Origin: Halofilum ochraceum
Lineage (GTDB): Bacteria; Pseudomonadota; Gammaproteobacteria; XJ16; Halofilaceae
Length of the DNA stretch: 64,000 nt
Assembly: GCF_001614315.2 (NCBI RefSeq)
Contig: NZ_LVEG02000001.1
Location: 310,001 to 374,000, forward strand
Direction of reading: 5' to 3'
Positions 1 through 64,000 of the stretch are shown here, piece after piece; within the stretch, counting starts at the first letter, position 1; every line of letters begins with the position of its first letter. The position numbers and the translations under genes were made by a program. The notes beneath the pieces are model-generated. The model saw nothing but the letters and a program-made list of their open reading frames with translations, was not told where the DNA came from and did not search any database.

Positions 1-1443
1 ATTGCCGTCGTCACGGACGTCCAGCCAGGTGTGCCCCTCACGATCGGTGCCCGCGCAAAGCGTGACGATAACCGATTCCCCATCGCTCCGTCGCCCGTGA
101 CGCAGGCTGTTATCGCACAGATTGCGGACGATCTGATCGAGCTGCCCCGGATCGAAGTGTACCCGAAGGGCCGTCCCGGGCGCCGTGTGACGCAGCCGGT
201 CGGTCCCGAGTTGGTGGTCGTGCGCATACTGCCGGGCGAAATCCGGCAGCCACTCTGCGAGTTCGACGGTCGTGCCCTCGCCGCCACGCTGACGCGAGAG
301 TTCAAGCACGCTCTCGACGATGTGATTCACGCGGCGACTGTGCGCGAGCATGATGCCGGTCAGGCGCCGATCGGCCTCCGGAATCGCCTCCGACTCTTCC
401 AGCAACTGGGCGGAGTGACTGATCGCCCCGAGTGGATTCCGGATTTCATGGGCGATGCTGGCGGTGAGCCGCCCGAGTGACGCCAGCTTGAGCTGCTGGA
501 CCTGCTCCTCGATGAACCGGGCATCCTCGATCGAGAGCAGCGTGCCCGGTTCGCCGAGCGCCGTGAATTGCACCTGCAGACGGCGGTTCGCGCCCGGTTT
601 CGCCGTCAGCGGCTCCGGGCTGGTGCGCCCGTCGCGGCTCCAGCGATCGAGTGCCGCCACGAGACCGGGAGCGACATCGTCGACGCGGCGCCCGGTGAGT
701 GTCGCGGGATCGTCGAGCAGCACCCCGGCGCTGGCGTTCGCCAGCGAGATTCGGCCCGAAGGGTCGACCACGAGAATCCCGGCTTCCATGTGCTGGACAA
801 TGCGCTCGTTGAGGGCGGAGAGCCGCTGTACGTCGACCGATCGGCGGCGAGCGATCTCGGCGCTCTCCGCGGAACGCCTGGCCAGCGCGGCGGCCAGCAG
901 TGCGGCCGCGAACAGCGTGATTCCTAGCACCGCCGCTTGCGGATAGGCGGCGGCGCCAGCATCGATCCGGAACGCCCGGATGGATTCAATGCCGAGCAGC
1001 AGCAACGATCCGAGTGCGGCGGCCAGCAGGGCGTGGCGTGCGGCCAGCAGGGTGCCGGCGCCGGCGATCGGCACGACGAGCAGCGTACCGAGACCGCTCG
1101 CCACCCCCCCGGAGCCGTAGGTGGCGACTGTGAGCAGGATCAGGTCGGTGTAGAGGTGCAGATACGCCTGTATTCGGGCGTCCGGGACGCGACGATGGAT
1201 GGTCCAGGCGAACGCGATCGCTGCGAAGAGGTAGACCGCGCTCGCGGTGTAGAACAGCAGGGGAGCCGTAACGCCGAACTCGACCGTGCGCACATCCGCG
1301 AGAAAAGCCACGAGCAGGGCGATCGCGATGAACAGCCGGTAGCTGTTCAGGATCCGGATGGACTCCCAGTCCTCTCTCCGCAGAGAGGCGTCGGGATGTT
1401 CGTCCGGTCCATCCGGCATGAGTTGTATCTGCTGGTCACTCAT
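1..1443 (-). CDS. pilS: PilS-type sensor histidine kinase (partial, 3' end outside window)
   Basis: Sensor kinase of the PilS/PilR two-component system, which drives type IV pilin transcription in relatives by phosphorylating the sigma-54 activator PilR. The ATG is at 1443 and 481 codons are visible; the gene runs off the left edge. The N-terminal ~180 residues hold several hydrophobic membrane segments. A cytoplasmic PAS-like stretch follows, then the H-box HEIRNPLGAI with the phosphoacceptor at His332, then the N-box NLCDNSLRH near nt 97–125. The reading ends inside the ATPase domain at DVRDDGN, so the last G-box is missing. Gene order with nadE, bamD, rluD, pgeF and clpB supports PilS over NtrB, and pilR would be expected just outside the window. 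Confidence 0.85.
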   Translation of the reverse strand, partial: MSDQQIQLMPDGPDEHPDASLRREDWESIRILNSYRLFIAIALLVAFLADVRTVEFGVTAPLLFYTASAVYLFAAIAFAWTIHRRVPDARIQAYLHLYTDLILLTVATYGSGGVASGLGTLLVVPIAGAGTLLAARHALLAAALGSLLLLGIESIRAFRIDAGAAAYPQAAVLGITLFAAALLAAALARRSAESAEIARRRSVDVQRLSALNERIVQHMEAGILVVDPSGRISLANASAGVLLDDPATLTGRRVDDVAPGLVAALDRWSRDGRTSPEPLTAKPGANRRLQVQFTALGEPGTLLSIEDARFIEEQVQQLKLASLGRLTASIAHEIRNPLGAISHSAQLLEESEAIPEADRRLTGIMLAHSRRVNHIVESVLELSRQRGGEGTTVELAEWLPDFARQYAHDHQLGTDRLRHTAPGTALRVHFDPGQLDQIVRNLCDNSLRHGRRSDGESVIVTLCAGTDREGHTWLDVRDDGN

Positions 1444-1550
1444 CGCGCGGGTAGTCTCGGGATTTCGTGTCCGCCAGGCAAGGTCCGATGCTTGGCCCGG
1501 CGGTCGACGGGGCGCACAATCCGCATCGTCGTGGTTCCCGGAGATACTTC

Positions 1551-3194
1551 GTGCAGCACACAGGTGATTCCCTGAAGATCGGGCTGGCGCAGGTGGATGC
1601 CGTCGTCGGTGATATCGAGGGCAATGCGCGCCGCGTGATTGCCGCGGCGCAGAATCTGGAAGTCCGTCATGGTGCCCGCCTTGCCGTCTTCCCGGAACTG
1701 TGCCTGCTCGGATATCCGCCGGATGATCTCCTGCTGCGCCCCGATCTTCCCGGGCGCATCGATGCGGCGGTCGATGAGATCGCCGTGGCGCTGGAGGAGA
1801 CGGGGATCGCCGCACTGGTTGGTTTGCCGCTGTTCGAAAATGACGTCTGCTACAACGGCGGTGTGCTGCTGGACGCAGGCAAGCGCGTCGCCGCGGTCCG
1901 CAAACGCTGTCTGCCCAACTACGGTGTGTTCGACGAAAAACGGTATTTCAGCGCGGGCGACAGCGCTGTCACCGTGTCCATCGACGGCCATACGCTGGGG
2001 CTGATGATCTGCGAGGATATCTGGCAGGCGGAGCCGGCTTCCGATCTCGCGGCGGCCGGGGCCGAGCTGATCCTGTGTCCCAATGCGTCCCCTTACCATT
2101 GCGACAAGGCGGCGGAGCGCCTCGCCGTCGCCCGTCGGCGCGTTCAGGAAACGGGCTGTCCGCTGGTCTACGTGAACCAGGTCGGCGGGCAGGACGATCT
2201 CGTGTTCGACGGCGATTCGTTCGCGATCGACGCTTACGGGAATGAGGCGCTCCGGCTGCCGGCGTTCGTCGAGGGCGAGGGCGCAGTCGCCTGGCGCGCC
2301 GGGTCCGGACTGCAGCCGGTCGAAGCGGTAGCGCCGTCGCCGCGGTCGCTGCCGCAGGCCGAATCGATCTACCGCGCCCTCACACTGGGTGTACGCGATT
2401 ATGTGACCAAAAACGGTTTCGAGGGCGTGTTCGTGGGACTGTCGGGCGGGATCGACTCGGCGCTCGTACTGGCGCTCGCCGCCGATGCCCTCGGGCCCGA
2501 GCGCGTGACCGCGGTCCGTATGCCCTCGCGCTACACGGCGCAGATGAGCCTCGACGATGCCGCCGAAGAGGCGGAACGGCTGGGCGTGCGCTGTGAGACG
2601 CTGTCGATCGAACCGGCCTATGAGGCCTTTCTCGATATCCTTTCCGGACCGTTTGCGGGCATGGCGCCCGACACGACGGAGGAGAATATCCAGGCCCGCT
2701 CCCGGGGGCTTCTGCTGATGGCGCTGGCAAATAAGCACAACGCCATCGTGCTGGCCACCGGCAACAAAAGCGAGATGGCGGTGGGCTACGCCACGCTGTA
2801 CGGCGATATGGCCGGGGGCTTCGCGCCGCTGAAGGACGTCAGCAAAACCCGGGTCTATGCCCTGGCGCGCTGGCGCAACGAGCAGGCGCTCGCGATTCCG
2901 GAGCGGGTGCTGACGCGTGAGCCATCGGCGGAACTGGCCGCCGATCAGGCCGATTCGGACAGTCTGCCACCGTATGACGTGCTCGATCCGATCCTGGAGG
3001 CGCTAGTGGAGCGCGACGAGTCGGTCGAGGACATCGCCGCGGCCGGCTTCAACGCGGACACGGTGCGCCGCGTGGCGCGTATGCTGGTGAAGAGCGAGTA
3101 CAAACGGCGTCAGGCGGCGCCGGGACCCAAGGTATCGCCCCGGGCCTTTGGTCGCGAACGGCGTTATCCGATCACCTCAAGGTATTCGATGTAG
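1551..3194 (+). CDS. nadE: Glutamine-dependent NAD+ synthetase
   Basis: Makes NAD+ from deamido-NAD+, ATP and glutamine-derived ammonia (last step of NAD biosynthesis, cytosolic). The N-terminal half is a nitrilase-type glutaminase with the triad context FPELCLLGYPP (Glu), RKRCLPNYGVF (Lys) and MICEDIW (Cys). The C-terminal half is an ATP-pyrophosphatase with the P-loop SGGIDSAL near residue 300 and the motif TGNKSEMAVGY. I chose GTG 1551 because GGAG lies 7 nt upstream and the protein then begins a few residues before the nitrilase strand KIGLAQVDAVVG. At 547 aa it has the usual length for the two-domain enzyme. It is divergent from pilS and convergent with bamD. Confidence 0.95.
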   Translation: MQHTGDSLKIGLAQVDAVVGDIEGNARRVIAAAQNLEVRHGARLAVFPELCLLGYPPDDLLLRPDLPGRIDAAVDEIAVALEETGIAALVGLPLFENDVCYNGGVLLDAGKRVAAVRKRCLPNYGVFDEKRYFSAGDSAVTVSIDGHTLGLMICEDIWQAEPASDLAAAGAELILCPNASPYHCDKAAERLAVARRRVQETGCPLVYVNQVGGQDDLVFDGDSFAIDAYGNEALRLPAFVEGEGAVAWRAGSGLQPVEAVAPSPRSLPQAESIYRALTLGVRDYVTKNGFEGVFVGLSGGIDSALVLALAADALGPERVTAVRMPSRYTAQMSLDDAAEEAERLGVRCETLSIEPAYEAFLDILSGPFAGMAPDTTEENIQARSRGLLLMALANKHNAIVLATGNKSEMAVGYATLYGDMAGGFAPLKDVSKTRVYALARWRNEQALAIPERVLTREPSAELAADQADSDSLPPYDVLDPILEALVERDESVEDIAAAGFNADTVRRVARMLVKSEYKRRQAAPGPKVSPRAFGRERRYPITSRYSM

Positions 3195-3245
3195 CGTACC
3201 GCGCCGCGGTGCCGTCGACGGGTGACGGCGCTAAACCGGCGTCGG

Positions 3246-4037
3246 TCAGGAATCGCTCGCGACTTCGTCGCCCGGGACCGGGTGGTCCGGCCAGTTGTGC
3301 CGGAGGACCCGCCGCGAATCCGCCGCCAGGTCGTCCAGCCCCATGCGGTCGTACGCCTGCGCCTGCAGCGCCAGGGCATCCGGGACGGCGGGGGCTCCAT
3401 CGTAGTTCGAGAGCAGGTACTCGATCCGGTTGACCACTGCCGTGTAAGCGCTCTGGCCGAAATAGAAGCGCGCCGTTTCCAGTTCGTGGAGCGCCATCTG
3501 GTTGCGCAGGTAGATCATCCGCTGGCGGGCATCATCCGCGTAGCGGGAGTCCCCGTGCTGCTCGACAACCCGGCGGAAGTCGGCGAAGGCCTGCTGCAGG
3601 CGCTGCTGGTCCATCTGCGCCATGTCGCGCGGGAACAGCTCGTTGACGAACGTCCGGCCGCGGTTGTAGCGCACGAGCCCGCGGAGGTAGTAGGCGTAGG
3701 CGACCCCTTCGTGGGTGGGGTGCAGTTTGATGAAGCGGTCCAGGGCGGCGATCGCCGACTGCTCCTCCCCGAACTGGTAATAGGAATACGCGATGTCCAG
3801 CTGGGCCTGCAGGGCCAGCGGGCCGAAGGGGTAGCGGGCCTCCAGCTTCTCGAAGTAATCGATCGCGTCCTGAAAGGAGCCGGCTTCCATCGACCGTTTC
3901 GCCTCTTCGTAGAGGCGTTCCTTGGACCAGTCGGCGGTCGGGTCGTGGTCGGTCGACGCGCAGCCGCCGGTAACGGCAAGCACGGCGAGGGCGATTATCA
4001 GGGCAAGCGGGCGCATGGTCGCATTCATTTTCAACAT
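3246..4037 (-). CDS. bamD: Outer membrane assembly lipoprotein BamD (ComL)
   Basis: Essential lipoprotein of the BAM complex, which inserts beta-barrels into the outer membrane. The N-terminus has a hydrophobic signal ending in TGGC, a weak but plausible lipobox, so the mature protein would start at that Cys. The rest is TPR-like helical repeats typical of BamD (YEEAKRSMEAGSFQDAI, RYPFGPLALQAQLD and later repeats). The length of 263 aa is normal. Three in-frame ATGs (4037, 4028, 4016) are possible. A perfect TATAAT at 4047–4052 on this strand implies a very short leader, so 4028 or 4016 may be the real start. It is divergent from rluD, a conserved neighbourhood. Confidence 0.9.
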   Translation of the reverse strand: MLKMNATMRPLALIIALAVLAVTGGCASTDHDPTADWSKERLYEEAKRSMEAGSFQDAIDYFEKLEARYPFGPLALQAQLDIAYSYYQFGEEQSAIAALDRFIKLHPTHEGVAYAYYLRGLVRYNRGRTFVNELFPRDMAQMDQQRLQQAFADFRRVVEQHGDSRYADDARQRMIYLRNQMALHELETARFYFGQSAYTAVVNRIEYLLSNYDGAPAVPDALALQAQAYDRMGLDDLAADSRRVLRHNWPDHPVPGDEVASDS

Positions 4038-4046
4038 AACCTTCCC

Positions 4047-4052
4047 ATTATA
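4047..4052 (-). promoter_or_regulatory. Consensus -10 box upstream of bamD
   Basis: The minus strand reads TATAAT here, 10–25 nt before the possible bamD start codons. No good -35 hexamer is found 16–18 nt further upstream. If this is the -10 element, the transcript would start only a few nucleotides before the first ATG. Confidence 0.45.
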
Positions 4053-4080
4053 CCCGACAAAAGGCTACGCTTCCGAGGCT

Positions 4081-5055
4081 ATGGATACTCAAGAACCCGA
4101 CATCCGTCATATCCCGGCGGGGCAGGCCGGCGAGCGTCTCGACCGCGCGCTCGCGCGCCTGTTCCCCGAATATTCGCGCACCCGGCTGCAGGAGTGGCTC
4201 AAGGCCGGTCACCTGCATGTCAACGGCATGAGTCCCGCCCCCCGCACGCTGGTGCTTGGTGGCGAGTCGGTGGTCCTCGATGCCGGTATCGCCGAGCAGG
4301 TCGATCCGACCCTCGACGCGGCCGCCGAGGACGTCGACTTCGGCATCGTGCACGAGGACGAAGCCATTCTGGTCGTCAATAAACCGGCCGGTCTGGTGGT
4401 TCATCCGGCCGCGGGCCATCGCGGTGGGACGCTGCAGAACGGCCTGTTGCACTACGATCCGTCGCTCGCGGCCGTGCCGCGGGCTGGCATCGTGCATCGT
4501 CTGGACAAGGACACGACGGGTCTGATGGTAGTCGCCCGCACACTGGCGGCGCACAATCGCCTGGTCACCCAGCTCCACGATCGCGCCATCGTGCGCGAGT
4601 ACCGGGCGATCGTGACCGGCGTCCCGGTCGCGGGCGACACGATCGATGCCCCAATCGGCCGACATCCGAGGGATCGGCAGCGGCAGGCCGTGGTCCGGAC
4701 CGGTGGGCGGCCGGCGGTGACGCACTTCCGCATCGAGCGCAAATACCGTGGGCACGCCTACATCCGCGTACGACTGGAGACCGGGCGCACGCATCAGATC
4801 CGTGTGCACATGCAGCACGCAGGTCTGCCGCTGGTCGGCGATCCGCAGTACGGGGGCCGCCCGCAGTTGCCGCGTTCCCCGGCTCCCGAGCTCCGCGATG
4901 CCCTGCAGGCCCTGCACCGACAGGCGCTGCATGCCGCCCGGCTGGAGATGTCGCATCCGGAGCGGGGCGACTGGTGTACCTGGGAGGCCCCGGTGCCGGC
5001 CGATTTCCAGGCCGTGCTCGACGGGCTGGAGGCTGACCTCAACGCCCATGTCTGA
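4081..5055 (+). CDS. rluD: 23S rRNA pseudouridine synthase RluD
   Basis: Pseudouridine synthase of the RluA/RluD family; RluD modifies U1911, U1915 and U1917 in helix 69 of 23S rRNA (E. coli numbering). An N-terminal S4-like RNA-binding domain (residues ~15–80) is followed by the catalytic domain with the signature HRLDKDTTGL; the nucleophile is Asp142. The motif GRTHQIRVHM is also present. ATG 4081 gives 324 aa, normal for RluD. The stop overlaps the pgeF start by 8 nt, so the two genes are translationally coupled. Confidence 0.95.
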   Translation: MDTQEPDIRHIPAGQAGERLDRALARLFPEYSRTRLQEWLKAGHLHVNGMSPAPRTLVLGGESVVLDAGIAEQVDPTLDAAAEDVDFGIVHEDEAILVVNKPAGLVVHPAAGHRGGTLQNGLLHYDPSLAAVPRAGIVHRLDKDTTGLMVVARTLAAHNRLVTQLHDRAIVREYRAIVTGVPVAGDTIDAPIGRHPRDRQRQAVVRTGGRPAVTHFRIERKYRGHAYIRVRLETGRTHQIRVHMQHAGLPLVGDPQYGGRPQLPRSPAPELRDALQALHRQALHAARLEMSHPERGDWCTWEAPVPADFQAVLDGLEADLNAHV

Positions 5056-5806
5056 GTTCGCCGGAACCTGGCTGGGTCCGGGGACGATCGCCGGCTCGTC
5101 CGCCCGCGTTCTCGCGACCACGCGCAGCGGTGGGGTCGGTACCGGTACCTGGTCCACATTCACGCTCGGTGGGCCCGCCGAAGCCGCGGAAGCCGGGTTG
5201 TCCATCAACCGGCGGCGCTTGCGGCGTCTGCTCGACCTGCCGGCCGACCCGGTCTGGCTGCGCCAGGTGCATGGCACCCGTTGTGTCGAACTGCATGGGC
5301 ATGAAGACAGCGACCGGATCGAGGCCGATGCGGTCTGGACCGCACGGCCCGGCGTTGTCTGCGCCGTGCTGACCGCGGATTGCCTGCCGGTCGCCCTCGT
5401 GGACCACAAGGGCCGCGCCGTCGGCGTGGCGCATGCCGGTTGGCGCGGTCTCGCGAACGGCGTGATCGAGGCGCTGGTTGCCGCACTGCCGGTTGAGCCG
5501 GTCGATCTGGTCGCGTGGCTGGGGCCGGCAATCGGACCAGCAGCGTTCGAGGTCGGCCCCGAGGTGCGCGATGCCTTCACGAGTGTCGATCCAGCCGCGG
5601 CGGCGGCCTTCCAGCCGGGCGCCGGCGATCGCTGGCACGCCGACCTCTGTGAACTTGCCCGCCGCCGACTGCGTGCCCGCGGCGTGCAATCGATCGGGGG
5701 CGGCGGCTTCTGCACCTACAGCGATCCGGAAAGATTCTTCTCCCATCGACGCGCCGGCGGCCCCACCGGTCGCATGGCAACACTCGCCTGGCTGGGGACC
5801 GCCTAA
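5048..5806 (+). CDS. pgeF: Peptidoglycan editing factor / multicopper polyphenol oxidase (YfiH, PgeF)
   Basis: DUF152 protein of the YfiH/PgeF family. In E. coli it keeps peptidoglycan correctly composed by removing misincorporated L-Ser precursors; other homologues have laccase or purine nucleoside activities. The metal triad is intact: His75 (QVHGT), Cys112 (LTADC) and His129 (GVAHAGWRG). ATG 5048 sits inside the end of rluD, and the product of 252 aa has family length. The rluD–pgeF–clpB order is conserved in many gammaproteobacteria. Confidence 0.92.
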   Translation: MSEFAGTWLGPGTIAGSSARVLATTRSGGVGTGTWSTFTLGGPAEAAEAGLSINRRRLRRLLDLPADPVWLRQVHGTRCVELHGHEDSDRIEADAVWTARPGVVCAVLTADCLPVALVDHKGRAVGVAHAGWRGLANGVIEALVAALPVEPVDLVAWLGPAIGPAAFEVGPEVRDAFTSVDPAAAAAFQPGAGDRWHADLCELARRRLRARGVQSIGGGGFCTYSDPERFFSHRRAGGPTGRMATLAWLGTA

Positions 5807-5826
5807 CTCAGCCCATAACTCTGCCC

Positions 5827-5862
5827 GCCGGCTGGCTCCCTTCGGTCGCAAGCCGGCCTACG
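5827..5862. repeat. REP-like extragenic palindrome
   Basis: Inverted arms GCCGGCT (5827–5833) and AGCCGGC (5851–5857) enclose a 17-nt loop, followed by a CTACG tail. On the minus strand this reads GTAGGCCGGCTTGCG, the usual REP layout of a GTAGG head plus an imperfect palindrome. It lies between pgeF and clpB. Confidence 0.55.
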
Positions 5863-5868
5863 CTCTAT

Positions 5869-5920
5869 CTGCCGCCTGCCGCCTGCCGCCTGCCGCCTGC
5901 CGCCTGCCGCCTGCCGCCTG
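5869..5920. repeat. Heptanucleotide tandem repeat (CTGCCGC)n
   Basis: Seven full copies of CTGCCGC plus a 3-nt partial copy, perfectly conserved, lie between pgeF and clpB. The array ends 14 nt before the -35 box of the predicted clpB heat-shock promoter. Confidence 0.95.
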
Positions 5921-5934
5921 TTCCCCTCCCGAGT

Positions 5935-5962
5935 CTTGAAAATTCCCGATGGGCCCGCATTT
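5935..5962 (+). promoter_or_regulatory. Sigma-32 (RpoH) type promoter of clpB
   Basis: A perfect CTTGAAA at 5935–5941 is followed after 13 nt by CCGCATTT at 5955–5962. The RpoH consensus is CTTGAAA – N11–16 – CCCCATNT, so the only deviation is one base in the -10. It lies about 38 nt upstream of the clpB start, which fits the known heat-shock control of clpB. Confidence 0.75.
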
Positions 5963-5999
5963 AACGGGTATTAATGCAATCCCCGAGGGAGTCGAACTC

Positions 6000-8609
6000 A
6001 TGCGGATGGACAAACTGACCAGCAAGTTCCAGATGGCGCTGGCCGACGCGCAGTCGCTCGCGGTCGGACGCGATCATCAGTTCATCGAGCCCGTTCACCT
6101 GATGGTGGCGATGCTCGATCAGGAGGGCGGGAGCACCCGCCATCTGCTTTCCCATGCCGGCGTGAACGTGAATGGCCTACGTTCCGCGCTCGGTGCCGAA
6201 ATGGATCGCCTGCCGAAGGTCTCCGGGACCGAAGGCGAGGTCCATATCTCCAACGATCTGTCAAAGCTGCTGAACCAGTGCGACAAGCTCGCCCAGAAGC
6301 GTGGCGACCAGTACATCTCGAGCGAGCTGTTCGCGCTGGCGGCGGTCGAGGGCAAGGGCCGGATCGCCGAGCTGATGCACGAGCACGGTGCGGTCAAGGG
6401 CGCGCTCGAGAAGTCGATCGATGCCGTCCGTGGCGGCGAAAACGTCAACGACCCGAACGCCGAAGAGCAGCGTCAGGCACTGGAGAAGTACTGCACCGAC
6501 GTCACGGAGCGTGCCGAGCAGGGGAAACTCGACCCGGTGATCGGTCGCGACGAGGAGATCCGGCGTGCCGTGCAGGTGCTGCAGCGGCGCACCAAGAACA
6601 ACCCCGTGCTGATCGGTGAGCCCGGCGTCGGCAAGACCGCGATCGTCGAGGGGCTGGCGCAGCGCATCGTCAACGGCGAGGTGCCGGAGGGCCTGAAGGA
6701 TAAGCGCCTGCTGGCGCTGGACCTCGGTTCACTGCTTTCCGGCGCGAAATACCGGGGCGAGTTCGAGGAACGCCTGAAATCGGTCCTCAATGAGATCGGC
6801 AAGGAAGAAGGCCGCATCATCCTGTTCATCGACGAGATGCACATGGTGGTCGGGGCCGGCAAGGCCGAGGGCGCCATGGACGCGGGCAATATGCTCAAGC
6901 CGGCACTCGCTCGCGGCGAACTGCACTGCATCGGTGCGACCACGCTGGATGAATACCGCAAGAACATCGAGAAAGACGCGGCCCTGGAGCGCCGCTTCCA
7001 GAAGGTGCTGGTCGACGAGCCCAACGTCGAGGACACGATCGCGATTCTGCGTGGCCTCAAGGAACGCTACGAGGTGCACCACGGGGTGCAGATCACCGAC
7101 CCCGCGATCATCGCCGCGGCGCAGCTGTCCACACGCTACATCACCGATCGTCAGCAACCGGACAAGGCGATCGACCTGGTCGACGAGGCCGCCTCGCGGA
7201 TCCGCATGGAGATCGACTCCAAGCCGGAGGAGATGGACCGCCTCGAGCGGCGTCTGATCCAGTTGAAGATCGAACGCGAGGCCATGAACAAGGAATCCGA
7301 CGAGGCCTCGAAGAAGCGCCGGAAGAATCTCGATGAGGAGATCGAGCGGCTGGAGAAGGAATACGCGGATCTCGACGAGATCTGGAAGGCCGAGAAGTCG
7401 GCGGTGCAGGGCGAGACCCAGATCAAGGAAGAACTCGAACGCGCCCGCCAGGAGCTGGAGACCGCGCGCCGGGCCGGTAATCTTGGCCGGATGTCCGAGC
7501 TCCAGTACGGCCGCATTCCCGAGCTTGAGAAACAGCTCCAGCAGGTCCAGGAGCAGGAAGACAGCCAGGAGGAGTCCCGCCTGTTGCGCAACAAGGTCAC
7601 CGAGGAAGAGGTGGCCGAGGTGGTCTCGCGCTGGACCGGTATCCCGGTCTCGAAGATGCTCGAGGGCGAGCGCGAGAAGCTCAATCGCCTCGAGGAAGTG
7701 CTGGCCGAACGGGTGGTGGGCCAGGACGAGGCCGTCCATGCGGTCGCCTCGGCGATCCGCCGCTCGCGTGCTGGACTGGCGGACCCGAACCGCCCCAATG
7801 GCTCGTTCCTGTTCCTTGGCCCGACCGGTGTAGGCAAGACGGAGCTCTCAAAGGCGCTCGCCAACTTCCTCTTCGATACCGAGGAGTCGATGGTGCGCAT
7901 CGACATGTCGGAGTTCATGGAGCAGCACTCCGTGGCCCGCCTGATCGGTGCGCCGCCGGGCTATGTCGGCTATGAGGAAGGCGGTTACCTGACCGAGGCC
8001 GTCCGCCGCAAGCCGTACTCGGTCATCCTGATGGATGAGATCGAGAAGGCGCACCGGGATGTGTTCAACATCCTGCTGCAGGTGCTGGACGACGGTCGCC
8101 TGACCGACGGCCACGGCCGCACGGTCGACTTCCGTAATACGGTCGTCATCATGACGTCCAACCTCGGCAGCGATGTCATTCAGGAGATGGCCGGGCAGGG
8201 CGACTATGACGCGATCAAGTCGTCGGTGATGGAGATCGTGGGCAAGTCGTTCCGGCCCGAGTTCATCAACCGGATCGATGACCTGGTGGTGTTCCATTCG
8301 CTGGGCCGTGAACAGATCCGCGAGATCACCGGCATCCAGATGGGGCACCTGCACAAGCGCCTGGCCGAGCGCGACATGGCGATCGAACTCAGCGCCGCGG
8401 CGCTGGATCACCTCGGCGAGGCCGGCTTCGATCCGGTCTACGGGGCCCGGCCGCTCAAGCGGGCCATCCAGCAGCAGCTGGAGAACCCGCTGGCCCAGGA
8501 AATCCTGGCCGGCCGCTTCGGCCCGAGCGACACCATCCACGTGGATGCGGGCCCGGATGGCTTGGTCTTCGAGCGCCGCTCGGAAACCGCCGAGGCCGCG
8601 ACGGCCTGA
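6000..8609 (+). CDS. clpB: ATP-dependent disaggregase ClpB
   Basis: Hexameric Hsp100 chaperone that threads aggregated proteins through its pore together with DnaK/DnaJ/GrpE. ATG 6000 follows GAGGGA with 9-nt spacing and gives [10 protein letters not shown], the standard ClpB start. Domains: Clp-N repeats (~1–145), AAA+ 1 with Walker [10 protein letters not shown] near residue 206, the coiled-coil middle domain (~400–525), and AAA+ 2 with Walker [10 protein letters not shown] near residue 606. The length of 869 aa is normal. No MGF/IGF ClpP-binding loop is expected in ClpB and none was seen. It is monocistronic, with its own promoter and terminator. Confidence 0.97.
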
Positions 8610-8640
8610 ACCATCAACGGGGGCCGACTCCCTCGATTAC

Positions 8641-8667
8641 GGGCGCCTTCGGGCGCCCGGTTTTTTT
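8641..8667 (+). terminator. Intrinsic terminator of clpB
   Basis: Stem GGGCGCC (8641–8647) and GGCGCCC (8652–8658) closed by a stable TTCG tetraloop, then GG and seven T residues. It begins 31 nt after the clpB stop codon. Confidence 0.92.
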
Positions 8668-8826
8668 GAGATTGGTCAAGCTCAAGCACTGGAGGATAAC
8701 CAGGCAACCACAGTTCTCCGCGGACACCAATATTCTGACCGCACTTATTAACATTCATTCCCCCAAGTTATCGGCAGTCGGTGAGGTCGCGGTTGAGAGT
8801 AATGATTTGGATAGCAACGGCGGTCA

Positions 8827-10257
8827 TTATTGGATGTTGTATCGACCGCCGAGCCAAAGTCTTGGCGCGAAGCCGATGCCTGATCGATAGTCCGGAAAGC
8901 TGGCCGCAAATAGTAAAACCATGCTCACAACCAAACCGCAGACCAGCGCCCCCGCAATGATCCGGACTCCAGGGGTCATGTAGACAACATACCGCAACGA
9001 AGGAGGACCCAGAGCTTTGGACCAGCCCCATGTGAGAGCGAGCGTAAGCAGGAGCAGAATCTGCCCGAACGGATAAAAGTAGACGCCGCTGACGAGACTA
9101 TGCACGAGAAGTGCGCACGTTGCCCATGCGACGGGCTGGGCCTCCTGCGGCAGGCGAAAAACGGCAAGTACAGCGCTTAGTACTACAAAAATGACCGTGA
9201 ATAGCGCAACCGGGAGTCCATAATCATGTGACACTTCAAGCAAAAGATTATGTGCGTGCGCCAACTTGGTCGGTAGGGTAGCGACGGCTCCAGGTCCCTG
9301 ACCGAGTACCGGTGCGTCGAGTGTTCCAGCAATCGCTTGGCGCCATAAGTCGACCCGACCACTAGAGCCGAGATCGATGGTAAAAGGCTCGGTTCCGGGG
9401 GAGGTTGTCGGTCCGATCAGAAACTGGCTGCTCGCCGTCGCGACCACGGCGGCTGTGGCAAAGGCCACCGATAACGCCATGGTCCGCCACTGGCTTCCTG
9501 TCCACCGGTAACTCCAGGCGATAATCATACCGGTGGCAATCAGGGCGACTGAGGTACCGCGCGCACCCGTTGTCACGACCATCCAAAGCATGATGACCGT
9601 GTTGAACAGTGCGAGCTTTCGCACGTACCCCGGATCCCGCGTAAACGTCAGCCAAATCAGAAATGGAATTATCCCGGTTTGAATATGGTTGAAACCACGG
9701 CGGTTACCTATTGCGAGGTAATTACCGTAAAATTCGTTACAGGTCCCGTCGTATAGGCAATGTGGTAGCCATGCGGCTAATCCGCGGACGATCAGGAGCG
9801 TGGAGATCAGGAGAATAGCCAGCGCCAGTTGGTTCGTGACCTCTCCTGGGCTGGAGAACCGGGCCAGATTGGCCAGTAGCCAACCAGCCGCCATGAGGGT
9901 CATGAGAAGGGTCCACTCGGCAGCCCCGCCGATATGGATATGCAGGGCCAGAGTCGTTCCGGTCAGGCTGGCGCTGAGCGCGACCAGTACTCCCATCGGG
10001 ATGGTGATTTCAAGTCTATGAACACCCAAAATCGCCGCAACCATAGCGATTGCCAATACCGGTACATTCATCCAGCGGGCAAGATCATAAGTCCATAGTG
10101 ATTCCGGTGTATAGTCGAGGATCGTTGAAGCGTGAAGCAGGAGGGGCGCAAGAAGCGCTAGTAAAGCGGTAAGTAAATAAGGCTCCACGGAACGATTATG
10201 AGTGCCCCTGTGCTGACAGGAAGGGCTCGCGCTTGTAGATCCTCCGGTGATGTTCAT
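8827..10257 (-). CDS. O-antigen ligase/polymerase family membrane protein (Wzy_C)
   Basis: Polytopic inner-membrane protein of 476 aa with about ten hydrophobic helices. A large periplasmic loop ends in the family signature GQGPGAVAT…HAHNLLLEVSHDYG (G-x-G-x-G, then H-x-HN and a downstream Gly), as in WaaL/Wzy enzymes that transfer or polymerise undecaprenyl-linked glycans. Substrate cannot be told from sequence. The ATG is 2 nt after the stop of the upstream esterase gene, so they are co-transcribed. Base composition is visibly less GC-rich than the flanks, common for surface-glycan genes. The 160 bp between clpB's terminator and this stop codon shows nothing else. Confidence 0.8.
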   Translation of the reverse strand: MNITGGSTSASPSCQHRGTHNRSVEPYLLTALLALLAPLLLHASTILDYTPESLWTYDLARWMNVPVLAIAMVAAILGVHRLEITIPMGVLVALSASLTGTTLALHIHIGGAAEWTLLMTLMAAGWLLANLARFSSPGEVTNQLALAILLISTLLIVRGLAAWLPHCLYDGTCNEFYGNYLAIGNRRGFNHIQTGIIPFLIWLTFTRDPGYVRKLALFNTVIMLWMVVTTGARGTSVALIATGMIIAWSYRWTGSQWRTMALSVAFATAAVVATASSQFLIGPTTSPGTEPFTIDLGSSGRVDLWRQAIAGTLDAPVLGQGPGAVATLPTKLAHAHNLLLEVSHDYGLPVALFTVIFVVLSAVLAVFRLPQEAQPVAWATCALLVHSLVSGVYFYPFGQILLLLTLALTWGWSKALGPPSLRYVVYMTPGVRIIAGALVCGLVVSMVLLFAASFPDYRSGIGFAPRLWLGGRYNIQ

Positions 10258-10259
10258 GC

Positions 10260-11054
10260 TTAACGACTTGGTGTCCGTGGCTCGCTCGTGCGCAGGGCAT
10301 CGAGGAACCCTGTAATCGCATGCACGAACTCGTGCGGGGATTCCGCGTGAGGCCAGTGACCAAGGTTGGCAAGCGTTACAATGGTCGCACGCGGGAAACG
10401 TTCATTAACGGTCGCTTCGGCAGCTGTAGGTAGGTAGTCGGAATTTCCGCCACGGATGAAGAGCGTGGGGCCGTTGTATGGCCCCTTTGCGGACGGCGCC
10501 GCGGCGATCCTGTCATATTGGCGGTATATCGTTTCCAAGGGGATACGCCATGCGAATCCCTTACCTTCACGGATGAGGTTCTTGAGCAGAAACTGACGAA
10601 CCGCCGCGCTTGGTATACGTTCAGCAAGGGTTGCGTCGGCTTCGCCCCGTGAGCGGATATCACTCGGATCAAGACCCTGTAACGCGTCAAGTTCCTGATC
10701 GTGGCGGCGATCGTACGCAATCGGCGCGATGTCGACGACGATCAGGGCCGCCACTCGGTTGGGGGTCGAGAGCGCGAGTTCCATTGCGGTCTTGCCACCC
10801 ATGGAGTGTCCGATAAAAATGGCCTCATCCAGGCCATGGTGGTCGAGAGTCTCGTTCACGTCCGCCGCCATGCTCGAGTAATCCATCGACTCCGCCTGCG
10901 GCGACCGCCCGTGGTTGCGAAGATCCAGACCATAAACCGTGTAACGGTCGCCGAGCGCCCGGGCGACGCCGCCGAGGTTTTCATTTGATCCGAAAAGTCC
11001 GTGCAAAAGCACGATTGGCGGACCCTCACCGATGATGCGGGCATAGAGTTCCAT
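10260..11054 (-). CDS. ybfF: Alpha/beta-hydrolase, YbfF-type esterase
   Basis: Cytosolic alpha/beta-fold esterase related to E. coli YbfF. It has the oxyanion region LLHGLFGSNENLG, nucleophile elbow GHSMGG with Ser84, and a catalytic His in NLGHWPHAE near the C-terminus. The physiological ester is unknown, although YbfF acts on acyl-CoA and short-chain esters in vitro. I chose ATG 11054 (264 aa) because it aligns with YbfF beginning a few residues before the first strand; an upstream in-frame start would add 15 unconserved residues. Divergent from the thioesterase gene across 65 bp, which suggests linked acyl-CoA/ester functions. Confidence 0.85.
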   Translation of the reverse strand: MELYARIIGEGPPIVLLHGLFGSNENLGGVARALGDRYTVYGLDLRNHGRSPQAESMDYSSMAADVNETLDHHGLDEAIFIGHSMGGKTAMELALSTPNRVAALIVVDIAPIAYDRRHDQELDALQGLDPSDIRSRGEADATLAERIPSAAVRQFLLKNLIREGKGFAWRIPLETIYRQYDRIAAAPSAKGPYNGPTLFIRGGNSDYLPTAAEATVNERFPRATIVTLANLGHWPHAESPHEFVHAITGFLDALRTSEPRTPSR

Positions 11055-11119
11055 AGCGAGTGAATCCTCTGGGCATGATATTGTCTGGTGTTGATTCAAG
11101 CCTATCAGAGGAGCGCGCG

Positions 11120-11578
11120 ATGTACGTACCCGATCCCGCGGCTGAGCGTGAGGCGCTGATGAACCCGGAGACGCACACCCTATGGCGCCAGGATATCATC
11201 CGCTTCGGCGATCTCGACGTGCTCGGCCATGTCAATAATGTGGCGTACATGGTCTACTTCGAGACAGGCCGCGTGGCGTTTTTAGAGCAACTGGGACGGC
11301 CTCCCGCGGATCGCGAACACGGCCCGGTGTTCGTCCTGGCGCACATTGCGGCCGACTACATCGAGGAACTCTATTATCCTGATACTGTCGACATCGGGAC
11401 GGCCGTACGGCATATCGGCGGCAGTTCATTTCACCTTGGCCACGCTATCTTTGCAAGCGGTGAATGCAAAGCGACTGCTACCTCGGTGATAGTCCAGGTG
11501 CAGGGGCGGCCGTTACGGTCGGTACCGTTAAGTGACGAGCAGAAATCCCTGGTCCGCCGAATCGGGGGAATGGCGTAG
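11120..11578 (+). CDS. Acyl-CoA thioesterase, 4-hydroxybenzoyl-CoA thioesterase (hotdog) family
   Basis: Single hotdog-fold domain of 152 aa. The motif DLDVLGHVNNVAYMVYFE is the typical active-site segment of 4HBT/YbgC-like thioesterases (catalytic Asp, then GHVNN). ATG 11120 is fixed by AGAGGAG 6 nt upstream. The substrate is probably an acyl-CoA, but cannot be specified. It faces the second ligase-like gene convergently. Confidence 0.85.
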   Translation: MYVPDPAAEREALMNPETHTLWRQDIIRFGDLDVLGHVNNVAYMVYFETGRVAFLEQLGRPPADREHGPVFVLAHIAADYIEELYYPDTVDIGTAVRHIGGSSFHLGHAIFASGECKATATSVIVQVQGRPLRSVPLSDEQKSLVRRIGGMA

Positions 11579-11662
11579 GGTCGCGTACCACGTAATCCGT
11601 TAAGGAAAGAACGCCACGGAATCCCGGAACACCGGATTTACTCGGTGCTGCAACGCGGATGA

Positions 11663-11691
11663 ACGGTCGGCAGCGATAGTTGCCCGACCGT
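11663..11691. terminator. Possible bidirectional hairpin between convergent genes
   Basis: Arms ACGGTCGGCA (11663–11672) and TGCCCGACCGT (11681–11691) pair with one bulge around an 8-nt loop. The hairpin lies between the convergent thioesterase and PglL-like genes. There is no T tract, so terminator function is uncertain. Confidence 0.35.
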
Positions 11692-11794
11692 AACGGGGCC
11701 GCGTGCTTGCGGACCTCCGATGTACGTTTCTGCGTTATTTTGGTATACGGGGATAGATTGTACAGAAGGCGCTGAAAGCCAAAGATCGGCGTGG

Positions 11795-13576
11795 TTATTG
11801 GCTCGACGATCGATCGGACGCGCTCATGGAGACGAGATCTTCGCCCCAAACCTCAAGACCGTCTTCGACGCAGTCTATCAAGCGTGGCAGGTCGATCTTG
11901 ATCGCTTTGCTATCCGTAATTGCCTGCTCAACTATCACGGGGGCCGCCGTCGGATAGTAGGAACTCGTCTCTCGTGCCATCCGGCAGGCGCCGTCAGCAT
12001 CTCCCGCTCGCAGAAGAAGCATGGTTTGACGTATCTTGACCACCCCGAGCGGACGCCAGTGCGCCATATTAGCCGCACGCTTAATTTGTGAGTCAAGCCC
12101 GAAAATGCTGGGAGCGAATTGTTGATACCCCGTCAGCGTAGCGTACGGCCCGACTAGTGAACTTGTGCTCAGTTTTCTGATTGTTCGATAGTCTTGTTTT
12201 CCTGGGTCCGATTCCGATGCAACCTCCATGATTCGATGAGCTTGGGTGCCGATATTTATGGCGGAGAACAAAGTGATAAATATAATCAGAGCGCCGGAAA
12301 GGGACATTATTCGCGACGACTCGATATTGATGCGGTAGTCGTCGAAAAGCGGGATCGCAAGCGCCACAAAAATGAATGCGAACCACGGGTACCAGAGTGG
12401 GAACTCTACATTACTGTGAAGGAACAGAGCACCCAGTCCAGCCGCAAGCGGAAGCGCATATGTATGATGTCGTTTGCGCCAAAGTGCGATTGCAACGGTA
12501 ACGAATAAGAAGAGGACTGTAGCGAATCCGATAACGCCCTGCTCAACAAGGATCATCGAAAAAATGTTGTGCGAGTGAAGCCATCCCCCCTGAGCGGCGG
12601 CGCCGGGATCGGGATCGAACGGATGGTGATATGAGAAATGACCGTAATTGCCTGGCCCGATGCCTACGAGCCAGTCGCGCGCTCCCCAGTCAGATATGGA
12701 CGACGCGATTTTTCGGTGTTCGACAAGACGCGGATATGATTCGGTTGAACGGTCAATTACGGAGACAGCACGGTCGGTCTCGTATCCCAGATGACGCTCG
12801 AAGGATTGGACGACGGGGGGCAATGCAATCAGACACGCCAGAACCATGCCAGAACCTGCCGCGAGCCATTTGCCTTTTAGCTTGAGTGCCGAGTCGTCAG
12901 AACGGCAGGCCACCCAGGCTAAGACGCCGACTAATACCAGGAAAAGTACAGTTATGCGGGATGCGGTGAGGGCACAAACAAGGCCGAACAGGATAGTAAT
13001 GCTTGCTGCGAGCCACGGATGGTCATCTCGAAAAGAGGTAAGTAAGCCGACGGTCAGTGCCAGCCAGATAGTTGTGGTCGTCAGATTGGGCTGTTTCCAG
13101 AGCCCTTCCAACCGCGGGTTGATTTCGACCGTCGGCCCCGCGCCGTCAAAAATCCCATAACGCACTGCGAGCGAGCAGAAAGAGTAGAGTATTCCGAGTA
13201 CAAGTAGTCCGCGGCCGACCAACAGTAAATAGGCACTGTTTCCGAGGTTCGTGCGAAGACGGCCGAGACCAGGGAGGGCAAGGATCAATACGACCAGGGT
13301 AAGAATTTGCCAACGAATAGTGGTCGTTATCGAATAATCGGCCAATGCCCCGGATAGAATCATGGAACCGAGGACGGCGGAAAGTGGCAACACGAGGCGG
13401 GGAATATGGAGAGTCTCGTCGTTTATCCGGAGGAGTGAGACGCCGCCGATCACGGCCGCAAGGAGGAGTGCGGCAGAATCCGGTACCGCAGTCTGTAGCG
13501 GCCAGATGGGCCACATCGATGCCATCAGTGGAACAAGCAAAAGTGTATAAACAAGGACTTGTAACGGCAGGGACAT
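11795..13576 (-). CDS. PglL/PilO-type O-oligosaccharyltransferase or Wzy-family polymerase
   Basis: Polytopic membrane protein of 593 aa with a Wzy_C core and a periplasmic C-terminal extension. The stretch LFLHSNVEFPLWYPWFAF matches the HS-x-x-E-[FY]-P-L-W-Y signature of the Wzy_C_2/PglL group, enzymes that transfer lipid-linked glycans en bloc to pilins and other periplasmic proteins. GIGPGNYGHFSYHHP and HSHNIFSMILVEQGVIG supply the usual loop motifs. The residues after ~430 look like soluble TPR-like helices. A GGAG lies just before the ATG. Lower GC than neighbours. Proximity to pilS makes pilin glycosylation attractive, but no pilin gene is in the window. Confidence 0.75.
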   Translation of the reverse strand: MSLPLQVLVYTLLLVPLMASMWPIWPLQTAVPDSAALLLAAVIGGVSLLRINDETLHIPRLVLPLSAVLGSMILSGALADYSITTTIRWQILTLVVLILALPGLGRLRTNLGNSAYLLLVGRGLLVLGILYSFCSLAVRYGIFDGAGPTVEINPRLEGLWKQPNLTTTTIWLALTVGLLTSFRDDHPWLAASITILFGLVCALTASRITVLFLVLVGVLAWVACRSDDSALKLKGKWLAAGSGMVLACLIALPPVVQSFERHLGYETDRAVSVIDRSTESYPRLVEHRKIASSISDWGARDWLVGIGPGNYGHFSYHHPFDPDPGAAAQGGWLHSHNIFSMILVEQGVIGFATVLFLFVTVAIALWRKRHHTYALPLAAGLGALFLHSNVEFPLWYPWFAFIFVALAIPLFDDYRINIESSRIMSLSGALIIFITLFSAINIGTQAHRIMEVASESDPGKQDYRTIRKLSTSSLVGPYATLTGYQQFAPSIFGLDSQIKRAANMAHWRPLGVVKIRQTMLLLRAGDADGACRMARETSSYYPTAAPVIVEQAITDSKAIKIDLPRLIDCVEDGLEVWGEDLVSMSASDRSSSQ

Positions 13577-13787
13577 GGGAGCTCCGAGGTTTCACGGATA
13601 TGGACGAGCACCGATCGTGGAGGGTCTCGCCATCGGCACAGCAATGTAATGGTCGTTTTGGTGGCGCCGGATCGGTATCCCTTGGGATATCGTGCGGAGT
13701 GATCGTCAGGTTGACGCGAATATTGCTATGTTCAGGTCAGCCTATTGCAGCCGCTTACGGGGATAAAGGGATGTCCTGAATAAACAC

Positions 13788-14111
13788 TCAGTCCCATCTC
13801 GGATCGCGGACCTGGATCCAGCCCTCGTCGTTGACGCGCACCGGGAAGGTTTCGGTCGCTTCATAGGCGGGCGGGGTGAGGGCCTCGCCGGTCTTGATGC
13901 AGAACTTCGCACCGTGGCGCGGGCAGACGATGCAGTCGTCCTCGATCTCGCCGCCGGAGAGTTCGGCGCCGTCGTGGGTGCAGACGTCTTCAAGGGCGTA
14001 GAAGTCACCCTCGATGTTGAATACGACGATATCGACGTCGTCGACGTCGATCACGCGGTATTCACCGGGTAGCAGTTCGTCCTTCTTCGCGACATCCGTC
14101 CAGTCAGACAT
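13788..14111 (-). CDS. Rieske-type [2Fe-2S] ferredoxin, last gene of the suf operon
   Basis: A 107-aa non-heme Rieske ferredoxin with the cluster boxes CTHDGAEL (Cys, His) and CPRHGAKF (Cys, His). It resembles the ferredoxin subunits of ring-hydroxylating oxygenases but stands alone at the end of the suf operon, where it may donate electrons during cluster assembly. I used ATG 14111 (MSDWTDV), the normal start of the fold; an upstream in-frame ATG at 14210 would add a basic, low-complexity extension. The 130-bp spacer to sufT holds no other gene. Confidence 0.88.
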   Translation of the reverse strand: MSDWTDVAKKDELLPGEYRVIDVDDVDIVVFNIEGDFYALEDVCTHDGAELSGGEIEDDCIVCPRHGAKFCIKTGEALTPPAYEATETFPVRVNDEGWIQVRDPRWD

Positions 14112-14241
14112 CGAGTCGTTCCCGCCGGTTGGTGTTTTCGGTGAGGTTTCGCGCTGCCCGCGCCAGAGATCCACCGGGCGGCGGCCGCCGTATGTCCGGC
14201 GCTTACCCACGGTGCAGTCTCGTAATTTCCGTATTCCGCAC

Positions 14242-14790
14242 TTACATCATGCCCGTCTGCAGGCGCGCGGTCTCGGACATCATGTCCGGCCCCCAGGGCG
14301 GGTCGAATACGAGTTCGACATCGCACTGCTCGACGCCGGGGATCAGCTCGACGCTGTAGCGCACGTCATCGGCGATGACGTCGCCCATGCCGCAACCGGG
14401 GGCGGTCAGGGTCATGCGGATCTCGACGTACCAGCTCTCGTCGGTGGCGCGGCGAACATCGCAGTCGTAGACGAGGCCGAGATCAACGATATTGATGGGG
14501 ATCTCGGGGTCGTAGCAGGTCTCGAGCTGGCGATAGACCGCCGCCTCGATGTCCTTGTCGCTCGGATTGTCCGGGACCGCGGGACCCTCCATGGGGTCGC
14601 GGCCAAGCGCATCCGCGTCCTCATTGGCGATCCGGGCGAGGTTGCCGCCGATGTTGACGGTGAAACTGCCGCCCAGTGCCTGGGTGATGATGACCTGCAT
14701 GCCCTTGGGCAGAATGATCCGGTCGCCCGATGGCACGCGGATCGCCTGGACACCGCGCGAGAGCGTGATCGGTTCGTAACCCTGCATCAT
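14242..14790 (-). CDS. sufT: SUF system auxiliary protein SufT (MIP18/DUF59 family)
   Basis: SufT-type Fe-S maturation factor. The N-terminal portion carries the SufT-specific stretch (LSRGVQAIRVPSG, ITQALGGSFTV); the C-terminal MIP18 domain has CYDPEIPINIVDLGLVYD and TLTAPGCGMGD with its conserved cysteine. Known SufT proteins help deliver clusters to targets such as lipoate synthase and aconitase. I chose ATG 14790, 8–10 nt after AAGGA, which gives 182 aa; a TTG at 14811 is also in frame. It follows sufS with a 13-bp gap. Confidence 0.92.
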   Translation of the reverse strand: MMQGYEPITLSRGVQAIRVPSGDRIILPKGMQVIITQALGGSFTVNIGGNLARIANEDADALGRDPMEGPAVPDNPSDKDIEAAVYRQLETCYDPEIPINIVDLGLVYDCDVRRATDESWYVEIRMTLTAPGCGMGDVIADDVRYSVELIPGVEQCDVELVFDPPWGPDMMSETARLQTGMM

Positions 14791-14803
14791 GGCGTTGAAT
14801 CCT

Positions 14804-16057
14804 TCAGGCAAGCATCGCGCGGACGTTTGCGATGCCTTCGATCAGGCGGTCGACGTCCGCACGGGTATTGTAAAACGCGAACGATGCGCGCGCAGTCCCC
14901 GCGAGCCCGAAATGCTCCATCGCCGGCATGGCGCAGTGATGACCGGTACGGATCGCGACGCCCTCCTGATCGATCAGCATGCCGAGATCATTGGGGTGGA
15001 CGCCGTCGATGACGAACGAGAGCACGCCGGCCTTCTCCGGCGCCCTCCCGATGATCCGCAGGCCCTCGATCTCGTGGGCTCGCTCGTGCGCGTAGGCGAG
15101 CACGTCGGCCTCCTGGGCCGCCATGCGATCGATCCCGATCCCGTTGATATAGTCGACCGCGGCTCCGAGACCGATCGCGCCGGCGATGTTCGGGGTGCCC
15201 GCCTCGAAGCGGTTCGGGATCACCTGGAACTCGCTGCCGGAGAAGCTGACTTTGGTGATCATCTCGCCGCCGCCCTGGTACGGGGGCATGGCCTCCAGGA
15301 TATCGGCCTTCGCGTACAGGACGCCGATGCCGGTCGGACCAAACATCTTGTGCCCGGAAAAGCAGTAGAAGTCGGCGTCGAGCGCCTGCACGTCGACGGC
15401 GAAATGCGGCACGGACTGTGCCCCGTCGACCAGTACCGGTACACCGTGCGCGTGGGCGCTCGCGATCATGTCGCCCACCGGGTTGATGGTGCCCAGCGCA
15501 TTGGAGACATGGCCGATCGCGAGCAGGCGCGTCCGTGGGCCGATGAGGCGCTCGAACTCGTCGAGTTGCAGTACGCCGTCGTCATCGAACGGAATCACCC
15601 GGAGCGTCGCCCCGGTCTGCTCCGCCACCAGCTGCCACGGGACGATGTTGGAGTGATGCTCCATCTCCGAGAGAAGGATCTCGTCCCCCGGCTGCAGCAG
15701 CGGCCGCAGGTAGGCCTGCGCCACGAGATTGACCGATTCGGTGGTGCCGCGTGTGAATACGAGCTCACGCGATTCCGCGGCATTGATGAAATCGGCGATT
15801 TTCGCGCGCGCATCCTCGTACTGCGCGGTGGCGCGCTCGGCGAGGGTATGCACACCGCGATGGATGTTCGAATTCGTCTCGCGGTAGTAGCGGTCGATCG
15901 CCTCGATCACCGCCGTCGGCTTCTGCGAGGTCGCCGCATTATCCAGATACACGAGCGGGTGCCCGCCCACCTCCTGACGGAAGATGGGGAAGTCGTCCCG
16001 CAGCCGCTCGATATCGAGCGGCCCGGAGGCGGTTGCGGTATCGGTGACGGCGGTCAT
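14804..16057 (-). CDS. sufS: Group II cysteine desulfurase SufS
   Basis: PLP-dependent enzyme that takes sulfur from L-cysteine as a persulfide and feeds it to the SufBCD scaffold. PLP binds Lys237 in SGHKMFGPTG; the persulfide-forming residue is Cys375 in RTGHHCAMP. The length of 417 aa is normal. The start overlaps the sufD stop by 4 nt (ATGA). Type II desulfurases need a sulfur acceptor (SufE or SufU), yet neither gene is in this operon. Confidence 0.97.
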   Translation of the reverse strand: MTAVTDTATASGPLDIERLRDDFPIFRQEVGGHPLVYLDNAATSQKPTAVIEAIDRYYRETNSNIHRGVHTLAERATAQYEDARAKIADFINAAESRELVFTRGTTESVNLVAQAYLRPLLQPGDEILLSEMEHHSNIVPWQLVAEQTGATLRVIPFDDDGVLQLDEFERLIGPRTRLLAIGHVSNALGTINPVGDMIASAHAHGVPVLVDGAQSVPHFAVDVQALDADFYCFSGHKMFGPTGIGVLYAKADILEAMPPYQGGGEMITKVSFSGSEFQVIPNRFEAGTPNIAGAIGLGAAVDYINGIGIDRMAAQEADVLAYAHERAHEIEGLRIIGRAPEKAGVLSFVIDGVHPNDLGMLIDQEGVAIRTGHHCAMPAMEHFGLAGTARASFAFYNTRADVDRLIEGIANVRAMLA

Positions 16058-17388
16058 ACGAATTCCTGGATACGCTCCGCATGCGGCAGTTCGTCGATGA
16101 CGAAGCCCTGCAGCCAGTCGCGCAGCGGTTCGATGCTCATGCGCTCGATTGTCGCTTCCGCGAAGGCGTAGAGGAGCAGCCCACGCGCGGTCTCGTGATC
16201 CACGCCGCGTGAGCGCAGATAGAAGAGGGCGCGCGTGTCGAGCTGGCCCACCGTCGCCCCGTGCGTGCAGACCACGTCGTCGGCGTAGATCTCGAGTTCC
16301 GGCTTGGTGTCGATCTCGGCTTTGCCGGAGAGCAGCAGGTTGTCATTCGACTGATACGCGGCCGTCTTCTGCGCGTGCGGTGCCACATACACGCGGCCGT
16401 TGAACACGCCCCGGGCGTACCCGTCGAGGATGCCGCGGTAGGCCTCCTCGCTGGTCGTGTTCGGCTGGTTGTGGTTGATGCGCGTGTGCGTATCAACGTG
16501 TTGCCGGCCGTTGACGAGGTAGAGGCCGTTGTACAGTGTCTCCGCGCCTTCGGCGTTCAGGGCCGTGTTGATATCGGTGCGGCACAGCGCGGCGCCGATC
16601 TGCACGTTGTGCTGCTCCAGGCGGCTGTTCCCGGCCTGGTTCACGTGCAGGCTCCCGATATGGAAGCCCTTGCGGCTCTCGCGCTGGATCCGGTAGTGAG
16701 CGATCCGGGCGCCCTCGGCCAGGCGCGCCTCGGTGACGGCATTGGTCAGGTTCTGCGGATCGTCCATGCCGACATAGTGCTCGATGATCGTCGCCTCGCC
16801 GTGATGGGCGGCATCGATCAGGATGCGCGGATGGGCCGCCACCGGTTCGTCGCACAGCGTCGAGACGAACAGGAGTTCGATCGGGCGCTCGACCCGGCGG
16901 TCGGCCGCGACCTCGATGACGGCGCCGTCCTCCGCGAAGGCGGTGTTGAGCGCGGTAAAGCCGCTGAAGTGGGTGGGCGCCGCGTCGGCGAGCCGGTCCT
17001 TCAGGGCGTCCGGGTCCTCGGCCAATACCTGTGCGAGGCTACGCACTCGCACGGCGTCGTCGGCCATGTCGCCGTCGGACAGCGCCGCGGCATAGTGGCC
17101 GTTGATGAACACGAGCCGATGCGCATCGAGATCCGGGATGCGCAGCGCTTCGATCCGCTCGGCGTCGGCCGTGGCGCCCGCCGCATCCGGGCGGGCGAAA
17201 TCGCGCTTGGCGATCGCCTTGGTGCTGGTGTACTTCCAGTCCTCGATGCGCTGATTCGGCAGGCCCATTTCGGCGAAACGCGCCACCGCGTCCCGCCGCA
17301 GGTCTGCGACCCACTCGCTGGAGTCGCCCGGGCGCTCTCCCTGCAGACGTTCGAGCAGTCGGGTTGCGGTTTCGTCTACGGCCTTCAT
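16054..17388 (-). CDS. sufD: Fe-S cluster assembly protein SufD
   Basis: SufD subunit (444 aa) of the SufBC2D scaffold on which [Fe-S] clusters are built. The C-terminal beta-helix and helical cap carry the motifs CTHGATVGQLD and LFYLRSRGVDHETARGLL typical of SufD; the His in CTHG corresponds to the residue implicated in cluster formation at the SufB/SufD interface. It overlaps sufC and sufS by 4 nt each, so expression is tightly coupled. Confidence 0.95.
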   Translation of the reverse strand: MKAVDETATRLLERLQGERPGDSSEWVADLRRDAVARFAEMGLPNQRIEDWKYTSTKAIAKRDFARPDAAGATADAERIEALRIPDLDAHRLVFINGHYAAALSDGDMADDAVRVRSLAQVLAEDPDALKDRLADAAPTHFSGFTALNTAFAEDGAVIEVAADRRVERPIELLFVSTLCDEPVAAHPRILIDAAHHGEATIIEHYVGMDDPQNLTNAVTEARLAEGARIAHYRIQRESRKGFHIGSLHVNQAGNSRLEQHNVQIGAALCRTDINTALNAEGAETLYNGLYLVNGRQHVDTHTRINHNQPNTTSEEAYRGILDGYARGVFNGRVYVAPHAQKTAAYQSNDNLLLSGKAEIDTKPELEIYADDVVCTHGATVGQLDTRALFYLRSRGVDHETARGLLLYAFAEATIERMSIEPLRDWLQGFVIDELPHAERIQEFV

Positions 17389-18155
17389 GCGGACTCGGCC
17401 TCCTCGTTGCGGATCCAGTCGTATCCGTGCTCTTCGAGTTCATGTGCGAGCTGCTTGTCACCGGACTTCAGCACCTGTCCGCGCGCCAGTACATGGACGC
17501 GGTCGGGCTGGATGTGGTCGAGCAGGCGCTGGTAGTGCGTGACCAGCACGATCGCCCGGTCCGGACTGCGCATCTTCTCGACGCCCTGGGCGACGATCTT
17601 GAGCGCATCGATGTCGAGGCCCGAATCGGTCTCATCCATGACGCACAGTTCGGGTTCCAGCACCATCATCTGGAATACCTCGTTGCGCTTTTTCTCGCCG
17701 CCGGAGAAGCCCTCGTTGACGGAGCGCTTGAGGAAGCTCTCGTCCATGCCCATGAGCTTCATCTTCTGCTTGACGTCGGTGAGGAAATCGACCGAGTCGA
17801 TCTCGTCCAGCCCCCGGTGCTTGCGCTTGGCATTCACCGCGGACTTGAGCAGATAGATGTTGTTCACGCCCGGGATTTCGACCGGGTACTGGAACGCAAG
17901 AAAGACGCCCTCGTGGGCCCGCTCTTCCGGTTCCATCTCCAGCAGGTTCTGCCCCTTGTACGTCACCGAGCCCTCGGTCACTTCATAGTCGTCACGCCCG
18001 GCCAGGATATGCGCCAGCGTCGACTTGCCGGAGCCGTTCGGCCCCATGATCGCGTGCACCTCGCCGGCGTTCACCTCGAGGTTCAGGCCGCGAAGGATTT
18101 CCGCGTCCTCGGCCTTCGCGTGCAGGTTGGTAATCTTCAGCATCGGTTCAGTCAT
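17385..18155 (-). CDS. sufC: SUF scaffold ATPase SufC
   Basis: Cytosolic ABC-type ATPase (256 aa) that powers conformational change of the SufBCD scaffold; it is not a transporter. Walker A is GPNGSGKST, the signature is FSGGEKKR, and Walker B is CVMDETDSGLD. It starts 150 bp after sufB; that gap contains a REP twin, so sufC may be translated or stabilised differently from sufB. Confidence 0.97.
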   Translation of the reverse strand: MTEPMLKITNLHAKAEDAEILRGLNLEVNAGEVHAIMGPNGSGKSTLAHILAGRDDYEVTEGSVTYKGQNLLEMEPEERAHEGVFLAFQYPVEIPGVNNIYLLKSAVNAKRKHRGLDEIDSVDFLTDVKQKMKLMGMDESFLKRSVNEGFSGGEKKRNEVFQMMVLEPELCVMDETDSGLDIDALKIVAQGVEKMRSPDRAIVLVTHYQRLLDHIQPDRVHVLARGQVLKSGDKQLAHELEEHGYDWIRNEEAESA

Positions 18156-18211
18156 GGAACTTGTGACTCCTTGATCCAGTGGGGCTTGGCCCCGAATTCA
18201 GAATTCTTCGG

Positions 18212-18280
18212 CTGTAGGAGCGAGCTTGCTCGCGATTGGGCTTCCGGAAACGACTATCGCGAGCAAGCTCGCTCCTACAG
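18212..18280. repeat. REP twin: perfect 25-bp inverted repeat
   Basis: The 25-nt arm at 18212–18236 is exactly repeated in reverse complement at 18256–18280, with a 19-nt spacer. Each arm contains GTAGGAGCGAGC and a GCGAGC-TT-GCTCGC palindrome, identical in form to the classic Pseudomonas-type REP sequence. No transposase gene is near; such pairs usually stabilise or punctuate operon mRNA. Confidence 0.92.
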
Positions 18281-18305
18281 GTCTATTCGAAGGGTTGGCG
18301 TCCGC

Positions 18306-19757
<1,452 letters not shown>

Positions 19758-19775
19758 GATCGATCGACTCCGCTG

Positions 19776-20243
19776 CTAGTGGTTGATCTCGAGTTCGCCG
19801 GTAACTGCCCGCCGCAGATCGAAGCGCTGCAGCGGTACCGTGGTCGGCGCCGCGAGATCCGCCAGGCTGATTTCTTCCAGGGCCGCCCGGATGGCCCGGT
19901 TGATCCGCTGCCAGTGATGGCCGACGGTACATATGTCTTCAAGCTCGCAGTGGCGGTCGCTGAGACCGCACTCGGTCATCGCCATAGGCCCCTCGACCAG
20001 GTCGATGATGCGGGTGGCGCTGATATCCTCGGGCGCCTCCGCGAGCAGGTAGCCGCCGTGGGCACCGCGATAGGATTTCAGCAGGCCGGCGCGCACGAAC
20101 TGCTTGAGCAGTTTGCTGACTGTCGGCCGCCCGAGCCGCGTCTGCTCCGACAGGTCCGCCGCCGTGTATACCCGGTCCGGATCGCGGGCCATCGTGGCGA
20201 GTACCACCGTGGCATAATCGGTAAGCTTGCTGACTCTGAGCAT
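19776..20243 (-). CDS. Rrf2-family SUF operon regulator with IscR-like cluster ligands
   Basis: Rrf2/IscR-type winged-helix repressor of 155 aa, first gene of the suf operon and probably its Fe-S-sensing regulator. The HTH lies at residues ~28–55 (LSEQTRLGRPTVSKLLKQF). Cys92, Cys99 and Cys105, followed by His109/His110, closely match IscR's [2Fe-2S] ligands (Cys92, Cys98, Cys104, His107). Two inverted repeats directly upstream are candidate operators for autoregulation. It resembles the SUF regulators of Xanthomonas and Chromatiales more than enterobacterial IscR. Confidence 0.92.
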   Translation of the reverse strand: MLRVSKLTDYATVVLATMARDPDRVYTAADLSEQTRLGRPTVSKLLKQFVRAGLLKSYRGAHGGYLLAEAPEDISATRIIDLVEGPMAMTECGLSDRHCELEDICTVGHHWQRINRAIRAALEEISLADLAAPTTVPLQRFDLRRAVTGELEINH

Positions 20244-20263
20244 GTGCCCCCTTTGACCCGGTC

Positions 20264-20278
20264 TTAGACTGCGTCTAA
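20264..20278. promoter_or_regulatory. Inverted repeat 1, candidate operator upstream of suf regulator
   Basis: Perfect palindrome TTAGAC-TGC-GTCTAA, 21 bp upstream of the Rrf2 regulator start codon, placed to overlap a promoter or early leader. Confidence 0.55.
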
Positions 20279-20280
20279 TT

Positions 20281-20299
20281 GAGTACGATTCTAGTACTC
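20281..20299. promoter_or_regulatory. Inverted repeat 2, candidate Rrf2 operator
   Basis: Perfect arms GAGTAC and GTACTC with a 7-nt AT-rich spacer, 2 bp from inverted repeat 1, in the divergent region between the suf regulator and the LivJ-type gene. Both repeats are AT-richer than the surroundings. Confidence 0.5.
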
Positions 20300-20423
20300 T
20301 TTAAGTCGCAATGGAAGGGGCTGCGCCGGCCCGACTCCGCAATGGCGGGCATTTACGTTGACACCCGGGCACTGGTCCGCCAAGAATGACGAGCCACCAA
20401 AAACAACACTGTGGAGGTCCACG

Positions 20424-21674
20424 ATGTCGATCAGCATCCCCCATCGTCGGCGCGGCGTGCGCCGCACGGCGACGATCGCGGCCGCCGCGGCCCTCATGGT
20501 CGCTGGCGGTACGGCCGTCCAGGCGGCCGATGGCCCGCTCAAACTCGGTGCGCTGATGCCGATGACGGGCGATCTGCAGGCCTACGGCCAGACCTCGCTC
20601 AACGGTATCGAGCTGGCTGCGATGGAGATCAACGCCGCGGGCGGCGTTCACGGCCAGGACATGGAGATCGAGCTCGGCGATACCCAGACCAACCCGCAGT
20701 CGGGGATCGATGCCGCGAAGCAGTTGGTCTCCATCGATGGCGTATCCGGCATCGTGGGCGCGCTTTCCTCGGGCGTGACGATCCCGGTCGCGCAGAGCGT
20801 GACCAGCAAGGAGGGGGTTCCGCAGATTTCCGGGGCCTCGACCTCGCCGGTGATCACGGGCCTCGATGACAACGACTTCATGTTCCGCACCGTGCCCTCG
20901 GATGCCTTCCAGGGTCGGGCGCTGGCCGAGGTCGTGGCCGCGGACGGCTTGAGCAACGTTTCGATCCTGTACGTGAACAACGACTACGGCGAGGGGCTGG
21001 CGGACAGCTTCAGTGCCGCGTTCGAGGGCCGTGACGGCACGGTGGACGAGCGCATCGCCTACGAGAAGGGCAATGCTTCCTATCGCGGCGAACTGTCGAA
21101 GGCCGCCGATGGCGGCGCCGAGGCACTCGTGCTGATCGGTTATCCCGAAAGCGGTGTGACCATCCTGCGCCAGGCCCTTCAGGGCGGGCATTTCGACCGC
21201 TTCGTGTTCACCGATGGCATGAAAGCGCCGGAGATCATCGATGCGGTAGGCGCCGACCTGCTCGAAGGCAGCTTCGGCACCGCCCCGGAGGCGCTGACCG
21301 ATACCGACGCCGCGCAGCACTTCCGGAGCACTTACGAGGGCGAGTACGGCGAGGTGCCGCCGAAGCCGTTCATCGATACCGCCTATGACGCGACCTGGGT
21401 GCTTGCACTCGCGGCCCAGGCGGCCGGCCGCAACGATGGCGAGGCCGTACGCGATGCCCTGCGCGATGTCGCCAATCCGCCCGGTGAGCAGATCCTGCCC
21501 GGGGAATGGAAAAAGGCCATGCAGCTGCTCGCCGATGGCGAGGACATCAACTACAGCGGTGCTTCGGGATCGATCAACTTCGATGACAACGGTGATGTCA
21601 GCGGCACGTTCGCCCATTGGGTGATCCGCGACGGGGAGATCAGTACCGAAAAGGTCTTCGAACCCGGTAAGTAA
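20424..21674 (+). CDS. ABC transporter periplasmic substrate-binding protein, LivJ type
   Basis: Class I solute-binding protein (416 aa) of the branched-chain amino acid/amide family. A basic N-terminus and hydrophobic stretch ending ~VQAAD form a signal peptide; the mature protein opens with KLGALMPMTGDLQAYGQ, the usual LivJ beginning, and continues with the two-lobed fold. ATG 20424 follows GGAGGT with 5-nt spacing. No permease or ATPase gene is adjacent, yet livMHFG lacking a binding protein lie at 56–59.5 kb. The ligand is not identifiable from sequence and could be amino acid, urea or amide. Confidence 0.88.
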   Translation: MSISIPHRRRGVRRTATIAAAAALMVAGGTAVQAADGPLKLGALMPMTGDLQAYGQTSLNGIELAAMEINAAGGVHGQDMEIELGDTQTNPQSGIDAAKQLVSIDGVSGIVGALSSGVTIPVAQSVTSKEGVPQISGASTSPVITGLDDNDFMFRTVPSDAFQGRALAEVVAADGLSNVSILYVNNDYGEGLADSFSAAFEGRDGTVDERIAYEKGNASYRGELSKAADGGAEALVLIGYPESGVTILRQALQGGHFDRFVFTDGMKAPEIIDAVGADLLEGSFGTAPEALTDTDAAQHFRSTYEGEYGEVPPKPFIDTAYDATWVLALAAQAAGRNDGEAVRDALRDVANPPGEQILPGEWKKAMQLLADGEDINYSGASGSINFDDNGDVSGTFAHWVIRDGEISTEKVFEPGK

Positions 21675-21723
21675 AAGTAAGGCGATTCCGGCGCCCCGGT
21701 ACCGCCGGGACGGAATCGAGAAC

Positions 21724-21764
21724 ACGGCCCGGCTCCGCATTGTGCGGGGTCGGGCCGTTTCGTT
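21724..21764 (+). terminator. Intrinsic terminator after the LivJ-type gene
   Basis: A stem of about 16 bp (ACGGCCCGGCTCCGCA with TGCGGGGTCGGGCCGT, two mismatches) around a short loop, followed by TTTCGTT, 50 bp after the stop codon. Confidence 0.75.
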
Positions 21765-21806
21765 ACCGCACGGCCCGTGAGGGGCGATCACGAAAGGGCA
21801 AGTCGA

Positions 21807-23114
21807 ATGAACCAACCCGGAGCCCGCTCGTGCCCGGCAGTACTGGTAACGGCGCCCGCGTCGGGGCAGGGCAAGACCACCGTGACCGCGGCACTCGCGC
21901 GCGCATGGCGCAACCGGGGGTTGCGCGTACAGGCGTTCAAGACGGGGCCGGATTTCATCGATCCGACGATCCTCGAATGCGCGACCGGGCGACCGGTGTA
22001 CCAGCTGGATCTGTGGATGGGCGGCGAGGATGACTGCCGCCGGCGCCTGCAGGCCGCGGCGGGCGCGGCCGATCTGATCGTAATCGAGGGTGTCATGGGT
22101 CTGTTCGACGGCAATCCGTCGAGCGCGGATCTCGCCGTGCGTTTTGGCGTCCCGATCCTGGCGGTCATCGATGCCTCGGCGATGGCGCAGACGTTCGGCG
22201 CCATCGTCCACGGACTCGATCAATTCCGCGACGGCGTACGGCTCGCCGGCGTGATCGCCAATCGGACTGGCAGCGCCGGTCATGGCGATTTCCTGGCCGA
22301 ATCGATGCCGACCGGAATTCCCCTGTGGGGCGCGCTCCGGCGCGACCAGGCGGTCGAACTGCCGTCGCGGCATCTTGGCCTCGTGCTGGCCAGTGAACTC
22401 GAAGATCTCGACTCGAGACTGGAGCGGGCGGCAGGGCAGCTCGAGCCGTTATTGCCGGCGGAGTTGGCTTCCGGGGACTTCCCGCCCCCGCTGGAGCCGG
22501 AGCCGGCGGCCGCCACACACCTGGATGGCGTGCGCATCGCCGTCGCCCGGGATGCCGCATTCTGTTTCGTCTACCGCGCGAATCTCGATCTGCTCGAGGC
22601 GCTTGGAGCGGAGCTCGCGTTCTTTTCGCCGCTTGTCGATACCGACCTGCCGGCGGATACGGATGCCGTCTATCTGCCCGGGGGATATCCCGAACTGCAC
22701 GCCGCGGCCCTGTCGGCGAACGAGTCCCTGAAAGCCTCGCTGCGGGGATTCCACGCGCGCGGGCGCCCGATCGTCGCTGAATGTGGTGGCATGCTCTGGC
22801 TGCTCGAACGGCTGCAGCCGCTCGACGAACCGGCCTCTCCAATGGTCGGACTGGTCGCCGGTGAGGCCGAGATGCAGCCGCGTCTCACTGCTTTGGGGAT
22901 GCAGGCGTTCGATTTGCCCGGTGGAACGCTGCGTGGGCATACCTTCCATCACGCGCGGCTCGAAAAGGCGCCGGAGGCGTCCGGGCACGCGACCAACCCG
23001 CGCGGGCGGGGTGCGGCGGAAGCCGTCTTCCGCGACGGCGCGCTCACCGCCTCTTTCCTGCACTGGTATTTCCCGTCGAACCCCGAGGCGACGGCACGGC
23101 TGTTCCGGGGTTGA
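21807..23114 (+). CDS. cobB: Cobyrinate a,c-diamide synthase (CobB/CbiA)
   Basis: Glutamine-dependent amidase that converts the a and c carboxylates of (hydrogeno)cobyrinic acid to amides in B12 synthesis. The N-terminal ATP-binding domain has APASGQGKTT and TGPDFIDP; the C-terminal class I glutaminase domain has the catalytic Cys in AECGGML and a late HWYF histidine. I used ATG 21807 (435 aa), the normal family start. No other cob gene is nearby, so this copy is an orphan in the window. Confidence 0.93.
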   Translation: MNQPGARSCPAVLVTAPASGQGKTTVTAALARAWRNRGLRVQAFKTGPDFIDPTILECATGRPVYQLDLWMGGEDDCRRRLQAAAGAADLIVIEGVMGLFDGNPSSADLAVRFGVPILAVIDASAMAQTFGAIVHGLDQFRDGVRLAGVIANRTGSAGHGDFLAESMPTGIPLWGALRRDQAVELPSRHLGLVLASELEDLDSRLERAAGQLEPLLPAELASGDFPPPLEPEPAAATHLDGVRIAVARDAAFCFVYRANLDLLEALGAELAFFSPLVDTDLPADTDAVYLPGGYPELHAAALSANESLKASLRGFHARGRPIVAECGGMLWLLERLQPLDEPASPMVGLVAGEAEMQPRLTALGMQAFDLPGGTLRGHTFHHARLEKAPEASGHATNPRGRGAAEAVFRDGALTASFLHWYFPSNPEATARLFRG

Positions 23115-23142
23115 GCCTCGCGACATCAAACGCCGGCCGGAT

Positions 23143-23161
23143 GCCGCCTTGCGGCGGGTTT
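23143..23161 (+). terminator. Weak hairpin between convergent cobB and ccmI
   Basis: GCCGC and GCGGC around a CTT loop, then GGGTTT. Short stem and short T run; it may end cobB transcription. Confidence 0.4.
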
Positions 23162-23177
23162 CAGCCTAGATCAAGCA

Positions 23178-24443
23178 TCAGGGGATGCGCTGGTCGATCG
23201 TGACGGTCGCGCGCGCATCGGGCCCGATCTCGACCGTGCCGCTTTCGCCCTGGAGGTCACCGCTCTGCGCCATGACACCGCCCTGGAGCGACGCGCGTGC
23301 CGTGACCCGGACCTGGTTGGCCTGCGAGAGCGTTTGATTCGGGGTCATCGCCTGCGCGTCGGTGAGCGTGATTTCGACCGGCAGCGCATCGACGGTCGTA
23401 CGCTGCACGGCGAGCGGTGCACCACCATTGGCATCGGCCGGGCGGGCGAAAATGAACACCGTGGTTCCGGCTGGAGCGGCATCCGCCAGCGAAGGCGCCA
23501 GCGATACTCGTACCGTAACGGCAGCGTCACCCCCATCGTCGGCCTTCTCGGCGTTGGAGCCGGACGGCGCCGACGCCATTGATGGTTCTCCAGCACCACG
23601 ATCGCCGCCCCGCGCCTCGGCGATCAGGCGTTCGAGCATCGCGCGGTTCTCGCTGTCGGCCGGCATATCCTCGGCGAGCCGGCGCCAGTAGCTGACGGCC
23701 TGTGCGTCATCGCCCCGCGCCATCGCCGCATGGCCGGCAAGCATCAGGGCCAGCGGGTTACGCTCGTCCAGGTCCAGTGCGCGTTGCACCAGGCGCTCGA
23801 CGCTGCTCGTGAACCGCCGACCGTTTGCCAGCAGGAGCGCCTCGGCCTGGCGTGCCATCAACCATGGGTCAGGTTCCCCCTGGGACTGGACCCGCGCATA
23901 AGCACTCACCGCATCGCCATAGCGCTCGGTGGCCCGGTACGCCTGTGCAAGCAGGATCCAGGCGCGGGTGGCCTGCGGCTGCCGCTCCACCACCGGCTCG
24001 AGTTCGGCGATGCGGCGCTCTGGCCCCATGCTGCGGAAACGCTCGACCTGGGCTGGCGACAGGCCCCCTGATTCGCCGCCATCGGTCAGGCCCGGGCTGC
24101 CGGTTGCCATATAAACGGCTACCGCAACGACGGGCACCGTGGTGGCGACGCCCAGCAGGGTGGGCCAAGATCGGTCATGGCCCATGGTCGCCCCGCGAGC
24201 GTTGCGCTCCGGAGCCACCGCGAGCAGTTCGCGTTCAAGCTCCTCGCGGGCCTCGGCGAATTCGGCATCGTTCAGATTGCCGCGCTCGTATTCGCGCACG
24301 AGTTCGGCATCGCGTTCGCGGTAGACATCGAGGCCGGACTCGTCATCCCGGCGGCCGCTGACGCGCCGCGCCCGGAGGGGCCACGCGACAGCGCCGATCG
24401 CCAGCACGGTCATGATCAGCGCGATCAGGATAAATGCGGTCAT
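23178..24443 (-). CDS. ccmI: Cytochrome c maturation protein CcmI
   Basis: Apocytochrome c chaperone of the System I haem ligation complex. Two N-terminal membrane helices flank a short cytosolic loop; a periplasmic TPR domain (repeats such as AWILLAQAYRATERYGDAVSAYA) binds the C-termini of apocytochromes c. The ~130 C-terminal residues form a beta-rich extension. The length of 421 aa is normal. Last gene of the ccm operon; it overlaps ccmH by 1 nt (TGATG). Confidence 0.92.
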   Translation of the reverse strand: MTAFILIALIMTVLAIGAVAWPLRARRVSGRRDDESGLDVYRERDAELVREYERGNLNDAEFAEAREELERELLAVAPERNARGATMGHDRSWPTLLGVATTVPVVAVAVYMATGSPGLTDGGESGGLSPAQVERFRSMGPERRIAELEPVVERQPQATRAWILLAQAYRATERYGDAVSAYARVQSQGEPDPWLMARQAEALLLANGRRFTSSVERLVQRALDLDERNPLALMLAGHAAMARGDDAQAVSYWRRLAEDMPADSENRAMLERLIAEARGGDRGAGEPSMASAPSGSNAEKADDGGDAAVTVRVSLAPSLADAAPAGTTVFIFARPADANGGAPLAVQRTTVDALPVEITLTDAQAMTPNQTLSQANQVRVTARASLQGGVMAQSGDLQGESGTVEIGPDARATVTIDQRIP

Positions 24444-24922
24444 CAGGTCTCCGGGCCGTCGTCATCGGAGCTGAGCAGGCGCCGGGCGCGTTCGTGTTCC
24501 TCGGCGGTCAGCGGGCGTGAGTCCGTGCGTTGGCGGACGATCATGACGGCAATGCCGCCAGCCAATACCAGCAGGATCGCGGGTCCGAACCACAGCAACC
24601 AGGTCGACGGCTGCATCGGCGGGCGATAGAGCACAAAATCGCCGTAGCGGGCCGTCAGGAACTCGATCGCTTCTTCGCGCGAGCGGTCTTCGACCACCAC
24701 CAGTCGGTATACCTCGCTGCGCAGGTCCTGGGCCAGCTCGGCGCCGGAACTCGCCAGTGACTCGTTCTGACAGACCAGACAGCGGATCTCTTCCAGCAGG
24801 TCGCGGTAGCGGTTTTCTTCCGCGGCGTTGTCGAATTCGCGGATCGTCTCGCTGGCGATCAGCGGGCCGGCAGCGCACAGCGCAAAGGCGAATGCCAGGA
24901 TCGGCCGTAACACACCCGTCAT
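24443..24922 (-). CDS. ccmH: Cytochrome c maturation thioreductase CcmH
   Basis: Membrane-anchored thiol protein (159 aa) that reduces the CXXCH disulfide of apocytochromes before haem attachment. A signal/anchor helix is followed by the redox motif RCLVCQNES (Cys48, Cys51) in a three-helix domain, then a TM helix (PSTWLLWFGPAILLVLAGG). It overlaps ccmG by 4 nt. This is the short CcmH type, with CcmI encoded separately. Confidence 0.95.
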   Translation of the reverse strand: MTGVLRPILAFAFALCAAGPLIASETIREFDNAAEENRYRDLLEEIRCLVCQNESLASSGAELAQDLRSEVYRLVVVEDRSREEAIEFLTARYGDFVLYRPPMQPSTWLLWFGPAILLVLAGGIAVMIVRQRTDSRPLTAEEHERARRLLSSDDDGPET

Positions 24923-25461
24923 GACGTCTCTCCCCGCTGGAGGCGGCGCACGAGGGGCAGGATTTCCCGCTTCAGTTTTTCCATGGACACGGGGCCGATC
25001 GTCTTGTGGCGGATGATCCCCTCGGCGTCGATCACGTAGGTCTCGGGTACGCCATACACGCCGAGATCGATCCCGACCCGACCCTCGGGGTCGAAGGCGC
25101 TGGCGAAATACGGATCCCCGCGCTGCTCGAGCCAGCGCAATGCCGCCCCGCGCTCGTCCTTGTAGTCGAGGCCGAGGATGCGGACGCCGTCACGCGAGGC
25201 GGCTTCCATCAGTACATGATGTTCCTCGCGGCAGCCGGCACACCAGGTCGCCCAGATGTTCAGCAGCCACACCTCGCCCTGCAACTCCGCGGGCCCGATG
25301 CGCCCGGCGTCGGCCTCGAGCCGTGGCAGGTCGAAATCCGGGACCGGTTTTCCGATCAGCGGTGACGGCACCCGCGAGGGGTCTTTCGTGAGTCCCACCG
25401 CAAGGAATGCGGCGATCACGAGGAACAGCACCAGCGGGATGAGATACCGGGCGCGCAGCAT
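24919..25461 (-). CDS. ccmG: Thiol:disulfide interchange protein CcmG/DsbE
   Basis: Periplasmic, membrane-tethered thioredoxin-fold reductant (180 aa) for CcmH and apocytochromes. It has an N-terminal TM helix (residues ~5–24), and the active site WCAGC (Cys74, Cys77) within NIWATWCAGCREEH. The CcmG-type motif GVYGVPETYVID with the cis-Pro is present. Gap to ccmF is 3 nt. Confidence 0.95.
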   Translation of the reverse strand: MLRARYLIPLVLFLVIAAFLAVGLTKDPSRVPSPLIGKPVPDFDLPRLEADAGRIGPAELQGEVWLLNIWATWCAGCREEHHVLMEAASRDGVRILGLDYKDERGAALRWLEQRGDPYFASAFDPEGRVGIDLGVYGVPETYVIDAEGIIRHKTIGPVSMEKLKREILPLVRRLQRGETS

Positions 25462-25464
25462 GGA

Positions 25465-27444
25465 TCAGGCCCCGGCTGGCTGTGCCGCCGCCATGTCGGC
25501 CTGGCGGCGCCGATGGGAGCGGTAGCGCCGGTCGGTGACGGCGAGCACGCCGCCGAGCGACATCAGCGCGGCGCCGAGCCAGATCCAGCGCACGAACGGT
25601 TTGTGGTATAGCCGCACGCTCCAGGCGCCATTGTCGTCGAGTGGCTCACCCAGCGAGGCATACAGATCGTGCGTGAAACCCGGGTCGATGCCCGCTTCCG
25701 TCATGGGCTGGCCGCCCGAGGCGTAGAAGCGCTTTTCCGGCTTGAGGGTCGTGACCGTGCTGTTGTCGCGGGTGACGACGAAGTCGCCGGTCGAGGCACG
25801 GTAATTCGGTCCCTGGGTCTGCTTTACGCCCTCGAAACGGACCGTGTAGCCGGCAAGCGTCGCGGTATCCCCGGGTTCCATCCGCAGCCGCGACTCGATG
25901 TTGTAGGCGCTCGAAATGGTGATTCCGACCACCGTGACGGCCAGGCCGATATGCGCGAGCGTCATACCGTATACCCCCGCCGGCAGTCGCCGTAATGCCG
26001 CGAAGGTGCCGCGTTGGCCCGATAGCTGCGTCCGGACCGCCTGGACATTGCCGAGCACGACCCAGACGGCCAGTCCGAGGCCGAGCACGACACCCCATTC
26101 GATACTGCCGCCACCGACCATCGCGGCCATGGCGATACCCAGTACCACGCTGGCGACCAGCGCGTAGCGCAGATGGGCCCACAGGCGAGCGACGCTGTCC
26201 CGCTTCCAGCGGACCATCGACCCGACCCCGACAAGCGCGAGGAGCAGGATCATCAGCGGCACGAACACCAGATTGAAGTAGGGCGGGCCCACCGAGAGCT
26301 TGCCGAAGCCGAGTGTTTCCACGACCAGCGGGTAGAGCGTTCCCAGCAGGACCGTGAGCATGCTCACGATCAGGATCACATTGTTGCCGAGCAGGAAGGT
26401 CTCGCGCGATACGCCCTCGAAGCGGCTGCCCCCCAGCGTCTGCGGCCCTCGCAGCGCGTACAGCAGCAGGCTGCCACCGACGACGACTCCGAGGAAGCCA
26501 AGGATGAACACGCCGCGCGTCGGATCCGTGGCGAACGCATGGACCGAGGTCAGCACGCCGGAGCGCACGATGAACGTCCCCAGCAGCGACAGCGCAAATG
26601 CGGTGATCGCGAGCAGCACCGTCCAGCTCTTGAATGCGCCGCGTTTCTCCGTCACCGCCAGCGAATGGATGAGGGCGGTACCCACGAGCCACGGCATGAA
26701 GGAGGCGTTCTCGACCGGATCCCAGAACCACCAGCCGCCCCAGCCGAGCTCGTAGTAGGCCCACCAGCTGCCGAGTGCGACGCCGGCGGTGAGGAACACC
26801 CACGCGACACCGACCCACGGCCGCGCCCAGCGCGCCCAGGCCGCGTCGAGGCGACCGCCGAGCAGCGCCGCGATCGCGAAGCCGAACGCGACCGACATGC
26901 CGACATAGCCCATGTAGAGCATCGGCGGATGGATGATCATGCCGATGTCCTGCAGCAGGGGATTGAGATCGGCGCCGTCCATCGGCGCGGGATTCAGCCG
27001 GGCGAAGGGGTTGGAAGTCAGCAGCATGAACAGCAGGAATCCGACGCTGATCATGCCCATCACCGCGAGCACGCGGGCGCTGAGCACCTGCGGTAGACTG
27101 CGCGAACACAGGGCCACGGCCATCGTCCAGCCGGCAAGGACCAGGGTCCAGAGCAGGATAGAGCCCTCATGTCCGCCCCAGACCGCGGTGAGGCGATAAT
27201 ACCAGGGCAGGATCCGGTTCGAGTTCTGTGCGACGTAGGCGACGGAGAAATCGCTGACGTAGAAGCTCCAGGACAGGGCCGCGAACGCGAACGCCACAAA
27301 GGCGAACTGCGCGCAGGCGGCCGGTCCGGCCAGGTTCATCCAGGCCACTTTGCCACGGTGGGCGCCGATCAGGGGCAGCGTTGCCTGAACCAGCGCGAGC
27401 CCCAGGGCGAGCGAGATGGCGATATTGCCGAGTTCGGGGATCAT
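25465..27444 (-). CDS. ccmF: Haem lyase subunit CcmF
   Basis: Large polytopic haem lyase (659 aa) that transfers haem from holo-CcmE to apocytochromes c. The periplasmic WWD domain is GWGGWWFWDPVENASFMPW; membrane histidines flank it. About 15 TM helices and a long periplasmic C-terminal loop (~residues 500–620) are visible, as usual. It overlaps ccmE by 1 nt. Confidence 0.97.
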   Translation of the reverse strand: MIPELGNIAISLALGLALVQATLPLIGAHRGKVAWMNLAGPAACAQFAFVAFAFAALSWSFYVSDFSVAYVAQNSNRILPWYYRLTAVWGGHEGSILLWTLVLAGWTMAVALCSRSLPQVLSARVLAVMGMISVGFLLFMLLTSNPFARLNPAPMDGADLNPLLQDIGMIIHPPMLYMGYVGMSVAFGFAIAALLGGRLDAAWARWARPWVGVAWVFLTAGVALGSWWAYYELGWGGWWFWDPVENASFMPWLVGTALIHSLAVTEKRGAFKSWTVLLAITAFALSLLGTFIVRSGVLTSVHAFATDPTRGVFILGFLGVVVGGSLLLYALRGPQTLGGSRFEGVSRETFLLGNNVILIVSMLTVLLGTLYPLVVETLGFGKLSVGPPYFNLVFVPLMILLLALVGVGSMVRWKRDSVARLWAHLRYALVASVVLGIAMAAMVGGGSIEWGVVLGLGLAVWVVLGNVQAVRTQLSGQRGTFAALRRLPAGVYGMTLAHIGLAVTVVGITISSAYNIESRLRMEPGDTATLAGYTVRFEGVKQTQGPNYRASTGDFVVTRDNSTVTTLKPEKRFYASGGQPMTEAGIDPGFTHDLYASLGEPLDDNGAWSVRLYHKPFVRWIWLGAALMSLGGVLAVTDRRYRSHRRRQADMAAAQPAGA

Positions 27445-27908
27445 TACTGCTCCGCGGTGGTGCCGGATTCGGGGGCATAGCCGGTCTTCGCCCGCTCGAG
27501 TGCCTCGGCGGCCTCCGGCGGCATGTAATTCTCGTCATGCTTGGCCAGCACGCGCTCGGCCCGGAATACGTTGTCGGCGGTCAGACGACCGTCCGCGACG
27601 ACGCCCTGGCCCTCCCGGAAAAGGTCCGGGAGTACGCCCTCGTACTCCACCATGACCGCCTCGGCCGTATCCGTGATCCGGAACCGGACGCCGAGCGAGT
27701 CATCGTCGCGCCGCACACTGTCTTCGGCCACGAGACCTCCGATACGGAATTTGCGATCGGCCGGCGCCTTGCCTTCCGCGACCTCGGTCGGCGTATGGAA
27801 ATACACCAGGTTCTCGCTGAACGCGGCGAGCAGAAGCGAGGTGGCGCCACCGACACCGAGTACCAGCAGTCCGACCAGTGTCAGTCTTTTCTTTCGGCGA
27901 GGTGTCAT
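27444..27908 (-). CDS. ccmE: Periplasmic haem chaperone CcmE
   Basis: Membrane-anchored haem chaperone (154 aa). N-terminal TM (residues ~10–30), then an OB-fold domain, then the haem-binding motif HDENY, in which His124 binds the haem vinyl covalently and Tyr128 is the axial ligand. Its start overlaps the ccmD stop by 4 nt. Confidence 0.96.
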   Translation of the reverse strand: MTPRRKKRLTLVGLLVLGVGGATSLLLAAFSENLVYFHTPTEVAEGKAPADRKFRIGGLVAEDSVRRDDDSLGVRFRITDTAEAVMVEYEGVLPDLFREGQGVVADGRLTADNVFRAERVLAKHDENYMPPEAAEALERAKTGYAPESGTTAEQ

Positions 27909-28069
27909 CGACGGTTTCCGGCGGCCCGGCGGGATATCCGTTCGCGCAGCGCGCGTTCACGCCGGTGGGGGATGATCGCGTTGGCGATCAGCACGATCAG
28001 TACGAGCGCATATGACGGCCACACGAAGGCCGCGTAGCCGCCCATTGCGAGGAAGCTCTGCCAATCCAT
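27905..28069 (-). CDS. ccmD: Small membrane protein CcmD
   Basis: A 54-residue protein missed by length cut-offs. It begins MDWQSFLAMGGYAAFVWPSY, followed by a single TM helix (SYALVLIVLIANAIIP) and a basic cytoplasmic tail (RRERALRERISRRAAG). This is the standard CcmD layout. CcmD is needed to release holo-CcmE from the CcmABC complex. Its ATG overlaps the ccmC stop by 1 nt and its stop overlaps the ccmE start by 4 nt, so it is embedded in the operon. Confidence 0.95.
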   Translation of the reverse strand: MDWQSFLAMGGYAAFVWPSYALVLIVLIANAIIPHRRERALRERISRRAAGNRR

Positions 28070-28830
28070 CAGGGATTCCGGGGTTCAGTCGCGGTCGGGG
28101 TGACCCATTCACGCACCCACCCACTGGCCGCTTCGGTCTCTAGGATATCGCAGCGGGCGCGTTTGAGCACGACTGCCGCGAAGTAGGCCATGAATCCCGC
28201 CGCGCTCACCAGCAGCGGCAGCAGCATTTCCATCGGCATCGACGGGCTGTCGAATTTGGTGACCGTCGCGCCCTGGTGGAGCGTGTTCCACCACTCCACG
28301 GAATAGTGAATGATCGGGATATTGATCACCCCGACCAGCGCCAGCACCGCACCGGCACGGCCGGCCGTCTCGCGCTGCTCGATCGCCGACTGCAGTGCCA
28401 TGAAGCCGAGGTACAGGAACAGCAGGATCAGTTCCGAGGTCAGCCGCGCGTCCCAGACCCAATACGCGCCCCACATCGGTTTCCCCCAGAGCGAGCCGGT
28501 TACCAGTGCAAGAAAGGTAAAACTGGCCCCCAGAGGTGCCGCCGCGCGCATCAATGAGGCCGCCACCTTCATGCGCCACACCAGCACCAGCAGACCGCAG
28601 CAGGCCATGAACATCCAGGTGAACATCGACATCCAGGCCGAGGGCACATGCACGAAGATGATGCGATAGCTCTCGCCCTGCTGGTAATCGGGCGGCGCGA
28701 TGACCAGTCCCCAGTAGAGCCCGGTGGCGAGCAGGATGACTGACAGCCCGCCGAGCCATGGCGTCAGCCGCCACGCGAGCGCATAGAAATATTTCGGCGA
28801 ACCGAGTTTGTGGAACCAGACCAGATTCAT
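28069..28830 (-). CDS. ccmC: Haem handling protein CcmC
   Basis: Six-TM protein (253 aa) that loads haem onto CcmE. The tryptophan-rich WWD domain reads WGKPMWGAYWVWDARLTSE, and conserved periplasmic histidines lie in IFVHVPSAWMS and around IHYSVEWWNTLHQG. Normal length. The 100 bp to ccmB contain a hairpin but no gene. Confidence 0.96.
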   Translation of the reverse strand: MNLVWFHKLGSPKYFYALAWRLTPWLGGLSVILLATGLYWGLVIAPPDYQQGESYRIIFVHVPSAWMSMFTWMFMACCGLLVLVWRMKVAASLMRAAAPLGASFTFLALVTGSLWGKPMWGAYWVWDARLTSELILLFLYLGFMALQSAIEQRETAGRAGAVLALVGVINIPIIHYSVEWWNTLHQGATVTKFDSPSMPMEMLLPLLVSAAGFMAYFAAVVLKRARCDILETEAASGWVREWVTPTATEPRNP

Positions 28831-28876
28831 CGGTAATCGACTTTTGCCCGTACCGCGCGGGAGCGCCCGCGACCAT

Positions 28877-28900
28877 TGATCCCCGCAGGCATGGGGATCA
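28877..28900. other. Hairpin in the ccmB–ccmC spacer
   Basis: Perfect 8-bp arms TGATCCCC and GGGGATCA around an 8-nt loop, without a T tract. Possible mRNA processing or stability element in the only sizeable gap of the ccm operon. Confidence 0.4.
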
Positions 28901-28930
28901 GCCCATATTTCGACAACGCCCGTTCCACCC

Positions 28931-29605
28931 CTACGACAGCGAAATCCGCAGCGACGCCGAGATCGCCAGCGGCGCCAGCGTCAGTGCGAGTACCAGCATC
29001 GCCGCCAACAGGTAGATCGGCCCGGCGACCGGCAGTCCGGTCGCGGCCCGATCGACCGCCCCCGCCGCGAAAATCAGCACGGGCACATACAGCGGCAGCA
29101 GCAGCAGCGCCAGCAGTGGGCCGCCCGAGCGCAGCCCGACGGTGAGGGCGACACCGATCGCCCCGATCAGCGACAGCAGTGGTGTGCCCAGTGCCAGTGT
29201 CGCGAGCAACGCCGGCAGCGCCTGTATCGGCAACTGCAGAAACAGTGCGACCAGCGGCGCCAGCAGGATCACCGGTACGCCGGTAGTCAGCCAGTGTGCC
29301 ACAACCTTGGCCAGCGCCAGCACACTCGCCGGGTGCGGCGACAGCAGCATCTGTTCGAGCGTGCCGTCCTCGTAGTCGGGGCGGAACATGCGATCCATCG
29401 GCAGCAGTGCCGCCAGCAGGGCCGCCACCCAGATGATGCCCGGTGCGATCCGCTCCAGCAGCTCGGTTTTCGGACCCAGTGCGAGCGGGAACAGCGTCGC
29501 CACGGCGGCGAAGAATACCAGTGGTTGCGCCAGTTCGCCGCGCTGGCGGATCGCCAGGCGGAGGTCCCGCCCCAGCATGGCGACGAATGCCTGTCCGAGC
29601 TGCAT
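28931..29605 (-). CDS. ccmB: CcmAB haem-complex permease CcmB
   Basis: Membrane subunit (224 aa, six TM helices) of the CcmABCD complex, whose ATP hydrolysis releases holo-CcmE. It contains the family stretch FRPDYEDGTLEQMLLSPHP between TM helices. The usual length is about 220 aa. It lies 3 bp after ccmA. Confidence 0.94.
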   Translation of the reverse strand: MQLGQAFVAMLGRDLRLAIRQRGELAQPLVFFAAVATLFPLALGPKTELLERIAPGIIWVAALLAALLPMDRMFRPDYEDGTLEQMLLSPHPASVLALAKVVAHWLTTGVPVILLAPLVALFLQLPIQALPALLATLALGTPLLSLIGAIGVALTVGLRSGGPLLALLLLPLYVPVLIFAAGAVDRAATGLPVAGPIYLLAAMLVLALTLAPLAISASLRISLS

Positions 29606-29608
29606 CCG

Positions 29609-30283
29609 TCAATCTCCCAGCCGGATCCGCTGCACCGGGGTATCGGCCAGGTTGAGTTGATGATGCGTCGAGATCACGGTCATTCCGCCGCCGGCAGCGT
29701 GTTCGCACAGCAGCGTTTCGAGCAGCGCCTTGCCATCCGCATCGAGCGCGGTGAGCGGCTCGTCCAGCAGCCATAGCGGCGTGGGTATCGCGAGCAGGCG
29801 CGCCAGGGCGACGCGCCGTACCTGACCGGCTGAAAGATACCGCAAAGGCGTGTCTTCAAGACCGGAGAGACCGGCCCGATCGAATGCCGCGTCGGGCGTC
29901 CGGGTGGATTGTCCTGTCCCGAGCGCCCGCCAGGCCGCTAGATTCTCGCGGGCTGTCAGGTCCCTTTTCACCCCGGGAACGTGTCCGATATAGGTGAGCG
30001 CCGCCCGGAACTCGTCATCGACCTCGTCGCGGGGTGTGCCGCGCCAGTAGATGGTCCCGGCCTCGACCGGCGCCAGTCCGCAGACCGCCCGAAGAAGGGT
30101 GGTCTTGCCGCTGCCGTTCGGCCCCTCGATCTGCACGATTCCGCCCGGTTCGAGTGCGAACGCGAAGTCCTCGAATACGGCCCGGTCGCCACGCATGCAG
30201 CACAGCCCCTCGACGCCGAGCGCGGGGTCGCAGGAGGAGCGGGGATGTCGGGCGGCGGCGTCCACGGGGCGGGAGGGTACCAT
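29609..30283 (-). CDS. ccmA: Cytochrome c maturation ATPase CcmA
   Basis: ABC ATPase paired with CcmB. Walker A is GPNGSGKTT, the signature LSAGQVRR, Walker B LWLLDEPLTALD. First gene of the ccm operon. I used ATG 30283 (224 aa), which leaves ~28 extra residues before the usual CcmA start; the true start may be further in, and no clear ribosome-binding site decides it. Confidence 0.9.
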   Translation of the reverse strand: MVPSRPVDAAARHPRSSCDPALGVEGLCCMRGDRAVFEDFAFALEPGGIVQIEGPNGSGKTTLLRAVCGLAPVEAGTIYWRGTPRDEVDDEFRAALTYIGHVPGVKRDLTARENLAAWRALGTGQSTRTPDAAFDRAGLSGLEDTPLRYLSAGQVRRVALARLLAIPTPLWLLDEPLTALDADGKALLETLLCEHAAGGGMTVISTHHQLNLADTPVQRIRLGD

Positions 30284-30347
30284 GCCCGCGCTCGACCTGG
30301 GTCTGGAGGCCCGCAATTGATTGCACGCAACCGGTGCGCGTGGTTGT

Positions 30348-30374
30348 TTGCACCCCCGGCTTACAAAGTATTAA
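30348..30374 (+). promoter_or_regulatory. Possible sigma-70 promoter of the multiheme island
   Basis: TTGCAC (30348–30353) and TATTAA (30369–30374) with a short 15-nt spacer, in the AT-richest part of the ccmA–pentaheme divergent region, 47 nt before the start codon. Weak support only. Confidence 0.3.
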
Positions 30375-30421
30375 TGTTGTTCGGGTCCGGAAATCGGTCG
30401 GATGGCCAGGGAAGCGTCAAG

Positions 30422-32563
30422 ATGGCCTTGACCAGGAATAAGAAAGCGCTGCACCTCGTTACGGTGTTTGTCCTTGCCTTGCCGCTGGGCGCCGTCCCCG
30501 CCTCGGCGGCGGACGATGACCTGCTGAGCGGTGACGGGGATGGACAAGGGACTTCGTCCGGTGACGATCTGCTCGGCGGCGACAATGGCGATGCGTCCGG
30601 AAACGATCTGCTCAATGCCGACGATGACGGCGGCGGCTCCGGGGATGACCTGCTCGGGGGCGAAGGCGAGAGCGACGGCGGCGATGGCGGATTGCTCGGC
30701 GATGACGATGGATCCGACGGAGGTGATCTCCCCTCCGGCGATCTGCTCGGCGGCGATGACGACGGAGGCGACGAGGCCGACTCGACGGATACTGCCGAGG
30801 AGGAGGAGGGAGACAAGAGCGCCTACGAGATGCACAAGGCGGCATTCGAGGACGCCGGCAACCGCTACCCCTCGGCCAACGAGTGTGCCACCTGCCATCC
30901 ACGCCAGTACCGGCAATGGTCCGTATCGCAGCATGCCTATGCACAGCTGAGCCCGGTGTATATGGCGATGCAGATGACCATCAACGCCAAGACCTCCGGG
31001 ACCAACGGCGATTTCTGTATCCGCTGCCACAACCAGGTCGGCATGAACCTGGGCGAGTCGGTCTACACCTCCAATCTCGACCGCCATCCGACCTCGCGCG
31101 AGGGCGTCACCTGCGTCGTCTGTCACCGCGTGAAGCAACCCTACGGCAAGGTGTCGGGGCGCCTGCCGCTGGAGGAGGGTGGTCTCACCGCACCGGTGTA
31201 CGGCCCCAGTGGTGGCGAGGAACTCGAGCGGGTGCTGTCGAATCCCGAGACCTACCGGGTGGTGACCGACCCCGAGAAAGCCGGCCGCAAGATCCACGAG
31301 GAAGCGCGGCAGTTCTTCCAGATTACCGAGCCGGACTTCTGCGGGACCTGCCACGACGTCAAGCTGCTCAACGGGTTCCGGCTCGAGGAGGCGTTCTCCG
31401 AATACCAGCGCACGGAAGCGGCGGAGAACGACGTCAGCTGCCAGGACTGCCACATGGGCAAGGAGCAGGGCGTGCCCTCCGGCTACGAGCGCGGTCCGGC
31501 GGCCGTCGTTGGCGGTGAGCCGACAAAGCCGCGGAAACTGACCAACCACTACTTCGCCGGACCGGACTACCCGATCATCCATCCGGGCCTGTTCCCTCAT
31601 AACGTGGAAGCGGCGAAGTTCAAATCCATGCGCCAGTGGCTGAAGTTTGATCACGAGGCGGGCTGGGGCACCGACGAGTTCGAGGAGAGCATTTCGCTAG
31701 ACCGCGAGTTCCCGGATGCCTGGTTCGCGATCGACGACCGCTACGACGCGCGCGAGATCCTCGACGAGCAGTTCGAGCGTCTCGAGTGGGCGCGCCAGGA
31801 GCGCCTGGAAGTACTTCGCAACGGCTTCGAACTGAGCGATATCCAGGTCACCGAGTCTTCGTCGGAGGACGGACTCGACTTCGAGATCGACGTGCGCAAC
31901 CCCACCAACGGTCACGCCGTGCCGACGGGCTTCGATGCGGAGCGCGTGATCTTCCTGCAGGTCGAAGTGCGGGATCAGGACGGCCGGCTGATCTATGTCT
32001 CCGGCGACCGCGACCCCAACGGGGACATCCGCGATTCGCATTCGCTCTATGTCCACGACGGCCGTTTGCCGCTCGACGAGGACCTCTTCAGCCTGCAGAG
32101 CAAGTTCGTGGTGCGCATGGCGCGCGGTGGTGAACGCGAAGAGGTCCTGTCGCTCAACCACTCCGGTTCGCCGCAGCCGTTCATTCGGCCCGAAACCCGG
32201 GCGACCACGATTTACGGTCGGCCGCGCGGTGCGCGTAAGCACAAGATGACGATACCGCCGCTCGGCAAGCGAACGGCCGATTACAGCGTCGCGCCGGAGG
32301 CCCTGAACGGCAACGGCCCGTATACGATCGATGTCGAACTCATCGCGCAGATGGTTCCGGTGAATCTGATCGCGGCGATCCAGGATGTCGGTTTCGATTA
32401 CGGCATGAGCCCGAAAGAGATCGCCGATCGGGTCGTCGAGGGCGCGGAGATCGTTCGTGAGAAGCGCACGACCATCGAGATCGCAGACCCGGAGAAGCCG
32501 ACACAGGCCGAAACCGGGCTGCCTGAAGCCGCAAAGACGGCATCCGCCGACGCGGGCCGGTAG
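30422..32563 (+). CDS. Exported pentaheme cytochrome c with N-terminal acidic LLGGD repeats
   Basis: Secreted cytochrome of 713 aa, start ATG 30422 behind AGGGAAG. Signal peptide residues 1–29 (ending PASA). Residues 31–129 are an acidic Gly/Asp/Glu-rich tract with six copies of a seven-residue motif (DDLLSGD, DDLLGGD, NDLLNAD, DDLLGGE, GGLLGDD, GDLLGGD). Five CXXCH sites follow at Cys155, 199, 231, 307 and 340, the first in a c554-like context (ANECATCHPRQYRQWSVSQHA). The C-terminal part is haem-free and beta-rich, with NPTNGHAVPTG. It is divergent from ccmA and followed by an outer-membrane barrel gene. I know no characterised homologue; a periplasmic or surface electron carrier is inferred. 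Confidence 0.9.
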   Translation: MALTRNKKALHLVTVFVLALPLGAVPASAADDDLLSGDGDGQGTSSGDDLLGGDNGDASGNDLLNADDDGGGSGDDLLGGEGESDGGDGGLLGDDDGSDGGDLPSGDLLGGDDDGGDEADSTDTAEEEEGDKSAYEMHKAAFEDAGNRYPSANECATCHPRQYRQWSVSQHAYAQLSPVYMAMQMTINAKTSGTNGDFCIRCHNQVGMNLGESVYTSNLDRHPTSREGVTCVVCHRVKQPYGKVSGRLPLEEGGLTAPVYGPSGGEELERVLSNPETYRVVTDPEKAGRKIHEEARQFFQITEPDFCGTCHDVKLLNGFRLEEAFSEYQRTEAAENDVSCQDCHMGKEQGVPSGYERGPAAVVGGEPTKPRKLTNHYFAGPDYPIIHPGLFPHNVEAAKFKSMRQWLKFDHEAGWGTDEFEESISLDREFPDAWFAIDDRYDAREILDEQFERLEWARQERLEVLRNGFELSDIQVTESSSEDGLDFEIDVRNPTNGHAVPTGFDAERVIFLQVEVRDQDGRLIYVSGDRDPNGDIRDSHSLYVHDGRLPLDEDLFSLQSKFVVRMARGGEREEVLSLNHSGSPQPFIRPETRATTIYGRPRGARKHKMTIPPLGKRTADYSVAPEALNGNGPYTIDVELIAQMVPVNLIAAIQDVGFDYGMSPKEIADRVVEGAEIVREKRTTIEIADPEKPTQAETGLPEAAKTASADAGR

Positions 32564-32632
32564 GGGCGACCCGCCCGGTCCCGCTGCATCGGCGGACACA
32601 CGAACAAACGAACGGCAGGGAAGGGGAGTCAG

Positions 32633-34051
32633 ATGGCCGACCGCCATTCCCATCACGGGAGGCGTACGATGGCCGCGACCTTCGTCGGTCTCGCGGTGGC
32701 CGGGCTGTATGCCGGTGGACTGTACGCGGCCGGCAGCGCGCTGTCGGAAGAGCCGATCCCGATGGCGACCGAGGAAGAACTGCCCGAGCGCACGGCGCCG
32801 CCGGTGGAGATCGGGCCGCATTTCCTGGGGACCGGCAACCTCCCCCAGGGCATCGAATTGCCGACCGGTGCCGTGTGGAATCCGGCCTTCTGGGTCTACG
32901 GCGATTTCCGCACGGCCCTGAACTACTACGACGACGGAGTCAACGACCCCATCGGCGAGTGGGCGAACCGCCTCGACCTCTACGGCAATCTCCACCTCAG
33001 CGGCACCGAACGCCTGCTCATCGGCATCTCGCCGCTGAACGACGACGGTACTTTCTCCGGGTACACGTTCGAGCCCGACCGTGACGAGGGCACGATCAAC
33101 GAGACGAACTCGGACATCACGCGTTTCTTCTTCGAGGGCGAACTGGTCGAGATATTCCCCCGCCTGGATCCCGGCGATCGCGGCCTGTTCGACATCGGAT
33201 TCGCGATCGGTCGCCAGCCCCTCCTGTTCCAGGAGGGCATCATGATCAACGACAGCGAGGTCGATGGTGTCGGCATCACGCGCGACACCATCATCATCCC
33301 GGGCCTGTCGGTCGATACCCGGGCGACGCTGTTTTTCGGCTGGAACGGCGTTAACCGTGACAACAATGTCGAGGACGACGAGGCGGAACTGCTCGGACTG
33401 TTCGTGGAGGGTGACTGGGGTGCCAGCACCGTGCAGATCGATGCCGCTTACGTGGACAGTGAAAACGCTGCCGGGGTCGATCGTGACAGTTTCCACTTCG
33501 GGGTCGGTTCGACCCAGCGAGTCGCCCTGTTCGGGCGTACCGTGAACACGGCCGTCCGTCTCAACACGTCCGAAGCCCTGGACCGCGAAACGCCGGCCGC
33601 GAGCGACGGCACGCTGCTGTTCGGCGAGTTCAACATCATCCCGCACGGTACCAACGACGTGGTGTATCTGAATGCGTTCTGGGGCGAGGACCGCTACAGC
33701 TCGGCGTTGCGTGACGAGACCGCCGGCGGGCCGCTGGGTCAGACCGGCATCCTTTTCGCGGCGGTGGGCCTCGGCCGCTATGGCGCCGCACTGTCGAACC
33801 AGGCGGACAACGTGGCCGGCGCGTCGATCGGGCGACAGTTCTTCTGGGATGGCGAGCGCAAGCAGGTGATTCTCGAGGCCGGCGGCCGCGCCGGCACGGA
33901 AGACGGCACGCAGGACCAGGCCGCGGTCGGAGCGCGCTACCAGCAGGCACTGGGGCGGCGATTCGTGTTCCGCCTTGACGGTTTCGTTTCCACGCAGGAG
34001 GAAGCCGACGATGGCGCCGGCCTGCGGACCGAGCTGCAGGTGCGTTTCTAG
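32633..34051 (+). CDS. Outer-membrane beta-barrel protein next to the pentaheme cytochrome
   Basis: A 472-aa exported protein: a basic, His-rich start, a hydrophobic signal (FVGLAVAGLYAGGLYAAG), then alternating amphipathic strands with frequent acidic turns, and the terminal sequence LQVRF, whose final Phe is the BAM insertion signal. The ATG follows GGGGAG. No family can be named confidently. Its place directly after a multiheme cytochrome suggests a porin that either insulates a cytochrome across the outer membrane or admits a substrate. Confidence 0.75.
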   Translation: MADRHSHHGRRTMAATFVGLAVAGLYAGGLYAAGSALSEEPIPMATEEELPERTAPPVEIGPHFLGTGNLPQGIELPTGAVWNPAFWVYGDFRTALNYYDDGVNDPIGEWANRLDLYGNLHLSGTERLLIGISPLNDDGTFSGYTFEPDRDEGTINETNSDITRFFFEGELVEIFPRLDPGDRGLFDIGFAIGRQPLLFQEGIMINDSEVDGVGITRDTIIIPGLSVDTRATLFFGWNGVNRDNNVEDDEAELLGLFVEGDWGASTVQIDAAYVDSENAAGVDRDSFHFGVGSTQRVALFGRTVNTAVRLNTSEALDRETPAASDGTLLFGEFNIIPHGTNDVVYLNAFWGEDRYSSALRDETAGGPLGQTGILFAAVGLGRYGAALSNQADNVAGASIGRQFFWDGERKQVILEAGGRAGTEDGTQDQAAVGARYQQALGRRFVFRLDGFVSTQEEADDGAGLRTELQVRF

Positions 34052-34121
34052 GCCGTCTGGTCTTGCGGAATCGGTCCAGGCAACCCGGTGATCCGTGTAC
34101 CTGGGCCGGGGAGGGGCAGTG

Positions 34122-35387
34122 ATGAGCGTGATCGAGATGGCGGGATTGGTGATCCTTGCCGCGGCGGCCACACAGGCGGGCGCGGGGGGTATGGGCGCCA
34201 TCTGGCGCGGCTTTGTCGGCGTCCGCCATGACCGCCGGGACGCGCGCCTGTTCGAAAAGCGTGCCATGGCGCTGCTGGAGGCCGCCGAGGCCGAACGCGA
34301 CCGCGAGACGCTGCGCTGGAACGGGCTGCGCAAGTTCACGATCGCGCACAAGGTAGTCGAGGCGGAGGGCATCTGTTCGTTTTATCTCAAACCGCATGAC
34401 CAGAAGCCGCTGCCTCCCTTCGAGCCCGGCCAGTACCTTACCTTCCAACTGCGCATCCCGGGGCAGACCAAGAACGTGGTGCGCTGCTACTCGCTGTCGG
34501 ACAGCGCACGCCGACGCGATTACTACCGCGTGACGATCAAGAAACTCCCGCCACCGGCGGACCAGCCGGAGGCGCCACCGGGGGTCAGCTCGACCTACTT
34601 CCATGAGCAGCTCGCCGAGGGCGATACCCTCGACGTACGTGCCCCGAGTGGCCACTTCTATCTGGATCAGACGCGCGAGACCCCGGTGGTGCTGATTGCC
34701 GGTGGCGTCGGTCACACGCCGATGGTGTCGATGCTGCAGACCATCTGCGACAGCGGCAGCGAGCGTGAAGTCTGGTTCTTCTATGGCGTACGCCACGGCG
34801 GTGAGCACGCGATGAAGGAGCGTCTCGCCGAACTGGATCGCGCGTACCCGAACGCGCACATCGTTACCTTCTACTCGGATCCGCGCAGCGAGGATCGCGA
34901 GGGGAGCGACTACGCGCACCACGGTCATGTCAGTGTCGACGCAATGAAGGAATACCTCGGGAGCACGAACTACGAGTTCTATCTCTGTGGACCGCCGCCG
35001 ATGATGCGCGTGATCACCGAGGGGCTCGAGGAATGGGGCGTGCCGGATTCCTCGGTGAACTACGAGGCGTTCGGTCCGGCGACGGTTACGAAGACGCCCC
35101 AGTCGCGCGAGGCCCATGCTACGACGACCTCCGGCGTGACGGTGGAGTTTGCCCGCTCGGGCAAGACCTGCACGTGGATCAAGGAGGTGGGCACGATCCT
35201 CGACCTCGCCGAAGCGCAGGGGATCGCGCTGGATTTCGGCTGCCGCGCCGGCAACTGCGGGACCTGCCTCACGGCGATCAAGGAGGGCCAGGTCGAGTAC
35301 CTCGGTGAGCCGGGCGTACCGCCGGAGGAAGGATCGTGCCTGTCCTGCATCGCGGTGCCGAACGGCAAGCTGGTGCTCGACGCATGA
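34122..35387 (+). CDS. Membrane-anchored FNR-type flavoreductase with C-terminal [2Fe-2S] ferredoxin domain
   Basis: A 421-aa oxidoreductase. An N-terminal hydrophobic helix (MSVIEMAGLVILAAAATQAG) tethers it to the inner membrane. The FAD domain has RCYSLS (residues 121–126), the NAD(P) domain has GGVGHTPM (194–201) and CGPPPMM, and a plant-type ferredoxin domain has CRAGNCGTC (Cys374, 379, 382) with a fourth ligand in SCLSC. Domain order matches HCR/oxygenase reductases. It could pass electrons from NAD(P)H to the poly-Fe-S protein encoded two genes downstream. ATG 34122 follows GGGGAGGGG. Confidence 0.88.
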   Translation: MSVIEMAGLVILAAAATQAGAGGMGAIWRGFVGVRHDRRDARLFEKRAMALLEAAEAERDRETLRWNGLRKFTIAHKVVEAEGICSFYLKPHDQKPLPPFEPGQYLTFQLRIPGQTKNVVRCYSLSDSARRRDYYRVTIKKLPPPADQPEAPPGVSSTYFHEQLAEGDTLDVRAPSGHFYLDQTRETPVVLIAGGVGHTPMVSMLQTICDSGSEREVWFFYGVRHGGEHAMKERLAELDRAYPNAHIVTFYSDPRSEDREGSDYAHHGHVSVDAMKEYLGSTNYEFYLCGPPPMMRVITEGLEEWGVPDSSVNYEAFGPATVTKTPQSREAHATTTSGVTVEFARSGKTCTWIKEVGTILDLAEAQGIALDFGCRAGNCGTCLTAIKEGQVEYLGEPGVPPEEGSCLSCIAVPNGKLVLDA

Positions 35388-35433
35388 GCTTGGTACACGC
35401 AGACACGACGAACGACGAGACGGGAGCGACCTC

Positions 35434-36465
35434 ATGGTGTCCGAACGCAGCAAGTCCGCACGGCGCTACGCGCTGCCATTGATCCTCGGCCTCTGGGCCA
35501 TTGCCGGCAGTGCTTCGGCAGTGGAACCGGGCGAGCGGGATCCCGCCCGTGTCGTCGGCCCGCAGGAATGCGCCGAGTGCCACGAAAACGCCACCGCGAT
35601 CTGGCGCAACACGCACCATTTCTCGACCTTCCGCGAGATGCCGCGGAAGAAGGAGGCGATCGAGATCGCGCGGAACATGGGGTTGCGCCGTATCAAGGAG
35701 GACAGTCTCTGCCTCGATTGTCACTTCACGTCGAAGCTCGACGAGGAAGGCAAACCGGAGCCGATCGCCGGGATCTCCTGCGAATCCTGTCACGGCGCCG
35801 GCCAGGGCTACCTCGAGGTGCACTCCGAGTTCTCGGGCAAGGAGGAGGAAGAAGAGACCGAGGCCGAGGAGAAGGCGCGCTGGCAGAAGGCCGAGGAAGG
35901 GGGAATGATCCGCCCGCACATGATGTATACCTGGGCGAAGAACTGCTACAGCTGCCACGTGGTTCCGGAGGAAAAGCTCGTCAACAAGGGCGGTCACCCG
36001 GCCGGCAGTCCATTCGAACTCGTCGCCTGGTCGCAGGGCGAGGTACGCCACAACGTCTGGTACAACGAGGGCGAGTCGAATCCGCCGGCCGACACGGAAC
36101 GCCGGCGCAAGATGTTCATCGTCGGCATGGCCGTTGAACTCGAGAGCGCGTTGCGCGCCGTCGGCAACGCCACGGAAAAGGCCGACTATGCGGTAACGAT
36201 GGCCAAGCGCGCGCAACGCGCACGCAAGCGCTTCGCGCAGGCGGCGCAGCTGGTCGAGGGTGTGCCGGAGATGGGCGAGATCACCAGCATCGCGAAGGAT
36301 GCGCAGCTCAAGCTGAACAACAAGGGCCCACTCACCGAGGCGGCCGACCGCATTGGCGACCTTACGCAGCAGATCGTCGCCGAGTACGACGGTAGCGGCA
36401 TGGGGGGCATCGACCCCGCGCTGCCGGGCGAGGGGGACTGGAAGGGTTCGCCGGAACGCGAGTAG
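35434..36465 (+). CDS. Tetraheme cytochrome c, c554-like
   Basis: Exported cytochrome (343 aa) with signal peptide 1–29 (AGSASA) and four CXXCH sites at Cys46, 93, 116 and 171. The first block (GPQECAECHENATAIWRNTHHFSTF) and the haem spacing resemble the c554 family, which in nitrifiers takes electrons from hydroxylamine oxidoreductase; no such partner is encoded here. A charged Glu-rich insertion (EEEEETEAEEKARW) precedes haem 4, and a haem-free helical C-terminus (~residues 230–320) follows. It precedes the cNMP/Fe-S gene by 18 bp. Confidence 0.88.
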   Translation: MVSERSKSARRYALPLILGLWAIAGSASAVEPGERDPARVVGPQECAECHENATAIWRNTHHFSTFREMPRKKEAIEIARNMGLRRIKEDSLCLDCHFTSKLDEEGKPEPIAGISCESCHGAGQGYLEVHSEFSGKEEEEETEAEEKARWQKAEEGGMIRPHMMYTWAKNCYSCHVVPEEKLVNKGGHPAGSPFELVAWSQGEVRHNVWYNEGESNPPADTERRRKMFIVGMAVELESALRAVGNATEKADYAVTMAKRAQRARKRFAQAAQLVEGVPEMGEITSIAKDAQLKLNNKGPLTEAADRIGDLTQQIVAEYDGSGMGGIDPALPGEGDWKGSPERE

Positions 36466-36483
36466 GCCGGGGGGATTTCTCAT

Positions 36484-38208
36484 ATGGCGGAAAGCACCGC
36501 GATTGCCCGTCCGCAACGCTGGGATCGACCGTTCGGTCCCGACATGACGGACCTCGACGTCGAGCGCGTACTCGAGCAGCCGCTGTTCCGGGACATCGAT
36601 GCGTCGCAGTTCCCGGCCAGCCTGCCGCTGCGCGAGATCGTGCGGAACGACGCGCGGGTGCGCCGGTACGCGCGCGGTGACGTGATCGTGCGCGAGGGCG
36701 ATTACGGCAACTCAATGTTCGTCATCATCGATGGTCGCGTGCAGGTTGTCACCGACGGCACCGATGATGCCGAACTCGGCCGGCGTATCCGCAAGCGCCC
36801 GCGCACGCTGCTGCAGGCGCTGCGTCAGCTTTGGGCCAACGCCGACCAGCCCGAGGTGCGCGATGTCGCCGGCTATTTCCAGCGTCTCAACGACCTGGAT
36901 CTGCGCGGCGAGGCAGACGATGCCAGGATCCAGCTCCGCGACGTCGATGCCTTTATCGATCGGCACGAGACCGTGGCCCTGGACGAAGGCACGGCGTTCG
37001 GCGAGATCGCCGCGCTCGCCCGGTCCTCGCGGACCGCTACCGCCGTCGCCGAGAGTGACGTCGACGTGGTCGAACTGCGTTGGCAGGGCCTGCGCGATAT
37101 CCGCCGGCGCGATGCCGGTTTCCGCGATCATATCGACGGGCTCTACCGTGAGCGCAGTCTCGCGCAGCATCTCCGCGAGGCGCCCCTGTTCGCCCACCTT
37201 GACGACGACGTGCTTGACGAAATCGCACGCCACACGGCCTTCGAGAGCCATGGCACCGGGGAATGGTTCCGGGACTTCAAGCGGGTCAAGGGCGAGGCCG
37301 ATCCGACGCCGACGACCGTGCTCGAACAGGAACCCGTGATCGCCGAGCAGGGGCATTATCTTGACGGCCTGATCATGATCCGGTTCGGTTTCGCGCGCAT
37401 CAGCGAGCGCCTGGACCACGGCCAGCGCACGACGGGCTACGCGGGCCAGAGCGACGTATTCGGGCTCGCGGAGATCGCGCACTGCTGGCGCGAAGGCGGG
37501 GAGCCGTCGTTTGCACGCAGCCTGCGCGCGATCGGGACCGTGGACATCCTGCGCGTGCCGACGTACCTGGTCGAGCAGTACGTGCTGCCGAACGTGCCCG
37601 CCCGTCTGTTGCCGGATCCTCCGGCCGCGGACGTGACGCCGGCCGGCCTCGAGCAGTGCACCGATCTCGGATTGCCGCAGTCGCTCGTGGACTTTTTCGT
37701 CGATGAACGCACGATCAATGGTCGGGCGACGATGCTGATCGATACGGATCGCTGCACCGCGTGTGATGAGTGCGTGCGCGCCTGCGCCGAGGCGCACAAC
37801 AACAATCCGCGCTTCAAGCGCCACGGGCCGATCCACGACGGTGTGCAGGTCACGAATGCCTGCATGCACTGCGCCGACCCGGTCTGTCTGATCGGCTGCC
37901 CGACCGGGGCCATCCACCGCCATGAGTCCGGCCCGGTGGTGATCGATGACGCCACCTGTATCGGTTGCGGCACCTGCGCGAACGCCTGCCCCTACGACAA
38001 CATCTCGATGGTCGAAATCCGCGACGCCGACGGCGAGTTCATCGTCGATGACCAGAGCGGCCAGCCGATCATGAAGGCCACCAAATGTGATCTCTGCCAC
38101 GACCAGCTCGGTGGTCCGGCGTGCGAGCGTGCCTGCCCGCATGACGCGCTGATACGGATCGACATGCACGACCATTTCCGGCTCGCCGAGTGGGTGAACC
38201 GCAAATGA
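36484..38208 (+). CDS. Cyclic-nucleotide-binding-domain protein fused to a four-cluster [4Fe-4S] ferredoxin
   Basis: Cytosolic 574-aa protein. The first cNMP domain (residues ~38–225) has GDVIVREGDYGNSMF and a phosphate cassette FGEIAALARSSRTATAV with the conserved Arg, but is split by a ~60-residue insertion. The second (~240–390) is degenerate. From Cys424 on there are four cysteine sets of the HybA/DmsB type: CTACDECVRAC, CMHCADPVCLIGC, CIGCGTCANAC and CDLCHDQ…CERAC. So a nucleotide-sensing module is fused to an electron wire. It overlaps the downstream b-type cytochrome gene by 4 nt. The paralogue at 52054–54477 carries an extra flavin domain. Confidence 0.9.
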   Translation: MAESTAIARPQRWDRPFGPDMTDLDVERVLEQPLFRDIDASQFPASLPLREIVRNDARVRRYARGDVIVREGDYGNSMFVIIDGRVQVVTDGTDDAELGRRIRKRPRTLLQALRQLWANADQPEVRDVAGYFQRLNDLDLRGEADDARIQLRDVDAFIDRHETVALDEGTAFGEIAALARSSRTATAVAESDVDVVELRWQGLRDIRRRDAGFRDHIDGLYRERSLAQHLREAPLFAHLDDDVLDEIARHTAFESHGTGEWFRDFKRVKGEADPTPTTVLEQEPVIAEQGHYLDGLIMIRFGFARISERLDHGQRTTGYAGQSDVFGLAEIAHCWREGGEPSFARSLRAIGTVDILRVPTYLVEQYVLPNVPARLLPDPPAADVTPAGLEQCTDLGLPQSLVDFFVDERTINGRATMLIDTDRCTACDECVRACAEAHNNNPRFKRHGPIHDGVQVTNACMHCADPVCLIGCPTGAIHRHESGPVVIDDATCIGCGTCANACPYDNISMVEIRDADGEFIVDDQSGQPIMKATKCDLCHDQLGGPACERACPHDALIRIDMHDHFRLAEWVNRK

Positions 38209-39029
38209 GGTCGCTTGCCACCCGGCGCCTGCTGAATGCGACGCTCGCCGTCGCCGCCGCCGGGATGATCGCGGGCGCCGTCCACCTCCAGGACCTGGCG
38301 TTACGCGACACGAGCTTCCTTACGGGGTGGCTGCTGGTCGGATTCTTCCTGGTCCTCGCGACCTACAACGGACGCAAGAAGTTGCCGTTCCTGCCGTTGT
38401 TGCGTTCGGCCACCTGGCTGCAGCTCCACGTCTGGCTCGGTGTCGTCACGGTCGTGGTGTTCTTCCTGCACGCCGGCGTCGGCCTGCCGGCCGGGGGTAT
38501 CGATACCGTGCTCTGGACGCTGGTCATGGCGCTACTGGTAACCGGGTTGATCGGGATCGCGCTGTCAAGGCTCGTGCCCCGGATGCTGACGGAACATGGC
38601 GAGCGTGTGATTTTCGAGCGGATACCGCGCTACCGGGCGCAGCTCGCGCGCGAGGCGGAGGAACTCGCCACGAGCGCGGTACAGGAGATCGAGTCGGTCA
38701 CGCTGGCCACGTTCTATGCCCACCGCCTGCGGCCCTTCTTCGCCCGGCCCCGGCATCTGCTGCGCCACCTGTGCGGGTCCCGTGCGCCGGTCCGGCGCCT
38801 GTGCCGTGAACTGCGCGGGCTCGAGCGCTACGTGCCAGCCGATGGGCGAACGACGCTCGATGAACTCGAGGCCCGGGTGCTCGCCAAGGACAATCTCGAC
38901 TACCACTACGCGTGGCAGGGCCTGCTCAAGGGGTGGCTGTTCGCACACATCCCGCTGACCTGGGCCGCGATGCTGGTCGTGGTCGTCCATGTGATCGTCG
39001 CCTACGCCTTCGCCGGGGCGACGCCATGA
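38205..39029 (+). CDS. Membrane b-type cytochrome with two HX13H helices (module A)
   Basis: A 274-aa integral membrane protein with about five TM helices and a cytoplasmic helical loop (~residues 125–240). His75 and His89 in one TM helix and His248 and His262 in the last helix each form an HX13H pair, the spacing used by cytochrome b to hold two stacked haems b across the membrane. It has only faint similarity to the paralogue at 51111–52049, but that protein keeps all four histidines at the same spacing. ATG overlaps the upstream stop by 4 nt and its stop overlaps the decaheme start by 4 nt. Predicted to bridge the cytosolic Fe-S protein and the periplasmic decaheme. Confidence 0.82.
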   Translation: MRSLATRRLLNATLAVAAAGMIAGAVHLQDLALRDTSFLTGWLLVGFFLVLATYNGRKKLPFLPLLRSATWLQLHVWLGVVTVVVFFLHAGVGLPAGGIDTVLWTLVMALLVTGLIGIALSRLVPRMLTEHGERVIFERIPRYRAQLAREAEELATSAVQEIESVTLATFYAHRLRPFFARPRHLLRHLCGSRAPVRRLCRELRGLERYVPADGRTTLDELEARVLAKDNLDYHYAWQGLLKGWLFAHIPLTWAAMLVVVVHVIVAYAFAGATP

Positions 39030-41521
39030 TCCGCCGGCTCCAGACCTTCGCCTTCAACCGCAGCCCGTACGAGCGACCCAACCAGAAATGGGTCTGTGGG
39101 CGCGCGGCCGAGGGATGCCCCTGCCGCATCGGCCCGGATCGCCGCGGCCGCTGCCGCGCCGGGGCCGAGTGTTCGCCCCGCTCGGACGGCACGCGCTGGG
39201 TGTGCACGCGGCCGCAGTCGGCTGGCGGCGCCTGCCCGGAAGGTGCATGTCCGGATGGCAGTTGCGCGCGCCCGATTCCGCCCTGCCAGCCGGTGCGCAG
39301 CATCCGTGCCAAGCGTGGCCTGGTCGCGCGCTGGGCGCTCGCCGTCACCGTCGGCCTCATGGCGGTCACGGTGTTCGGTACCAACGCGGCGGGCTGGCTG
39401 TCGCCCGGGACGCTGAGCGCGCCCCATTCCCAGATCGGCGACTGCGCTGGCTGTCACCAGGATTTCGAAGGGGGCCCGGGGGCCTGGCTGCACGCCGCGT
39501 TCGCCGAGTCCGCACCTGCGGCCGAAAGCGATTCCGGGCTGTGCCTGTCCTGCCATGAGGCGGGCAGCCAACCCCTGGAGCCGCACGGCGTGCCCGCCGC
39601 TCGCCTGACCCGCGCCGGCGGGGAGGGTGGTTCGGCGAACGGACCCATCGATCTCGAGCTCGCTGCCGGACTGATGTCTTCGCCTCACCAGAGCGAGGGT
39701 GGCCTCGCCTGCGCGACCTGCCATGCGGAGCACGAGGGCCGCGCTGCCGACCTGACGGCCATGGGCGACGGGCGCTGTCAGTCCTGCCATGAGCGCAAGT
39801 TCGCTTCTCTGAACGTGGGCCATCCGGAGTTCGGTGCGTATCCGCACGAGCGGCGTACACGCATCCGCTTCAATCACGTCAGTCACGCGGACCGTCACTT
39901 CGCGGACGCCGATGCGGGCGCGGCGCCCGAGCGCTGCACGGGGTGCCATCAACCGGGCGAGGCGTCCCGGGAGATGCAAGTGAGCGGTTTCGAGCGTGCG
40001 TGCGCGGCCTGCCACGCGGGCGAGGTCCGTGGCGAGAACGCCGCGGGCGCCACGGGGATCCCCGTGATCGTGGTGCCGGGGCTGGACGTCCCGAGCCTGC
40101 GTGCAAACGACATCGGGATCGGGCACTGGCCGGAACTGGCCGATCGGGAGCTCACGCCGTTCATGCGCACGATCTTCGCGGCGGATCCGGCACTCGCCGA
40201 TGCGCTCGCGCGTTTCGAGAAACTCGATCCCTTCGATCTGCGCGAGGCGAGTGCCGCGGACCTGGAGGCGGTGAAGCGTATCGCCTGGGCGACGAAACGC
40301 CTTCTCCATGACCTGCTCGCCGATGGCCCCGCCGCGTTGCGCCCGGCGCTCGCGGATGCCATGGGACGCGAGGTGGGCCACGCCTCGGCGCGTGACCTGC
40401 TGGGCGGCATGTCGCTCGATGCCGTGCGGCGCGCGCAGTCCGAATGGTTCCCCGACCTCGCCGCTGAACTCGCGCGGCACCGGGCTGGTGAGCGGGTACC
40501 GATCCCGGGTGGGCAGGACGCCGACGAGGGGCAGTCAGCCACCGCGGACGATCCGGATGCCACCGAAAGCGACGGCGACATCCTGGACAATGAGGCTGGC
40601 GCGAACGAAGGGATTCTCGGCGGCGGCAACGGTGATGGAGACGCCGACGGCGGAACCGGCAGTGACGACGACAGTATCCTCGGGGGCGAGGATAGCGGTG
40701 GTGGCGACGATATTCTCGGTGGCGAGGAGAGCAGTGGGGGCGACAGCATCCTCGGCGGTGACGAGGACGATTCCGGCGAATCGATTCTTGGCGATGAGGG
40801 GGATGGATCCGGGGGCGGTGACGGCGGAGACAGCATCCTGGGTGGTGAGTCAGACTCGTCGGATGGCGATCTGCTCGGAGGCGGCGGCGACGAGCCGGAG
40901 GAGCCTGAGGTGTCGGCGGCAGCCGACGCGGAACTCCCCGACCCCGATCCTGCCGACTGGGGGCAACTCGGCGGCTGGTACCGGGACTTCTACGCGCTGC
41001 TGTACCGCCCGAGCGGACATGCGGACCGATTCCTCAAGGGTTGGCTCGACCTGTCCGGCCGCGCGATGGCCGGCGGCGGGCGTGCCGGTGCCGAGGCGAT
41101 CTTCCAGCACCTTGGCCGCTCGGATGGTCCCGGGCGCTGTACGAAGTGCCACAGCGTCGACGCGGTCGGCGACGGCGAAATGCGGATCAACTGGGCCGCA
41201 CGGACCCCGGACCCCGATCGCCAGGCTTTCACCCGGTTCTCCCACGGACCGCACTTCACGCTGCTGACCGATGACGAGGGCTGCGCGACCTGTCACGCCT
41301 TCAATCGAGACAGCGACTACGCGGCCTCGTTCGAGGACCGCGACCCGGGGACGTACCACTCGAACTTCAAGCCGATCGACCGCGACACCTGCGGCGACTG
41401 CCACAACGATCGCCAGGCCGGCAACGACTGCACCCAGTGCCACAACTATCACGTCGGCCGCGTCACCAGTGCGGCCACCCGGACGCGCATCGAGCGAATG
41501 GAGTCGGTCGCGCCCGAGTGA
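39026..41521 (+). CDS. Membrane-anchored decaheme cytochrome c with cytosolic Cys-rich domain and acidic ILGG[DE] repeats
   Basis: An 831-aa protein. Residues 1–100 lack a signal peptide and hold ten cysteines (24, 31, 33, 43, 49, 60, 70, 75, 80, 87), possibly a metal or Fe-S site in the cytosol. One TM helix (~103–123) follows. The periplasmic part has six CXXCH sites (first at Cys140), a haem-free helical domain (~360–500), an acidic tract (~515–622) with eight copies of a motif such as DDSILGGED, and four more CXXCH sites from Cys705. It forms a 4-nt-overlap operon with the cNMP/Fe-S and b-type cytochrome genes. Probably a periplasm-spanning electron wire; no characterised homologue known to me. 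Confidence 0.88.
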   Translation: MIRRLQTFAFNRSPYERPNQKWVCGRAAEGCPCRIGPDRRGRCRAGAECSPRSDGTRWVCTRPQSAGGACPEGACPDGSCARPIPPCQPVRSIRAKRGLVARWALAVTVGLMAVTVFGTNAAGWLSPGTLSAPHSQIGDCAGCHQDFEGGPGAWLHAAFAESAPAAESDSGLCLSCHEAGSQPLEPHGVPAARLTRAGGEGGSANGPIDLELAAGLMSSPHQSEGGLACATCHAEHEGRAADLTAMGDGRCQSCHERKFASLNVGHPEFGAYPHERRTRIRFNHVSHADRHFADADAGAAPERCTGCHQPGEASREMQVSGFERACAACHAGEVRGENAAGATGIPVIVVPGLDVPSLRANDIGIGHWPELADRELTPFMRTIFAADPALADALARFEKLDPFDLREASAADLEAVKRIAWATKRLLHDLLADGPAALRPALADAMGREVGHASARDLLGGMSLDAVRRAQSEWFPDLAAELARHRAGERVPIPGGQDADEGQSATADDPDATESDGDILDNEAGANEGILGGGNGDGDADGGTGSDDDSILGGEDSGGGDDILGGEESSGGDSILGGDEDDSGESILGDEGDGSGGGDGGDSILGGESDSSDGDLLGGGGDEPEEPEVSAAADAELPDPDPADWGQLGGWYRDFYALLYRPSGHADRFLKGWLDLSGRAMAGGGRAGAEAIFQHLGRSDGPGRCTKCHSVDAVGDGEMRINWAARTPDPDRQAFTRFSHGPHFTLLTDDEGCATCHAFNRDSDYAASFEDRDPGTYHSNFKPIDRDTCGDCHNDRQAGNDCTQCHNYHVGRVTSAATRTRIERMESVAPE

Positions 41522-41532
41522 GCGCCGGGCCT

Positions 41533-41547
41533 GCGGCGTAACGCCGC
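41533..41547. terminator. Small hairpin between convergent decaheme genes
   Basis: GCGGCG-TAA-CGCCGC in the 99-bp gap between two convergent cytochrome genes. No T tract; weak terminator candidate. Confidence 0.3.
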
Positions 41548-41620
41548 CGATCATGCCCGACGTTCACGGATTGTTTCGGGGTTTGGTATGAAGTGCGGCC
41601 GGGTTCCGGTCGCCCTCGAC

Positions 41621-44600
41621 TCAGTACTCCGGCTCGTCGCTGACGAACCAGGGCTCGCCCGCGTCATCGAGATAGAGTTCCCGCATTTCCTGCTGGTCGA
41701 ACGGCCGAGAGCCGATGCGCCCGAACACGGCGATCTGGTGACCGGTCTCGTCGACGGCGCGATCCCGTTCGAGTGGGCGTGAGAGGGCGGTGGCCGGGCG
41801 TTCCGTCGGGTAGCCGGCGACCCACTTTGGCTCGGGCTCTGGGCTGTAGCCGTAAAAACCCGGCGTGCGACGGGGGGAGGTCAGCTGCACGACCTGGAGG
41901 CCGTTGCGTCCGTCGGCGATGTACGCGAAGACCGACGCGTAACTCGCGCCGACCACGACATCGCGGGCGTCGCCGATGCGTCCCCCGGCCGTGAATCGCC
42001 GGTACATTTTCGGCTGTTTCGGCCTGGTTACGTCGACGATCGCGAGCCCTCCGGCGCCATCGGCCACATACGCGTACGTCCGCGCCACTACGAAGTTCCG
42101 CGGATCCGTGAGTTCGACGCGGGCGCCCTGGACCCGGCGCGCGTCACGCGGGTGCGTGATATCGATCACTTCGAGGCCGTTGGCGGTGGTCACGAACAGA
42201 TAACGGAACTGGACGACGCTGGCACGCGGGTCATCGAGCGGGATCCGGCGCGCGATCCTCGGTTCGAGCGGGTTGTCGAGATCGACGACCATGAGCGAGT
42301 CGGGTGTCGTGATATAGGCGAAATGGCCGCCGAAAACGATATGGCGTGCGCCGTCGAGTGCACCATTCGGGTTGAATGTCACCGCGCGCTCGAGGAAGTT
42401 GTTGCGTGGTTCGCCGTCGGCAAGGGTGTTCACGTCCGTGAGGATCAGTCCCTCTCGGCGGTCGGTGATCGCCGCATAGTCGTAGATCGGATGGAACGGC
42501 TGCTCCATGTTGGTCTCGCGCATCAGCTCGCCGCTGTTGCGGTCGGGGTGGATCGGTTGCGTGGTCGGCAGCGCGATGCAGGAGGCATCGGTGCTGTCGA
42601 TGTGGGTGTCGTGACCCAGCGGCGAGAACGGTTGCGTGATCAGGCGCTGGGAGAAACCCTTGTTGCCGATCGCCTGTGCGTCATAAACGCGCATGCCCCC
42701 TGAGCCTTCCGCGACGTAGACGTACTCCCCACGCAACTGCAGGCAACCGACCGTGCCATCGGCCGTGTGGTCATAGGCCTGATCGAGCTCGCGCTCGTTT
42801 TCGACATGGCGGTTGAACCAGTCGGGGAAAGCGTGTTCGTGCAGGTAGCTCCCGATCACGGCCTGCGGTTCTTCCCATTCGGTGACGCGGACCGCGGCGA
42901 TGCCATCCTTTTGGCCGACCCAGGCGTTGTAGCCGACGAAATCGACGAAATCCGTACCCTGGAGCAGCAACTGCGACATGATCGCGTTGTTGTCTCCTTC
43001 TTCGGACAGATGGCAGTCATCGCAGGTCTTCGTCTCGTTCTTGCGCACCGTATGGGCGAAATGCGGTGCGAACGCCTGCGATGAATAGCCCGAGGAAGCG
43101 ACCGGCGGCTGCTGCGTGTAGATCAGCTGGCGATTCGCGTCACGCGATGACAGTACGAGCGCCGAAGAAGAGCGGACCGGTGCGATCCGGTTGCCCTTGG
43201 CGGGACCGTGCAGCCCGAGCTGGAAGATCTGGTCGCGCACGACCTGGGGATTATAGGTCGCGTAATTGCGCGCCTCGCCCCCTTCGTAATGCTTGCGCTC
43301 CGTTTTCCAGTTGGCCTCGATGGGCAGATGACACCCGGCACAGCTCGTGGTCCAGGAGGTGTGGCAGGTGGTGCACATCATCTCCGATTCCTGGTGGGCG
43401 CGATTCTCCGGTGCGATTCGTTCCCCCCAGTCCTGGGAGTGCTCGTTGTCGGACATCAGTTTGGCCCGCGCGGCCTTCGGATTGAACGCGTCACTGCCCT
43501 CGGTGACGGTGTCCTTTACCAGGCTCATCTTCCATTCGAGATCCGGATTGAGCTGCGAGCGCTGGTAGAGATCACCGTTGCGCCACTCGAACCGCTTGCG
43601 GCCATCCGGTACCCGCATCGCGGACAGGTCGCGACCACCCGGCTTCGCCGCTGGCCCGCTGGTTACGAGCGGCGGATAACGGTCGGCGGTCCCATGGCAG
43701 TCCGAGCACTCGATCTCGATCGCCTGGGCGACCTCGCCGTAGATGTGGCCACTGCCGTGCGTGTCCTGGCCAAAATGGCAGTCGACGCAGTGCATGCCCT
43801 TGTCGGCGTGGATCGAGGCCATGTGCACGGCCTTGTCGAACTTGTCCGGATCGTCGTGCGACACGATATCGCCATCATCATCGAGCAGGCGGCCCTTGCG
43901 GTCTTTCTTGAATACCGCCCGGAAATTCCAGCCGTGGCCGTGGTAATCGGCGAACTGCGTGTGTTCCATCTCGGGATTGAGGTCCGCGACCCGGGCGAGG
44001 AAGTCGACGTCGCCCCATTTGCCGCGCGGTGCGGCCCCTTCCGGGTTGCGCTCGTTGATGCGGCGCTCTTCTTCATGAGATGGGTATTTCTGTTCCTCGG
44101 GCCACATGCGGGGTGCATCCGACTCGTAATCCCACATCGTGTATCCGAGGAAAGAGTTCACGAACGAATTCGGCTGGTGCATGTGGCAGATCATGCACTG
44201 GCTGGTGGGGATCGCGTTGGTGAACTCGTGTTTCAGCGGGTGGCCGCGCTCATCATTCGGGATCATCGGATCCGCGGTGATGCTTTCCCCCCAGTGGCCG
44301 TATTGCGCGTATGGGCCGGCCGCTTTCTCGCTGCGGTCGTTGGCATAGACCACATGGCACGAAGTACAGCCGGAGGACCGAAAGTCGCCCGGCTGGTCGT
44401 TCGTGCCCATGAACCAGGTATTGGGGCCATTCAGGCGTGTCTTGTGCAGATTGAGGACCGGTACGGCGATACGGGCGCCCGTTCCGGGGCCGCGGTTCGA
44501 CTGACGGATATCCGGACGCCCCGGTTCTTCCAGCAACTGGATACTGAAGATCGGATTGGGCAGACCGGTCTCGGGGAAGAGGTTTTCCTTGTTGCGGCCG

Positions 44601-45430
44601 CCGCGCTCGAAAACCCGGAACACATCCGCCGGGGGGACGGTCTCCCAGGTCGGCATCGGGTACAGCCGGTCGATGATCCCGGCGCGTTCCATCGTCGGTG
44701 TCGGCTCCACCGGATTGTGAATCCGGGCCGGATCGCCGTCGCGGGTGTAGGCCTCTCCGAGTAGATAACGTTTGTACGGCAGGATGCCGTTGTTATAGGC
44801 GGCACCCCCCCAGAACATCGCGTTGGTCGCCATGAGGCTGCGCTTCGCGGCCTGCACGATCGAACCATGGCAGGCGCCGCAGGAGGCCTCCGCGACGCGG
44901 TAATCGCCCGGGTTGATGAAACGGATATATTCCGGCGCTTCCCGGTTGAGCAGGGTGTAGGTGCGCTCCGGGGTTGCGCTGTCCGCGCCATTCCAAGCCT
45001 CGGGATAGCGCGGCTGAACGTGGGCCGCAAGCATCGCCTCGTCGAACTGCGTGGAGCCGCGGTCGGTAGTGTCCGGACGCACCGTCGTCGCGTCGCCACC
45101 ATGACAGTCGACACAGCCGAGGCTCACCCCCGGGTTGGCGTGCATGGTCTTCTCATCCATTTCGGTATGGCATGACACGCAGCCGGCACTCTTGCGCTCC
45201 ATTGCGGCCTCGGTCTGCCGGGCCGGGGCTGCCGGCTGGGTGTCGTACTCGATCTCACGGGGCGCGGCGTCCTCCGCCGCCAGCACGGAGGATGGCAGCT
45301 GAACCAGAGCGAGAAACAGAGCGAGAAAGACGGAAAGAAACGGCGCGTGCGCCGCGGCCGGCGTTTGCGTCTGTATGCAGCACGCAGGATTTGCGCGCGC
45401 GATGTCTGCCGGTATGTTCGTCTTGTTCAT
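41621..45430 (-). CDS. Large decaheme cytochrome c with C-terminal LVIVD-repeat propeller
   Basis: Exported protein of 1269 aa. The N-terminus contains a long hydrophobic signal (PFLSVFLALFLALVQL). Ten CXXCH sites lie between Cys84 and Cys803 (CVSCH, CVDCH, CGACH, CTSCH, CMICH, CVDCH, CSDCH, CTTCH, CAGCH, CDDCH). From ~residue 895 repeats such as YVYVAEGSGGMRVYDA, YVADGAGGLAIVDV and YIADGRNGLQVVQL form an LVIVD-type beta-propeller, usually an extracytoplasmic interaction platform. ATG 45430 follows GGAAG; an in-frame ATG at 45463 overlaps the barrel gene's stop. Third gene of a set with a barrel and a lipoprotein, which suggests an outer-membrane or surface cytochrome. Confidence 0.9.
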   Translation of the reverse strand: MNKTNIPADIARANPACCIQTQTPAAAHAPFLSVFLALFLALVQLPSSVLAAEDAAPREIEYDTQPAAPARQTEAAMERKSAGCVSCHTEMDEKTMHANPGVSLGCVDCHGGDATTVRPDTTDRGSTQFDEAMLAAHVQPRYPEAWNGADSATPERTYTLLNREAPEYIRFINPGDYRVAEASCGACHGSIVQAAKRSLMATNAMFWGGAAYNNGILPYKRYLLGEAYTRDGDPARIHNPVEPTPTMERAGIIDRLYPMPTWETVPPADVFRVFERGGRNKENLFPETGLPNPIFSIQLLEEPGRPDIRQSNRGPGTGARIAVPVLNLHKTRLNGPNTWFMGTNDQPGDFRSSGCTSCHVVYANDRSEKAAGPYAQYGHWGESITADPMIPNDERGHPLKHEFTNAIPTSQCMICHMHQPNSFVNSFLGYTMWDYESDAPRMWPEEQKYPSHEEERRINERNPEGAAPRGKWGDVDFLARVADLNPEMEHTQFADYHGHGWNFRAVFKKDRKGRLLDDDGDIVSHDDPDKFDKAVHMASIHADKGMHCVDCHFGQDTHGSGHIYGEVAQAIEIECSDCHGTADRYPPLVTSGPAAKPGGRDLSAMRVPDGRKRFEWRNGDLYQRSQLNPDLEWKMSLVKDTVTEGSDAFNPKAARAKLMSDNEHSQDWGERIAPENRAHQESEMMCTTCHTSWTTSCAGCHLPIEANWKTERKHYEGGEARNYATYNPQVVRDQIFQLGLHGPAKGNRIAPVRSSSALVLSSRDANRQLIYTQQPPVASSGYSSQAFAPHFAHTVRKNETKTCDDCHLSEEGDNNAIMSQLLLQGTDFVDFVGYNAWVGQKDGIAAVRVTEWEEPQAVIGSYLHEHAFPDWFNRHVENERELDQAYDHTADGTVGCLQLRGEYVYVAEGSGGMRVYDAQAIGNKGFSQRLITQPFSPLGHDTHIDSTDASCIALPTTQPIHPDRNSGELMRETNMEQPFHPIYDYAAITDRREGLILTDVNTLADGEPRNNFLERAVTFNPNGALDGARHIVFGGHFAYITTPDSLMVVDLDNPLEPRIARRIPLDDPRASVVQFRYLFVTTANGLEVIDITHPRDARRVQGARVELTDPRNFVVARTYAYVADGAGGLAIVDVTRPKQPKMYRRFTAGGRIGDARDVVVGASYASVFAYIADGRNGLQVVQLTSPRRTPGFYGYSPEPEPKWVAGYPTERPATALSRPLERDRAVDETGHQIAVFGRIGSRPFDQQEMRELYLDDAGEPWFVSDEPEY

Positions 45431-45462
45431 TCGTGGTTCTTCCACACCCGCTTGACCGTCCA

Positions 45463-47253
45463 TCAGTACGTGAGGATCAGATTGAACAGGACCGAATACG
45501 GGTCTTTATCGTCATCGAACAACTGGCTGTAGCCGTCACCCGGAACCAGCGTCGCTGCCGAGGCCCGGAAAATGATGTTCTGACTGAACAATGGGCGATA
45601 GATCGAGGCGATCGAGATGTCAGTGCCGATCTCCGGATCGATGTCGGCCTGTTGTCGGGCGACCTCGAGCGTGGCGGTCTCGTCGAACCATAGCTGGTTG
45701 ATGTTGGTCGATACGCGCCATTGCGGCGTCAGATCATGGTCCGTGCCCACGCCGACCAGCATCGTGCCCGGATTATCGAAATTGGACTGGCCTTCTTCCT
45801 TTGAGCTGCGCAGGGAGTTGAGGATCCCGTTCCGGCCCGAGAGCGTGACCCGGCCGCCACCGATCAGCGGTACCGGCTGACGGATCCAGAAACTCGTATC
45901 CGCGCCCGCGAACAGCGGGTTCTCGAAGATCGAGTCGAAGCCCGTCGAGACATCGTCGAACGGGTCGTCGTCGCCGCTCGCGTACAGGCCCGAGAGGCGC
46001 ACGCGCATCCAGTCGAAATCCATCGAGAATTCCCCGGCGGCGAAGCCCGCGCGGATATCGGTCGGCTGGTCCAGGAATACGCCGCGGTCCTGCTCGCCAA
46101 AGGCGTAGTACATGGAGCCGGTGAAATTGAGCCGGCCAAAGTGCCCGTCGCCGGAGAGGCCGAGATACGTCACGTCATAGTTGCGCGGCTTCTCGAGCCC
46201 GATCGACGCCGGGCGTTCGATGAAGTCGTTGGTGTTGTAGTGCGGGCCTTCATCGCCTTCCCGGTTTCGGTTGTGCACGACCGTGGCCTGGGTGAAGAAA
46301 CCGAGCACCGGGAAATCCTGCCAGTAGAGATTGGCCGCGAACACGTCGTCGGCGCGCAGGCCTTCTTCGATGTCATTGAGGCCGCTGTTGGTGTCCTTCT
46401 CGATTCGGCGGAACCACGCGAGGTTGTACTGGAAGATATTGTTGTCGCGCGTGCCGAACAGGCGGGCCCCGAACTGTTCGTCCTGAAACAGGAAACCGCG
46501 GAAGTCGGCGTTGAACGGCTGGATGCCGAAGCGGACCGAGTCGAAGTCATAGCGGGGCGAGACATCGCGCAGGTGGATGTCGACGAACGCCTCCTGCACC
46601 CCGAGGTGATGGTCCGTGCGGTCGGTGCCCTCGCCGGGATCGGCGCGCAGCAGTCGGGCCTGCTCCGTCTCGACTCGGTTGTACTGGCCTGCGAGCGTGA
46701 GGCGGTACTCGTAATCCGGCGGCCGGAACACGGTGTCGCCCTTGTAGTACACAAGGCCGGCGATGAGCGTCTCGGCGAATACCTGCTGGCGGCCGTCGCC
46801 GATGAGATCGAGTTCGCCTGAGCGGGTGGTGGCCTGTGGCGATACGGGCACCGGGAACCGCCGCGGCTCGTAGATGGTGTCGGAGGTCAGGGAGACGTCG
46901 AGGAACCAGTCGTCGTGCAGCGGTTTGTCCGCCTTGTACACGTTCTGGCTATAGGGATCCCACCAGTTCTGCTCGACGATGCCCAGCGTATCGACGATAC
47001 GCCAGCGATCCGGGACCGGCACGGACCGGCCCACCGCATCATCCGGTGGCCGGATCGGTTCGATGCGTTCGATGCCGCTCGCCCGGTTGGGATCCGGCTG
47101 TTTCGGCATCTCGGGCTCCGGGCGGTCGCGGCCGGGGCGGCGCTGGAGCTCGTCGTCCGCATGGACGAGCCCGGGTCCGGCCGTCAGCACGGCCGCGAGC
47201 AGCGTGGCCGGTAGCCACCTGGCGCTATTTACCGGAACAGACACGTTGGTCAT
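45463..47253 (-). CDS. Outer-membrane beta-barrel partner of the LVIVD decaheme cytochrome
   Basis: A 596-aa exported protein with a signal peptide (LPATLLAAVLTAGPGLVHA) and a proline-rich charged linker (residues ~30–65). A long series of alternating strands follows (e.g. RLTLAGQYNRVE, VRLSGLYASGD), ending in LILTY, whose terminal aromatic residue marks a BAM substrate. Size suggests roughly 20 or more strands. ATG 47253 overlaps the lipoprotein gene by 29 nt; a GTG 9 nt further in is possible. By analogy with porin–cytochrome conduits it may sheath or dock the decaheme encoded next. Confidence 0.75.
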   Translation of the reverse strand: MTNVSVPVNSARWLPATLLAAVLTAGPGLVHADDELQRRPGRDRPEPEMPKQPDPNRASGIERIEPIRPPDDAVGRSVPVPDRWRIVDTLGIVEQNWWDPYSQNVYKADKPLHDDWFLDVSLTSDTIYEPRRFPVPVSPQATTRSGELDLIGDGRQQVFAETLIAGLVYYKGDTVFRPPDYEYRLTLAGQYNRVETEQARLLRADPGEGTDRTDHHLGVQEAFVDIHLRDVSPRYDFDSVRFGIQPFNADFRGFLFQDEQFGARLFGTRDNNIFQYNLAWFRRIEKDTNSGLNDIEEGLRADDVFAANLYWQDFPVLGFFTQATVVHNRNREGDEGPHYNTNDFIERPASIGLEKPRNYDVTYLGLSGDGHFGRLNFTGSMYYAFGEQDRGVFLDQPTDIRAGFAAGEFSMDFDWMRVRLSGLYASGDDDPFDDVSTGFDSIFENPLFAGADTSFWIRQPVPLIGGGRVTLSGRNGILNSLRSSKEEGQSNFDNPGTMLVGVGTDHDLTPQWRVSTNINQLWFDETATLEVARQQADIDPEIGTDISIASIYRPLFSQNIIFRASAATLVPGDGYSQLFDDDKDPYSVLFNLILTY

Positions 47254-49318
47254 CGCTGTCGAGAAAGGGTTTCTGCGGACACTGGACATAGCGCAGGCGT
47301 TCGTCGAAACCGGCCGGCGCAATCCGGTCGGCGCGCATCCGCGGTGGTGCATTGCCGATGCCGGTATCGAGTCTCTCGCTGGCGTTGTGCAGTCCGAGGA
47401 ACGAAATCAGGTCATCCTGCTCGATGCCATCGCCCGAGACGCCGATGCCGCCGACGAGCTCATCGCCCCGATAGATCGGGACGCTGCCCGGGAAGATCTG
47501 GATGCCGCTGCGCACCGTGTCGATCGGAGACCCGACCGCGAAACCGGCACTCAGGCCGCCGACGCCGGTACAGTTCCGCGGCGTGTCGGCACCGATCAGG
47601 CCGGCGGCGAACGCGACGTGCTGGATGATGGCGTTATAGGAGAGATCCAGCTGCAGACCGACCGAGAACGGGCTCCACTCCGTGGGGGCATCGTGACCGC
47701 CGGGTTTGCTGAACGGACCGGGCGGATTGCCGTCGATGCCATCGGGATAGAACGGCCGTGACAGGTTGCCTCCGGAGCGGTCGGCGAATGCGACCGCGCC
47801 GTCCTCGAGCGCGGTGGGCAGGCCGAGGAAATCCTGGGCCGCGTCCACGTATTGACCGATGCGTTCGGCGCGTTTGACCGTCGGCAGAGCCGTGCCCGCG
47901 TCGAGTTTTGCATCGAGGTATTCCGCGTCGGGTACGCCGTTGAGACCGGAAGCCGCATCCGCGCTGGAAAAGAACGCCGCCGTCCGCGCCTTCTGGAGCG
48001 AGACGTCGATGCCGAACACCGGGGCGTCGCGGCCCCGCACGATCCCGAGGACCTCGCCGCGGGTATCGACCACGGAGATCGTGACGCGCGCACGGCTGCC
48101 GAGTGGCCGCCGGATCTGGGCGCGTGCGCGATTGGCCACCGCGAGCGCCTCCGAGAGGATCGTCTCGACCTCATTCGCGGCCAACTCGGCCACCGGGAGG
48201 CTGGCGCCATCCGTGCCGGCGCGTGGCGGAAAACGCGGAGTGTCCGCGTTATCGACCAGTACGAACGCGTCCTGACCGGCGAATGCCGGACGGGTACTGG
48301 ACCGGATGCCCGAATCCGCTTTGGAGAAGGCACTGCCGGTGACCACGCCCGCGGCGGCGCGGTAGTACGCCTGGGCGGGACCGTCGTCGACCAGCTGGCC
48401 GGCGACGCCGCCATCAAGCGTGGCGAACGCGGGGGCATTACGCGGGTCGGTGGCCAGGCCGGAAGGCCCGATCTCCGTGAACCGCAGTGTTTTGCCTTCG
48501 ACCGTGATTCGATCGCCACGCCGATCCGGCGGTGCCGAGAACCCGAAGGCGCCCGCTACGGCGATGGCCTCGTCGGTAATCGCGGCATTGGCGGGGTCGC
48601 CGCCGCCCAGGGATTTCGGGGCCAGACCGTAGATCCCGTCGGCGATGACGCCGATGCCACCGACCACCGTGCCGTTGTGGTACAGCGGTACGCCACCGGG
48701 GTCCGCCGACAGGCCGAGCGGGGAGCGGCGCGGGCCGACCGCATCGCTGCCACTGCCGGATTCGAAGCGCGTAGCGAGGTCGGAACAGGGCAGCTGGCTG
48801 AACTGCACGCCGAACAGAGGGCCCCCGGCCGTCTTGAATTCACCCGGATTGAAATGCGCCTGAACGATCTGGCTCGCGGTTCGGGTAGTGAACGCATTGC
48901 CCTCGGAGGACAGGTACGCGGCCGTCTTCGCCTTGGCGATGGCCGCGAGCGTACCCGGGATGAACTCGATGTCCTCGAGGCCACCATCGACGCCATCGCG
49001 CGACGTGATCGTGACGAAGTCGTCCGCGCCGTTCATGCCGAACAGGGCGAGCACGTTACCGACGCGATCGACCACGGCGATGGTTGCCGGCGCGTTGCGG
49101 GCCTGGGCCTCGGTTACGGCCTGGGCCACGATGTCGCGCGCCTGGCTGGCTTCGAGGCGCGTGGCGGTGTCCTGACACGAGCCGCTGCAGCCGCCCGAGG
49201 ACGCCGAGCCCGTTCCGGCTTCGCCCGACCGTGATCCTCCGCCACAGCCCGTCAGCAAGAGTGCAAACGCGGTCGCCGCGAACAGTCCGACGATGACCCG
49301 CTTACTCGGCCGCGACAT
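47225..49318 (-). CDS. Lipoprotein with two HbpS/GlcG-type haem-binding domains
   Basis: A 697-aa lipoprotein with lipobox LLTGC near residue 25 and a short Ser/Gly/Cys linker. Two DUF336 (GlcG/HbpS-like) domains follow: one around residues 55–300 (ARNAPATIAVVDRVGNVLALF, VVGGIGVIADG) and one around 395–680 (ARVTISVVDTRGEVLGI, LVGGIGVSGDG). HbpS proteins bind or degrade haem or act as redox sensors; GlcG is uncharacterised. A tandem, lipid-anchored form beside multiheme cytochromes is unusual. The gene overlaps the FHA-decaheme gene by 17 nt and the barrel gene by 29 nt. Confidence 0.83.
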   Translation of the reverse strand: MSRPSKRVIVGLFAATAFALLLTGCGGGSRSGEAGTGSASSGGCSGSCQDTATRLEASQARDIVAQAVTEAQARNAPATIAVVDRVGNVLALFGMNGADDFVTITSRDGVDGGLEDIEFIPGTLAAIAKAKTAAYLSSEGNAFTTRTASQIVQAHFNPGEFKTAGGPLFGVQFSQLPCSDLATRFESGSGSDAVGPRRSPLGLSADPGGVPLYHNGTVVGGIGVIADGIYGLAPKSLGGGDPANAAITDEAIAVAGAFGFSAPPDRRGDRITVEGKTLRFTEIGPSGLATDPRNAPAFATLDGGVAGQLVDDGPAQAYYRAAAGVVTGSAFSKADSGIRSSTRPAFAGQDAFVLVDNADTPRFPPRAGTDGASLPVAELAANEVETILSEALAVANRARAQIRRPLGSRARVTISVVDTRGEVLGIVRGRDAPVFGIDVSLQKARTAAFFSSADAASGLNGVPDAEYLDAKLDAGTALPTVKRAERIGQYVDAAQDFLGLPTALEDGAVAFADRSGGNLSRPFYPDGIDGNPPGPFSKPGGHDAPTEWSPFSVGLQLDLSYNAIIQHVAFAAGLIGADTPRNCTGVGGLSAGFAVGSPIDTVRSGIQIFPGSVPIYRGDELVGGIGVSGDGIEQDDLISFLGLHNASERLDTGIGNAPPRMRADRIAPAGFDERLRYVQCPQKPFLDSDDQRVCSGK

Positions 49319-51035
49319 CCCGCGCCCCCATCGTGAATTCGTCGCTGTCGTGGAAGCCGTGGCAGTCGACGCACCGCGATGCCACCCGGGCCTCGGAATG
49401 TTCGTCCCCGTGACATTCGCGGCAGGTGTCCGCGGTCGGCATCAGTACATCGGCGCTCGCCGAGGAGTCTTCGGCGGCGTGGCACCGGGTGCAGCTCATG
49501 GCCGTGTGCGGGGAATGGCTGAACCGGGCTTTGGGATACCACTCGGCGGTCAGTGCGACCGGCGGGATCGACCATCGCGGCGCCTCGCCCGGAGGCGTTT
49601 CCCGTTCGACCTCGTGGCAGGTCTTGCAGGTCCGATATTCGATGACCTCCTCGGCAACTTCGACGGCTTTCCGATCGGCCCATTCCAGGGCTGCCCGGCG
49701 CTCCTCCCGGTCGAGTTCCGCGGAGCCGGGGCGGCTGCGTTGCACGACGGCGGGCGTTCCGCCCCCGGAATCGGCATAGCCGCCGGCGAGTGCGATCCGT
49801 GCGTAATAGTCCTGCAGTATGGGCAGGATCCGGTCCGGTGCCGCGTGCGGCAACTCGCGCCCGGGCTCCGTGGGCTCGAAATTGAGTCGGTGGCAGTCCT
49901 GGCAGTCGCTTTCGAAGCGGATCGGCTGCATGGCCGCACCGCCGGCGTCCGGGCGGTGGCAACTGGCGCACTCGAGGATCCGTTTGCCCCCGGGGCTCTC
50001 GATGCCATCGCTGCCCAGATGGACGTCATGCGGAAAAGCCAGACCATTGTCTTCGCGCAGGTGCTGGTCCATCCGGATCCGGCGCCAATCGAATGCATCT
50101 TTGCCGCCCTGGGCGGGGGATACGATGCGGACGCGGAATTCCGGATGGGTCGCGGCGCCAAAGCCCGATACGGCCTGGATATCCGAGCCAGGCAGCCTCG
50201 TGCCGGGCTTTTTGTGACAGTCGGTACAAAGGGCGGATTCCTTCGCGACCAGGCCCTCGGTCCCGTTGTGTTCGAGGTGGCAGCTGGCGCAGCGCTGCCC
50301 CGCCAGACCGGATACACGCAGCAGATCGGCATCTTCGCCATGGTGCGGCTGGTCGGCATGGCAGGCGATGCAGGCGTCATTCGTCACCCGTTGGAACGGT
50401 TTGCGGTGGCAGGCGCGACACTCCTGGGCGAAAAACCGGTGGGCCCGGCTCATCGGCCCGCTGTCCCAGAGGTGATCGCCCCCGGCCAGCCGCCAGGGCA
50501 TGCCGGCGTCGGCCGCTCCCCGGAACCGCTCCATGTCGATATCCGGCGCGGGCGACTGCTGGATCTGGGCGAAGGGGACGCCCAGACCGAGACCGGCAAC
50601 GACGAGAAACAGTGCCCATGCCCAGCGGCGCTTACCGAGTCCGGCGGCCTTCAGGGAGGTGGGCCCGGCACCCGGCGGATTGCCACGTTCGGCGCGTACC
50701 TCTTCGACCTCGAGTGCGAGCGTGTACCCGCGCGGCGGTGCAACCAGGCGGATCGTCGAGAGCCCGATCGCGATCCGGTCGCCGACCTTGACCACCCCCG
50801 CCTGGACGGTGCGCCCGTTGATCTGGACGCCGCTCGGTGTCCGCGCCTGCAGTGCGAACGTGTCGTCGGATGCCGGCCGCAGGACCGCGTGGCGCAGGGC
50901 GACATGCAGATCGGAGAGGAACAGGTCCTGATCGGTCGCCCGGCCAATGGATAGCGTGTCGGCATCGAGTTCGTGATCGGTGTGCCCGACACCGGCGCCG
51001 GACTTGCGGGTGATCCGCCGGATCAGACAGCGCAT
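49302..51035 (-). CDS. FHA-like domain – TM – decaheme cytochrome c
   Basis: A 577-aa membrane protein. ATG 51035 follows GGAGGGG with 7-nt spacing. Residues ~5–100 form a cytosolic forkhead-associated-like domain (IGRATDQDLFLSDLHVALRH and VQINGRTV), with the GR arginine (Arg32) kept. The usual phosphothreonine-contacting Ser of the VSRRHA box is Ala46. One TM helix spans ~138–155. The periplasmic part has ten CXXCH sites (CRACH at 206, then CIACH, CASCH, CTDCH, CASCH, CQDCH, CKTCH, CTRCH, CRECH, CVDCH). It matches the module A decaheme in architecture with a different cytosolic domain. Confidence 0.88.
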   Translation of the reverse strand: MRCLIRRITRKSGAGVGHTDHELDADTLSIGRATDQDLFLSDLHVALRHAVLRPASDDTFALQARTPSGVQINGRTVQAGVVKVGDRIAIGLSTIRLVAPPRGYTLALEVEEVRAERGNPPGAGPTSLKAAGLGKRRWAWALFLVVAGLGLGVPFAQIQQSPAPDIDMERFRGAADAGMPWRLAGGDHLWDSGPMSRAHRFFAQECRACHRKPFQRVTNDACIACHADQPHHGEDADLLRVSGLAGQRCASCHLEHNGTEGLVAKESALCTDCHKKPGTRLPGSDIQAVSGFGAATHPEFRVRIVSPAQGGKDAFDWRRIRMDQHLREDNGLAFPHDVHLGSDGIESPGGKRILECASCHRPDAGGAAMQPIRFESDCQDCHRLNFEPTEPGRELPHAAPDRILPILQDYYARIALAGGYADSGGGTPAVVQRSRPGSAELDREERRAALEWADRKAVEVAEEVIEYRTCKTCHEVERETPPGEAPRWSIPPVALTAEWYPKARFSHSPHTAMSCTRCHAAEDSSASADVLMPTADTCRECHGDEHSEARVASRCVDCHGFHDSDEFTMGARDVAAE

Positions 51036-51110
51036 CGGGCGACCCCTCCGCAGTGGTGGGGCGCCGGGATGCAACGCCGTGATCGCCTGATCCGTTTCAT
51101 CGTCCGCCCC

Positions 51111-52049
51111 TTACCAGTACGTGAACACGGCGACGATATGGGCGCTCAGCGCCGCCAGCAGGGCGATGGAGAGCGGGACATGGAAGTAGAGCCAGATCTG
51201 GAGCAGCGCCCGGTGCTGGATATCCTGATTCAGTCGCCGCACGATCTGTCGGCGGCGGCCCAGCACGTCCATGAGTTCCCGTATCCGGGCGACCTGCTGG
51301 CCCGGTTGCGCCTCGGCCAGCTGCCCGGCGACAAAACGCATGGTCGACTCCGCCCGCATGATGCGGTCGGCCTCGCGCTGCTTGATCTCGTCCAGATTCG
51401 CCACGAGCGTGCGGTTTTTCTCCTCGAGGAACGCTTCCGCTTTCTGGTCCTCGCGTTCGGCCTTCTTCGGACGGCCGCCACGAAGCTGAGCCACGACGCC
51501 GCCCCCGACGCTCGTGTTGCGCAGCGACCGCAGTACGATCTGATGGGTGGAATCGTCGATCCGGTCGGCGAGTTCCACCGCCTGCTGCTCCAGCGAGCCG
51601 ATCTCCTCGAGCATGGCCTGCGGACCGATGCCGGTACGGTTCGCCGTCATCTGTGACGGGTATCGCCGGTAGGCATAGACGCCGTAGAGACCGCTCAGCA
51701 CGACGGCGATCATGAGCCCGAAAGCGACGGTATGGATATTCCAGCCGAACTCGAATCCCGTATGCAGTGTGGCGATGACCACCAGGGCCACGCCGAGGTA
51801 GACATGTGCTGACAGCCAGCCCCGAACGCTTCCGGCATTCGAGGCGAAGCGTCGTTTGCGGATGCCGTACCAGAGGAGAAGCAGGATGATCGCGGCACCC
51901 AGGCCGCCAAGGCCGTAGCCGACCCAGGTGCCGCCATCCGGACCGCCGATCGGGTCATGCCACGCGTACACCGCGATCGAGCCCGCGGTCAGCGCCAGCG
52001 CGAACTTCAGCCAGCGGAATTCCTTATGCGTAAGGAAGGAATACGCCAT
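51111..52049 (-). CDS. Membrane b-type cytochrome with two HX13H helices (module B)
   Basis: A 312-aa membrane protein with TM helices near residues 14–30, 43–62, 78–100 and 106–125 and a last helix at ~288–310. A long cytoplasmic coiled-coil loop (~135–275, rich in Glu/Lys/Arg/Gln) separates them. His82/His96 and His290/His304 repeat the HX13H pairs of the protein at 38205–39029, which supports two haems b. It lies 4 bp after the flavin/cNMP/Fe-S gene and 75 bp before the FHA-decaheme, the same functional order as module A. Confidence 0.82.
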   Translation of the reverse strand: MAYSFLTHKEFRWLKFALALTAGSIAVYAWHDPIGGPDGGTWVGYGLGGLGAAIILLLLWYGIRKRRFASNAGSVRGWLSAHVYLGVALVVIATLHTGFEFGWNIHTVAFGLMIAVVLSGLYGVYAYRRYPSQMTANRTGIGPQAMLEEIGSLEQQAVELADRIDDSTHQIVLRSLRNTSVGGGVVAQLRGGRPKKAEREDQKAEAFLEEKNRTLVANLDEIKQREADRIMRAESTMRFVAGQLAEAQPGQQVARIRELMDVLGRRRQIVRRLNQDIQHRALLQIWLYFHVPLSIALLAALSAHIVAVFTYW

Positions 52050-52053
52050 CGAT

Positions 52054-54477
52054 TCAGTCGTCCTCGCTGACCATATTGAAAAACGCCTCGGGGCTGATCC
52101 GCATCGCCGCGCCGGTCGGGCAGGCGCGTACGCAGGCGGGTCCGCCGTCGAGGTCCTTGCACATGTCGCACTTGACCGCTTTCTTCCGGTCGCTCTCCTT
52201 TTTCCGCGGTTTCAGCTCGCTGCCGGGCTCCGGTCCGAGGCCGGTCAGCAGCCATGTCCAGAGGCTCGGCTGACGCTTCGTCTCGGTACCCATGCGGATC
52301 ACCCCATAGGGGCAGTTTTTCTCGCAGTTCCCGCAGCCGATACAGGTGTCGTCTATGTAGACCTCGCCATTCGGGTTGCGATGGATCGCGTCCGGCGGAC
52401 ACTCCTTCATGCAGTGCGGGTGCTCGCAGTGTCTGCATGAGGTCGGCACATGGACATTCGCGAAGGTCGGGCCGGCCTCGCGATTGAGGCGGGAAACGCC
52501 GCCGTGGGTGGATGCGCACGCGCGCTCGCAGTAGTCGCAGCGGATACACAGCGATTCGTCGATCAGCAGCACATCCGTGGCTTCGCCAATTCCCTGCTCG
52601 ACGAGGAATGAGATGATGTTGCCGGCCTGGGTCCGGTTCGCCATGTCCATATCCTCGGTCAGGCGCTCCTTGTAGACCTGCTGGACACGACGGCGTACGT
52701 CGGGATGCTGCTCCATCAGCCGTTTGAAGGCATCGCCTTCGAGCCGCACGGTCTCGGTCGCGACGGCCGCGCGTACGGTCGCACTGCGCGGGGAGTCCGA
52801 TACCAGCGCCATCTCGCCCACGTACTGACCGGCGGGCACGTAGGCGAGAACGATTTCGCGGCCGCCGATCTCGCGCGAGATCGTGACCGATCCACGGCGG
52901 ATGAGCTGGAGGCAGTCCCCCGGCTCGCCTTCACGGAAGACCGTGTCGCCGGCGGCGAACTTCTCCACGGTTGCGCTGCCGACGAGTTCCGACAGGTCGT
53001 CGGCGCTGCACCCCGGCGCGATCTGCGACTGGATGGCGCGCAGCAGGAACGATTCCTCGACCACCCGGCGGACGGCTTCGACCGAGTACATCAGCGTGAG
53101 CAGGGAGCGGCGCGAACTCTCGATCACGATACAGTCACGACCGGCGACGACCGTGGCTGAGCGCCGACGCCCGGAAATGAGGCTCATCTCGCCGAAGAAT
53201 TGCCCCTGACCCAGCGGGATCGATGCCCGGGGCGTTTTGGGATCCGCGGGATCACCGGGCTGGATCTCGACTTCGCCCGCGAGGATCGAGTAAATCGAGT
53301 TCGAGTAATCCTTGTAGCGGAAGATGACTTCGCCTTCCGTCGGCGCATGGATATCACTGTCCAGGAGAAACTCGCGCAACTGCAGTTGCGTGATCGGCGC
53401 GAGCATCGGTACCCGTTGCTGGATCATCGCCAGTGTCGCCGGTACATCGTCGCCGCCCGGGATCGCGGCGAATTTCTCCCGCAGCAGGGGCGTGTCCGCG
53501 GGCTCGACCTCACGGCCCTCGATGTACTCGATGACCTCGTAGCCCTGGTTCATCGCCTGCTTGATCAGTGGATAGCCGGCAAGCGCGCCGACGATATATA
53601 GGCCTGAGACGTTCGATTCGTACTCGCTGGTCACCTCGGGGACCGCCGACTGCTCGTCGCTCGGGAAGATGACTCCGCAGGACTCGACAAACGCACGCGG
53701 CGGGATCGCCCCGAGGCGGGCGATCAGGCGATGGACCGGGATCTCCGCCTTGCCGTCTTTGGTGTCGAGCGTGAGTTGGCCGGCATATCCGCTGTCGTCA
53801 TCGAGCGCATCGACGCGATCGACCGTGCTTTCGTAAAAGCACTCGAGGCCGATCCGATCGTCGTCGATCGCATCGAGCACCGCCTGATTGTTGGCGTCTT
53901 TGGCGCGGTTGAATTCGTCGCGCTTGTTGACGATGATGACCCGGTTCTGCCGAGCCAGTGCGAGTGCGTTCTCGATCGCGGCATCCCCCGCACCGACCAC
54001 CACGATGGTCTCGTCGCTGTAGGCCTCGGGATCGTCGAGCTGATACTGGACAAAGGGCAGGTCTTCGCCGGGACGGCCCAGTTTGCGGAGATTGCCCTGT
54101 ACCCCGATCGCCAGCACGACGTGCTCGGCCGCGACCGAAGTGCCATCCGCCAGGGTCAGGGTGAAATCGCCACGCTCGCCGGTGACGCTCTGGACGGTCG
54201 CATTGAAGCGGATGTGGGCCTGGAGTGCATTGACCGCCTGGTCCCAGGCGCTGAGGATCTCCTCGCGTCGGCCGGGCTGGAACGGCATCGGGGCCCGCAA
54301 TGGCAGCACCGCCGGCTCCGCCATCACGTGTTTGCCGCGCTGGTATCGATAGATGGTGTTGGCGCAGTGTGGAGCGCCTTCGAGCAGGACGTGCGAAACA
54401 CCGAGCTCGGCGGCATGACAGGCGGCGCTCAGGCCGGCCGGTCCAGAGCCGACGATGGCGACCCGGTATCGTTCCAT
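52054..54477 (-). CDS. Flavin NAD(P)-oxidoreductase fused to two cNMP-binding domains and a four-cluster [4Fe-4S] ferredoxin
   Basis: An 807-aa cytosolic fusion. Residues ~1–325 are a thioredoxin-reductase-like FAD/NAD(P) enzyme (VGSGPAG at 9–15, VVGAGDAA near 159) without a CXXC active site, so probably an NAD(P)H–ferredoxin-type reductase. Two cNMP domains follow, each with a phosphate cassette (FGEMSLISGRRRSATVV near 430, GEMALVSDSPRSATVRA near 555). Four [4Fe-4S] cysteine sets start near residue 642 (CIRCDYCERAC, CRHCEHPHCMKEC, CIGCGNCEKNC, CDMCKD…CVRAC). It joins in one chain what module A encodes as two proteins. ATG 54477 follows GAGGGGG. Confidence 0.9.
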   Translation of the reverse strand: MERYRVAIVGSGPAGLSAACHAAELGVSHVLLEGAPHCANTIYRYQRGKHVMAEPAVLPLRAPMPFQPGRREEILSAWDQAVNALQAHIRFNATVQSVTGERGDFTLTLADGTSVAAEHVVLAIGVQGNLRKLGRPGEDLPFVQYQLDDPEAYSDETIVVVGAGDAAIENALALARQNRVIIVNKRDEFNRAKDANNQAVLDAIDDDRIGLECFYESTVDRVDALDDDSGYAGQLTLDTKDGKAEIPVHRLIARLGAIPPRAFVESCGVIFPSDEQSAVPEVTSEYESNVSGLYIVGALAGYPLIKQAMNQGYEVIEYIEGREVEPADTPLLREKFAAIPGGDDVPATLAMIQQRVPMLAPITQLQLREFLLDSDIHAPTEGEVIFRYKDYSNSIYSILAGEVEIQPGDPADPKTPRASIPLGQGQFFGEMSLISGRRRSATVVAGRDCIVIESSRRSLLTLMYSVEAVRRVVEESFLLRAIQSQIAPGCSADDLSELVGSATVEKFAAGDTVFREGEPGDCLQLIRRGSVTISREIGGREIVLAYVPAGQYVGEMALVSDSPRSATVRAAVATETVRLEGDAFKRLMEQHPDVRRRVQQVYKERLTEDMDMANRTQAGNIISFLVEQGIGEATDVLLIDESLCIRCDYCERACASTHGGVSRLNREAGPTFANVHVPTSCRHCEHPHCMKECPPDAIHRNPNGEVYIDDTCIGCGNCEKNCPYGVIRMGTETKRQPSLWTWLLTGLGPEPGSELKPRKKESDRKKAVKCDMCKDLDGGPACVRACPTGAAMRISPEAFFNMVSEDD

Positions 54478-54703
54478 TGTTCCCCCTCGAGGCCACACTG
54501 CCCTGGACGATACGGTCCGGCGGGCAGGTGCCACGAACGCAGTCCGGATATCCCTGAGCCCCGGTTGGGGGCCATGTTGCGGCTGCAGTGATCCGGTTGT
54601 TTTGTCTTTCGGGCTGGGAATGCGGCGAAGGAGCCGCTACCCTGCCGACCAGCGCGGTTTCTTTGTGCCGCGTCATATCGAACGGCAAGGGAGTCGCGTG
54701 CCG

Positions 54704-56086
54704 ATGGACGGACACAAACACACTTGTCGATGCCCGCAGCCTAACAAATCCCGCTCACGGAGCAAGATATTTGCCCGGTTGGCCGGCTTTGTACTGCTCT
54801 TCAGCCCAGCGCTGAGCGCCTTTGCGGCGGAGGGCCTGCAGCTGCCGCAGCACAGTGATCCGGATCATCTCGGGGTCGCGACCTGCGCGGGCAGCACCTG
54901 TCACGGCTCCGCGGAGCCGCTCGACGCCGCATCCGTGCTGCAGAATGAATATCTGACGTGGCACCGGCGCGATGCTCACGCACGGGCGTACGAGACCCTG
55001 CGCAGCGAGCGTTCGGCCCGAATCGCGCGGAATCTCGGTCTCGGCGCTGCCTACGAGGCCGATACCTGTCTCGATTGCCACGCCGACAATGTGCCGGATG
55101 AGCGGCGGGGACGGCGTTTCCAGATCGCTGATGGCATCGGCTGCGAGGCATGTCATGGCGGTGCCGAGGACTGGATCCGTTCCCACGTCAGCGGCGAGGC
55201 GTCTCATGCCGACAATCTCGCGCGGGGGATGTATCCCACGGATCGCCCCGAGGCCCGTGCCAACCTCTGCCTGTCCTGCCACTACAGTCATCCCGACACG
55301 CCGATGCGTCATCGCATCATGGCGGCCGGTCATCCCCCGCTGCAGTTCGAACTCGCGACTTTCGGTCAGTTGCAGCCTCCGCATTACCGGATAGACGCGG
55401 ATTATCGCGACCGCAAGACCGTCGCTTCGGCCGCCCGTACCTGGGCGGTCGGGCAGGTGATGGACGCGCGCCGGGTGCTGGGTCTGCTGCGCGATGATCT
55501 GTTACGGGCAGGGCTCTTCCCGGAGCTTTACTATTTTGACTGCAACGCATGCCATCACGATTTCGGCGCCGCGGACTGGGTCAGTCGGCCGGCCGCCAAT
55601 CCCGAGCCGGGCAGTGTCCCGCTGGAGGACGCCTCCCTGCGGATGCTGGGTCACCTGCTGAGCGTAGTTGATGCCGGGCTTGCGCAACGCTGGTCGGATG
55701 GCCTCGATCGTCTTCACGCGGCGACCGGCGAGGGTGCCGGCGCCGTGCGGGCGGCCGCCGATCGACTGCACGCCATCGCCGGGGTGGCGGGTGATCGGAT
55801 CGAAACACAGGGCTTCGCCGGCGACGCCGTCGTGCGGGTCATGGGGCGTATCATCGCGGCGGGGCGCCGCGATGGATTCGGTGACCGGACCTCAGCCGAC
55901 CAGGCCGCGATGGCGCTTGCATCGCTGCTGACCACGGCGCGCGCGGAAGAGCTGCTGGCATCGGCACGGCTGGATCGGCTCGAGAATGCACTGGACCGGA
56001 TCTATGTCAGTCTGGACGATCCGCGCGACTATTCGCCCTGGCGCTATCGCGATGCCCTGGGCGGGTTCGCACGGGCGCTGCCATAA
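54704..56086 (+). CDS. Pentaheme c554-like cytochrome c with one CX4CH site
   Basis: Exported cytochrome of 460 aa with a signal peptide to ~residue 42 (LFSPALSAFAA). Haem sites: an atypical CX4CH (CAGSTCH, Cys61–His67), then CXXCH at Cys122, 147, 189 and 280. The block TWHRRDAHARAYETL and the order of sites resemble c554-family proteins. The C-terminal ~160 residues are helical and haem-free. ATG 54704 lies 10 nt after AAGGGAG; GTG 54698 is an alternative. It is divergent from the flavin/cNMP/Fe-S gene across 226 bp, which holds both promoters but no clear consensus, and is the right-hand end of the redox island. Confidence 0.87.
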   Translation: MDGHKHTCRCPQPNKSRSRSKIFARLAGFVLLFSPALSAFAAEGLQLPQHSDPDHLGVATCAGSTCHGSAEPLDAASVLQNEYLTWHRRDAHARAYETLRSERSARIARNLGLGAAYEADTCLDCHADNVPDERRGRRFQIADGIGCEACHGGAEDWIRSHVSGEASHADNLARGMYPTDRPEARANLCLSCHYSHPDTPMRHRIMAAGHPPLQFELATFGQLQPPHYRIDADYRDRKTVASAARTWAVGQVMDARRVLGLLRDDLLRAGLFPELYYFDCNACHHDFGAADWVSRPAANPEPGSVPLEDASLRMLGHLLSVVDAGLAQRWSDGLDRLHAATGEGAGAVRAAADRLHAIAGVAGDRIETQGFAGDAVVRVMGRIIAAGRRDGFGDRTSADQAAMALASLLTTARAEELLASARLDRLENALDRIYVSLDDPRDYSPWRYRDALGGFARALP

Positions 56087-56115
56087 GGCTGAGAACAACC
56101 CGGTTCGGCCGCCAC

Positions 56116-56144
56116 GAGGCTGTCCGGGTTTCCCGGACAGGCTC
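56116..56144. terminator. Bidirectional hairpin between the c554-like gene and livM
   Basis: 13-bp arms around a TTT loop (GAGGCTGTCCGGG and CCCGGACAGGCTC, one mismatch) in the 71-bp convergent gap. Strong stem but no T tract. Confidence 0.55.
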
Positions 56145-56157
56145 CTGGTGACGGGAC

Positions 56158-57123
56158 TCAGTCCGCCCGGTCGATCGCCTTCGGCGGGCGCTCCGGGAGT
56201 AGACCCTCTCGACGGGTCAGGAGAATGATCTCGAGCAGGAGCCCGATCAGGAAGATCCGCAGGGCCGATGCCTGGGTCGCGAGCTGGTCGGGGAGCAGGC
56301 CGATATCGGCGAGGATATCGATCATGGACGAGCTCAGCGTCCAGACGGCCCAGATGACCAGCGCGCCCAGCAACGCACCGCGATTGTTGCCGCTGCCGCC
56401 CGCGATCAGCATGACCCAGACGACGAAGGTGGCGAACATCGGATCGAATGCGCTGGGGCTGATAAAGCCGACGAAATGCGCGTACAGGGCGCCGCCGAGC
56501 CCCATGAACATGGATCCCAGTACGAACGCCTCCACCCGGAACAGCAGCACGTTCTTGCCCGCGGCGAGCACGGCGTCCTCGTTTGCCCGGATCGCGCGCA
56601 GCACCCGGGCCCAGGGCGAGCGGAACAGCCGCTGACAGATCCAGTACACACCGCCGACGAATGCCAGCAGGATGGCGAGATAGGTCATGCCCTCGGCGAT
56701 CCCCTGCAGTTCATCAAACGGGCTCGGGATCGAGGAAATGCCGCGCACCCCGTTGGTCAGCCAGCCCTCGTTCTTGAGGAACAGCCGCACGATCTCGGCG
56801 ATGCCGATGGTCGCGATGGCCAGATAGTCCGAGCGCAGATTGACCGTGATCAGACCGACCAGCAGGGCCAGCAGGCCGGCGACCACCATCGCCAGTATCA
56901 ACCCGACGAGAAACGGCAGACCGAACCCGCCGAGGTAGTTTTCGCTGGCCGGTCCGGTCGCGATCGCCGTCGTGTAGGCGCCGACGGCGAAAAAAGCGGC
57001 CACGCCGATGTTCAGCTGGCCGTTGTAGCCCCACTGGATATTGAGGCCGAGCACGAGTACGGCGTACACCGAAACCATCGACAGGAAAAAAACCAGATAG
57101 CTGAACAGGCCCGAGAGTTCCAT
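56158..57123 (-). CDS. livM: Branched-chain amino acid-type ABC permease LivM
   Basis: Inner-membrane permease (321 aa, about nine TM helices) with the LivM signature GLNIQWGYNGQLNIGVAAFFAVGAYT and the cytoplasmic coupling loop RSPWARVLRAIRANEDAVLAAGKN. It overlaps livH by 1 nt. Pairs with LivH to form the channel. Confidence 0.93.
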   Translation of the reverse strand: MELSGLFSYLVFFLSMVSVYAVLVLGLNIQWGYNGQLNIGVAAFFAVGAYTTAIATGPASENYLGGFGLPFLVGLILAMVVAGLLALLVGLITVNLRSDYLAIATIGIAEIVRLFLKNEGWLTNGVRGISSIPSPFDELQGIAEGMTYLAILLAFVGGVYWICQRLFRSPWARVLRAIRANEDAVLAAGKNVLLFRVEAFVLGSMFMGLGGALYAHFVGFISPSAFDPMFATFVVWVMLIAGGSGNNRGALLGALVIWAVWTLSSSMIDILADIGLLPDQLATQASALRIFLIGLLLEIILLTRREGLLPERPPKAIDRAD

Positions 57124-57986
57124 CAGAGCACCTTCCCCCCGAAGATTCCGGTGGGCCGCCAGATCAGGATGATGACCATCAGCGCGAAGGCGACGGCGGG
57201 CTTATAGGCCGCGGGGAGAATCAGCGTCGACATCTCCTGTGCCAGACCGATCACGAGCGCGCCGGCAACGGCCCCGTACGGCTTGCCGATGCCGCCGAAA
57301 ATGGCGGCCGCGAACACGGGTAGCAGCAGCTTCCAGCCCATGATCGGATGCAGCCGCGTGTCCATGCCGAGGAAAATCCCGGCCGCCGCCGCTAACACGC
57401 CGGCGATGATCCAGGTCAGGATCACGATCCGGTCGGTGTTGATGCCGGACAGCCGCGCGAGATCCGGGTTGTCCGACATCGCCCGCATGGCCTTGCCGAA
57501 CCGCGTGTGCTGCAGGAACAGGTGGAGCAGGAGCATGAGACCGGCGGCGCCGCCGACGATCATCACCTGGGTCGGCTGGATGCGCAGGCCACCGAAGGTC
57601 CAGGGCATCGAGATGCCGCTTTGATAGATCTCGTTGTCCGGGCCCCAGATCATCTGGATCAGGCTGCGCAGCATCAGGGCCACGCCCACCGAACTGATCA
57701 GGAGAATGATCGGGGACACCTGTTGCAGGCGGCTGTAAAGGGCCCGGTCAATGCCGATGGCGACCAGCGCGGTGGCGCCGAGCGCCAGGCCGAACGCCGC
57801 GAACATGGGCAGACTCATGCCGGCAACACCCGCCAGCGCGAAATACGCGCCCAGCGTCATGAGGTCGCCATGGGCGAAGTGGGCGAAGCGCAGGATGCCG
57901 AAGATCAGCGATACGCCGATCGCGCCCAGGGCGATGATGCTGCCGAGCACGATGCCGTAGATGACGATCTGGAGGAAGTCGATCAT
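57123..57986 (-). CDS. livH: Branched-chain amino acid-type ABC permease LivH
   Basis: Permease subunit (287 aa) starting at ATG 57986 (MIDFLQIVIYGIVLGSIIALG). It has GILRFAHFAHGDLMTLGAYFA typical of LivH and the coupling loop TRFGKAMRAMSDNPDLARLSGI. An upstream in-frame extension to 58109 overlaps livF and was discarded. Gap to livF is 4 bp. Confidence 0.93.
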   Translation of the reverse strand: MIDFLQIVIYGIVLGSIIALGAIGVSLIFGILRFAHFAHGDLMTLGAYFALAGVAGMSLPMFAAFGLALGATALVAIGIDRALYSRLQQVSPIILLISSVGVALMLRSLIQMIWGPDNEIYQSGISMPWTFGGLRIQPTQVMIVGGAAGLMLLLHLFLQHTRFGKAMRAMSDNPDLARLSGINTDRIVILTWIIAGVLAAAAGIFLGMDTRLHPIMGWKLLLPVFAAAIFGGIGKPYGAVAGALVIGLAQEMSTLILPAAYKPAVAFALMVIILIWRPTGIFGGKVL

Positions 57987-57990
57987 CGCG

Positions 57991-58695
57991 TCAGCCTCCC
58001 AGGAACATCTCGGCGACCTCGCGGTCGGCCAGCAGGTTCGGCCCGGTGTCCTCATGGCGGTTGGCCCCGAGCACCAGCACGTAGCCCCGATCCGCCAGCG
58101 AGAGGGCATGGCGGGCGTTCTGCTCGACCATGAGGATGCTCACCCCGGACGCATTGATCTCCTGAATGCGCTCGAAAATCAGATCGATGAATTTCGGAGA
58201 AAGCCCGGCCGTGGGCTCATCGAGGAGGAGCACCTTCGGATCCAGCATAAGGGCGCGCCCGATCGCCACCATCTGGCGCTGGCCGCCGGAGAGAGTGCCC
58301 GCGGCCTGGCCGCGTTTTTCTTTCAGTGGCGGGAACAGCTCGAATATGCGCTCGATCTGGGCGCTGTAATCATCCCTGCGGATAAAGGCGCCCATCTCCA
58401 GGTTCTCGAGCACGCTCAGCGACGGGAAGACGTTGTTCTCCTGCGGCACGTAGCACACGCCACGACTGACAATGCGGTCGGGGGAGAGTCGGGTGATGTC
58501 CTGGTCGCGGAAAGTGACCCGTCCGGAGCGGACGTTAACCAGCCCGAACAGGGCCTTCATGGCGGTCGATTTGCCGGCGCCATTGGGGCCGACGATGACG
58601 ACGACCTCGCCCGCGTCGACATGCATGGACACGCCATTGAGGATGTCGCCGCCGCCGTAACCGCCGTACAGTGCTTCCGCGCTCAACAGGCTCAT
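57991..58695 (-). CDS. livF: ABC transporter ATPase LivF
   Basis: ATPase subunit (234 aa): Walker A GPNGAGKST, signature LSGGQRQM, Walker B LLLDEPTAGLSP. The short LivF-type layout lacks the LivG insertion. It overlaps livG by 4 nt. Confidence 0.94.
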   Translation of the reverse strand: MSLLSAEALYGGYGGGDILNGVSMHVDAGEVVVIVGPNGAGKSTAMKALFGLVNVRSGRVTFRDQDITRLSPDRIVSRGVCYVPQENNVFPSLSVLENLEMGAFIRRDDYSAQIERIFELFPPLKEKRGQAAGTLSGGQRQMVAIGRALMLDPKVLLLDEPTAGLSPKFIDLIFERIQEINASGVSILMVEQNARHALSLADRGYVLVLGANRHEDTGPNLLADREVAEMFLGG

Positions 58696-59471
58696 GCGTC
58701 CTCGGCCTCCTTTGCGGCGCCGCCGCCGAGGTAGGCCTCGAGCACCGCCTCATCGTGGCGGACCTCGTCCATCGTGCCCTGCGTGAGCACGCTCCCCTGG
58801 GCCATTACGACCACCGGGTCGCAGAGTTCGGCGATCAGGTCCATGTCGTGTTCGATGATGCAGAAGGTGTAACCGCGCTCACGGTTGAGGCGGCGGATGT
58901 CTTCCGCCAGGTGGCCGAGCAGGGTGCGGTTCACGCCCGCACCGGGCTCGTCCAGGAGCACGACCCGGGCGTCGGTCATCATCGTGCGCCCGAGTTCGAG
59001 GAGTTTCTTCTGCCCCCCGGAGAGGTTCGCGGCCAGCTCATCGCGGACGTGCGTGAGCTGGAGGAATTCCAGCACATCCTGCGCGCGCTCGCGGACCTCG
59101 CGCTCTTCGCGGCGTACCTGCCCGAACCGGAACAGGGTGTTGGGCACCCGTTCGCCAGACTGCCCGGCGGGCACCAGCATCAGGTTCTCGATCACCGTCA
59201 TGCGGCCGAATTCGTGCGGGATCTGGAACGTGCGCACGAGGCCGCGGTGGAAACGCTTATGGGCGGGCAGGGCGGTGATGTCCTCGCCGTCGAGCAGGAC
59301 TCGGCCCGAATCCGGCGTCAGGAACCCGGCCGCGATGTTGAACAGGGTCGATTTCCCCGCGCCGTTCGGGCCGATCAGTCCGGTAATCGAACCGCGCGGC
59401 ACGCTGAATGAGCAGCCATCTACGGCCCGCAGGCCGCCGAACGTCTTGACGATGTTCTCGACCTCGATCAT
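58692..59471 (-). CDS. livG: ABC transporter ATPase LivG
   Basis: ATPase subunit (259 aa): Walker A GPNGAGKST, signature LSGGQKKL, Walker B VVLLDEPGAGVN, and the LivG-type C-terminal extension. First gene of a livGFHM operon without its own binding protein; the LivJ-type gene at 20.4 kb is the obvious candidate partner. Confidence 0.94.
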   Translation of the reverse strand: MIEVENIVKTFGGLRAVDGCSFSVPRGSITGLIGPNGAGKSTLFNIAAGFLTPDSGRVLLDGEDITALPAHKRFHRGLVRTFQIPHEFGRMTVIENLMLVPAGQSGERVPNTLFRFGQVRREEREVRERAQDVLEFLQLTHVRDELAANLSGGQKKLLELGRTMMTDARVVLLDEPGAGVNRTLLGHLAEDIRRLNRERGYTFCIIEHDMDLIAELCDPVVVMAQGSVLTQGTMDEVRHDEAVLEAYLGGGAAKEAEDA

Positions 59472-59628
59472 ACGGGACCGTCTGGGCGGGGAAATAAGCG
59501 CGAAACCATACAGACCGACCCAGGAAAGCTCAAGCCGGGGCGCTTTCGTACAACCGGTTTTCGGCGCTATTCTGACTGTCTGGAAGGGTGTCGTTGCCGG
59601 AATGTCCGGCGTCGCATCCGGACCTCTG

Positions 59629-59672
59629 CCGGACCGGTACCGCGCATAACATGTATCGCTTTGCCGGTCCGG
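59629..59672. repeat. Inverted repeat in the formate dehydrogenase leader
   Basis: Perfect 9-bp arms CCGGACCGG (59629–59637) and CCGGTCCGG (59664–59672), ending 13 bp before the ribosome-binding site of the next gene. Candidate operator or leader hairpin in the 227-bp livG–fds divergent gap, where I see no other feature. Confidence 0.4.
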
Positions 59673-59698
59673 TGGTGGTGCAGCAGGAGGAGTGACGT

Positions 59699-61396
59699 AT
59701 GGCCGAAAGCCCGAAAGTCGACGCGGCGCCCAAGCCGATTCGCAAGCGGGGCAAGCCCAAGGGCCGCGCCGTCGACCCGGATGCCCTGGTCGAGGTTCAG
59801 CAGCTGCTCGGTGACGCTTCCCGTCAGTCGGATCTGCTGATCGAGCATCTGCACCTGATCCAGGACCATTACGGCTGTATCAAGGCCGATCATCTGGTCG
59901 CGCTCGCCCGCGAAATGAAGCTCGCGCCGGCGGAGGTCTACGAAGTCGCCACCTTTTACCACCATTTCGATGTGGTGAAAGAGGGTGAGTCCCGCCCTGC
60001 CGAGATCACGGTCCGCGTCTGCGACTCGATCACCTGCGAGATGTGCGGCTGCGACGAACTGGTCGACTCGCTGCAACAGGGCCTCGGCGACAACGTCCGC
60101 GTCCAGCGCGTGCCCTGCGTGGGCCGCTGTTACGACGCACCGGTGGCCGTGGTCGGCCGCAATCAGATCGGTCACGCCACATTCGACAATGTCCGCACGG
60201 CGGTCGATGCCCGGGCCACGCTGCCGGAAGTGCCGGATGAGACCGTGCACTTCGAGGCCTATTGCGCGGACGGGGGGTACCGCCTGCTGGCGGAATGCGT
60301 CCATGGCGAGCGCGATCCCGAGGATATCGTCACGACCCTGGAGAACGCGAAGCTGCGCGGGCTTGGCGGCGCGGGGTTCCCCGCCGGCCGCAAGTGGCGC
60401 GCGCTGCGCAACGAGCCCGAGCCGCGCTATGTCGCGATCAATATCGACGAGGGCGAACCGGGCACGTTCAAGGACCGCTACTACCTGGAGCGCGATCCGC
60501 ACCGCTTTATCGAGGGCACCCTGATCGGCGCCTGGGCGGTGAACGCGCCGGACGTCTATCTGTACCTGCGCGATGAGTACGCGGCCGCGGAGCGGATCCT
60601 GCACCGCGCGGTGAAAGAACTGACCGACGATCCGCCCTGCCAGTTGCCACGGATTCACATCCGTCGCGGCGCCGGCGCCTACATCTGCGGCGAGGAGTCC
60701 GGCATGATCGAATCGATCGAGGGCAAGCGCGGCATGCCGCGCCTGCGCCCGCCGCTGGTCGCGCAGGTCGGGATCTTCGGCCGGCCGACGCTGGAGCAGA
60801 ATCTCGAGACGATGCACTGGGTGCGCGATGTGCTGGAGAACGGCCCCGAGTGGTTCTCCCGCCATGGTCGCCACGGCCGCACCGGCTTTCGCTCCTTTTC
60901 CGTCAGCGGCCGCGTAAACAAGCCGGGCGTCCACATCGCGCCGGCCGGTATCACGCTGCGGGAACTGGTCGACGAGTACTGTGGCGGTATGGAGGCCGGC
61001 CATAACCTCTACGGGTATTTCCCGGGCGGGGCCTCCGGCGGCATCCTGCCAGCCTCGAAGGCGGACATCCCGCTCGACTTCGATACCCTGCAGGAGGCCG
61101 ATCCCAACTGCTTTATCGGTTCCGCGGCGATCGTCGTGCTGTCCGATCAGGACAGCGCGAAGAAGGCCGCGCTGAACACGATGCGCTTCTTCCACCACGA
61201 GTCCTGCGGGCAGTGCACGCCCTGCCGCGTGGGTACGGCCAAGGCGGCCCATTTGATGGAGTCCGAGCATTGGGATACGGCCCTGCTCGATGAACTGGCC
61301 ACCTGCATGGTCGATGCCTCCATCTGCGGCCTCGGCCAGGCGGCGCCGAATCCGATGCGCTGCGTAATCAAGCATTTCCCGGAGGAACTGTCCTGA
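59699..61396 (+). CDS. NAD-linked formate dehydrogenase beta/gamma fusion (NuoE–NuoF, FdsG–FdsB type)
   Basis: Diaphorase subunit (565 aa) that passes electrons from the formate dehydrogenase catalytic subunit to NAD+. Residues ~30–180 are a NuoE-like [2Fe-2S] domain with ligands Cys108, 113, 140 and 144. Residues ~210–565 are NuoF-like: NADH/FMN site (GLGGAGFPAGRKW, RGAGAYICGEES) and a [4Fe-4S] site CGQCTPC (Cys503, 506, 509) plus Cys543. GGAGGAG lies 6 nt before ATG 59699. The stop overlaps the catalytic gene's ATG by 1 nt. The fusion distinguishes it from the split FdsG/FdsB of Cupriavidus and Rhodobacter. Confidence 0.92.
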   Translation: MAESPKVDAAPKPIRKRGKPKGRAVDPDALVEVQQLLGDASRQSDLLIEHLHLIQDHYGCIKADHLVALAREMKLAPAEVYEVATFYHHFDVVKEGESRPAEITVRVCDSITCEMCGCDELVDSLQQGLGDNVRVQRVPCVGRCYDAPVAVVGRNQIGHATFDNVRTAVDARATLPEVPDETVHFEAYCADGGYRLLAECVHGERDPEDIVTTLENAKLRGLGGAGFPAGRKWRALRNEPEPRYVAINIDEGEPGTFKDRYYLERDPHRFIEGTLIGAWAVNAPDVYLYLRDEYAAAERILHRAVKELTDDPPCQLPRIHIRRGAGAYICGEESGMIESIEGKRGMPRLRPPLVAQVGIFGRPTLEQNLETMHWVRDVLENGPEWFSRHGRHGRTGFRSFSVSGRVNKPGVHIAPAGITLRELVDEYCGGMEAGHNLYGYFPGGASGGILPASKADIPLDFDTLQEADPNCFIGSAAIVVLSDQDSAKKAALNTMRFFHHESCGQCTPCRVGTAKAAHLMESEHWDTALLDELATCMVDASICGLGQAAPNPMRCVIKHFPEELS

Positions 61397-64000
61397 TGGC
61401 TGCTCAACCCGAGGATGTCGTCGAAACCGTCACATTCACCCTGGACGGCGAGCAGATCACCGCCTTCGAGGGCGAGACGATTCTCCAGGCGGCCGACCGC
61501 GAAGGCCTGGGCACCCAGGTGCCCCGGCTGTGCTATACCGAGGGCCAGCGCCCGGTCGGCAACTGCCGCTCCTGCATGGTCGAGATCGACGGGGAGCGCG
61601 CACTCGCGCCTTCGTGCTGGCGCTTGCCCAGGGAAGGCATGGTCATTCGCAGCGGGAGCGAGCGCGCGCGCGCGTCTCAGAAGATGGTGCTGGAACTGCT
61701 CCAGTCCGATATGCCCGAGACAACCTACGCCCCGGACAGTGAACTGGAGTACTGGGTCCAGGAATTCCGGATCGGGACGCCGCGCTTCGAATCACGCAGC
61801 CAGCCGAGCGCCGATCTCAGCCATCCGGCGATGGCCGTCAACCTGGACGCCTGCATCCAGTGCACCCGTTGCGTGCGCGCCTGCCGTGAGGAACAGGTGA
61901 ACGACGTCATCGGTTTCGCGTTCCGCGGCGATCAGGCCGAGATCGTGTTCGACCTGGGCGATCCGATGGGCGAGTCTTCCTGCGTCGCCTGTGGCGAATG
62001 CGTGCAGGCCTGCCCGACCGGCGCGCTGATGCCCGCGAACGGTGTCGGCCTGGTCGAGGAAGACAAGAAGGTCGATTCCGTATGCCCGTACTGCGGTGTT
62101 GGCTGTCAATTGCAGTACAACATCAAGGATAACCGGATCCTGCATATCGAAGGCCGCGACGGGCCGTCCAACCACGAGCGCCTGTGCGTGAAAGGCCGCT
62201 TCGGTTTCGATTACGTCAATCACCCGAACCGGCTGACGAAACCGCTGATCCGCAGGGAAGGCGTCAAGAAGGAACTGCGCAGCGACTTCGATCCGGGCCG
62301 TCCGGAAGAGATCTTCCGTGAGGCGACCTGGGAAGAGGCGCTGGACCGCGCGGCGCAGGGACTGCTGCGGATCCGGGATGAGCAGGGCCCGCAGGCGCTG
62401 GCCGGCTTCGGCTCTGCCAAGGGGTCGAACGAAGAGGCGTACCTGTTCCAGAAGCTGGTGCGCACCGGGTTCCGCACCAACAACGTCGATCACTGCACGC
62501 GCCTGTGCCACGCCTCGTCGGTCGCGGCGCTGATCGAAGGCGTCGGTTCGGGCGGCGTGTCCAACCAGGTGCGCGACGTCGAGGACGCCGAGACGATGGT
62601 CGTCATCGGCGCCAATCCGACCTCGAATCATCCGGTTGCAGCCACGTTCATGAAGAACGAGGCCGAGCGTGGCAAGAACCTGATCGTGATGGACCCGCGC
62701 CGCATCGAGCTGGCGCGTCATGCGACGCATACGCTGCAGTTCAAGCCTGATACCGACGTCGCCCTGCTGAACGCGATGATGTACACCATCATCGAGGAAG
62801 GGCTCACGAACGAGGACTTCATCGAGGCGCGGACCGAGGGCTTCGACGAACTCAAGCGCGTCGTCATGGCCGAATACAGCCCCGAGGCGATGGAACCGGT
62901 CTGCGGTATTCCGGCCACCACGATCCGCGAAGTGGCCCGGATCTATGCCACCACGAAGTCCATCATGTTCTGGGGCATGGGGATCTCGCAGCACATCCAC
63001 GGCACCGACAACTCACGCTGCCTGATCGCGCTGGCGCTGATGACCGGCAACGTCGGCAAGCCGGGTGTCGGCCTGCATCCGCTGCGCGGCCAGAATAACG
63101 TCCAGGGCGCCTCGGACGCCGGCCTGATCCCGATGGTCTATCCGGACTACCAGCCGGTCGGTAACGAGGATGTGCGCCGCAAGTTCGAGCAGTTCTGGGG
63201 CGTGAGCGATCTCGACCCCAACCCGGGCCTGACGGTCGTGGAGATCATGAACACGATCCACGCCGGCAAGCTGCACGGGATGTACATCATGGGCGAGAAC
63301 CCCGCGATGTCCGATCCCAACCTGAACCATGCCCGCGAATCGCTGGCGATGCTGGATCACCTCGTCGTTCAGGACCTGTTCCTGACCGAGACGGCCGCCT
63401 ACGCGGATGTGGTCCTGCCGGCCTCCGGTTTCCCCGAGAAAACGGGCACGTTCACCAATACCGACCGCCGCGTTCAGCTCGGGCGCAAGGCCCTCGATGT
63501 ACCGGAGGGTGTGGGTCAGGACTGGGAACTGGTCCAGGCGATCGCGCAGCGCATGGGGCTGGACTGGCAGTACCAGGACGTCGGCGAGGTCTACGAGGAA
63601 ATGCGGCAGGCGATGCCATCGATTACCGGCATCACCTGGGAGCGGCTGCAGGCGCAGGACTCGGTGACCTATCCCTGTGCATCGCTGGACGATCCGGGCC
63701 AGGGCGTCGTCTTCCGCGAGCAGTTCCCGACCGCGAACGGGCGGGCGAAATTCGTGCCGGCGCACCTCATCAGTGCCGATGAGACCCCGGACGATGAGTA
63801 CCCGTACGTGTTGATCACCGGCCGCCAGCTGGAACACTGGCACACCGGATCGATGACGCGCCGCGCCAGCGTCCTCAACGCCATCGAGCCCGAACCGGTG
63901 GTCAGCATGCACCCGCTGGATATGTACGACCTGGGCGTCACCCAGGGCGATCCGTTGCGGATCTGGTCACGGCGGGGCGAGGTCAATGCCTTTGCCCGCG
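61396..64000 (+). CDS. fdsA: Molybdenum formate dehydrogenase catalytic subunit (partial, runs off right edge)
   Basis: Catalytic subunit oxidising formate to CO2; 868 codons visible of an expected ~950. Order: NuoG-like [2Fe-2S] domain (Cys46, 57, 60, 74), ferredoxin-like [4Fe-4S] pair (CIQCTRCVRAC, CVACGECVQAC), the [4Fe-4S] of the molybdopterin domain (VCPYCGVGC), then the bis-MGD domain. The molybdenum ligand is Cys371 in TRLCHASS, followed by the conserved His372, so it is a Cys, not a selenocysteine, enzyme (codon TGC). The C-terminal cofactor domain is cut. The context of the fused NAD-reducing subunit makes it a cytosolic NAD-dependent enzyme; FdhD-type accessory genes would be expected beyond the window. 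Confidence 0.93.
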   Translation, partial: MAAQPEDVVETVTFTLDGEQITAFEGETILQAADREGLGTQVPRLCYTEGQRPVGNCRSCMVEIDGERALAPSCWRLPREGMVIRSGSERARASQKMVLELLQSDMPETTYAPDSELEYWVQEFRIGTPRFESRSQPSADLSHPAMAVNLDACIQCTRCVRACREEQVNDVIGFAFRGDQAEIVFDLGDPMGESSCVACGECVQACPTGALMPANGVGLVEEDKKVDSVCPYCGVGCQLQYNIKDNRILHIEGRDGPSNHERLCVKGRFGFDYVNHPNRLTKPLIRREGVKKELRSDFDPGRPEEIFREATWEEALDRAAQGLLRIRDEQGPQALAGFGSAKGSNEEAYLFQKLVRTGFRTNNVDHCTRLCHASSVAALIEGVGSGGVSNQVRDVEDAETMVVIGANPTSNHPVAATFMKNEAERGKNLIVMDPRRIELARHATHTLQFKPDTDVALLNAMMYTIIEEGLTNEDFIEARTEGFDELKRVVMAEYSPEAMEPVCGIPATTIREVARIYATTKSIMFWGMGISQHIHGTDNSRCLIALALMTGNVGKPGVGLHPLRGQNNVQGASDAGLIPMVYPDYQPVGNEDVRRKFEQFWGVSDLDPNPGLTVVEIMNTIHAGKLHGMYIMGENPAMSDPNLNHARESLAMLDHLVVQDLFLTETAAYADVVLPASGFPEKTGTFTNTDRRVQLGRKALDVPEGVGQDWELVQAIAQRMGLDWQYQDVGEVYEEMRQAMPSITGITWERLQAQDSVTYPCASLDDPGQGVVFREQFPTANGRAKFVPAHLISADETPDDEYPYVLITGRQLEHWHTGSMTRRASVLNAIEPEPVVSMHPLDMYDLGVTQGDPLRIWSRRGEVNAFAR

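Follow-up and report, generated by a model that had tools for sequence, protein, structure and literature searches.

We consider it likely that the regulator-sufBCDS promoter of Halofilum ochraceum carries a compact two-input operator, in which the adjacent SUF-system regulator would occupy one palindrome (pal2) and a FUR-family protein of the Irr/PerRA kind the other (pal1). The two palindromes were studied within a window of 64,000 nucleotides (65% G+C), the whole stretch of DNA analysed here. Pal1, TTAGAC-TGC-GTCTAA, occupies 20264..20278, and pal2, GAGTAC-N7-GTACTC, occupies 20281..20299 as the core of a predicted 25-bp operator on the minus strand (20278..20302). The sequence holds both exactly where the first-pass annotation had placed them, with the dinucleotide TT between them. 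Both are real and conserved, and most likely they serve two different regulators as operators.

The SUF-system Rrf2-family regulator consists of 155 amino acids (19776..20243, minus strand; TIGR02944, 155.8 bits against a cut-off of 110.65; PF02082). It is the first gene of a same-strand row that gene order suggests as a candidate operon, followed on the minus strand by sufB (18306..19757; NF008773, 900 bits), sufC (17385..18155; TIGR01978, 368 bits), sufD (16054..17388; TIGR01981, 278 bits), sufS (14804..16057; TIGR01979, 586 bits), and a sufT-like gene (14242..14811; TIGR03406, 250 bits). The row ends with a gene for a Rieske-type ferredoxin-like protein (13788..14123, minus strand), whose best NCBIfam matches are ferredoxin subunits scoring under their cut-offs. 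The divergent neighbour encodes a livJ-type substrate-binding protein (20424..21674, plus strand; NF011933, 116 bits, under the cut-off of 477). Downstream of it, within 20424-28830 of the window, lie cobB and then cytochrome c biogenesis genes, the latter recognised by eye, and no branched-chain amino-acid permease was recognised among the ORFs inspected.

Taken alone, one perfect inverted repeat with 6-bp arms could arise by chance: the window contains 503 of them with loops of 0 to 12 nucleotides, and 22 pairs are spaced by 6 bp or less. Pal1 and pal2 form the only such close pair with at least three A/T letters in both arms, and it is conservation that lifts them above chance. Absence from close relatives had been named beforehand as the outcome that would count against the palindromes; when the comparison was run, both were kept in two congeneric genomes. 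The 43-bp block that contains them is identical at 38 of 43 positions in one congener (G001) and at 34 of 43 in the other (G002), compared to 21/56 and 17/57 (ungapped) for the flank just upstream of the block in the same two genomes. The 2-bp gap between the palindromes is preserved in all three congeneric species.

Pal2 is very probably the operator of the adjacent SUF regulator, as predicted from a class-wide alignment of upstream regions. TIGR02944 scored above its cut-off in 105 of 369 genomes of the class, and the upstream DNA of 104 of these was used, G343 being excluded for its partial gene. Motif discovery by expectation maximisation (EM) on these regions with 60 random seeds returned, in its six best runs, shifts of one and the same motif (best AAATAGTACTAAAATAGTCCT), with a log-likelihood of 1081 compared to 29.5-43.5 in ten shuffled sets (12 seeds each). 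The aligned flanks lengthen this motif to 25 bp, with AWWT at its end. Sites were scored by leave-one-out, the three congeners being removed together, against 520 shuffles with a 99% level of 5.9 bits and a maximum of 10.9. A pal2-type site exceeds the 99% level in 103 of the 104 upstream regions and the highest shuffle in 100; G067, G151 and G349 fall inside the shuffle range, and G062 is the only region scored that lacks such a site. The motif reads AAWTAGKACTANWATAGTMCTAWWT, and the site studied here reaches 22.5 bits against the threshold of 5.9.

The same alignment places the operator relative to the promoter. Motif columns 10-15 read TANAAT, and further upstream no columns exceed 0.15 bits except a TT that opens a hexamer at a 17-bp spacer. 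Since these two elements stand at the -10/-35 distance from each other, the operator is placed on the -10 of the regulator-suf promoter. In the window, the -10 hexamer TAGAAT (20288..20293, minus strand) lies inside the operator at motif positions 10-15, and a weak -35 hexamer TTCCAT (20311..20316, minus strand; TTGCCG in G002) precedes it at the 17-bp spacer. A scan for consensus promoters did not include the regulator-suf promoter in its list. Because the pal2-type site covers the -10 hexamer, a protein bound at pal2 would likely act by occluding RNA polymerase. A pattern built from the congeners' pal2 sites, allowing one mismatch, recovered in the three congeneric genomes their own sites and one extra place (in G000); with only this one further match, the SUF regulator looks local. 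Tandem double sites of the SUF type were seen by eye upstream of the SUF-regulator genes of G016, G248, G043, G232, G090, G239, G183 and G116, and double operators may be common in this regulator family.

The regulator itself shares only part of the ligand set of IscR. Residues C92, C99, C105 and D9 are invariant in 40 aligned SUF regulators of the 105 found, whereas conservation among the same 40 does not extend to the His positions that follow C105. The earlier description of Cys/His ligands that mirror those of IscR thus holds for the three cysteines (40 of 40) but not for the histidine, and the Cys3-His set of IscR is not conserved in these proteins. The regulator also remains below the NCBIfam cut-off for IscR (66.7 bits against 207.55). 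Profile positions 2-132 match residues 1-132 of 5n07 (NsrR), so that D9 corresponds to Asp8 if the alignment is gap-free there; in Streptomyces NsrR, according to the accessible part of the literature, the cluster is held by three Cys and Asp8. From the four invariant residues and this correspondence, an iron-sulfur cluster bound by three Cys and Asp9 appears likely, and the predicted ligand pattern is closer to NsrR and RisR than to IscR.

Pal1 follows a different rule and is best read, from its sequence and targets, as a predicted FUR-family box of the Irr/PerR type. A search for TTAGAC-N{0,12}-GTCTAA found eight places in the three congeneric genomes, all eight with N3, while the reversed-pattern control gave 1, 0 and 0 matches. 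Exact boxes lie upstream of suf in all three genomes. G000 and G001 also have them before bacterioferritin, which has a BFD-like gene beside it, and before a PF11449 heavy-metal exporter, and G002 has one before a metal ABC ATPase-permease pair, an importer; the target families were scanned on the G000 or the G002 copy. One-mismatch boxes are confined to G002, where one precedes a gene that by eye is bacterioferritin-like and another a HiPIP gene. A box with two mismatches, TAGAATGAGTCTAA, is found shortly upstream of fur in each genome (G000:C5:281112, G001:C2:70787, G002:C1:100298), but sites with two mismatches are frequent by chance and fur is a weak candidate target.

Across the class, the exact box occurs in 80 of 369 genomes. 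Among the matches listed, 70 exact-box loci comprise 47 with the box upstream of rubrerythrin, four with gpmI, three with katG, two with cytochrome c peroxidase (ccp) and two with the Irr-like gene described below, and 12 have none of the listed targets; none of these targets was met at 56 positions drawn at random from an initial set of 30 loci. Rubrerythrin, ccp and, in the congeners, bacterioferritin, all of them Irr-type targets, have the box upstream. In four loci (L074, L085, L086, L251), the exact box is flanked by gpmI (phosphoglycerate mutase) on one side and a gene for an ArsR-type regulator on the other, both recognised by eye; as a target in an iron or peroxide regulon, gpmI is unexpected. 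One locus (L078:1501-1546) carries two exact boxes, with starts 31 bp apart, before a single rubrerythrin gene. The main text of a paper on this rubrerythrin lineage does not contain Fur, PerR, Irr or regulator as whole words (PMC5114695).

Each congeneric genome encodes three FUR-family proteins and one DtxR-family protein (MntR by best model). One of the FUR-family proteins is Irr-like: IrrA and Irr are its two best NCBIfam families, although it stays under both cut-offs (127.5 of 150 and 117.4 of 170 bits), and PF01475 matches with 62 bits. Its best solved-structure match is 5nl9 (FUR family, 72 bits), which we take to be PerRA of Leptospira interrogans. The Irr-like proteins contain no or one Cys and no CxxC, and feature an HHH motif (H97 and H99 in 31 of 31, H98 in 28 of 31). 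H43, D91, H97, H99, D110 and the recognition-helix residue N67 are present in all 31. The first five align with the five regulatory metal ligands of Bacillus subtilis PerR, which are numbered H37, D85, H91, H93 and D104. A report on Leptospira describes, in its accessible part, Irr proteins as having the PerR Asp and the helix Asn without CxxC, and the self-regulating sequences of perRA as similar to Irr boxes (PMC8638967).

The distribution of the Irr-like gene follows that of the box. It is present in 69 of the 80 genomes with the exact box and in 88 of the 289 others (odds ratio 14.3, p 1.8e-19; counts that ignore shared ancestry), 11 of the 80 lacking it, while the reversed-pattern control is unrelated to the gene (43/101, odds ratio 1.0). 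The SUF regulator, by the same kind of count and with the same disregard of ancestry, occurs in 16 of the 80 box genomes and in 89 of the 289 others (odds ratio 0.56, p 0.07). A further comparison covered 87 of the 160 genomes with rubrerythrin, its Irr-positive set being weighted towards genomes without the exact box. When a match of 10 or more of the 12 letters was required, a box preceded rubrerythrin in 47 of the 51 genomes with the Irr-like gene and in 9 of the 36 without it; these counts likewise ignore shared ancestry, and some of the 36 are incomplete assemblies. Irr-negative G153 and G242, known to have the exact box, were left out, and adding both would give 11/38 instead of 9/36. 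Some of the rubrerythrin boxes in Irr-positive genomes read TTAGAA-N3-TTCTAA. The Irr-like gene itself is preceded by a degenerate box in 12 of its 30 top-scoring loci, compared to 2% for shuffled letters, and in 11 of the 12 the distance is 40-65 bp; no box was seen in the gene's own upstream region in the three congeners. In three genomes, the Irr-like gene adjoins rubrerythrin or lies within about 2.5 kb of it (G350:C2:144152-145306, L349; G095:C228, L348; G251:C49, L350), a proximity that supports their link.

Among other proteins that could read pal1, MntR (DtxR family) and Fur are both encoded in this genome (G000 MntR, 202 bits against a cut-off of 153; G001 Fur, 198 against 146), and genes for metal import (ABC type) and metal export are among the box targets. 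MntR could bind pal1 in this genus, but across the class it was detected (E up to 1e-15) in only 29 of the 369 genomes, and its overlap with the box genomes is restricted to the three congeners; the boxes at rubrerythrin, katG and ccp therefore stand in genomes without detected MntR. As for Fur, its recognition helix carries an Arg where the Irr-like proteins have Asn in 31 of 31 sequences. We regard it as unlikely that either of the two is the protein that reads pal1. TTAG...CTAA also resembles IdeR sites; a DtxR/IdeR-type box was considered for pal1 and dropped, as the distribution of MntR did not fit.

The first-pass annotation had proposed that the SUF regulator could use the two palindromes alike as operators. 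In such a reading, one dimer would sit on each and repression would be co-operative. The constant 2-bp spacing in three species, the GAC/GTC-like half-sites of both palindromes, and the apparently doubled site of several relatives, e.g. G016 (by eye), are compatible with such an arrangement. However, the GAC and GTC halves of pal1 are 3 bp apart, not 7 bp, its sequence recurs at the bacterioferritin, exporter and ABC genes of the same three genomes, 101 of the 104 SUF-regulator upstream regions have no full pal1 match, and the box is not enriched in genomes with a SUF regulator (the odds ratio of 0.56 above). For pal2, the assignment stands (class-wide site, 103/104); for pal1, it was rejected on spacing, regulon and co-occurrence, and a shared use of both palindromes by the SUF regulator is very improbable.

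Two readings in which the palindromes are not operators of the suf promoter fare worse still. Pal1 lies within the predicted 5' leader and could in principle act as an RNA hairpin (attenuation) rather than as a DNA site, but the hairpin is absent from the minimum-energy fold of a 51-nt leader piece (z -1.09), and the arm letters are the same at unlike genes without covariation, in a search made for those very letters; there is hardly any room for this possibility. That the palindromes serve the livJ-type gene, on which the first-pass annotation had suggested a possible effect, is very improbable: the gene is divergent in all three congeners (by tblastn in the two relatives, with 90% and 49% identity), yet its promoter-like match TTGACA-18-AAGAAT (20358..20387, plus strand; consensus scan) is clear of both palindromes and starts 58 bp beyond pal2, and five of five loci from other genera have no livJ-type gene within flanks of 1.5-4 kb, while the three of these that were scored (G042, G019, G150) all have a pal2-type site.

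Returning to the operator with two inputs, the pairing of pal1 and pal2 is a genus-level arrangement: a full box accompanies the SUF regulator in just 3 of 104 upstream regions, all from this genus, although the SUF regulator and the Irr-like gene occur together in 32 genomes. The 25-bp operator and pal1 share base 20278, and their centres are 19 bp apart. From the position of the -10, we infer that pal1 spans about +3 to +17 of the regulator-suf transcript, just after its start. We postulate that the SUF regulator, with an iron-sulfur cluster held by its three Cys and Asp9, would bind the 25-bp site over the -10. When clusters are plentiful, RNA polymerase would be blocked and the regulator would repress itself together with the suf genes, and loss of the cluster would derepress suf. 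The Irr/PerRA-kind regulator, whose gene lies elsewhere in the genome, would bind the 15-bp box that closely follows the -10, linking suf to an iron/peroxide regulon of bacterioferritin, metal import and export, and possibly fur. At the start of the transcript, it would probably act as a second block, gated by iron or peroxide. As the two sites touch, the two proteins may compete or co-operate.

The signal at pal1 may be iron, heme or peroxide. Irr proteins repress at low iron (PMC3413700), and PerR proteins are released on peroxide (PMC10294975), as far as the accessible parts of these reports describe them. The class-wide targets rubrerythrin, katG and ccp make us lean towards peroxide. The suf genes may in this way answer both the supply of iron-sulfur clusters and iron or peroxide signals. 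A wider proposal, to which we give about an even chance, concerns much of the Gammaproteobacteria: there, an Irr/PerR-like protein without a zinc site would control, through an Irr-type box, a peroxide/iron regulon of rubrerythrin, katG, cytochrome c peroxidase and its own gene, and in this genus it would have captured suf, bacterioferritin and metal transport by means of a box docked at the SUF operator. In this genus, it would then take on the task that is divided in E. coli among OxyR, Fur and IscR.

With these observations, the SUF regulator family TIGR02944 gains an operator that can be put to the test; we found no evident binding study of this family in the open-access literature. They further point to the box that an Irr/PerR-like regulator of Gammaproteobacteria probably reads and to the genes it probably controls, and the same literature yielded no description of this regulator, of the pal1-pal2 layout or of this lineage. 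As a whole, the predicted binding of two proteins within 40 bp of DNA outlines a way in which one promoter could join cluster supply with the iron/peroxide state.

Several known systems share parts of this arrangement, the comparisons being drawn from the accessible portions of the reports cited. RisR of Myxococcus xanthus, also an Rrf2 protein, is a repressor of both isc and suf whose footprint, on T(t/g)GAC-N7-GTCC, covers the -10 (PMC9973013). The class-wide motif presented here likewise has GAC-N7-GTC over the -10, and both regulators combine AT flanks of the operator with three Cys, although the spacing of the latter differs (C92, C102 and C108 in RisR, C92, C99 and C105 in the SUF regulator; PMC9973013). 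Unlike the regulator described here, RisR also controls isc, and the portion of that report available mentions no Irr-type box (PMC9973013). The type-1 consensus of IscR, ATASYYGACTRWWWYAGTCRRSTAT, is 25 bp long and has the same layout; the E. coli and Pseudomonas sites share with the SUF operator the 25-bp frame, an ACT-N5-AGT core, AT ends and a position near promoter elements (PMC6599224). The half-site is GKAC in the SUF-regulator operator compared to YGAC in IscR type-1 sites (PMC6599224), and the SUF regulator lacks the conserved IscR-type His. PerRA of Leptospira interrogans resembles the Irr-like protein in having no CxxC, in its catalase and ccp targets and in self-regulating sequences similar to Irr boxes; in contrast, it is a spirochaete protein, and control of suf is not mentioned for it in the portions available (PMC8638967, PMC10294975).

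The nearest parallel is the joint control of the isc-suf operon of Rhodobacter sphaeroides, which is acted on by both IscR and Irr (PMC6956336), so the logic of two such inputs is known. Of the Irr boxes there, TTAGAAATATTCTAGA at the suf promoter P3, some 50 nt before the start, is bound by Irr, whereas those predicted at P1 and P2 are not bound by it in vitro (PMC6956336), and suf levels are higher in an irr mutant (PMC3413700). Genes bound or affected by alphaproteobacterial Irr include rubrerythrin-like genes, bfr, ccpA and suf (PMC6956336, PMC3413700). Alphaproteobacterial Irr boxes, as described in these portions, have TTAGAA in the position of the TTAGAC seen here, and the Irr-like protein, unlike alphaproteobacterial Irr, scores under the Irr cut-offs. 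In Halofilum, the box lies shortly after the -10 and borders directly on the Rrf2 operator, in contrast to the upstream position of the Rhodobacter P3 site (PMC6956336). Common to both systems are a box of the TTAGA-N5-TCTAA type, found at P3 and class-wide, and the sharing of suf with an Rrf2 regulator (PMC6956336).

Follow-up and report, generated by a model that had tools for sequence, protein, structure and literature searches.

Two adjacent, independently inherited multihaem redox modules in a 64-kb bacterial window as candidates for NAD(P)H-driven electron export

Trans-envelope electron transfer has been studied mostly in metal-reducing anaerobes and in iron oxidisers. The MtrCAB, MtoAB and PioAB systems share with the locus analysed here an inner-membrane cytochrome, periplasmic multihaem cytochromes and an outer-membrane barrel, while the Ext system of Geobacter (extHIJKLMNOPQS) shares the clustering of a porin, several multihaem cytochromes and a b-type membrane protein. 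PCC3 and Uet are, like this locus, little-studied porin-multihaem sets of environmental Proteobacteria, and Uet also has NHL-repeat proteins, according to the available part of the description (PMC10734462). Likenesses extend to single proteins (Table 1): A1 has five CXXCH motifs, as do the pentahaem c552 of T. tepidum (5ze8) and the PHC family of cable bacteria, which also takes in ExtKL and GSU2801, and gives a significant local match to 5ze8; the c554 of Nitrosomonas (1bvb) belongs to the PF13435 family, which is found in A4 and B4.

The window, i.e. the whole 64-kb stretch of DNA that was analysed, contains six cytochromes with 5+4+10+10+10+4 = 43 CXXCH sites and one CX4CH site (CAGSTCH), the same figures as in the initial annotation; no other frames with multiple CXXCH motifs are present in the window. 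Since the motifs are conserved across homologues of X, B7 and B4, they are not due to chance; the lone CXXCH of the gene at 36484-38208 is part of the ferredoxin cysteines and had rightly not been counted as a haem site. The 25 kb had been taken for a single island. This reading is rejected because the seven genes of module A (30422-41521) and the seven of module B (41621-56086) are found apart: the region consists of two adjacent, independently inherited modules, within each of which the genes co-occur elsewhere, whereas the whole set, A plus B, is found only in the window genome. A ccm operon, previously overlooked, lies at the island border, and several genes probably begin later than annotated. 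The number of CRP-like sites across the window does not exceed chance expectation, and no sigma-70-like promoters were found in 54300-54900.

Table 1. Genes of modules A and B, with positions in the window and the basis of each assignment
Feature	Position	Strand	Basis
A1, pentahaem cytochrome	30422..32563	+	5 CXXCH, signal peptide, PF13435 above gathering score
A2, predicted outer-membrane beta-barrel	32633..34051	+	sequence features; aromatic last residue
A3, membrane-anchored NAD(P)H flavoreductase with [2Fe-2S]	34122..35387	+	FAD_binding_6, NAD_binding_1, Fer2
A4, tetrahaem c554-type periplasmic cytochrome	35434..36465	+	4 CXXCH; start inferred; PF13435 E=1.5e-16
A5, cNMP-binding protein with four [4Fe-4S] clusters	36484..38208	+	PF00027, Fer4 families, 16 cluster cysteines
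A6, b-type cytochrome	38190..39029	+	hydrophobic segments; histidine pairs aligning with B6
A7, decahaem cytochrome	39026..41521	+	10 CXXCH; one N-terminal membrane span; cytosolic 10-Cys domain
X, secreted decahaem protein	41621..45463	-	C-terminal LVIVD repeats, PF08309 E=7e-17
P, outer-membrane barrel	45463..47352	-	18 strands, AlphaFold2 pLDDT 70, pTM 0.69
H, lipoprotein	47225..49318	-	two HbpS-like domains, PF03928 E=1.8e-21; lipobox LTGC at residue 22
B7, decahaem cytochrome	49302..51074	-	cytosolic FHA (PF00498), one membrane span, periplasmic domain, 10 CXXCH
B6, b-type cytochrome	51111..52049	-	two H-x13-H pairs
B5, flavin/Fe-S/cNMP protein	52054..54534	-	Pyr_redox_3 (FAD/NAD(P)), PF00027 x2, Fer4; four [4Fe-4S]
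B4, pentahaem c554-type cytochrome	54704..56086	+	4 CXXCH + 1 CX4CH; PF13435; start inferred, frame open from 54455

The eight [4Fe-4S] clusters proposed earlier are accounted for by 16 cluster cysteines in each of A5 and B5, and Pfam agrees with the assignment of a [2Fe-2S] flavoreductase and of a second flavin/NAD(P) domain. The two proposed b-type membrane proteins have five to six hydrophobic segments, and the H-x13-H pairs of B6 align with histidines of A6, which, judging from its sequence, probably carries two haems b. Both proposed barrels are retained, P by an 18-strand model and A2 by sequence features only. Four cNMP-binding domains, an FHA domain, the LVIVD repeats and the lipoprotein with HbpS-like domains had been missed. 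PF13435, the cytochrome c554 superfamily, scores 39.5 bits in A1, 61.5 in A4 and 41.9 in B4, against a gathering score of 20.8.

In module A, A1 contains acidic DDLLGG repeats and a C-terminal domain that is possibly Ig-like; it matches the T. tepidum c552 with E=1e-8 over about 94 residues, and A4 matches the Nitrosomonas c554 with E=2.4e-8. The reading frame of A3 is open from 34095 and has a hydrophobic segment at the N-terminus, one cNMP domain of A5 is clear and the second looks degenerate, and A2 has no Pfam or NCBIfam match. The seven genes are found in the same order in four other genomes, all devoid of module B (B5 absent); identity in four genomes is 57-64% for A1, 50-52% for the syntenic A2 and 52% for A5, which is absent from one module A relative, G628. 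A7 used as a probe in 274 genomes of the class recovered only itself, though module A exists elsewhere; A1 is a better probe for this module.

In module B, an alignment of 83 sequences shows conservation of at least 99% for each of the 10 haem motifs of X, and at least 13 conserved histidines outside the motifs would be enough for all ten haems to be bis-His ligated, so that no catalytic haem is evident from its sequence. The LVIVD part is predicted to form a beta-propeller; a PDB sequence search with X gave no match, and the AlphaFold model of its 780-residue haem part (pLDDT 42) is unusable. Searched with Foldseek and VIA, the model of P matched AlgE (Z about 25), and many Arg/Lys residues are invariant; MtrB is not among the structural matches listed, which does not in itself speak against a likeness to it. 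With moderate confidence, the model points to a barrel of the substrate-channel type (AlgE/OprD-like) and not of the large MtrB type. B7 keeps its 10 haem motifs in all 62 sequences, and the phosphothreonine residues of its FHA domain are partly conserved (R45 in 39 of 62, the usual Ser not conserved). H82/H96 and H290/H304 of B6 are invariant in 55 sequences; in two genomes B6 and B5 are fused into a single reading frame, suggesting a joint function. B5, whose start is likely at 54477, has 16 cluster cysteines invariant in 52 aligned sequences and no conserved Cys beyond them, R204 and K212 as basic residues at the NADP site, and two clear cNMP domains, the pocket Glu and Arg being invariant in domain 1 and the Arg in domain 2. 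The CX4CH of B4 is present in 71 of 71 homologues. Overall, the motifs of module B are essentially invariant among relatives.

Module B was seen in about 80 named loci, and its carriers include Sphingobium, Novosphingobium, Brevundimonas, Alcanivoracaceae and Halieaceae, culturable aerobes among them; in a family taken to be Sphingomonadaceae, 53 of the 149 genomes have the X gene. The earlier statement that the set has no named counterpart holds for curated families and for the open-access texts searched, where no paper describing it was found, but module B is common, with 411 related stretches in one scan; in the records read, its genes are annotated piecemeal or as hypothetical proteins. 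Most gammaproteobacterial loci share the order B5-B6-B7-H-P-X-B4; in alphas it is rearranged. Among the 46 loci with full flanks, P and H are present in all, B4 in 43 and B7 in 39; in a sample of 398 genomes, all 11 with X also have B5 (in three the genes are far apart), and three have B5 with no X found. Neighbours in some relatives include a CHASE2-adenylate cyclase, a CpdA-like phosphoesterase, PP2C and FHA proteins, the cyclase/phosphatase neighbours occurring in about a quarter of loci only. A sister species (G001) has lost the island and retains a 205-bp remnant of the X 3' end (87% identical) between the same flanking genes (84-89%); it is therefore unlikely that the window genome alone acquired module B recently.

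Profile searches of the island assigned no characterised respiratory complex above cut-off, and, as the initial annotation had stated, Pfam and curated-family profiles revealed no terminal reductase of a named type. The best score is 27.7 bits for the DmsE/MtrA family (cut-off 192), 13.2 for OmcA/MtrC (209), 22 for octahaem TIGR04315 (375) and 14 for the NrfA type (692), and no MtrB/PioB-family barrel was recognised, neither P nor A2 matching any Pfam family at E<=0.1 and P having 18 strands in its model. A Pycsar-type defence was also discarded: PADLOC matches fall on the cNMP domains of A5 and B5, and no TIR, effector or cyclase domain is found in the island.

From gene content, motifs, conservation, co-occurrence and module independence, we infer the transfer steps, their outward direction, the gating and the substrate of a possible pathway. 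In the reading that we prefer, to which we give about an even chance, both modules are cyclic-nucleotide-responsive systems for NAD(P)H-driven electron export, and module B ends at X as a decahaem/LVIVD substrate reductase. Cytosolic NAD(P)H would reduce the flavin domain, which is provided by A3 in one module and by the N-terminal part of B5 in the other; from there, electrons would pass to the four [4Fe-4S] clusters of A5 or B5, the proteins that also bear the cNMP-binding domains; the inner membrane would then be crossed on the di-haem b protein A6 or B6, followed by the inner-membrane-anchored decahaem cytochrome A7 or B7 and by the c554-type periplasmic relay A4 or B4. X, acting with porin P and lipoprotein H, would reduce a small, probably anionic substrate let in by P, while in module A the end point would be A1 with barrel A2. 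Binding of a cyclic nucleotide by A5/B5 would act as the on/off control of the chain, perhaps together with a phosphoprotein docked on the FHA domain of B7. Domain content and topology, conserved order, X-B5 co-occurrence, the B5-B6 fusion, the NADP-site and cNMP-pocket residues of B5, the signalling neighbours in some relatives, the intact order of module A in four genomes and the channel type of P are in favour of this model; the partly conserved FHA residues, the degenerate second cNMP domain of A5, the few loci with cyclase/phosphatase neighbours, G628 without A5, the three sampled genomes with B5 and without X, and the lack of an evident catalytic haem in X count against it. More tentatively, and less likely than not, the locus may encode a cyclic-nucleotide-gated trans-envelope conduit, possibly the first that is allosterically switched, present in about a third of one aerobic soil and water family and dumping cytosolic reductant at the outer membrane on signal.

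The same parts could be read in other ways. X or A1, placed in or on a barrel, might form a surface porin-cytochrome conduit of the MtrCAB, Pcc or Uet kind, leading to minerals, humics, electrodes or cells; however, most named carriers are aerobes in which mineral respiration is not known, no match above cut-off was obtained for the MtrA/DmsE, MtrC or MtrB families, and P, with 18 modelled strands and a substrate-channel-like shape, appears small for sheathing a decahaem protein. For the same reason, electrons from cytosolic NAD(P)H could travel as far as the outer membrane, but the last stretch of the proposed path, to the cell surface, finds no support in P. A surface conduit is thus unlikely, although multihaem cytochromes, barrel, lipoprotein and a secreted decahaem/LVIVD protein are all present, Uet likewise pairs its barrel with an undecahaem cytochrome and with NHL-repeat proteins (PMC10734462), and A1 resembles pentahaem c552, whose family the study on cable bacteria ties to an extracellular cytochrome nanowire (PMC11976967). 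Quite unlikely is an Ext-like reductase of soluble oxyanions, in which P would admit selenite, tellurite or similar and X would reduce them, mainly for detoxification or redox balancing: the porin-like ExtI is implicated in selenite/tellurite reduction (PMC5877670), P is a specific-channel-type barrel with many invariant Arg/Lys, and NF040943, the ExtM profile, matches X weakly though significantly (72.7 bits, E=1.9e-20), but this score, to which shared CXXCH spacing may contribute, is far under the cut-off of 800, the ExtKL pentahaem profile NF040886 gives 29.2 bits against 250, and neither Rieske nor rhodanese is present in the island.

Run in reverse, the chain could take up electrons, X or A1 oxidising an external donor and feeding NAD(P)H or respiration, and the two haem-copper oxidases of the window genome would fit such a reading. 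Nevertheless, NAD(P)+ reduction by common external donors is uphill, the named carriers are mainly organotrophic aerobes, and RuBisCO has no match in the window genome, which, together with the two oxidases, makes an aerobic heterotroph a plausible host; we regard electron uptake as very unlikely. The cNMP and FHA domains and the PP2C/cyclase neighbours are signalling parts, and the flavin/Fe-S/cNMP/FHA chain might tell the cytosol the redox state of the envelope, with no bulk electron flow; but more than twenty haems, a porin and a lipoprotein would be costly for sensing, and the chain has no fused kinase, cyclase or output domain, making a redox sensor highly improbable.

Both modules are conserved yet unnamed, and module B is common in air-breathing bacteria not thought to be electrically active. 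If NAD(P)H-driven export is true, many ordinary aerobes would possess an unrecognised envelope redox outlet and, if cyclic-nucleotide gating is also true, second messengers would control the export of electrons.

Differently from MtrCAB, MtoAB and PioAB, the predicted entry is from NAD(P)H and not from quinol, and P is 18-stranded in its model. X is distantly ExtM-like and A1 weakly ExtKL-like; Ext has the Rieske protein ExtO and the rhodanese ExtH (PMC5877670), whereas the input to the present chain would come from flavin/NAD(P), Fe-S and cNMP domains and X bears LVIVD repeats. PCC3 and Uet are set apart by description: the reported haem numbers and partners differ, and the available part of the source mentions no flavin/Fe-S/cNMP input (PMC10734462); in Uet (Tenderiales), UetC is the barrel and UetJ is undecahaem, compared with the 10 haems and LVIVD repeats of X. 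Unlike 5ze8 and the PHC family, A1 has a long acidic repeat linker and shares its operon with barrel and flavoreductase genes. Finally, Nitrosomonas c554 differs in that the island is without hydroxylamine oxidoreductase and that B4 adds an invariant CX4CH to its four CXXCH.

Fourteen genes lie between the ccm genes and the ABC transporter of the window, whose genome (3.64 Mb, 35 contigs) belongs to the class Gammaproteobacteria. The initial annotation counted its parts correctly: the haem sites number 43 CXXCH and one CX4CH, and there are eight [4Fe-4S] clusters, a flavoreductase with a [2Fe-2S] centre, a second flavin/NAD(P) domain, and a pair each of b-type proteins and barrels. It overlooked four domains for cyclic-nucleotide binding, of which B5 has two and A5 a clear and a degenerate one, as well as an FHA domain, the LVIVD repeats and a lipoprotein in which two domains are HbpS-like. 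The description as a single 25-kb island had to be abandoned, since two modules, A and B, occur separately: no module-A genes were seen in the module-B loci examined, and module A is intact, with its seven genes in unchanged order, in four genomes without module B (G540, G809, G816 and G818), where B5 matches nothing but the Fe-S part of their own A5. Among the genomes and loci compared, the two modules are found together only in the window genome.

Features of the island and its borders (window positions)
Feature	Position	Remarks
ccm cytochrome-maturation genes	ccmA-like 29609-30316 up to TPR gene 23178-24443	identities read from translations
Module A	30422-41521	A1 pentahaem cytochrome, A2 predicted barrel, A3 flavoreductase, A4 c554-type, A5 cNMP + [4Fe-4S], A6 b-type, A7 decahaem
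Acidic tandem motifs (DDLLGG, SILGG)	30500-30800 and 40470-40950	linkers of both A1 and A7
A7 N-terminal domain	39026-39310	~85 residues, ten cysteines, presumably cytosolic
Module B	41621-56086	X decahaem/LVIVD, P barrel, H HbpS-like lipoprotein, B7 FHA + decahaem, B6 b-type, B5 FAD/NAD(P) + cNMP + [4Fe-4S], B4 c554-type
Branched-chain/urea-type ABC transporter	56158-59471	identity read from translations
NAD-linked formate-dehydrogenase-like gene pair	59699-64000	close to island

A genome scan with X revealed 411 related stretches, the best 80 of which (L007-L086) belong to sphingomonads, Caulobacterales, Halieaceae, Alcanivoracaceae and Woeseiaceae, among others. Where the flanks are complete (46 loci), P and H are never missing (46/46 each), and B4 (43), B7 (39), B5 (34) and B6 (33) follow. 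The order is B5-B6-B7-H-P-X-B4 in gammaproteobacteria and B4-H-P-X in most alphas, with B7-B6-B5 on the opposite strand. X occurs in 53 of the 149 genomes of one family, which we infer to be the Sphingomonadaceae, since the named loci closest to its X genes are those of sphingomonads; in Sphingobium and Sphingopyxis, module B is carried by replicons of ~0.4-1.3 Mb. In Sphingobium herbicidovorans (L109:1-10677) its neighbours are genes for a CHASE2 protein, for a two-partner-secretion transporter and for a predicted protein of very large size, and in G635 (L126:56-4879) a CcmF-like gene borders it, as in the window. Module B is also carried by L068, a metagenome bin titled Klebsiella pneumoniae, a label that is probably wrong.

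All 11 genomes with X among 398 Pseudomonadota sampled also have B5, including three (G474, G608 and G655) in which the genes are widely separated. B5 is present in four further genomes; the G415 contig ends after P, so that X is probably cut off there. A single reading frame of ~1120 codons encodes both B5 and B6 in G300 and G414 (L149:49-3405; L152:3052-6423), in neither of which X was seen. The haem and cluster residues of module B are essentially invariant among aligned relatives, and pairwise distances among its seven proteins correlate at 0.82-0.94, a result that species history alone could yield. In the sister species G001 (C30; L124:10114-10434) the whole island is absent, and the ccm genes are separated from the ABC transporter by no more than 205 bp, which match the 3' end of X; this remnant indicates that at least X was present in the common ancestor of G001 and the window genome and was then lost in G001, so that X is dispensable. 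Module A may likewise have been lost in G001, or may be a later addition in the lineage of the window. G001 keeps the first of the formate-dehydrogenase-like genes though it is without the island.

In G628, module A is partial, without A5, and a formate-dehydrogenase-like pair lies directly beside it (L123:3437-8982). The ten-cysteine domain of A7 is mostly retained in G540 and absent in G628; both the A1 and A7 counterparts of G540 (L120) carry a repeat different from, but similar to, that of the window.

The N-terminus of B5 is a Pyr_redox domain, related by profile matches to YpdA/thioredoxin reductase. B5 has no conserved cysteine apart from those of the Fe-S clusters, and its NADP site is basic (R204 in 51/52 aligned sequences, K212 in 52/52; the window protein has K204), which suggests that B5 oxidises NADPH and passes single electrons to its clusters. 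In module A the same NAD(P)H step would be performed by A3, a flavoreductase unrelated to the B5 domain; the Fe-S part of A5 shares 42% identity with that of B5. B6 carries two H-x13-H pairs, as would be expected for two stacked haems b spanning the membrane. B7 and A7 are each predicted to cross the membrane once and to hold their decahaem part on its far side. B4 and A4 are c554-type cytochromes.

Cyclic-nucleotide control of module B is plausible, because the pocket residues of B5 are conserved (phosphate-cassette Gly, Glu and Arg of domain 1 and Arg of domain 2, all in 52/52 sequences) and the full-flank loci have as neighbours CHASE2-adenylate cyclases (24%), CpdA-like phosphoesterases (33%), PP2C (22%) and FHA proteins (28%); gating of electron flow is putative. 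The FHA domain of B7 retains the phosphothreonine-binding residues only in part.

P could either sheathe a cytochrome or be a substrate route to X. The latter is favoured, because a single model of moderate confidence gives an 18-strand barrel whose nearest structural matches are AlgE and OprD-type channels (Z ~21-25, rmsd ~3), many Arg and Lys are invariant, and MtrB is larger, with 26 strands. The substrate let through to X would be small and probably an anion.

Apart from generic families of cytochromes and domains, profile searches found no curated family that scores over its cut-off and covers the set, and a description of this gene set was not found in the open-access literature. Among described systems, Geobacter Ext (PMC5877670), the MtrCAB-type complexes and PCC3/Uet (PMC10734462) come nearest. 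The island lacks the features tested for membership of the Mtr and Ext families; the set appears to work like a trans-envelope electron-transfer system.
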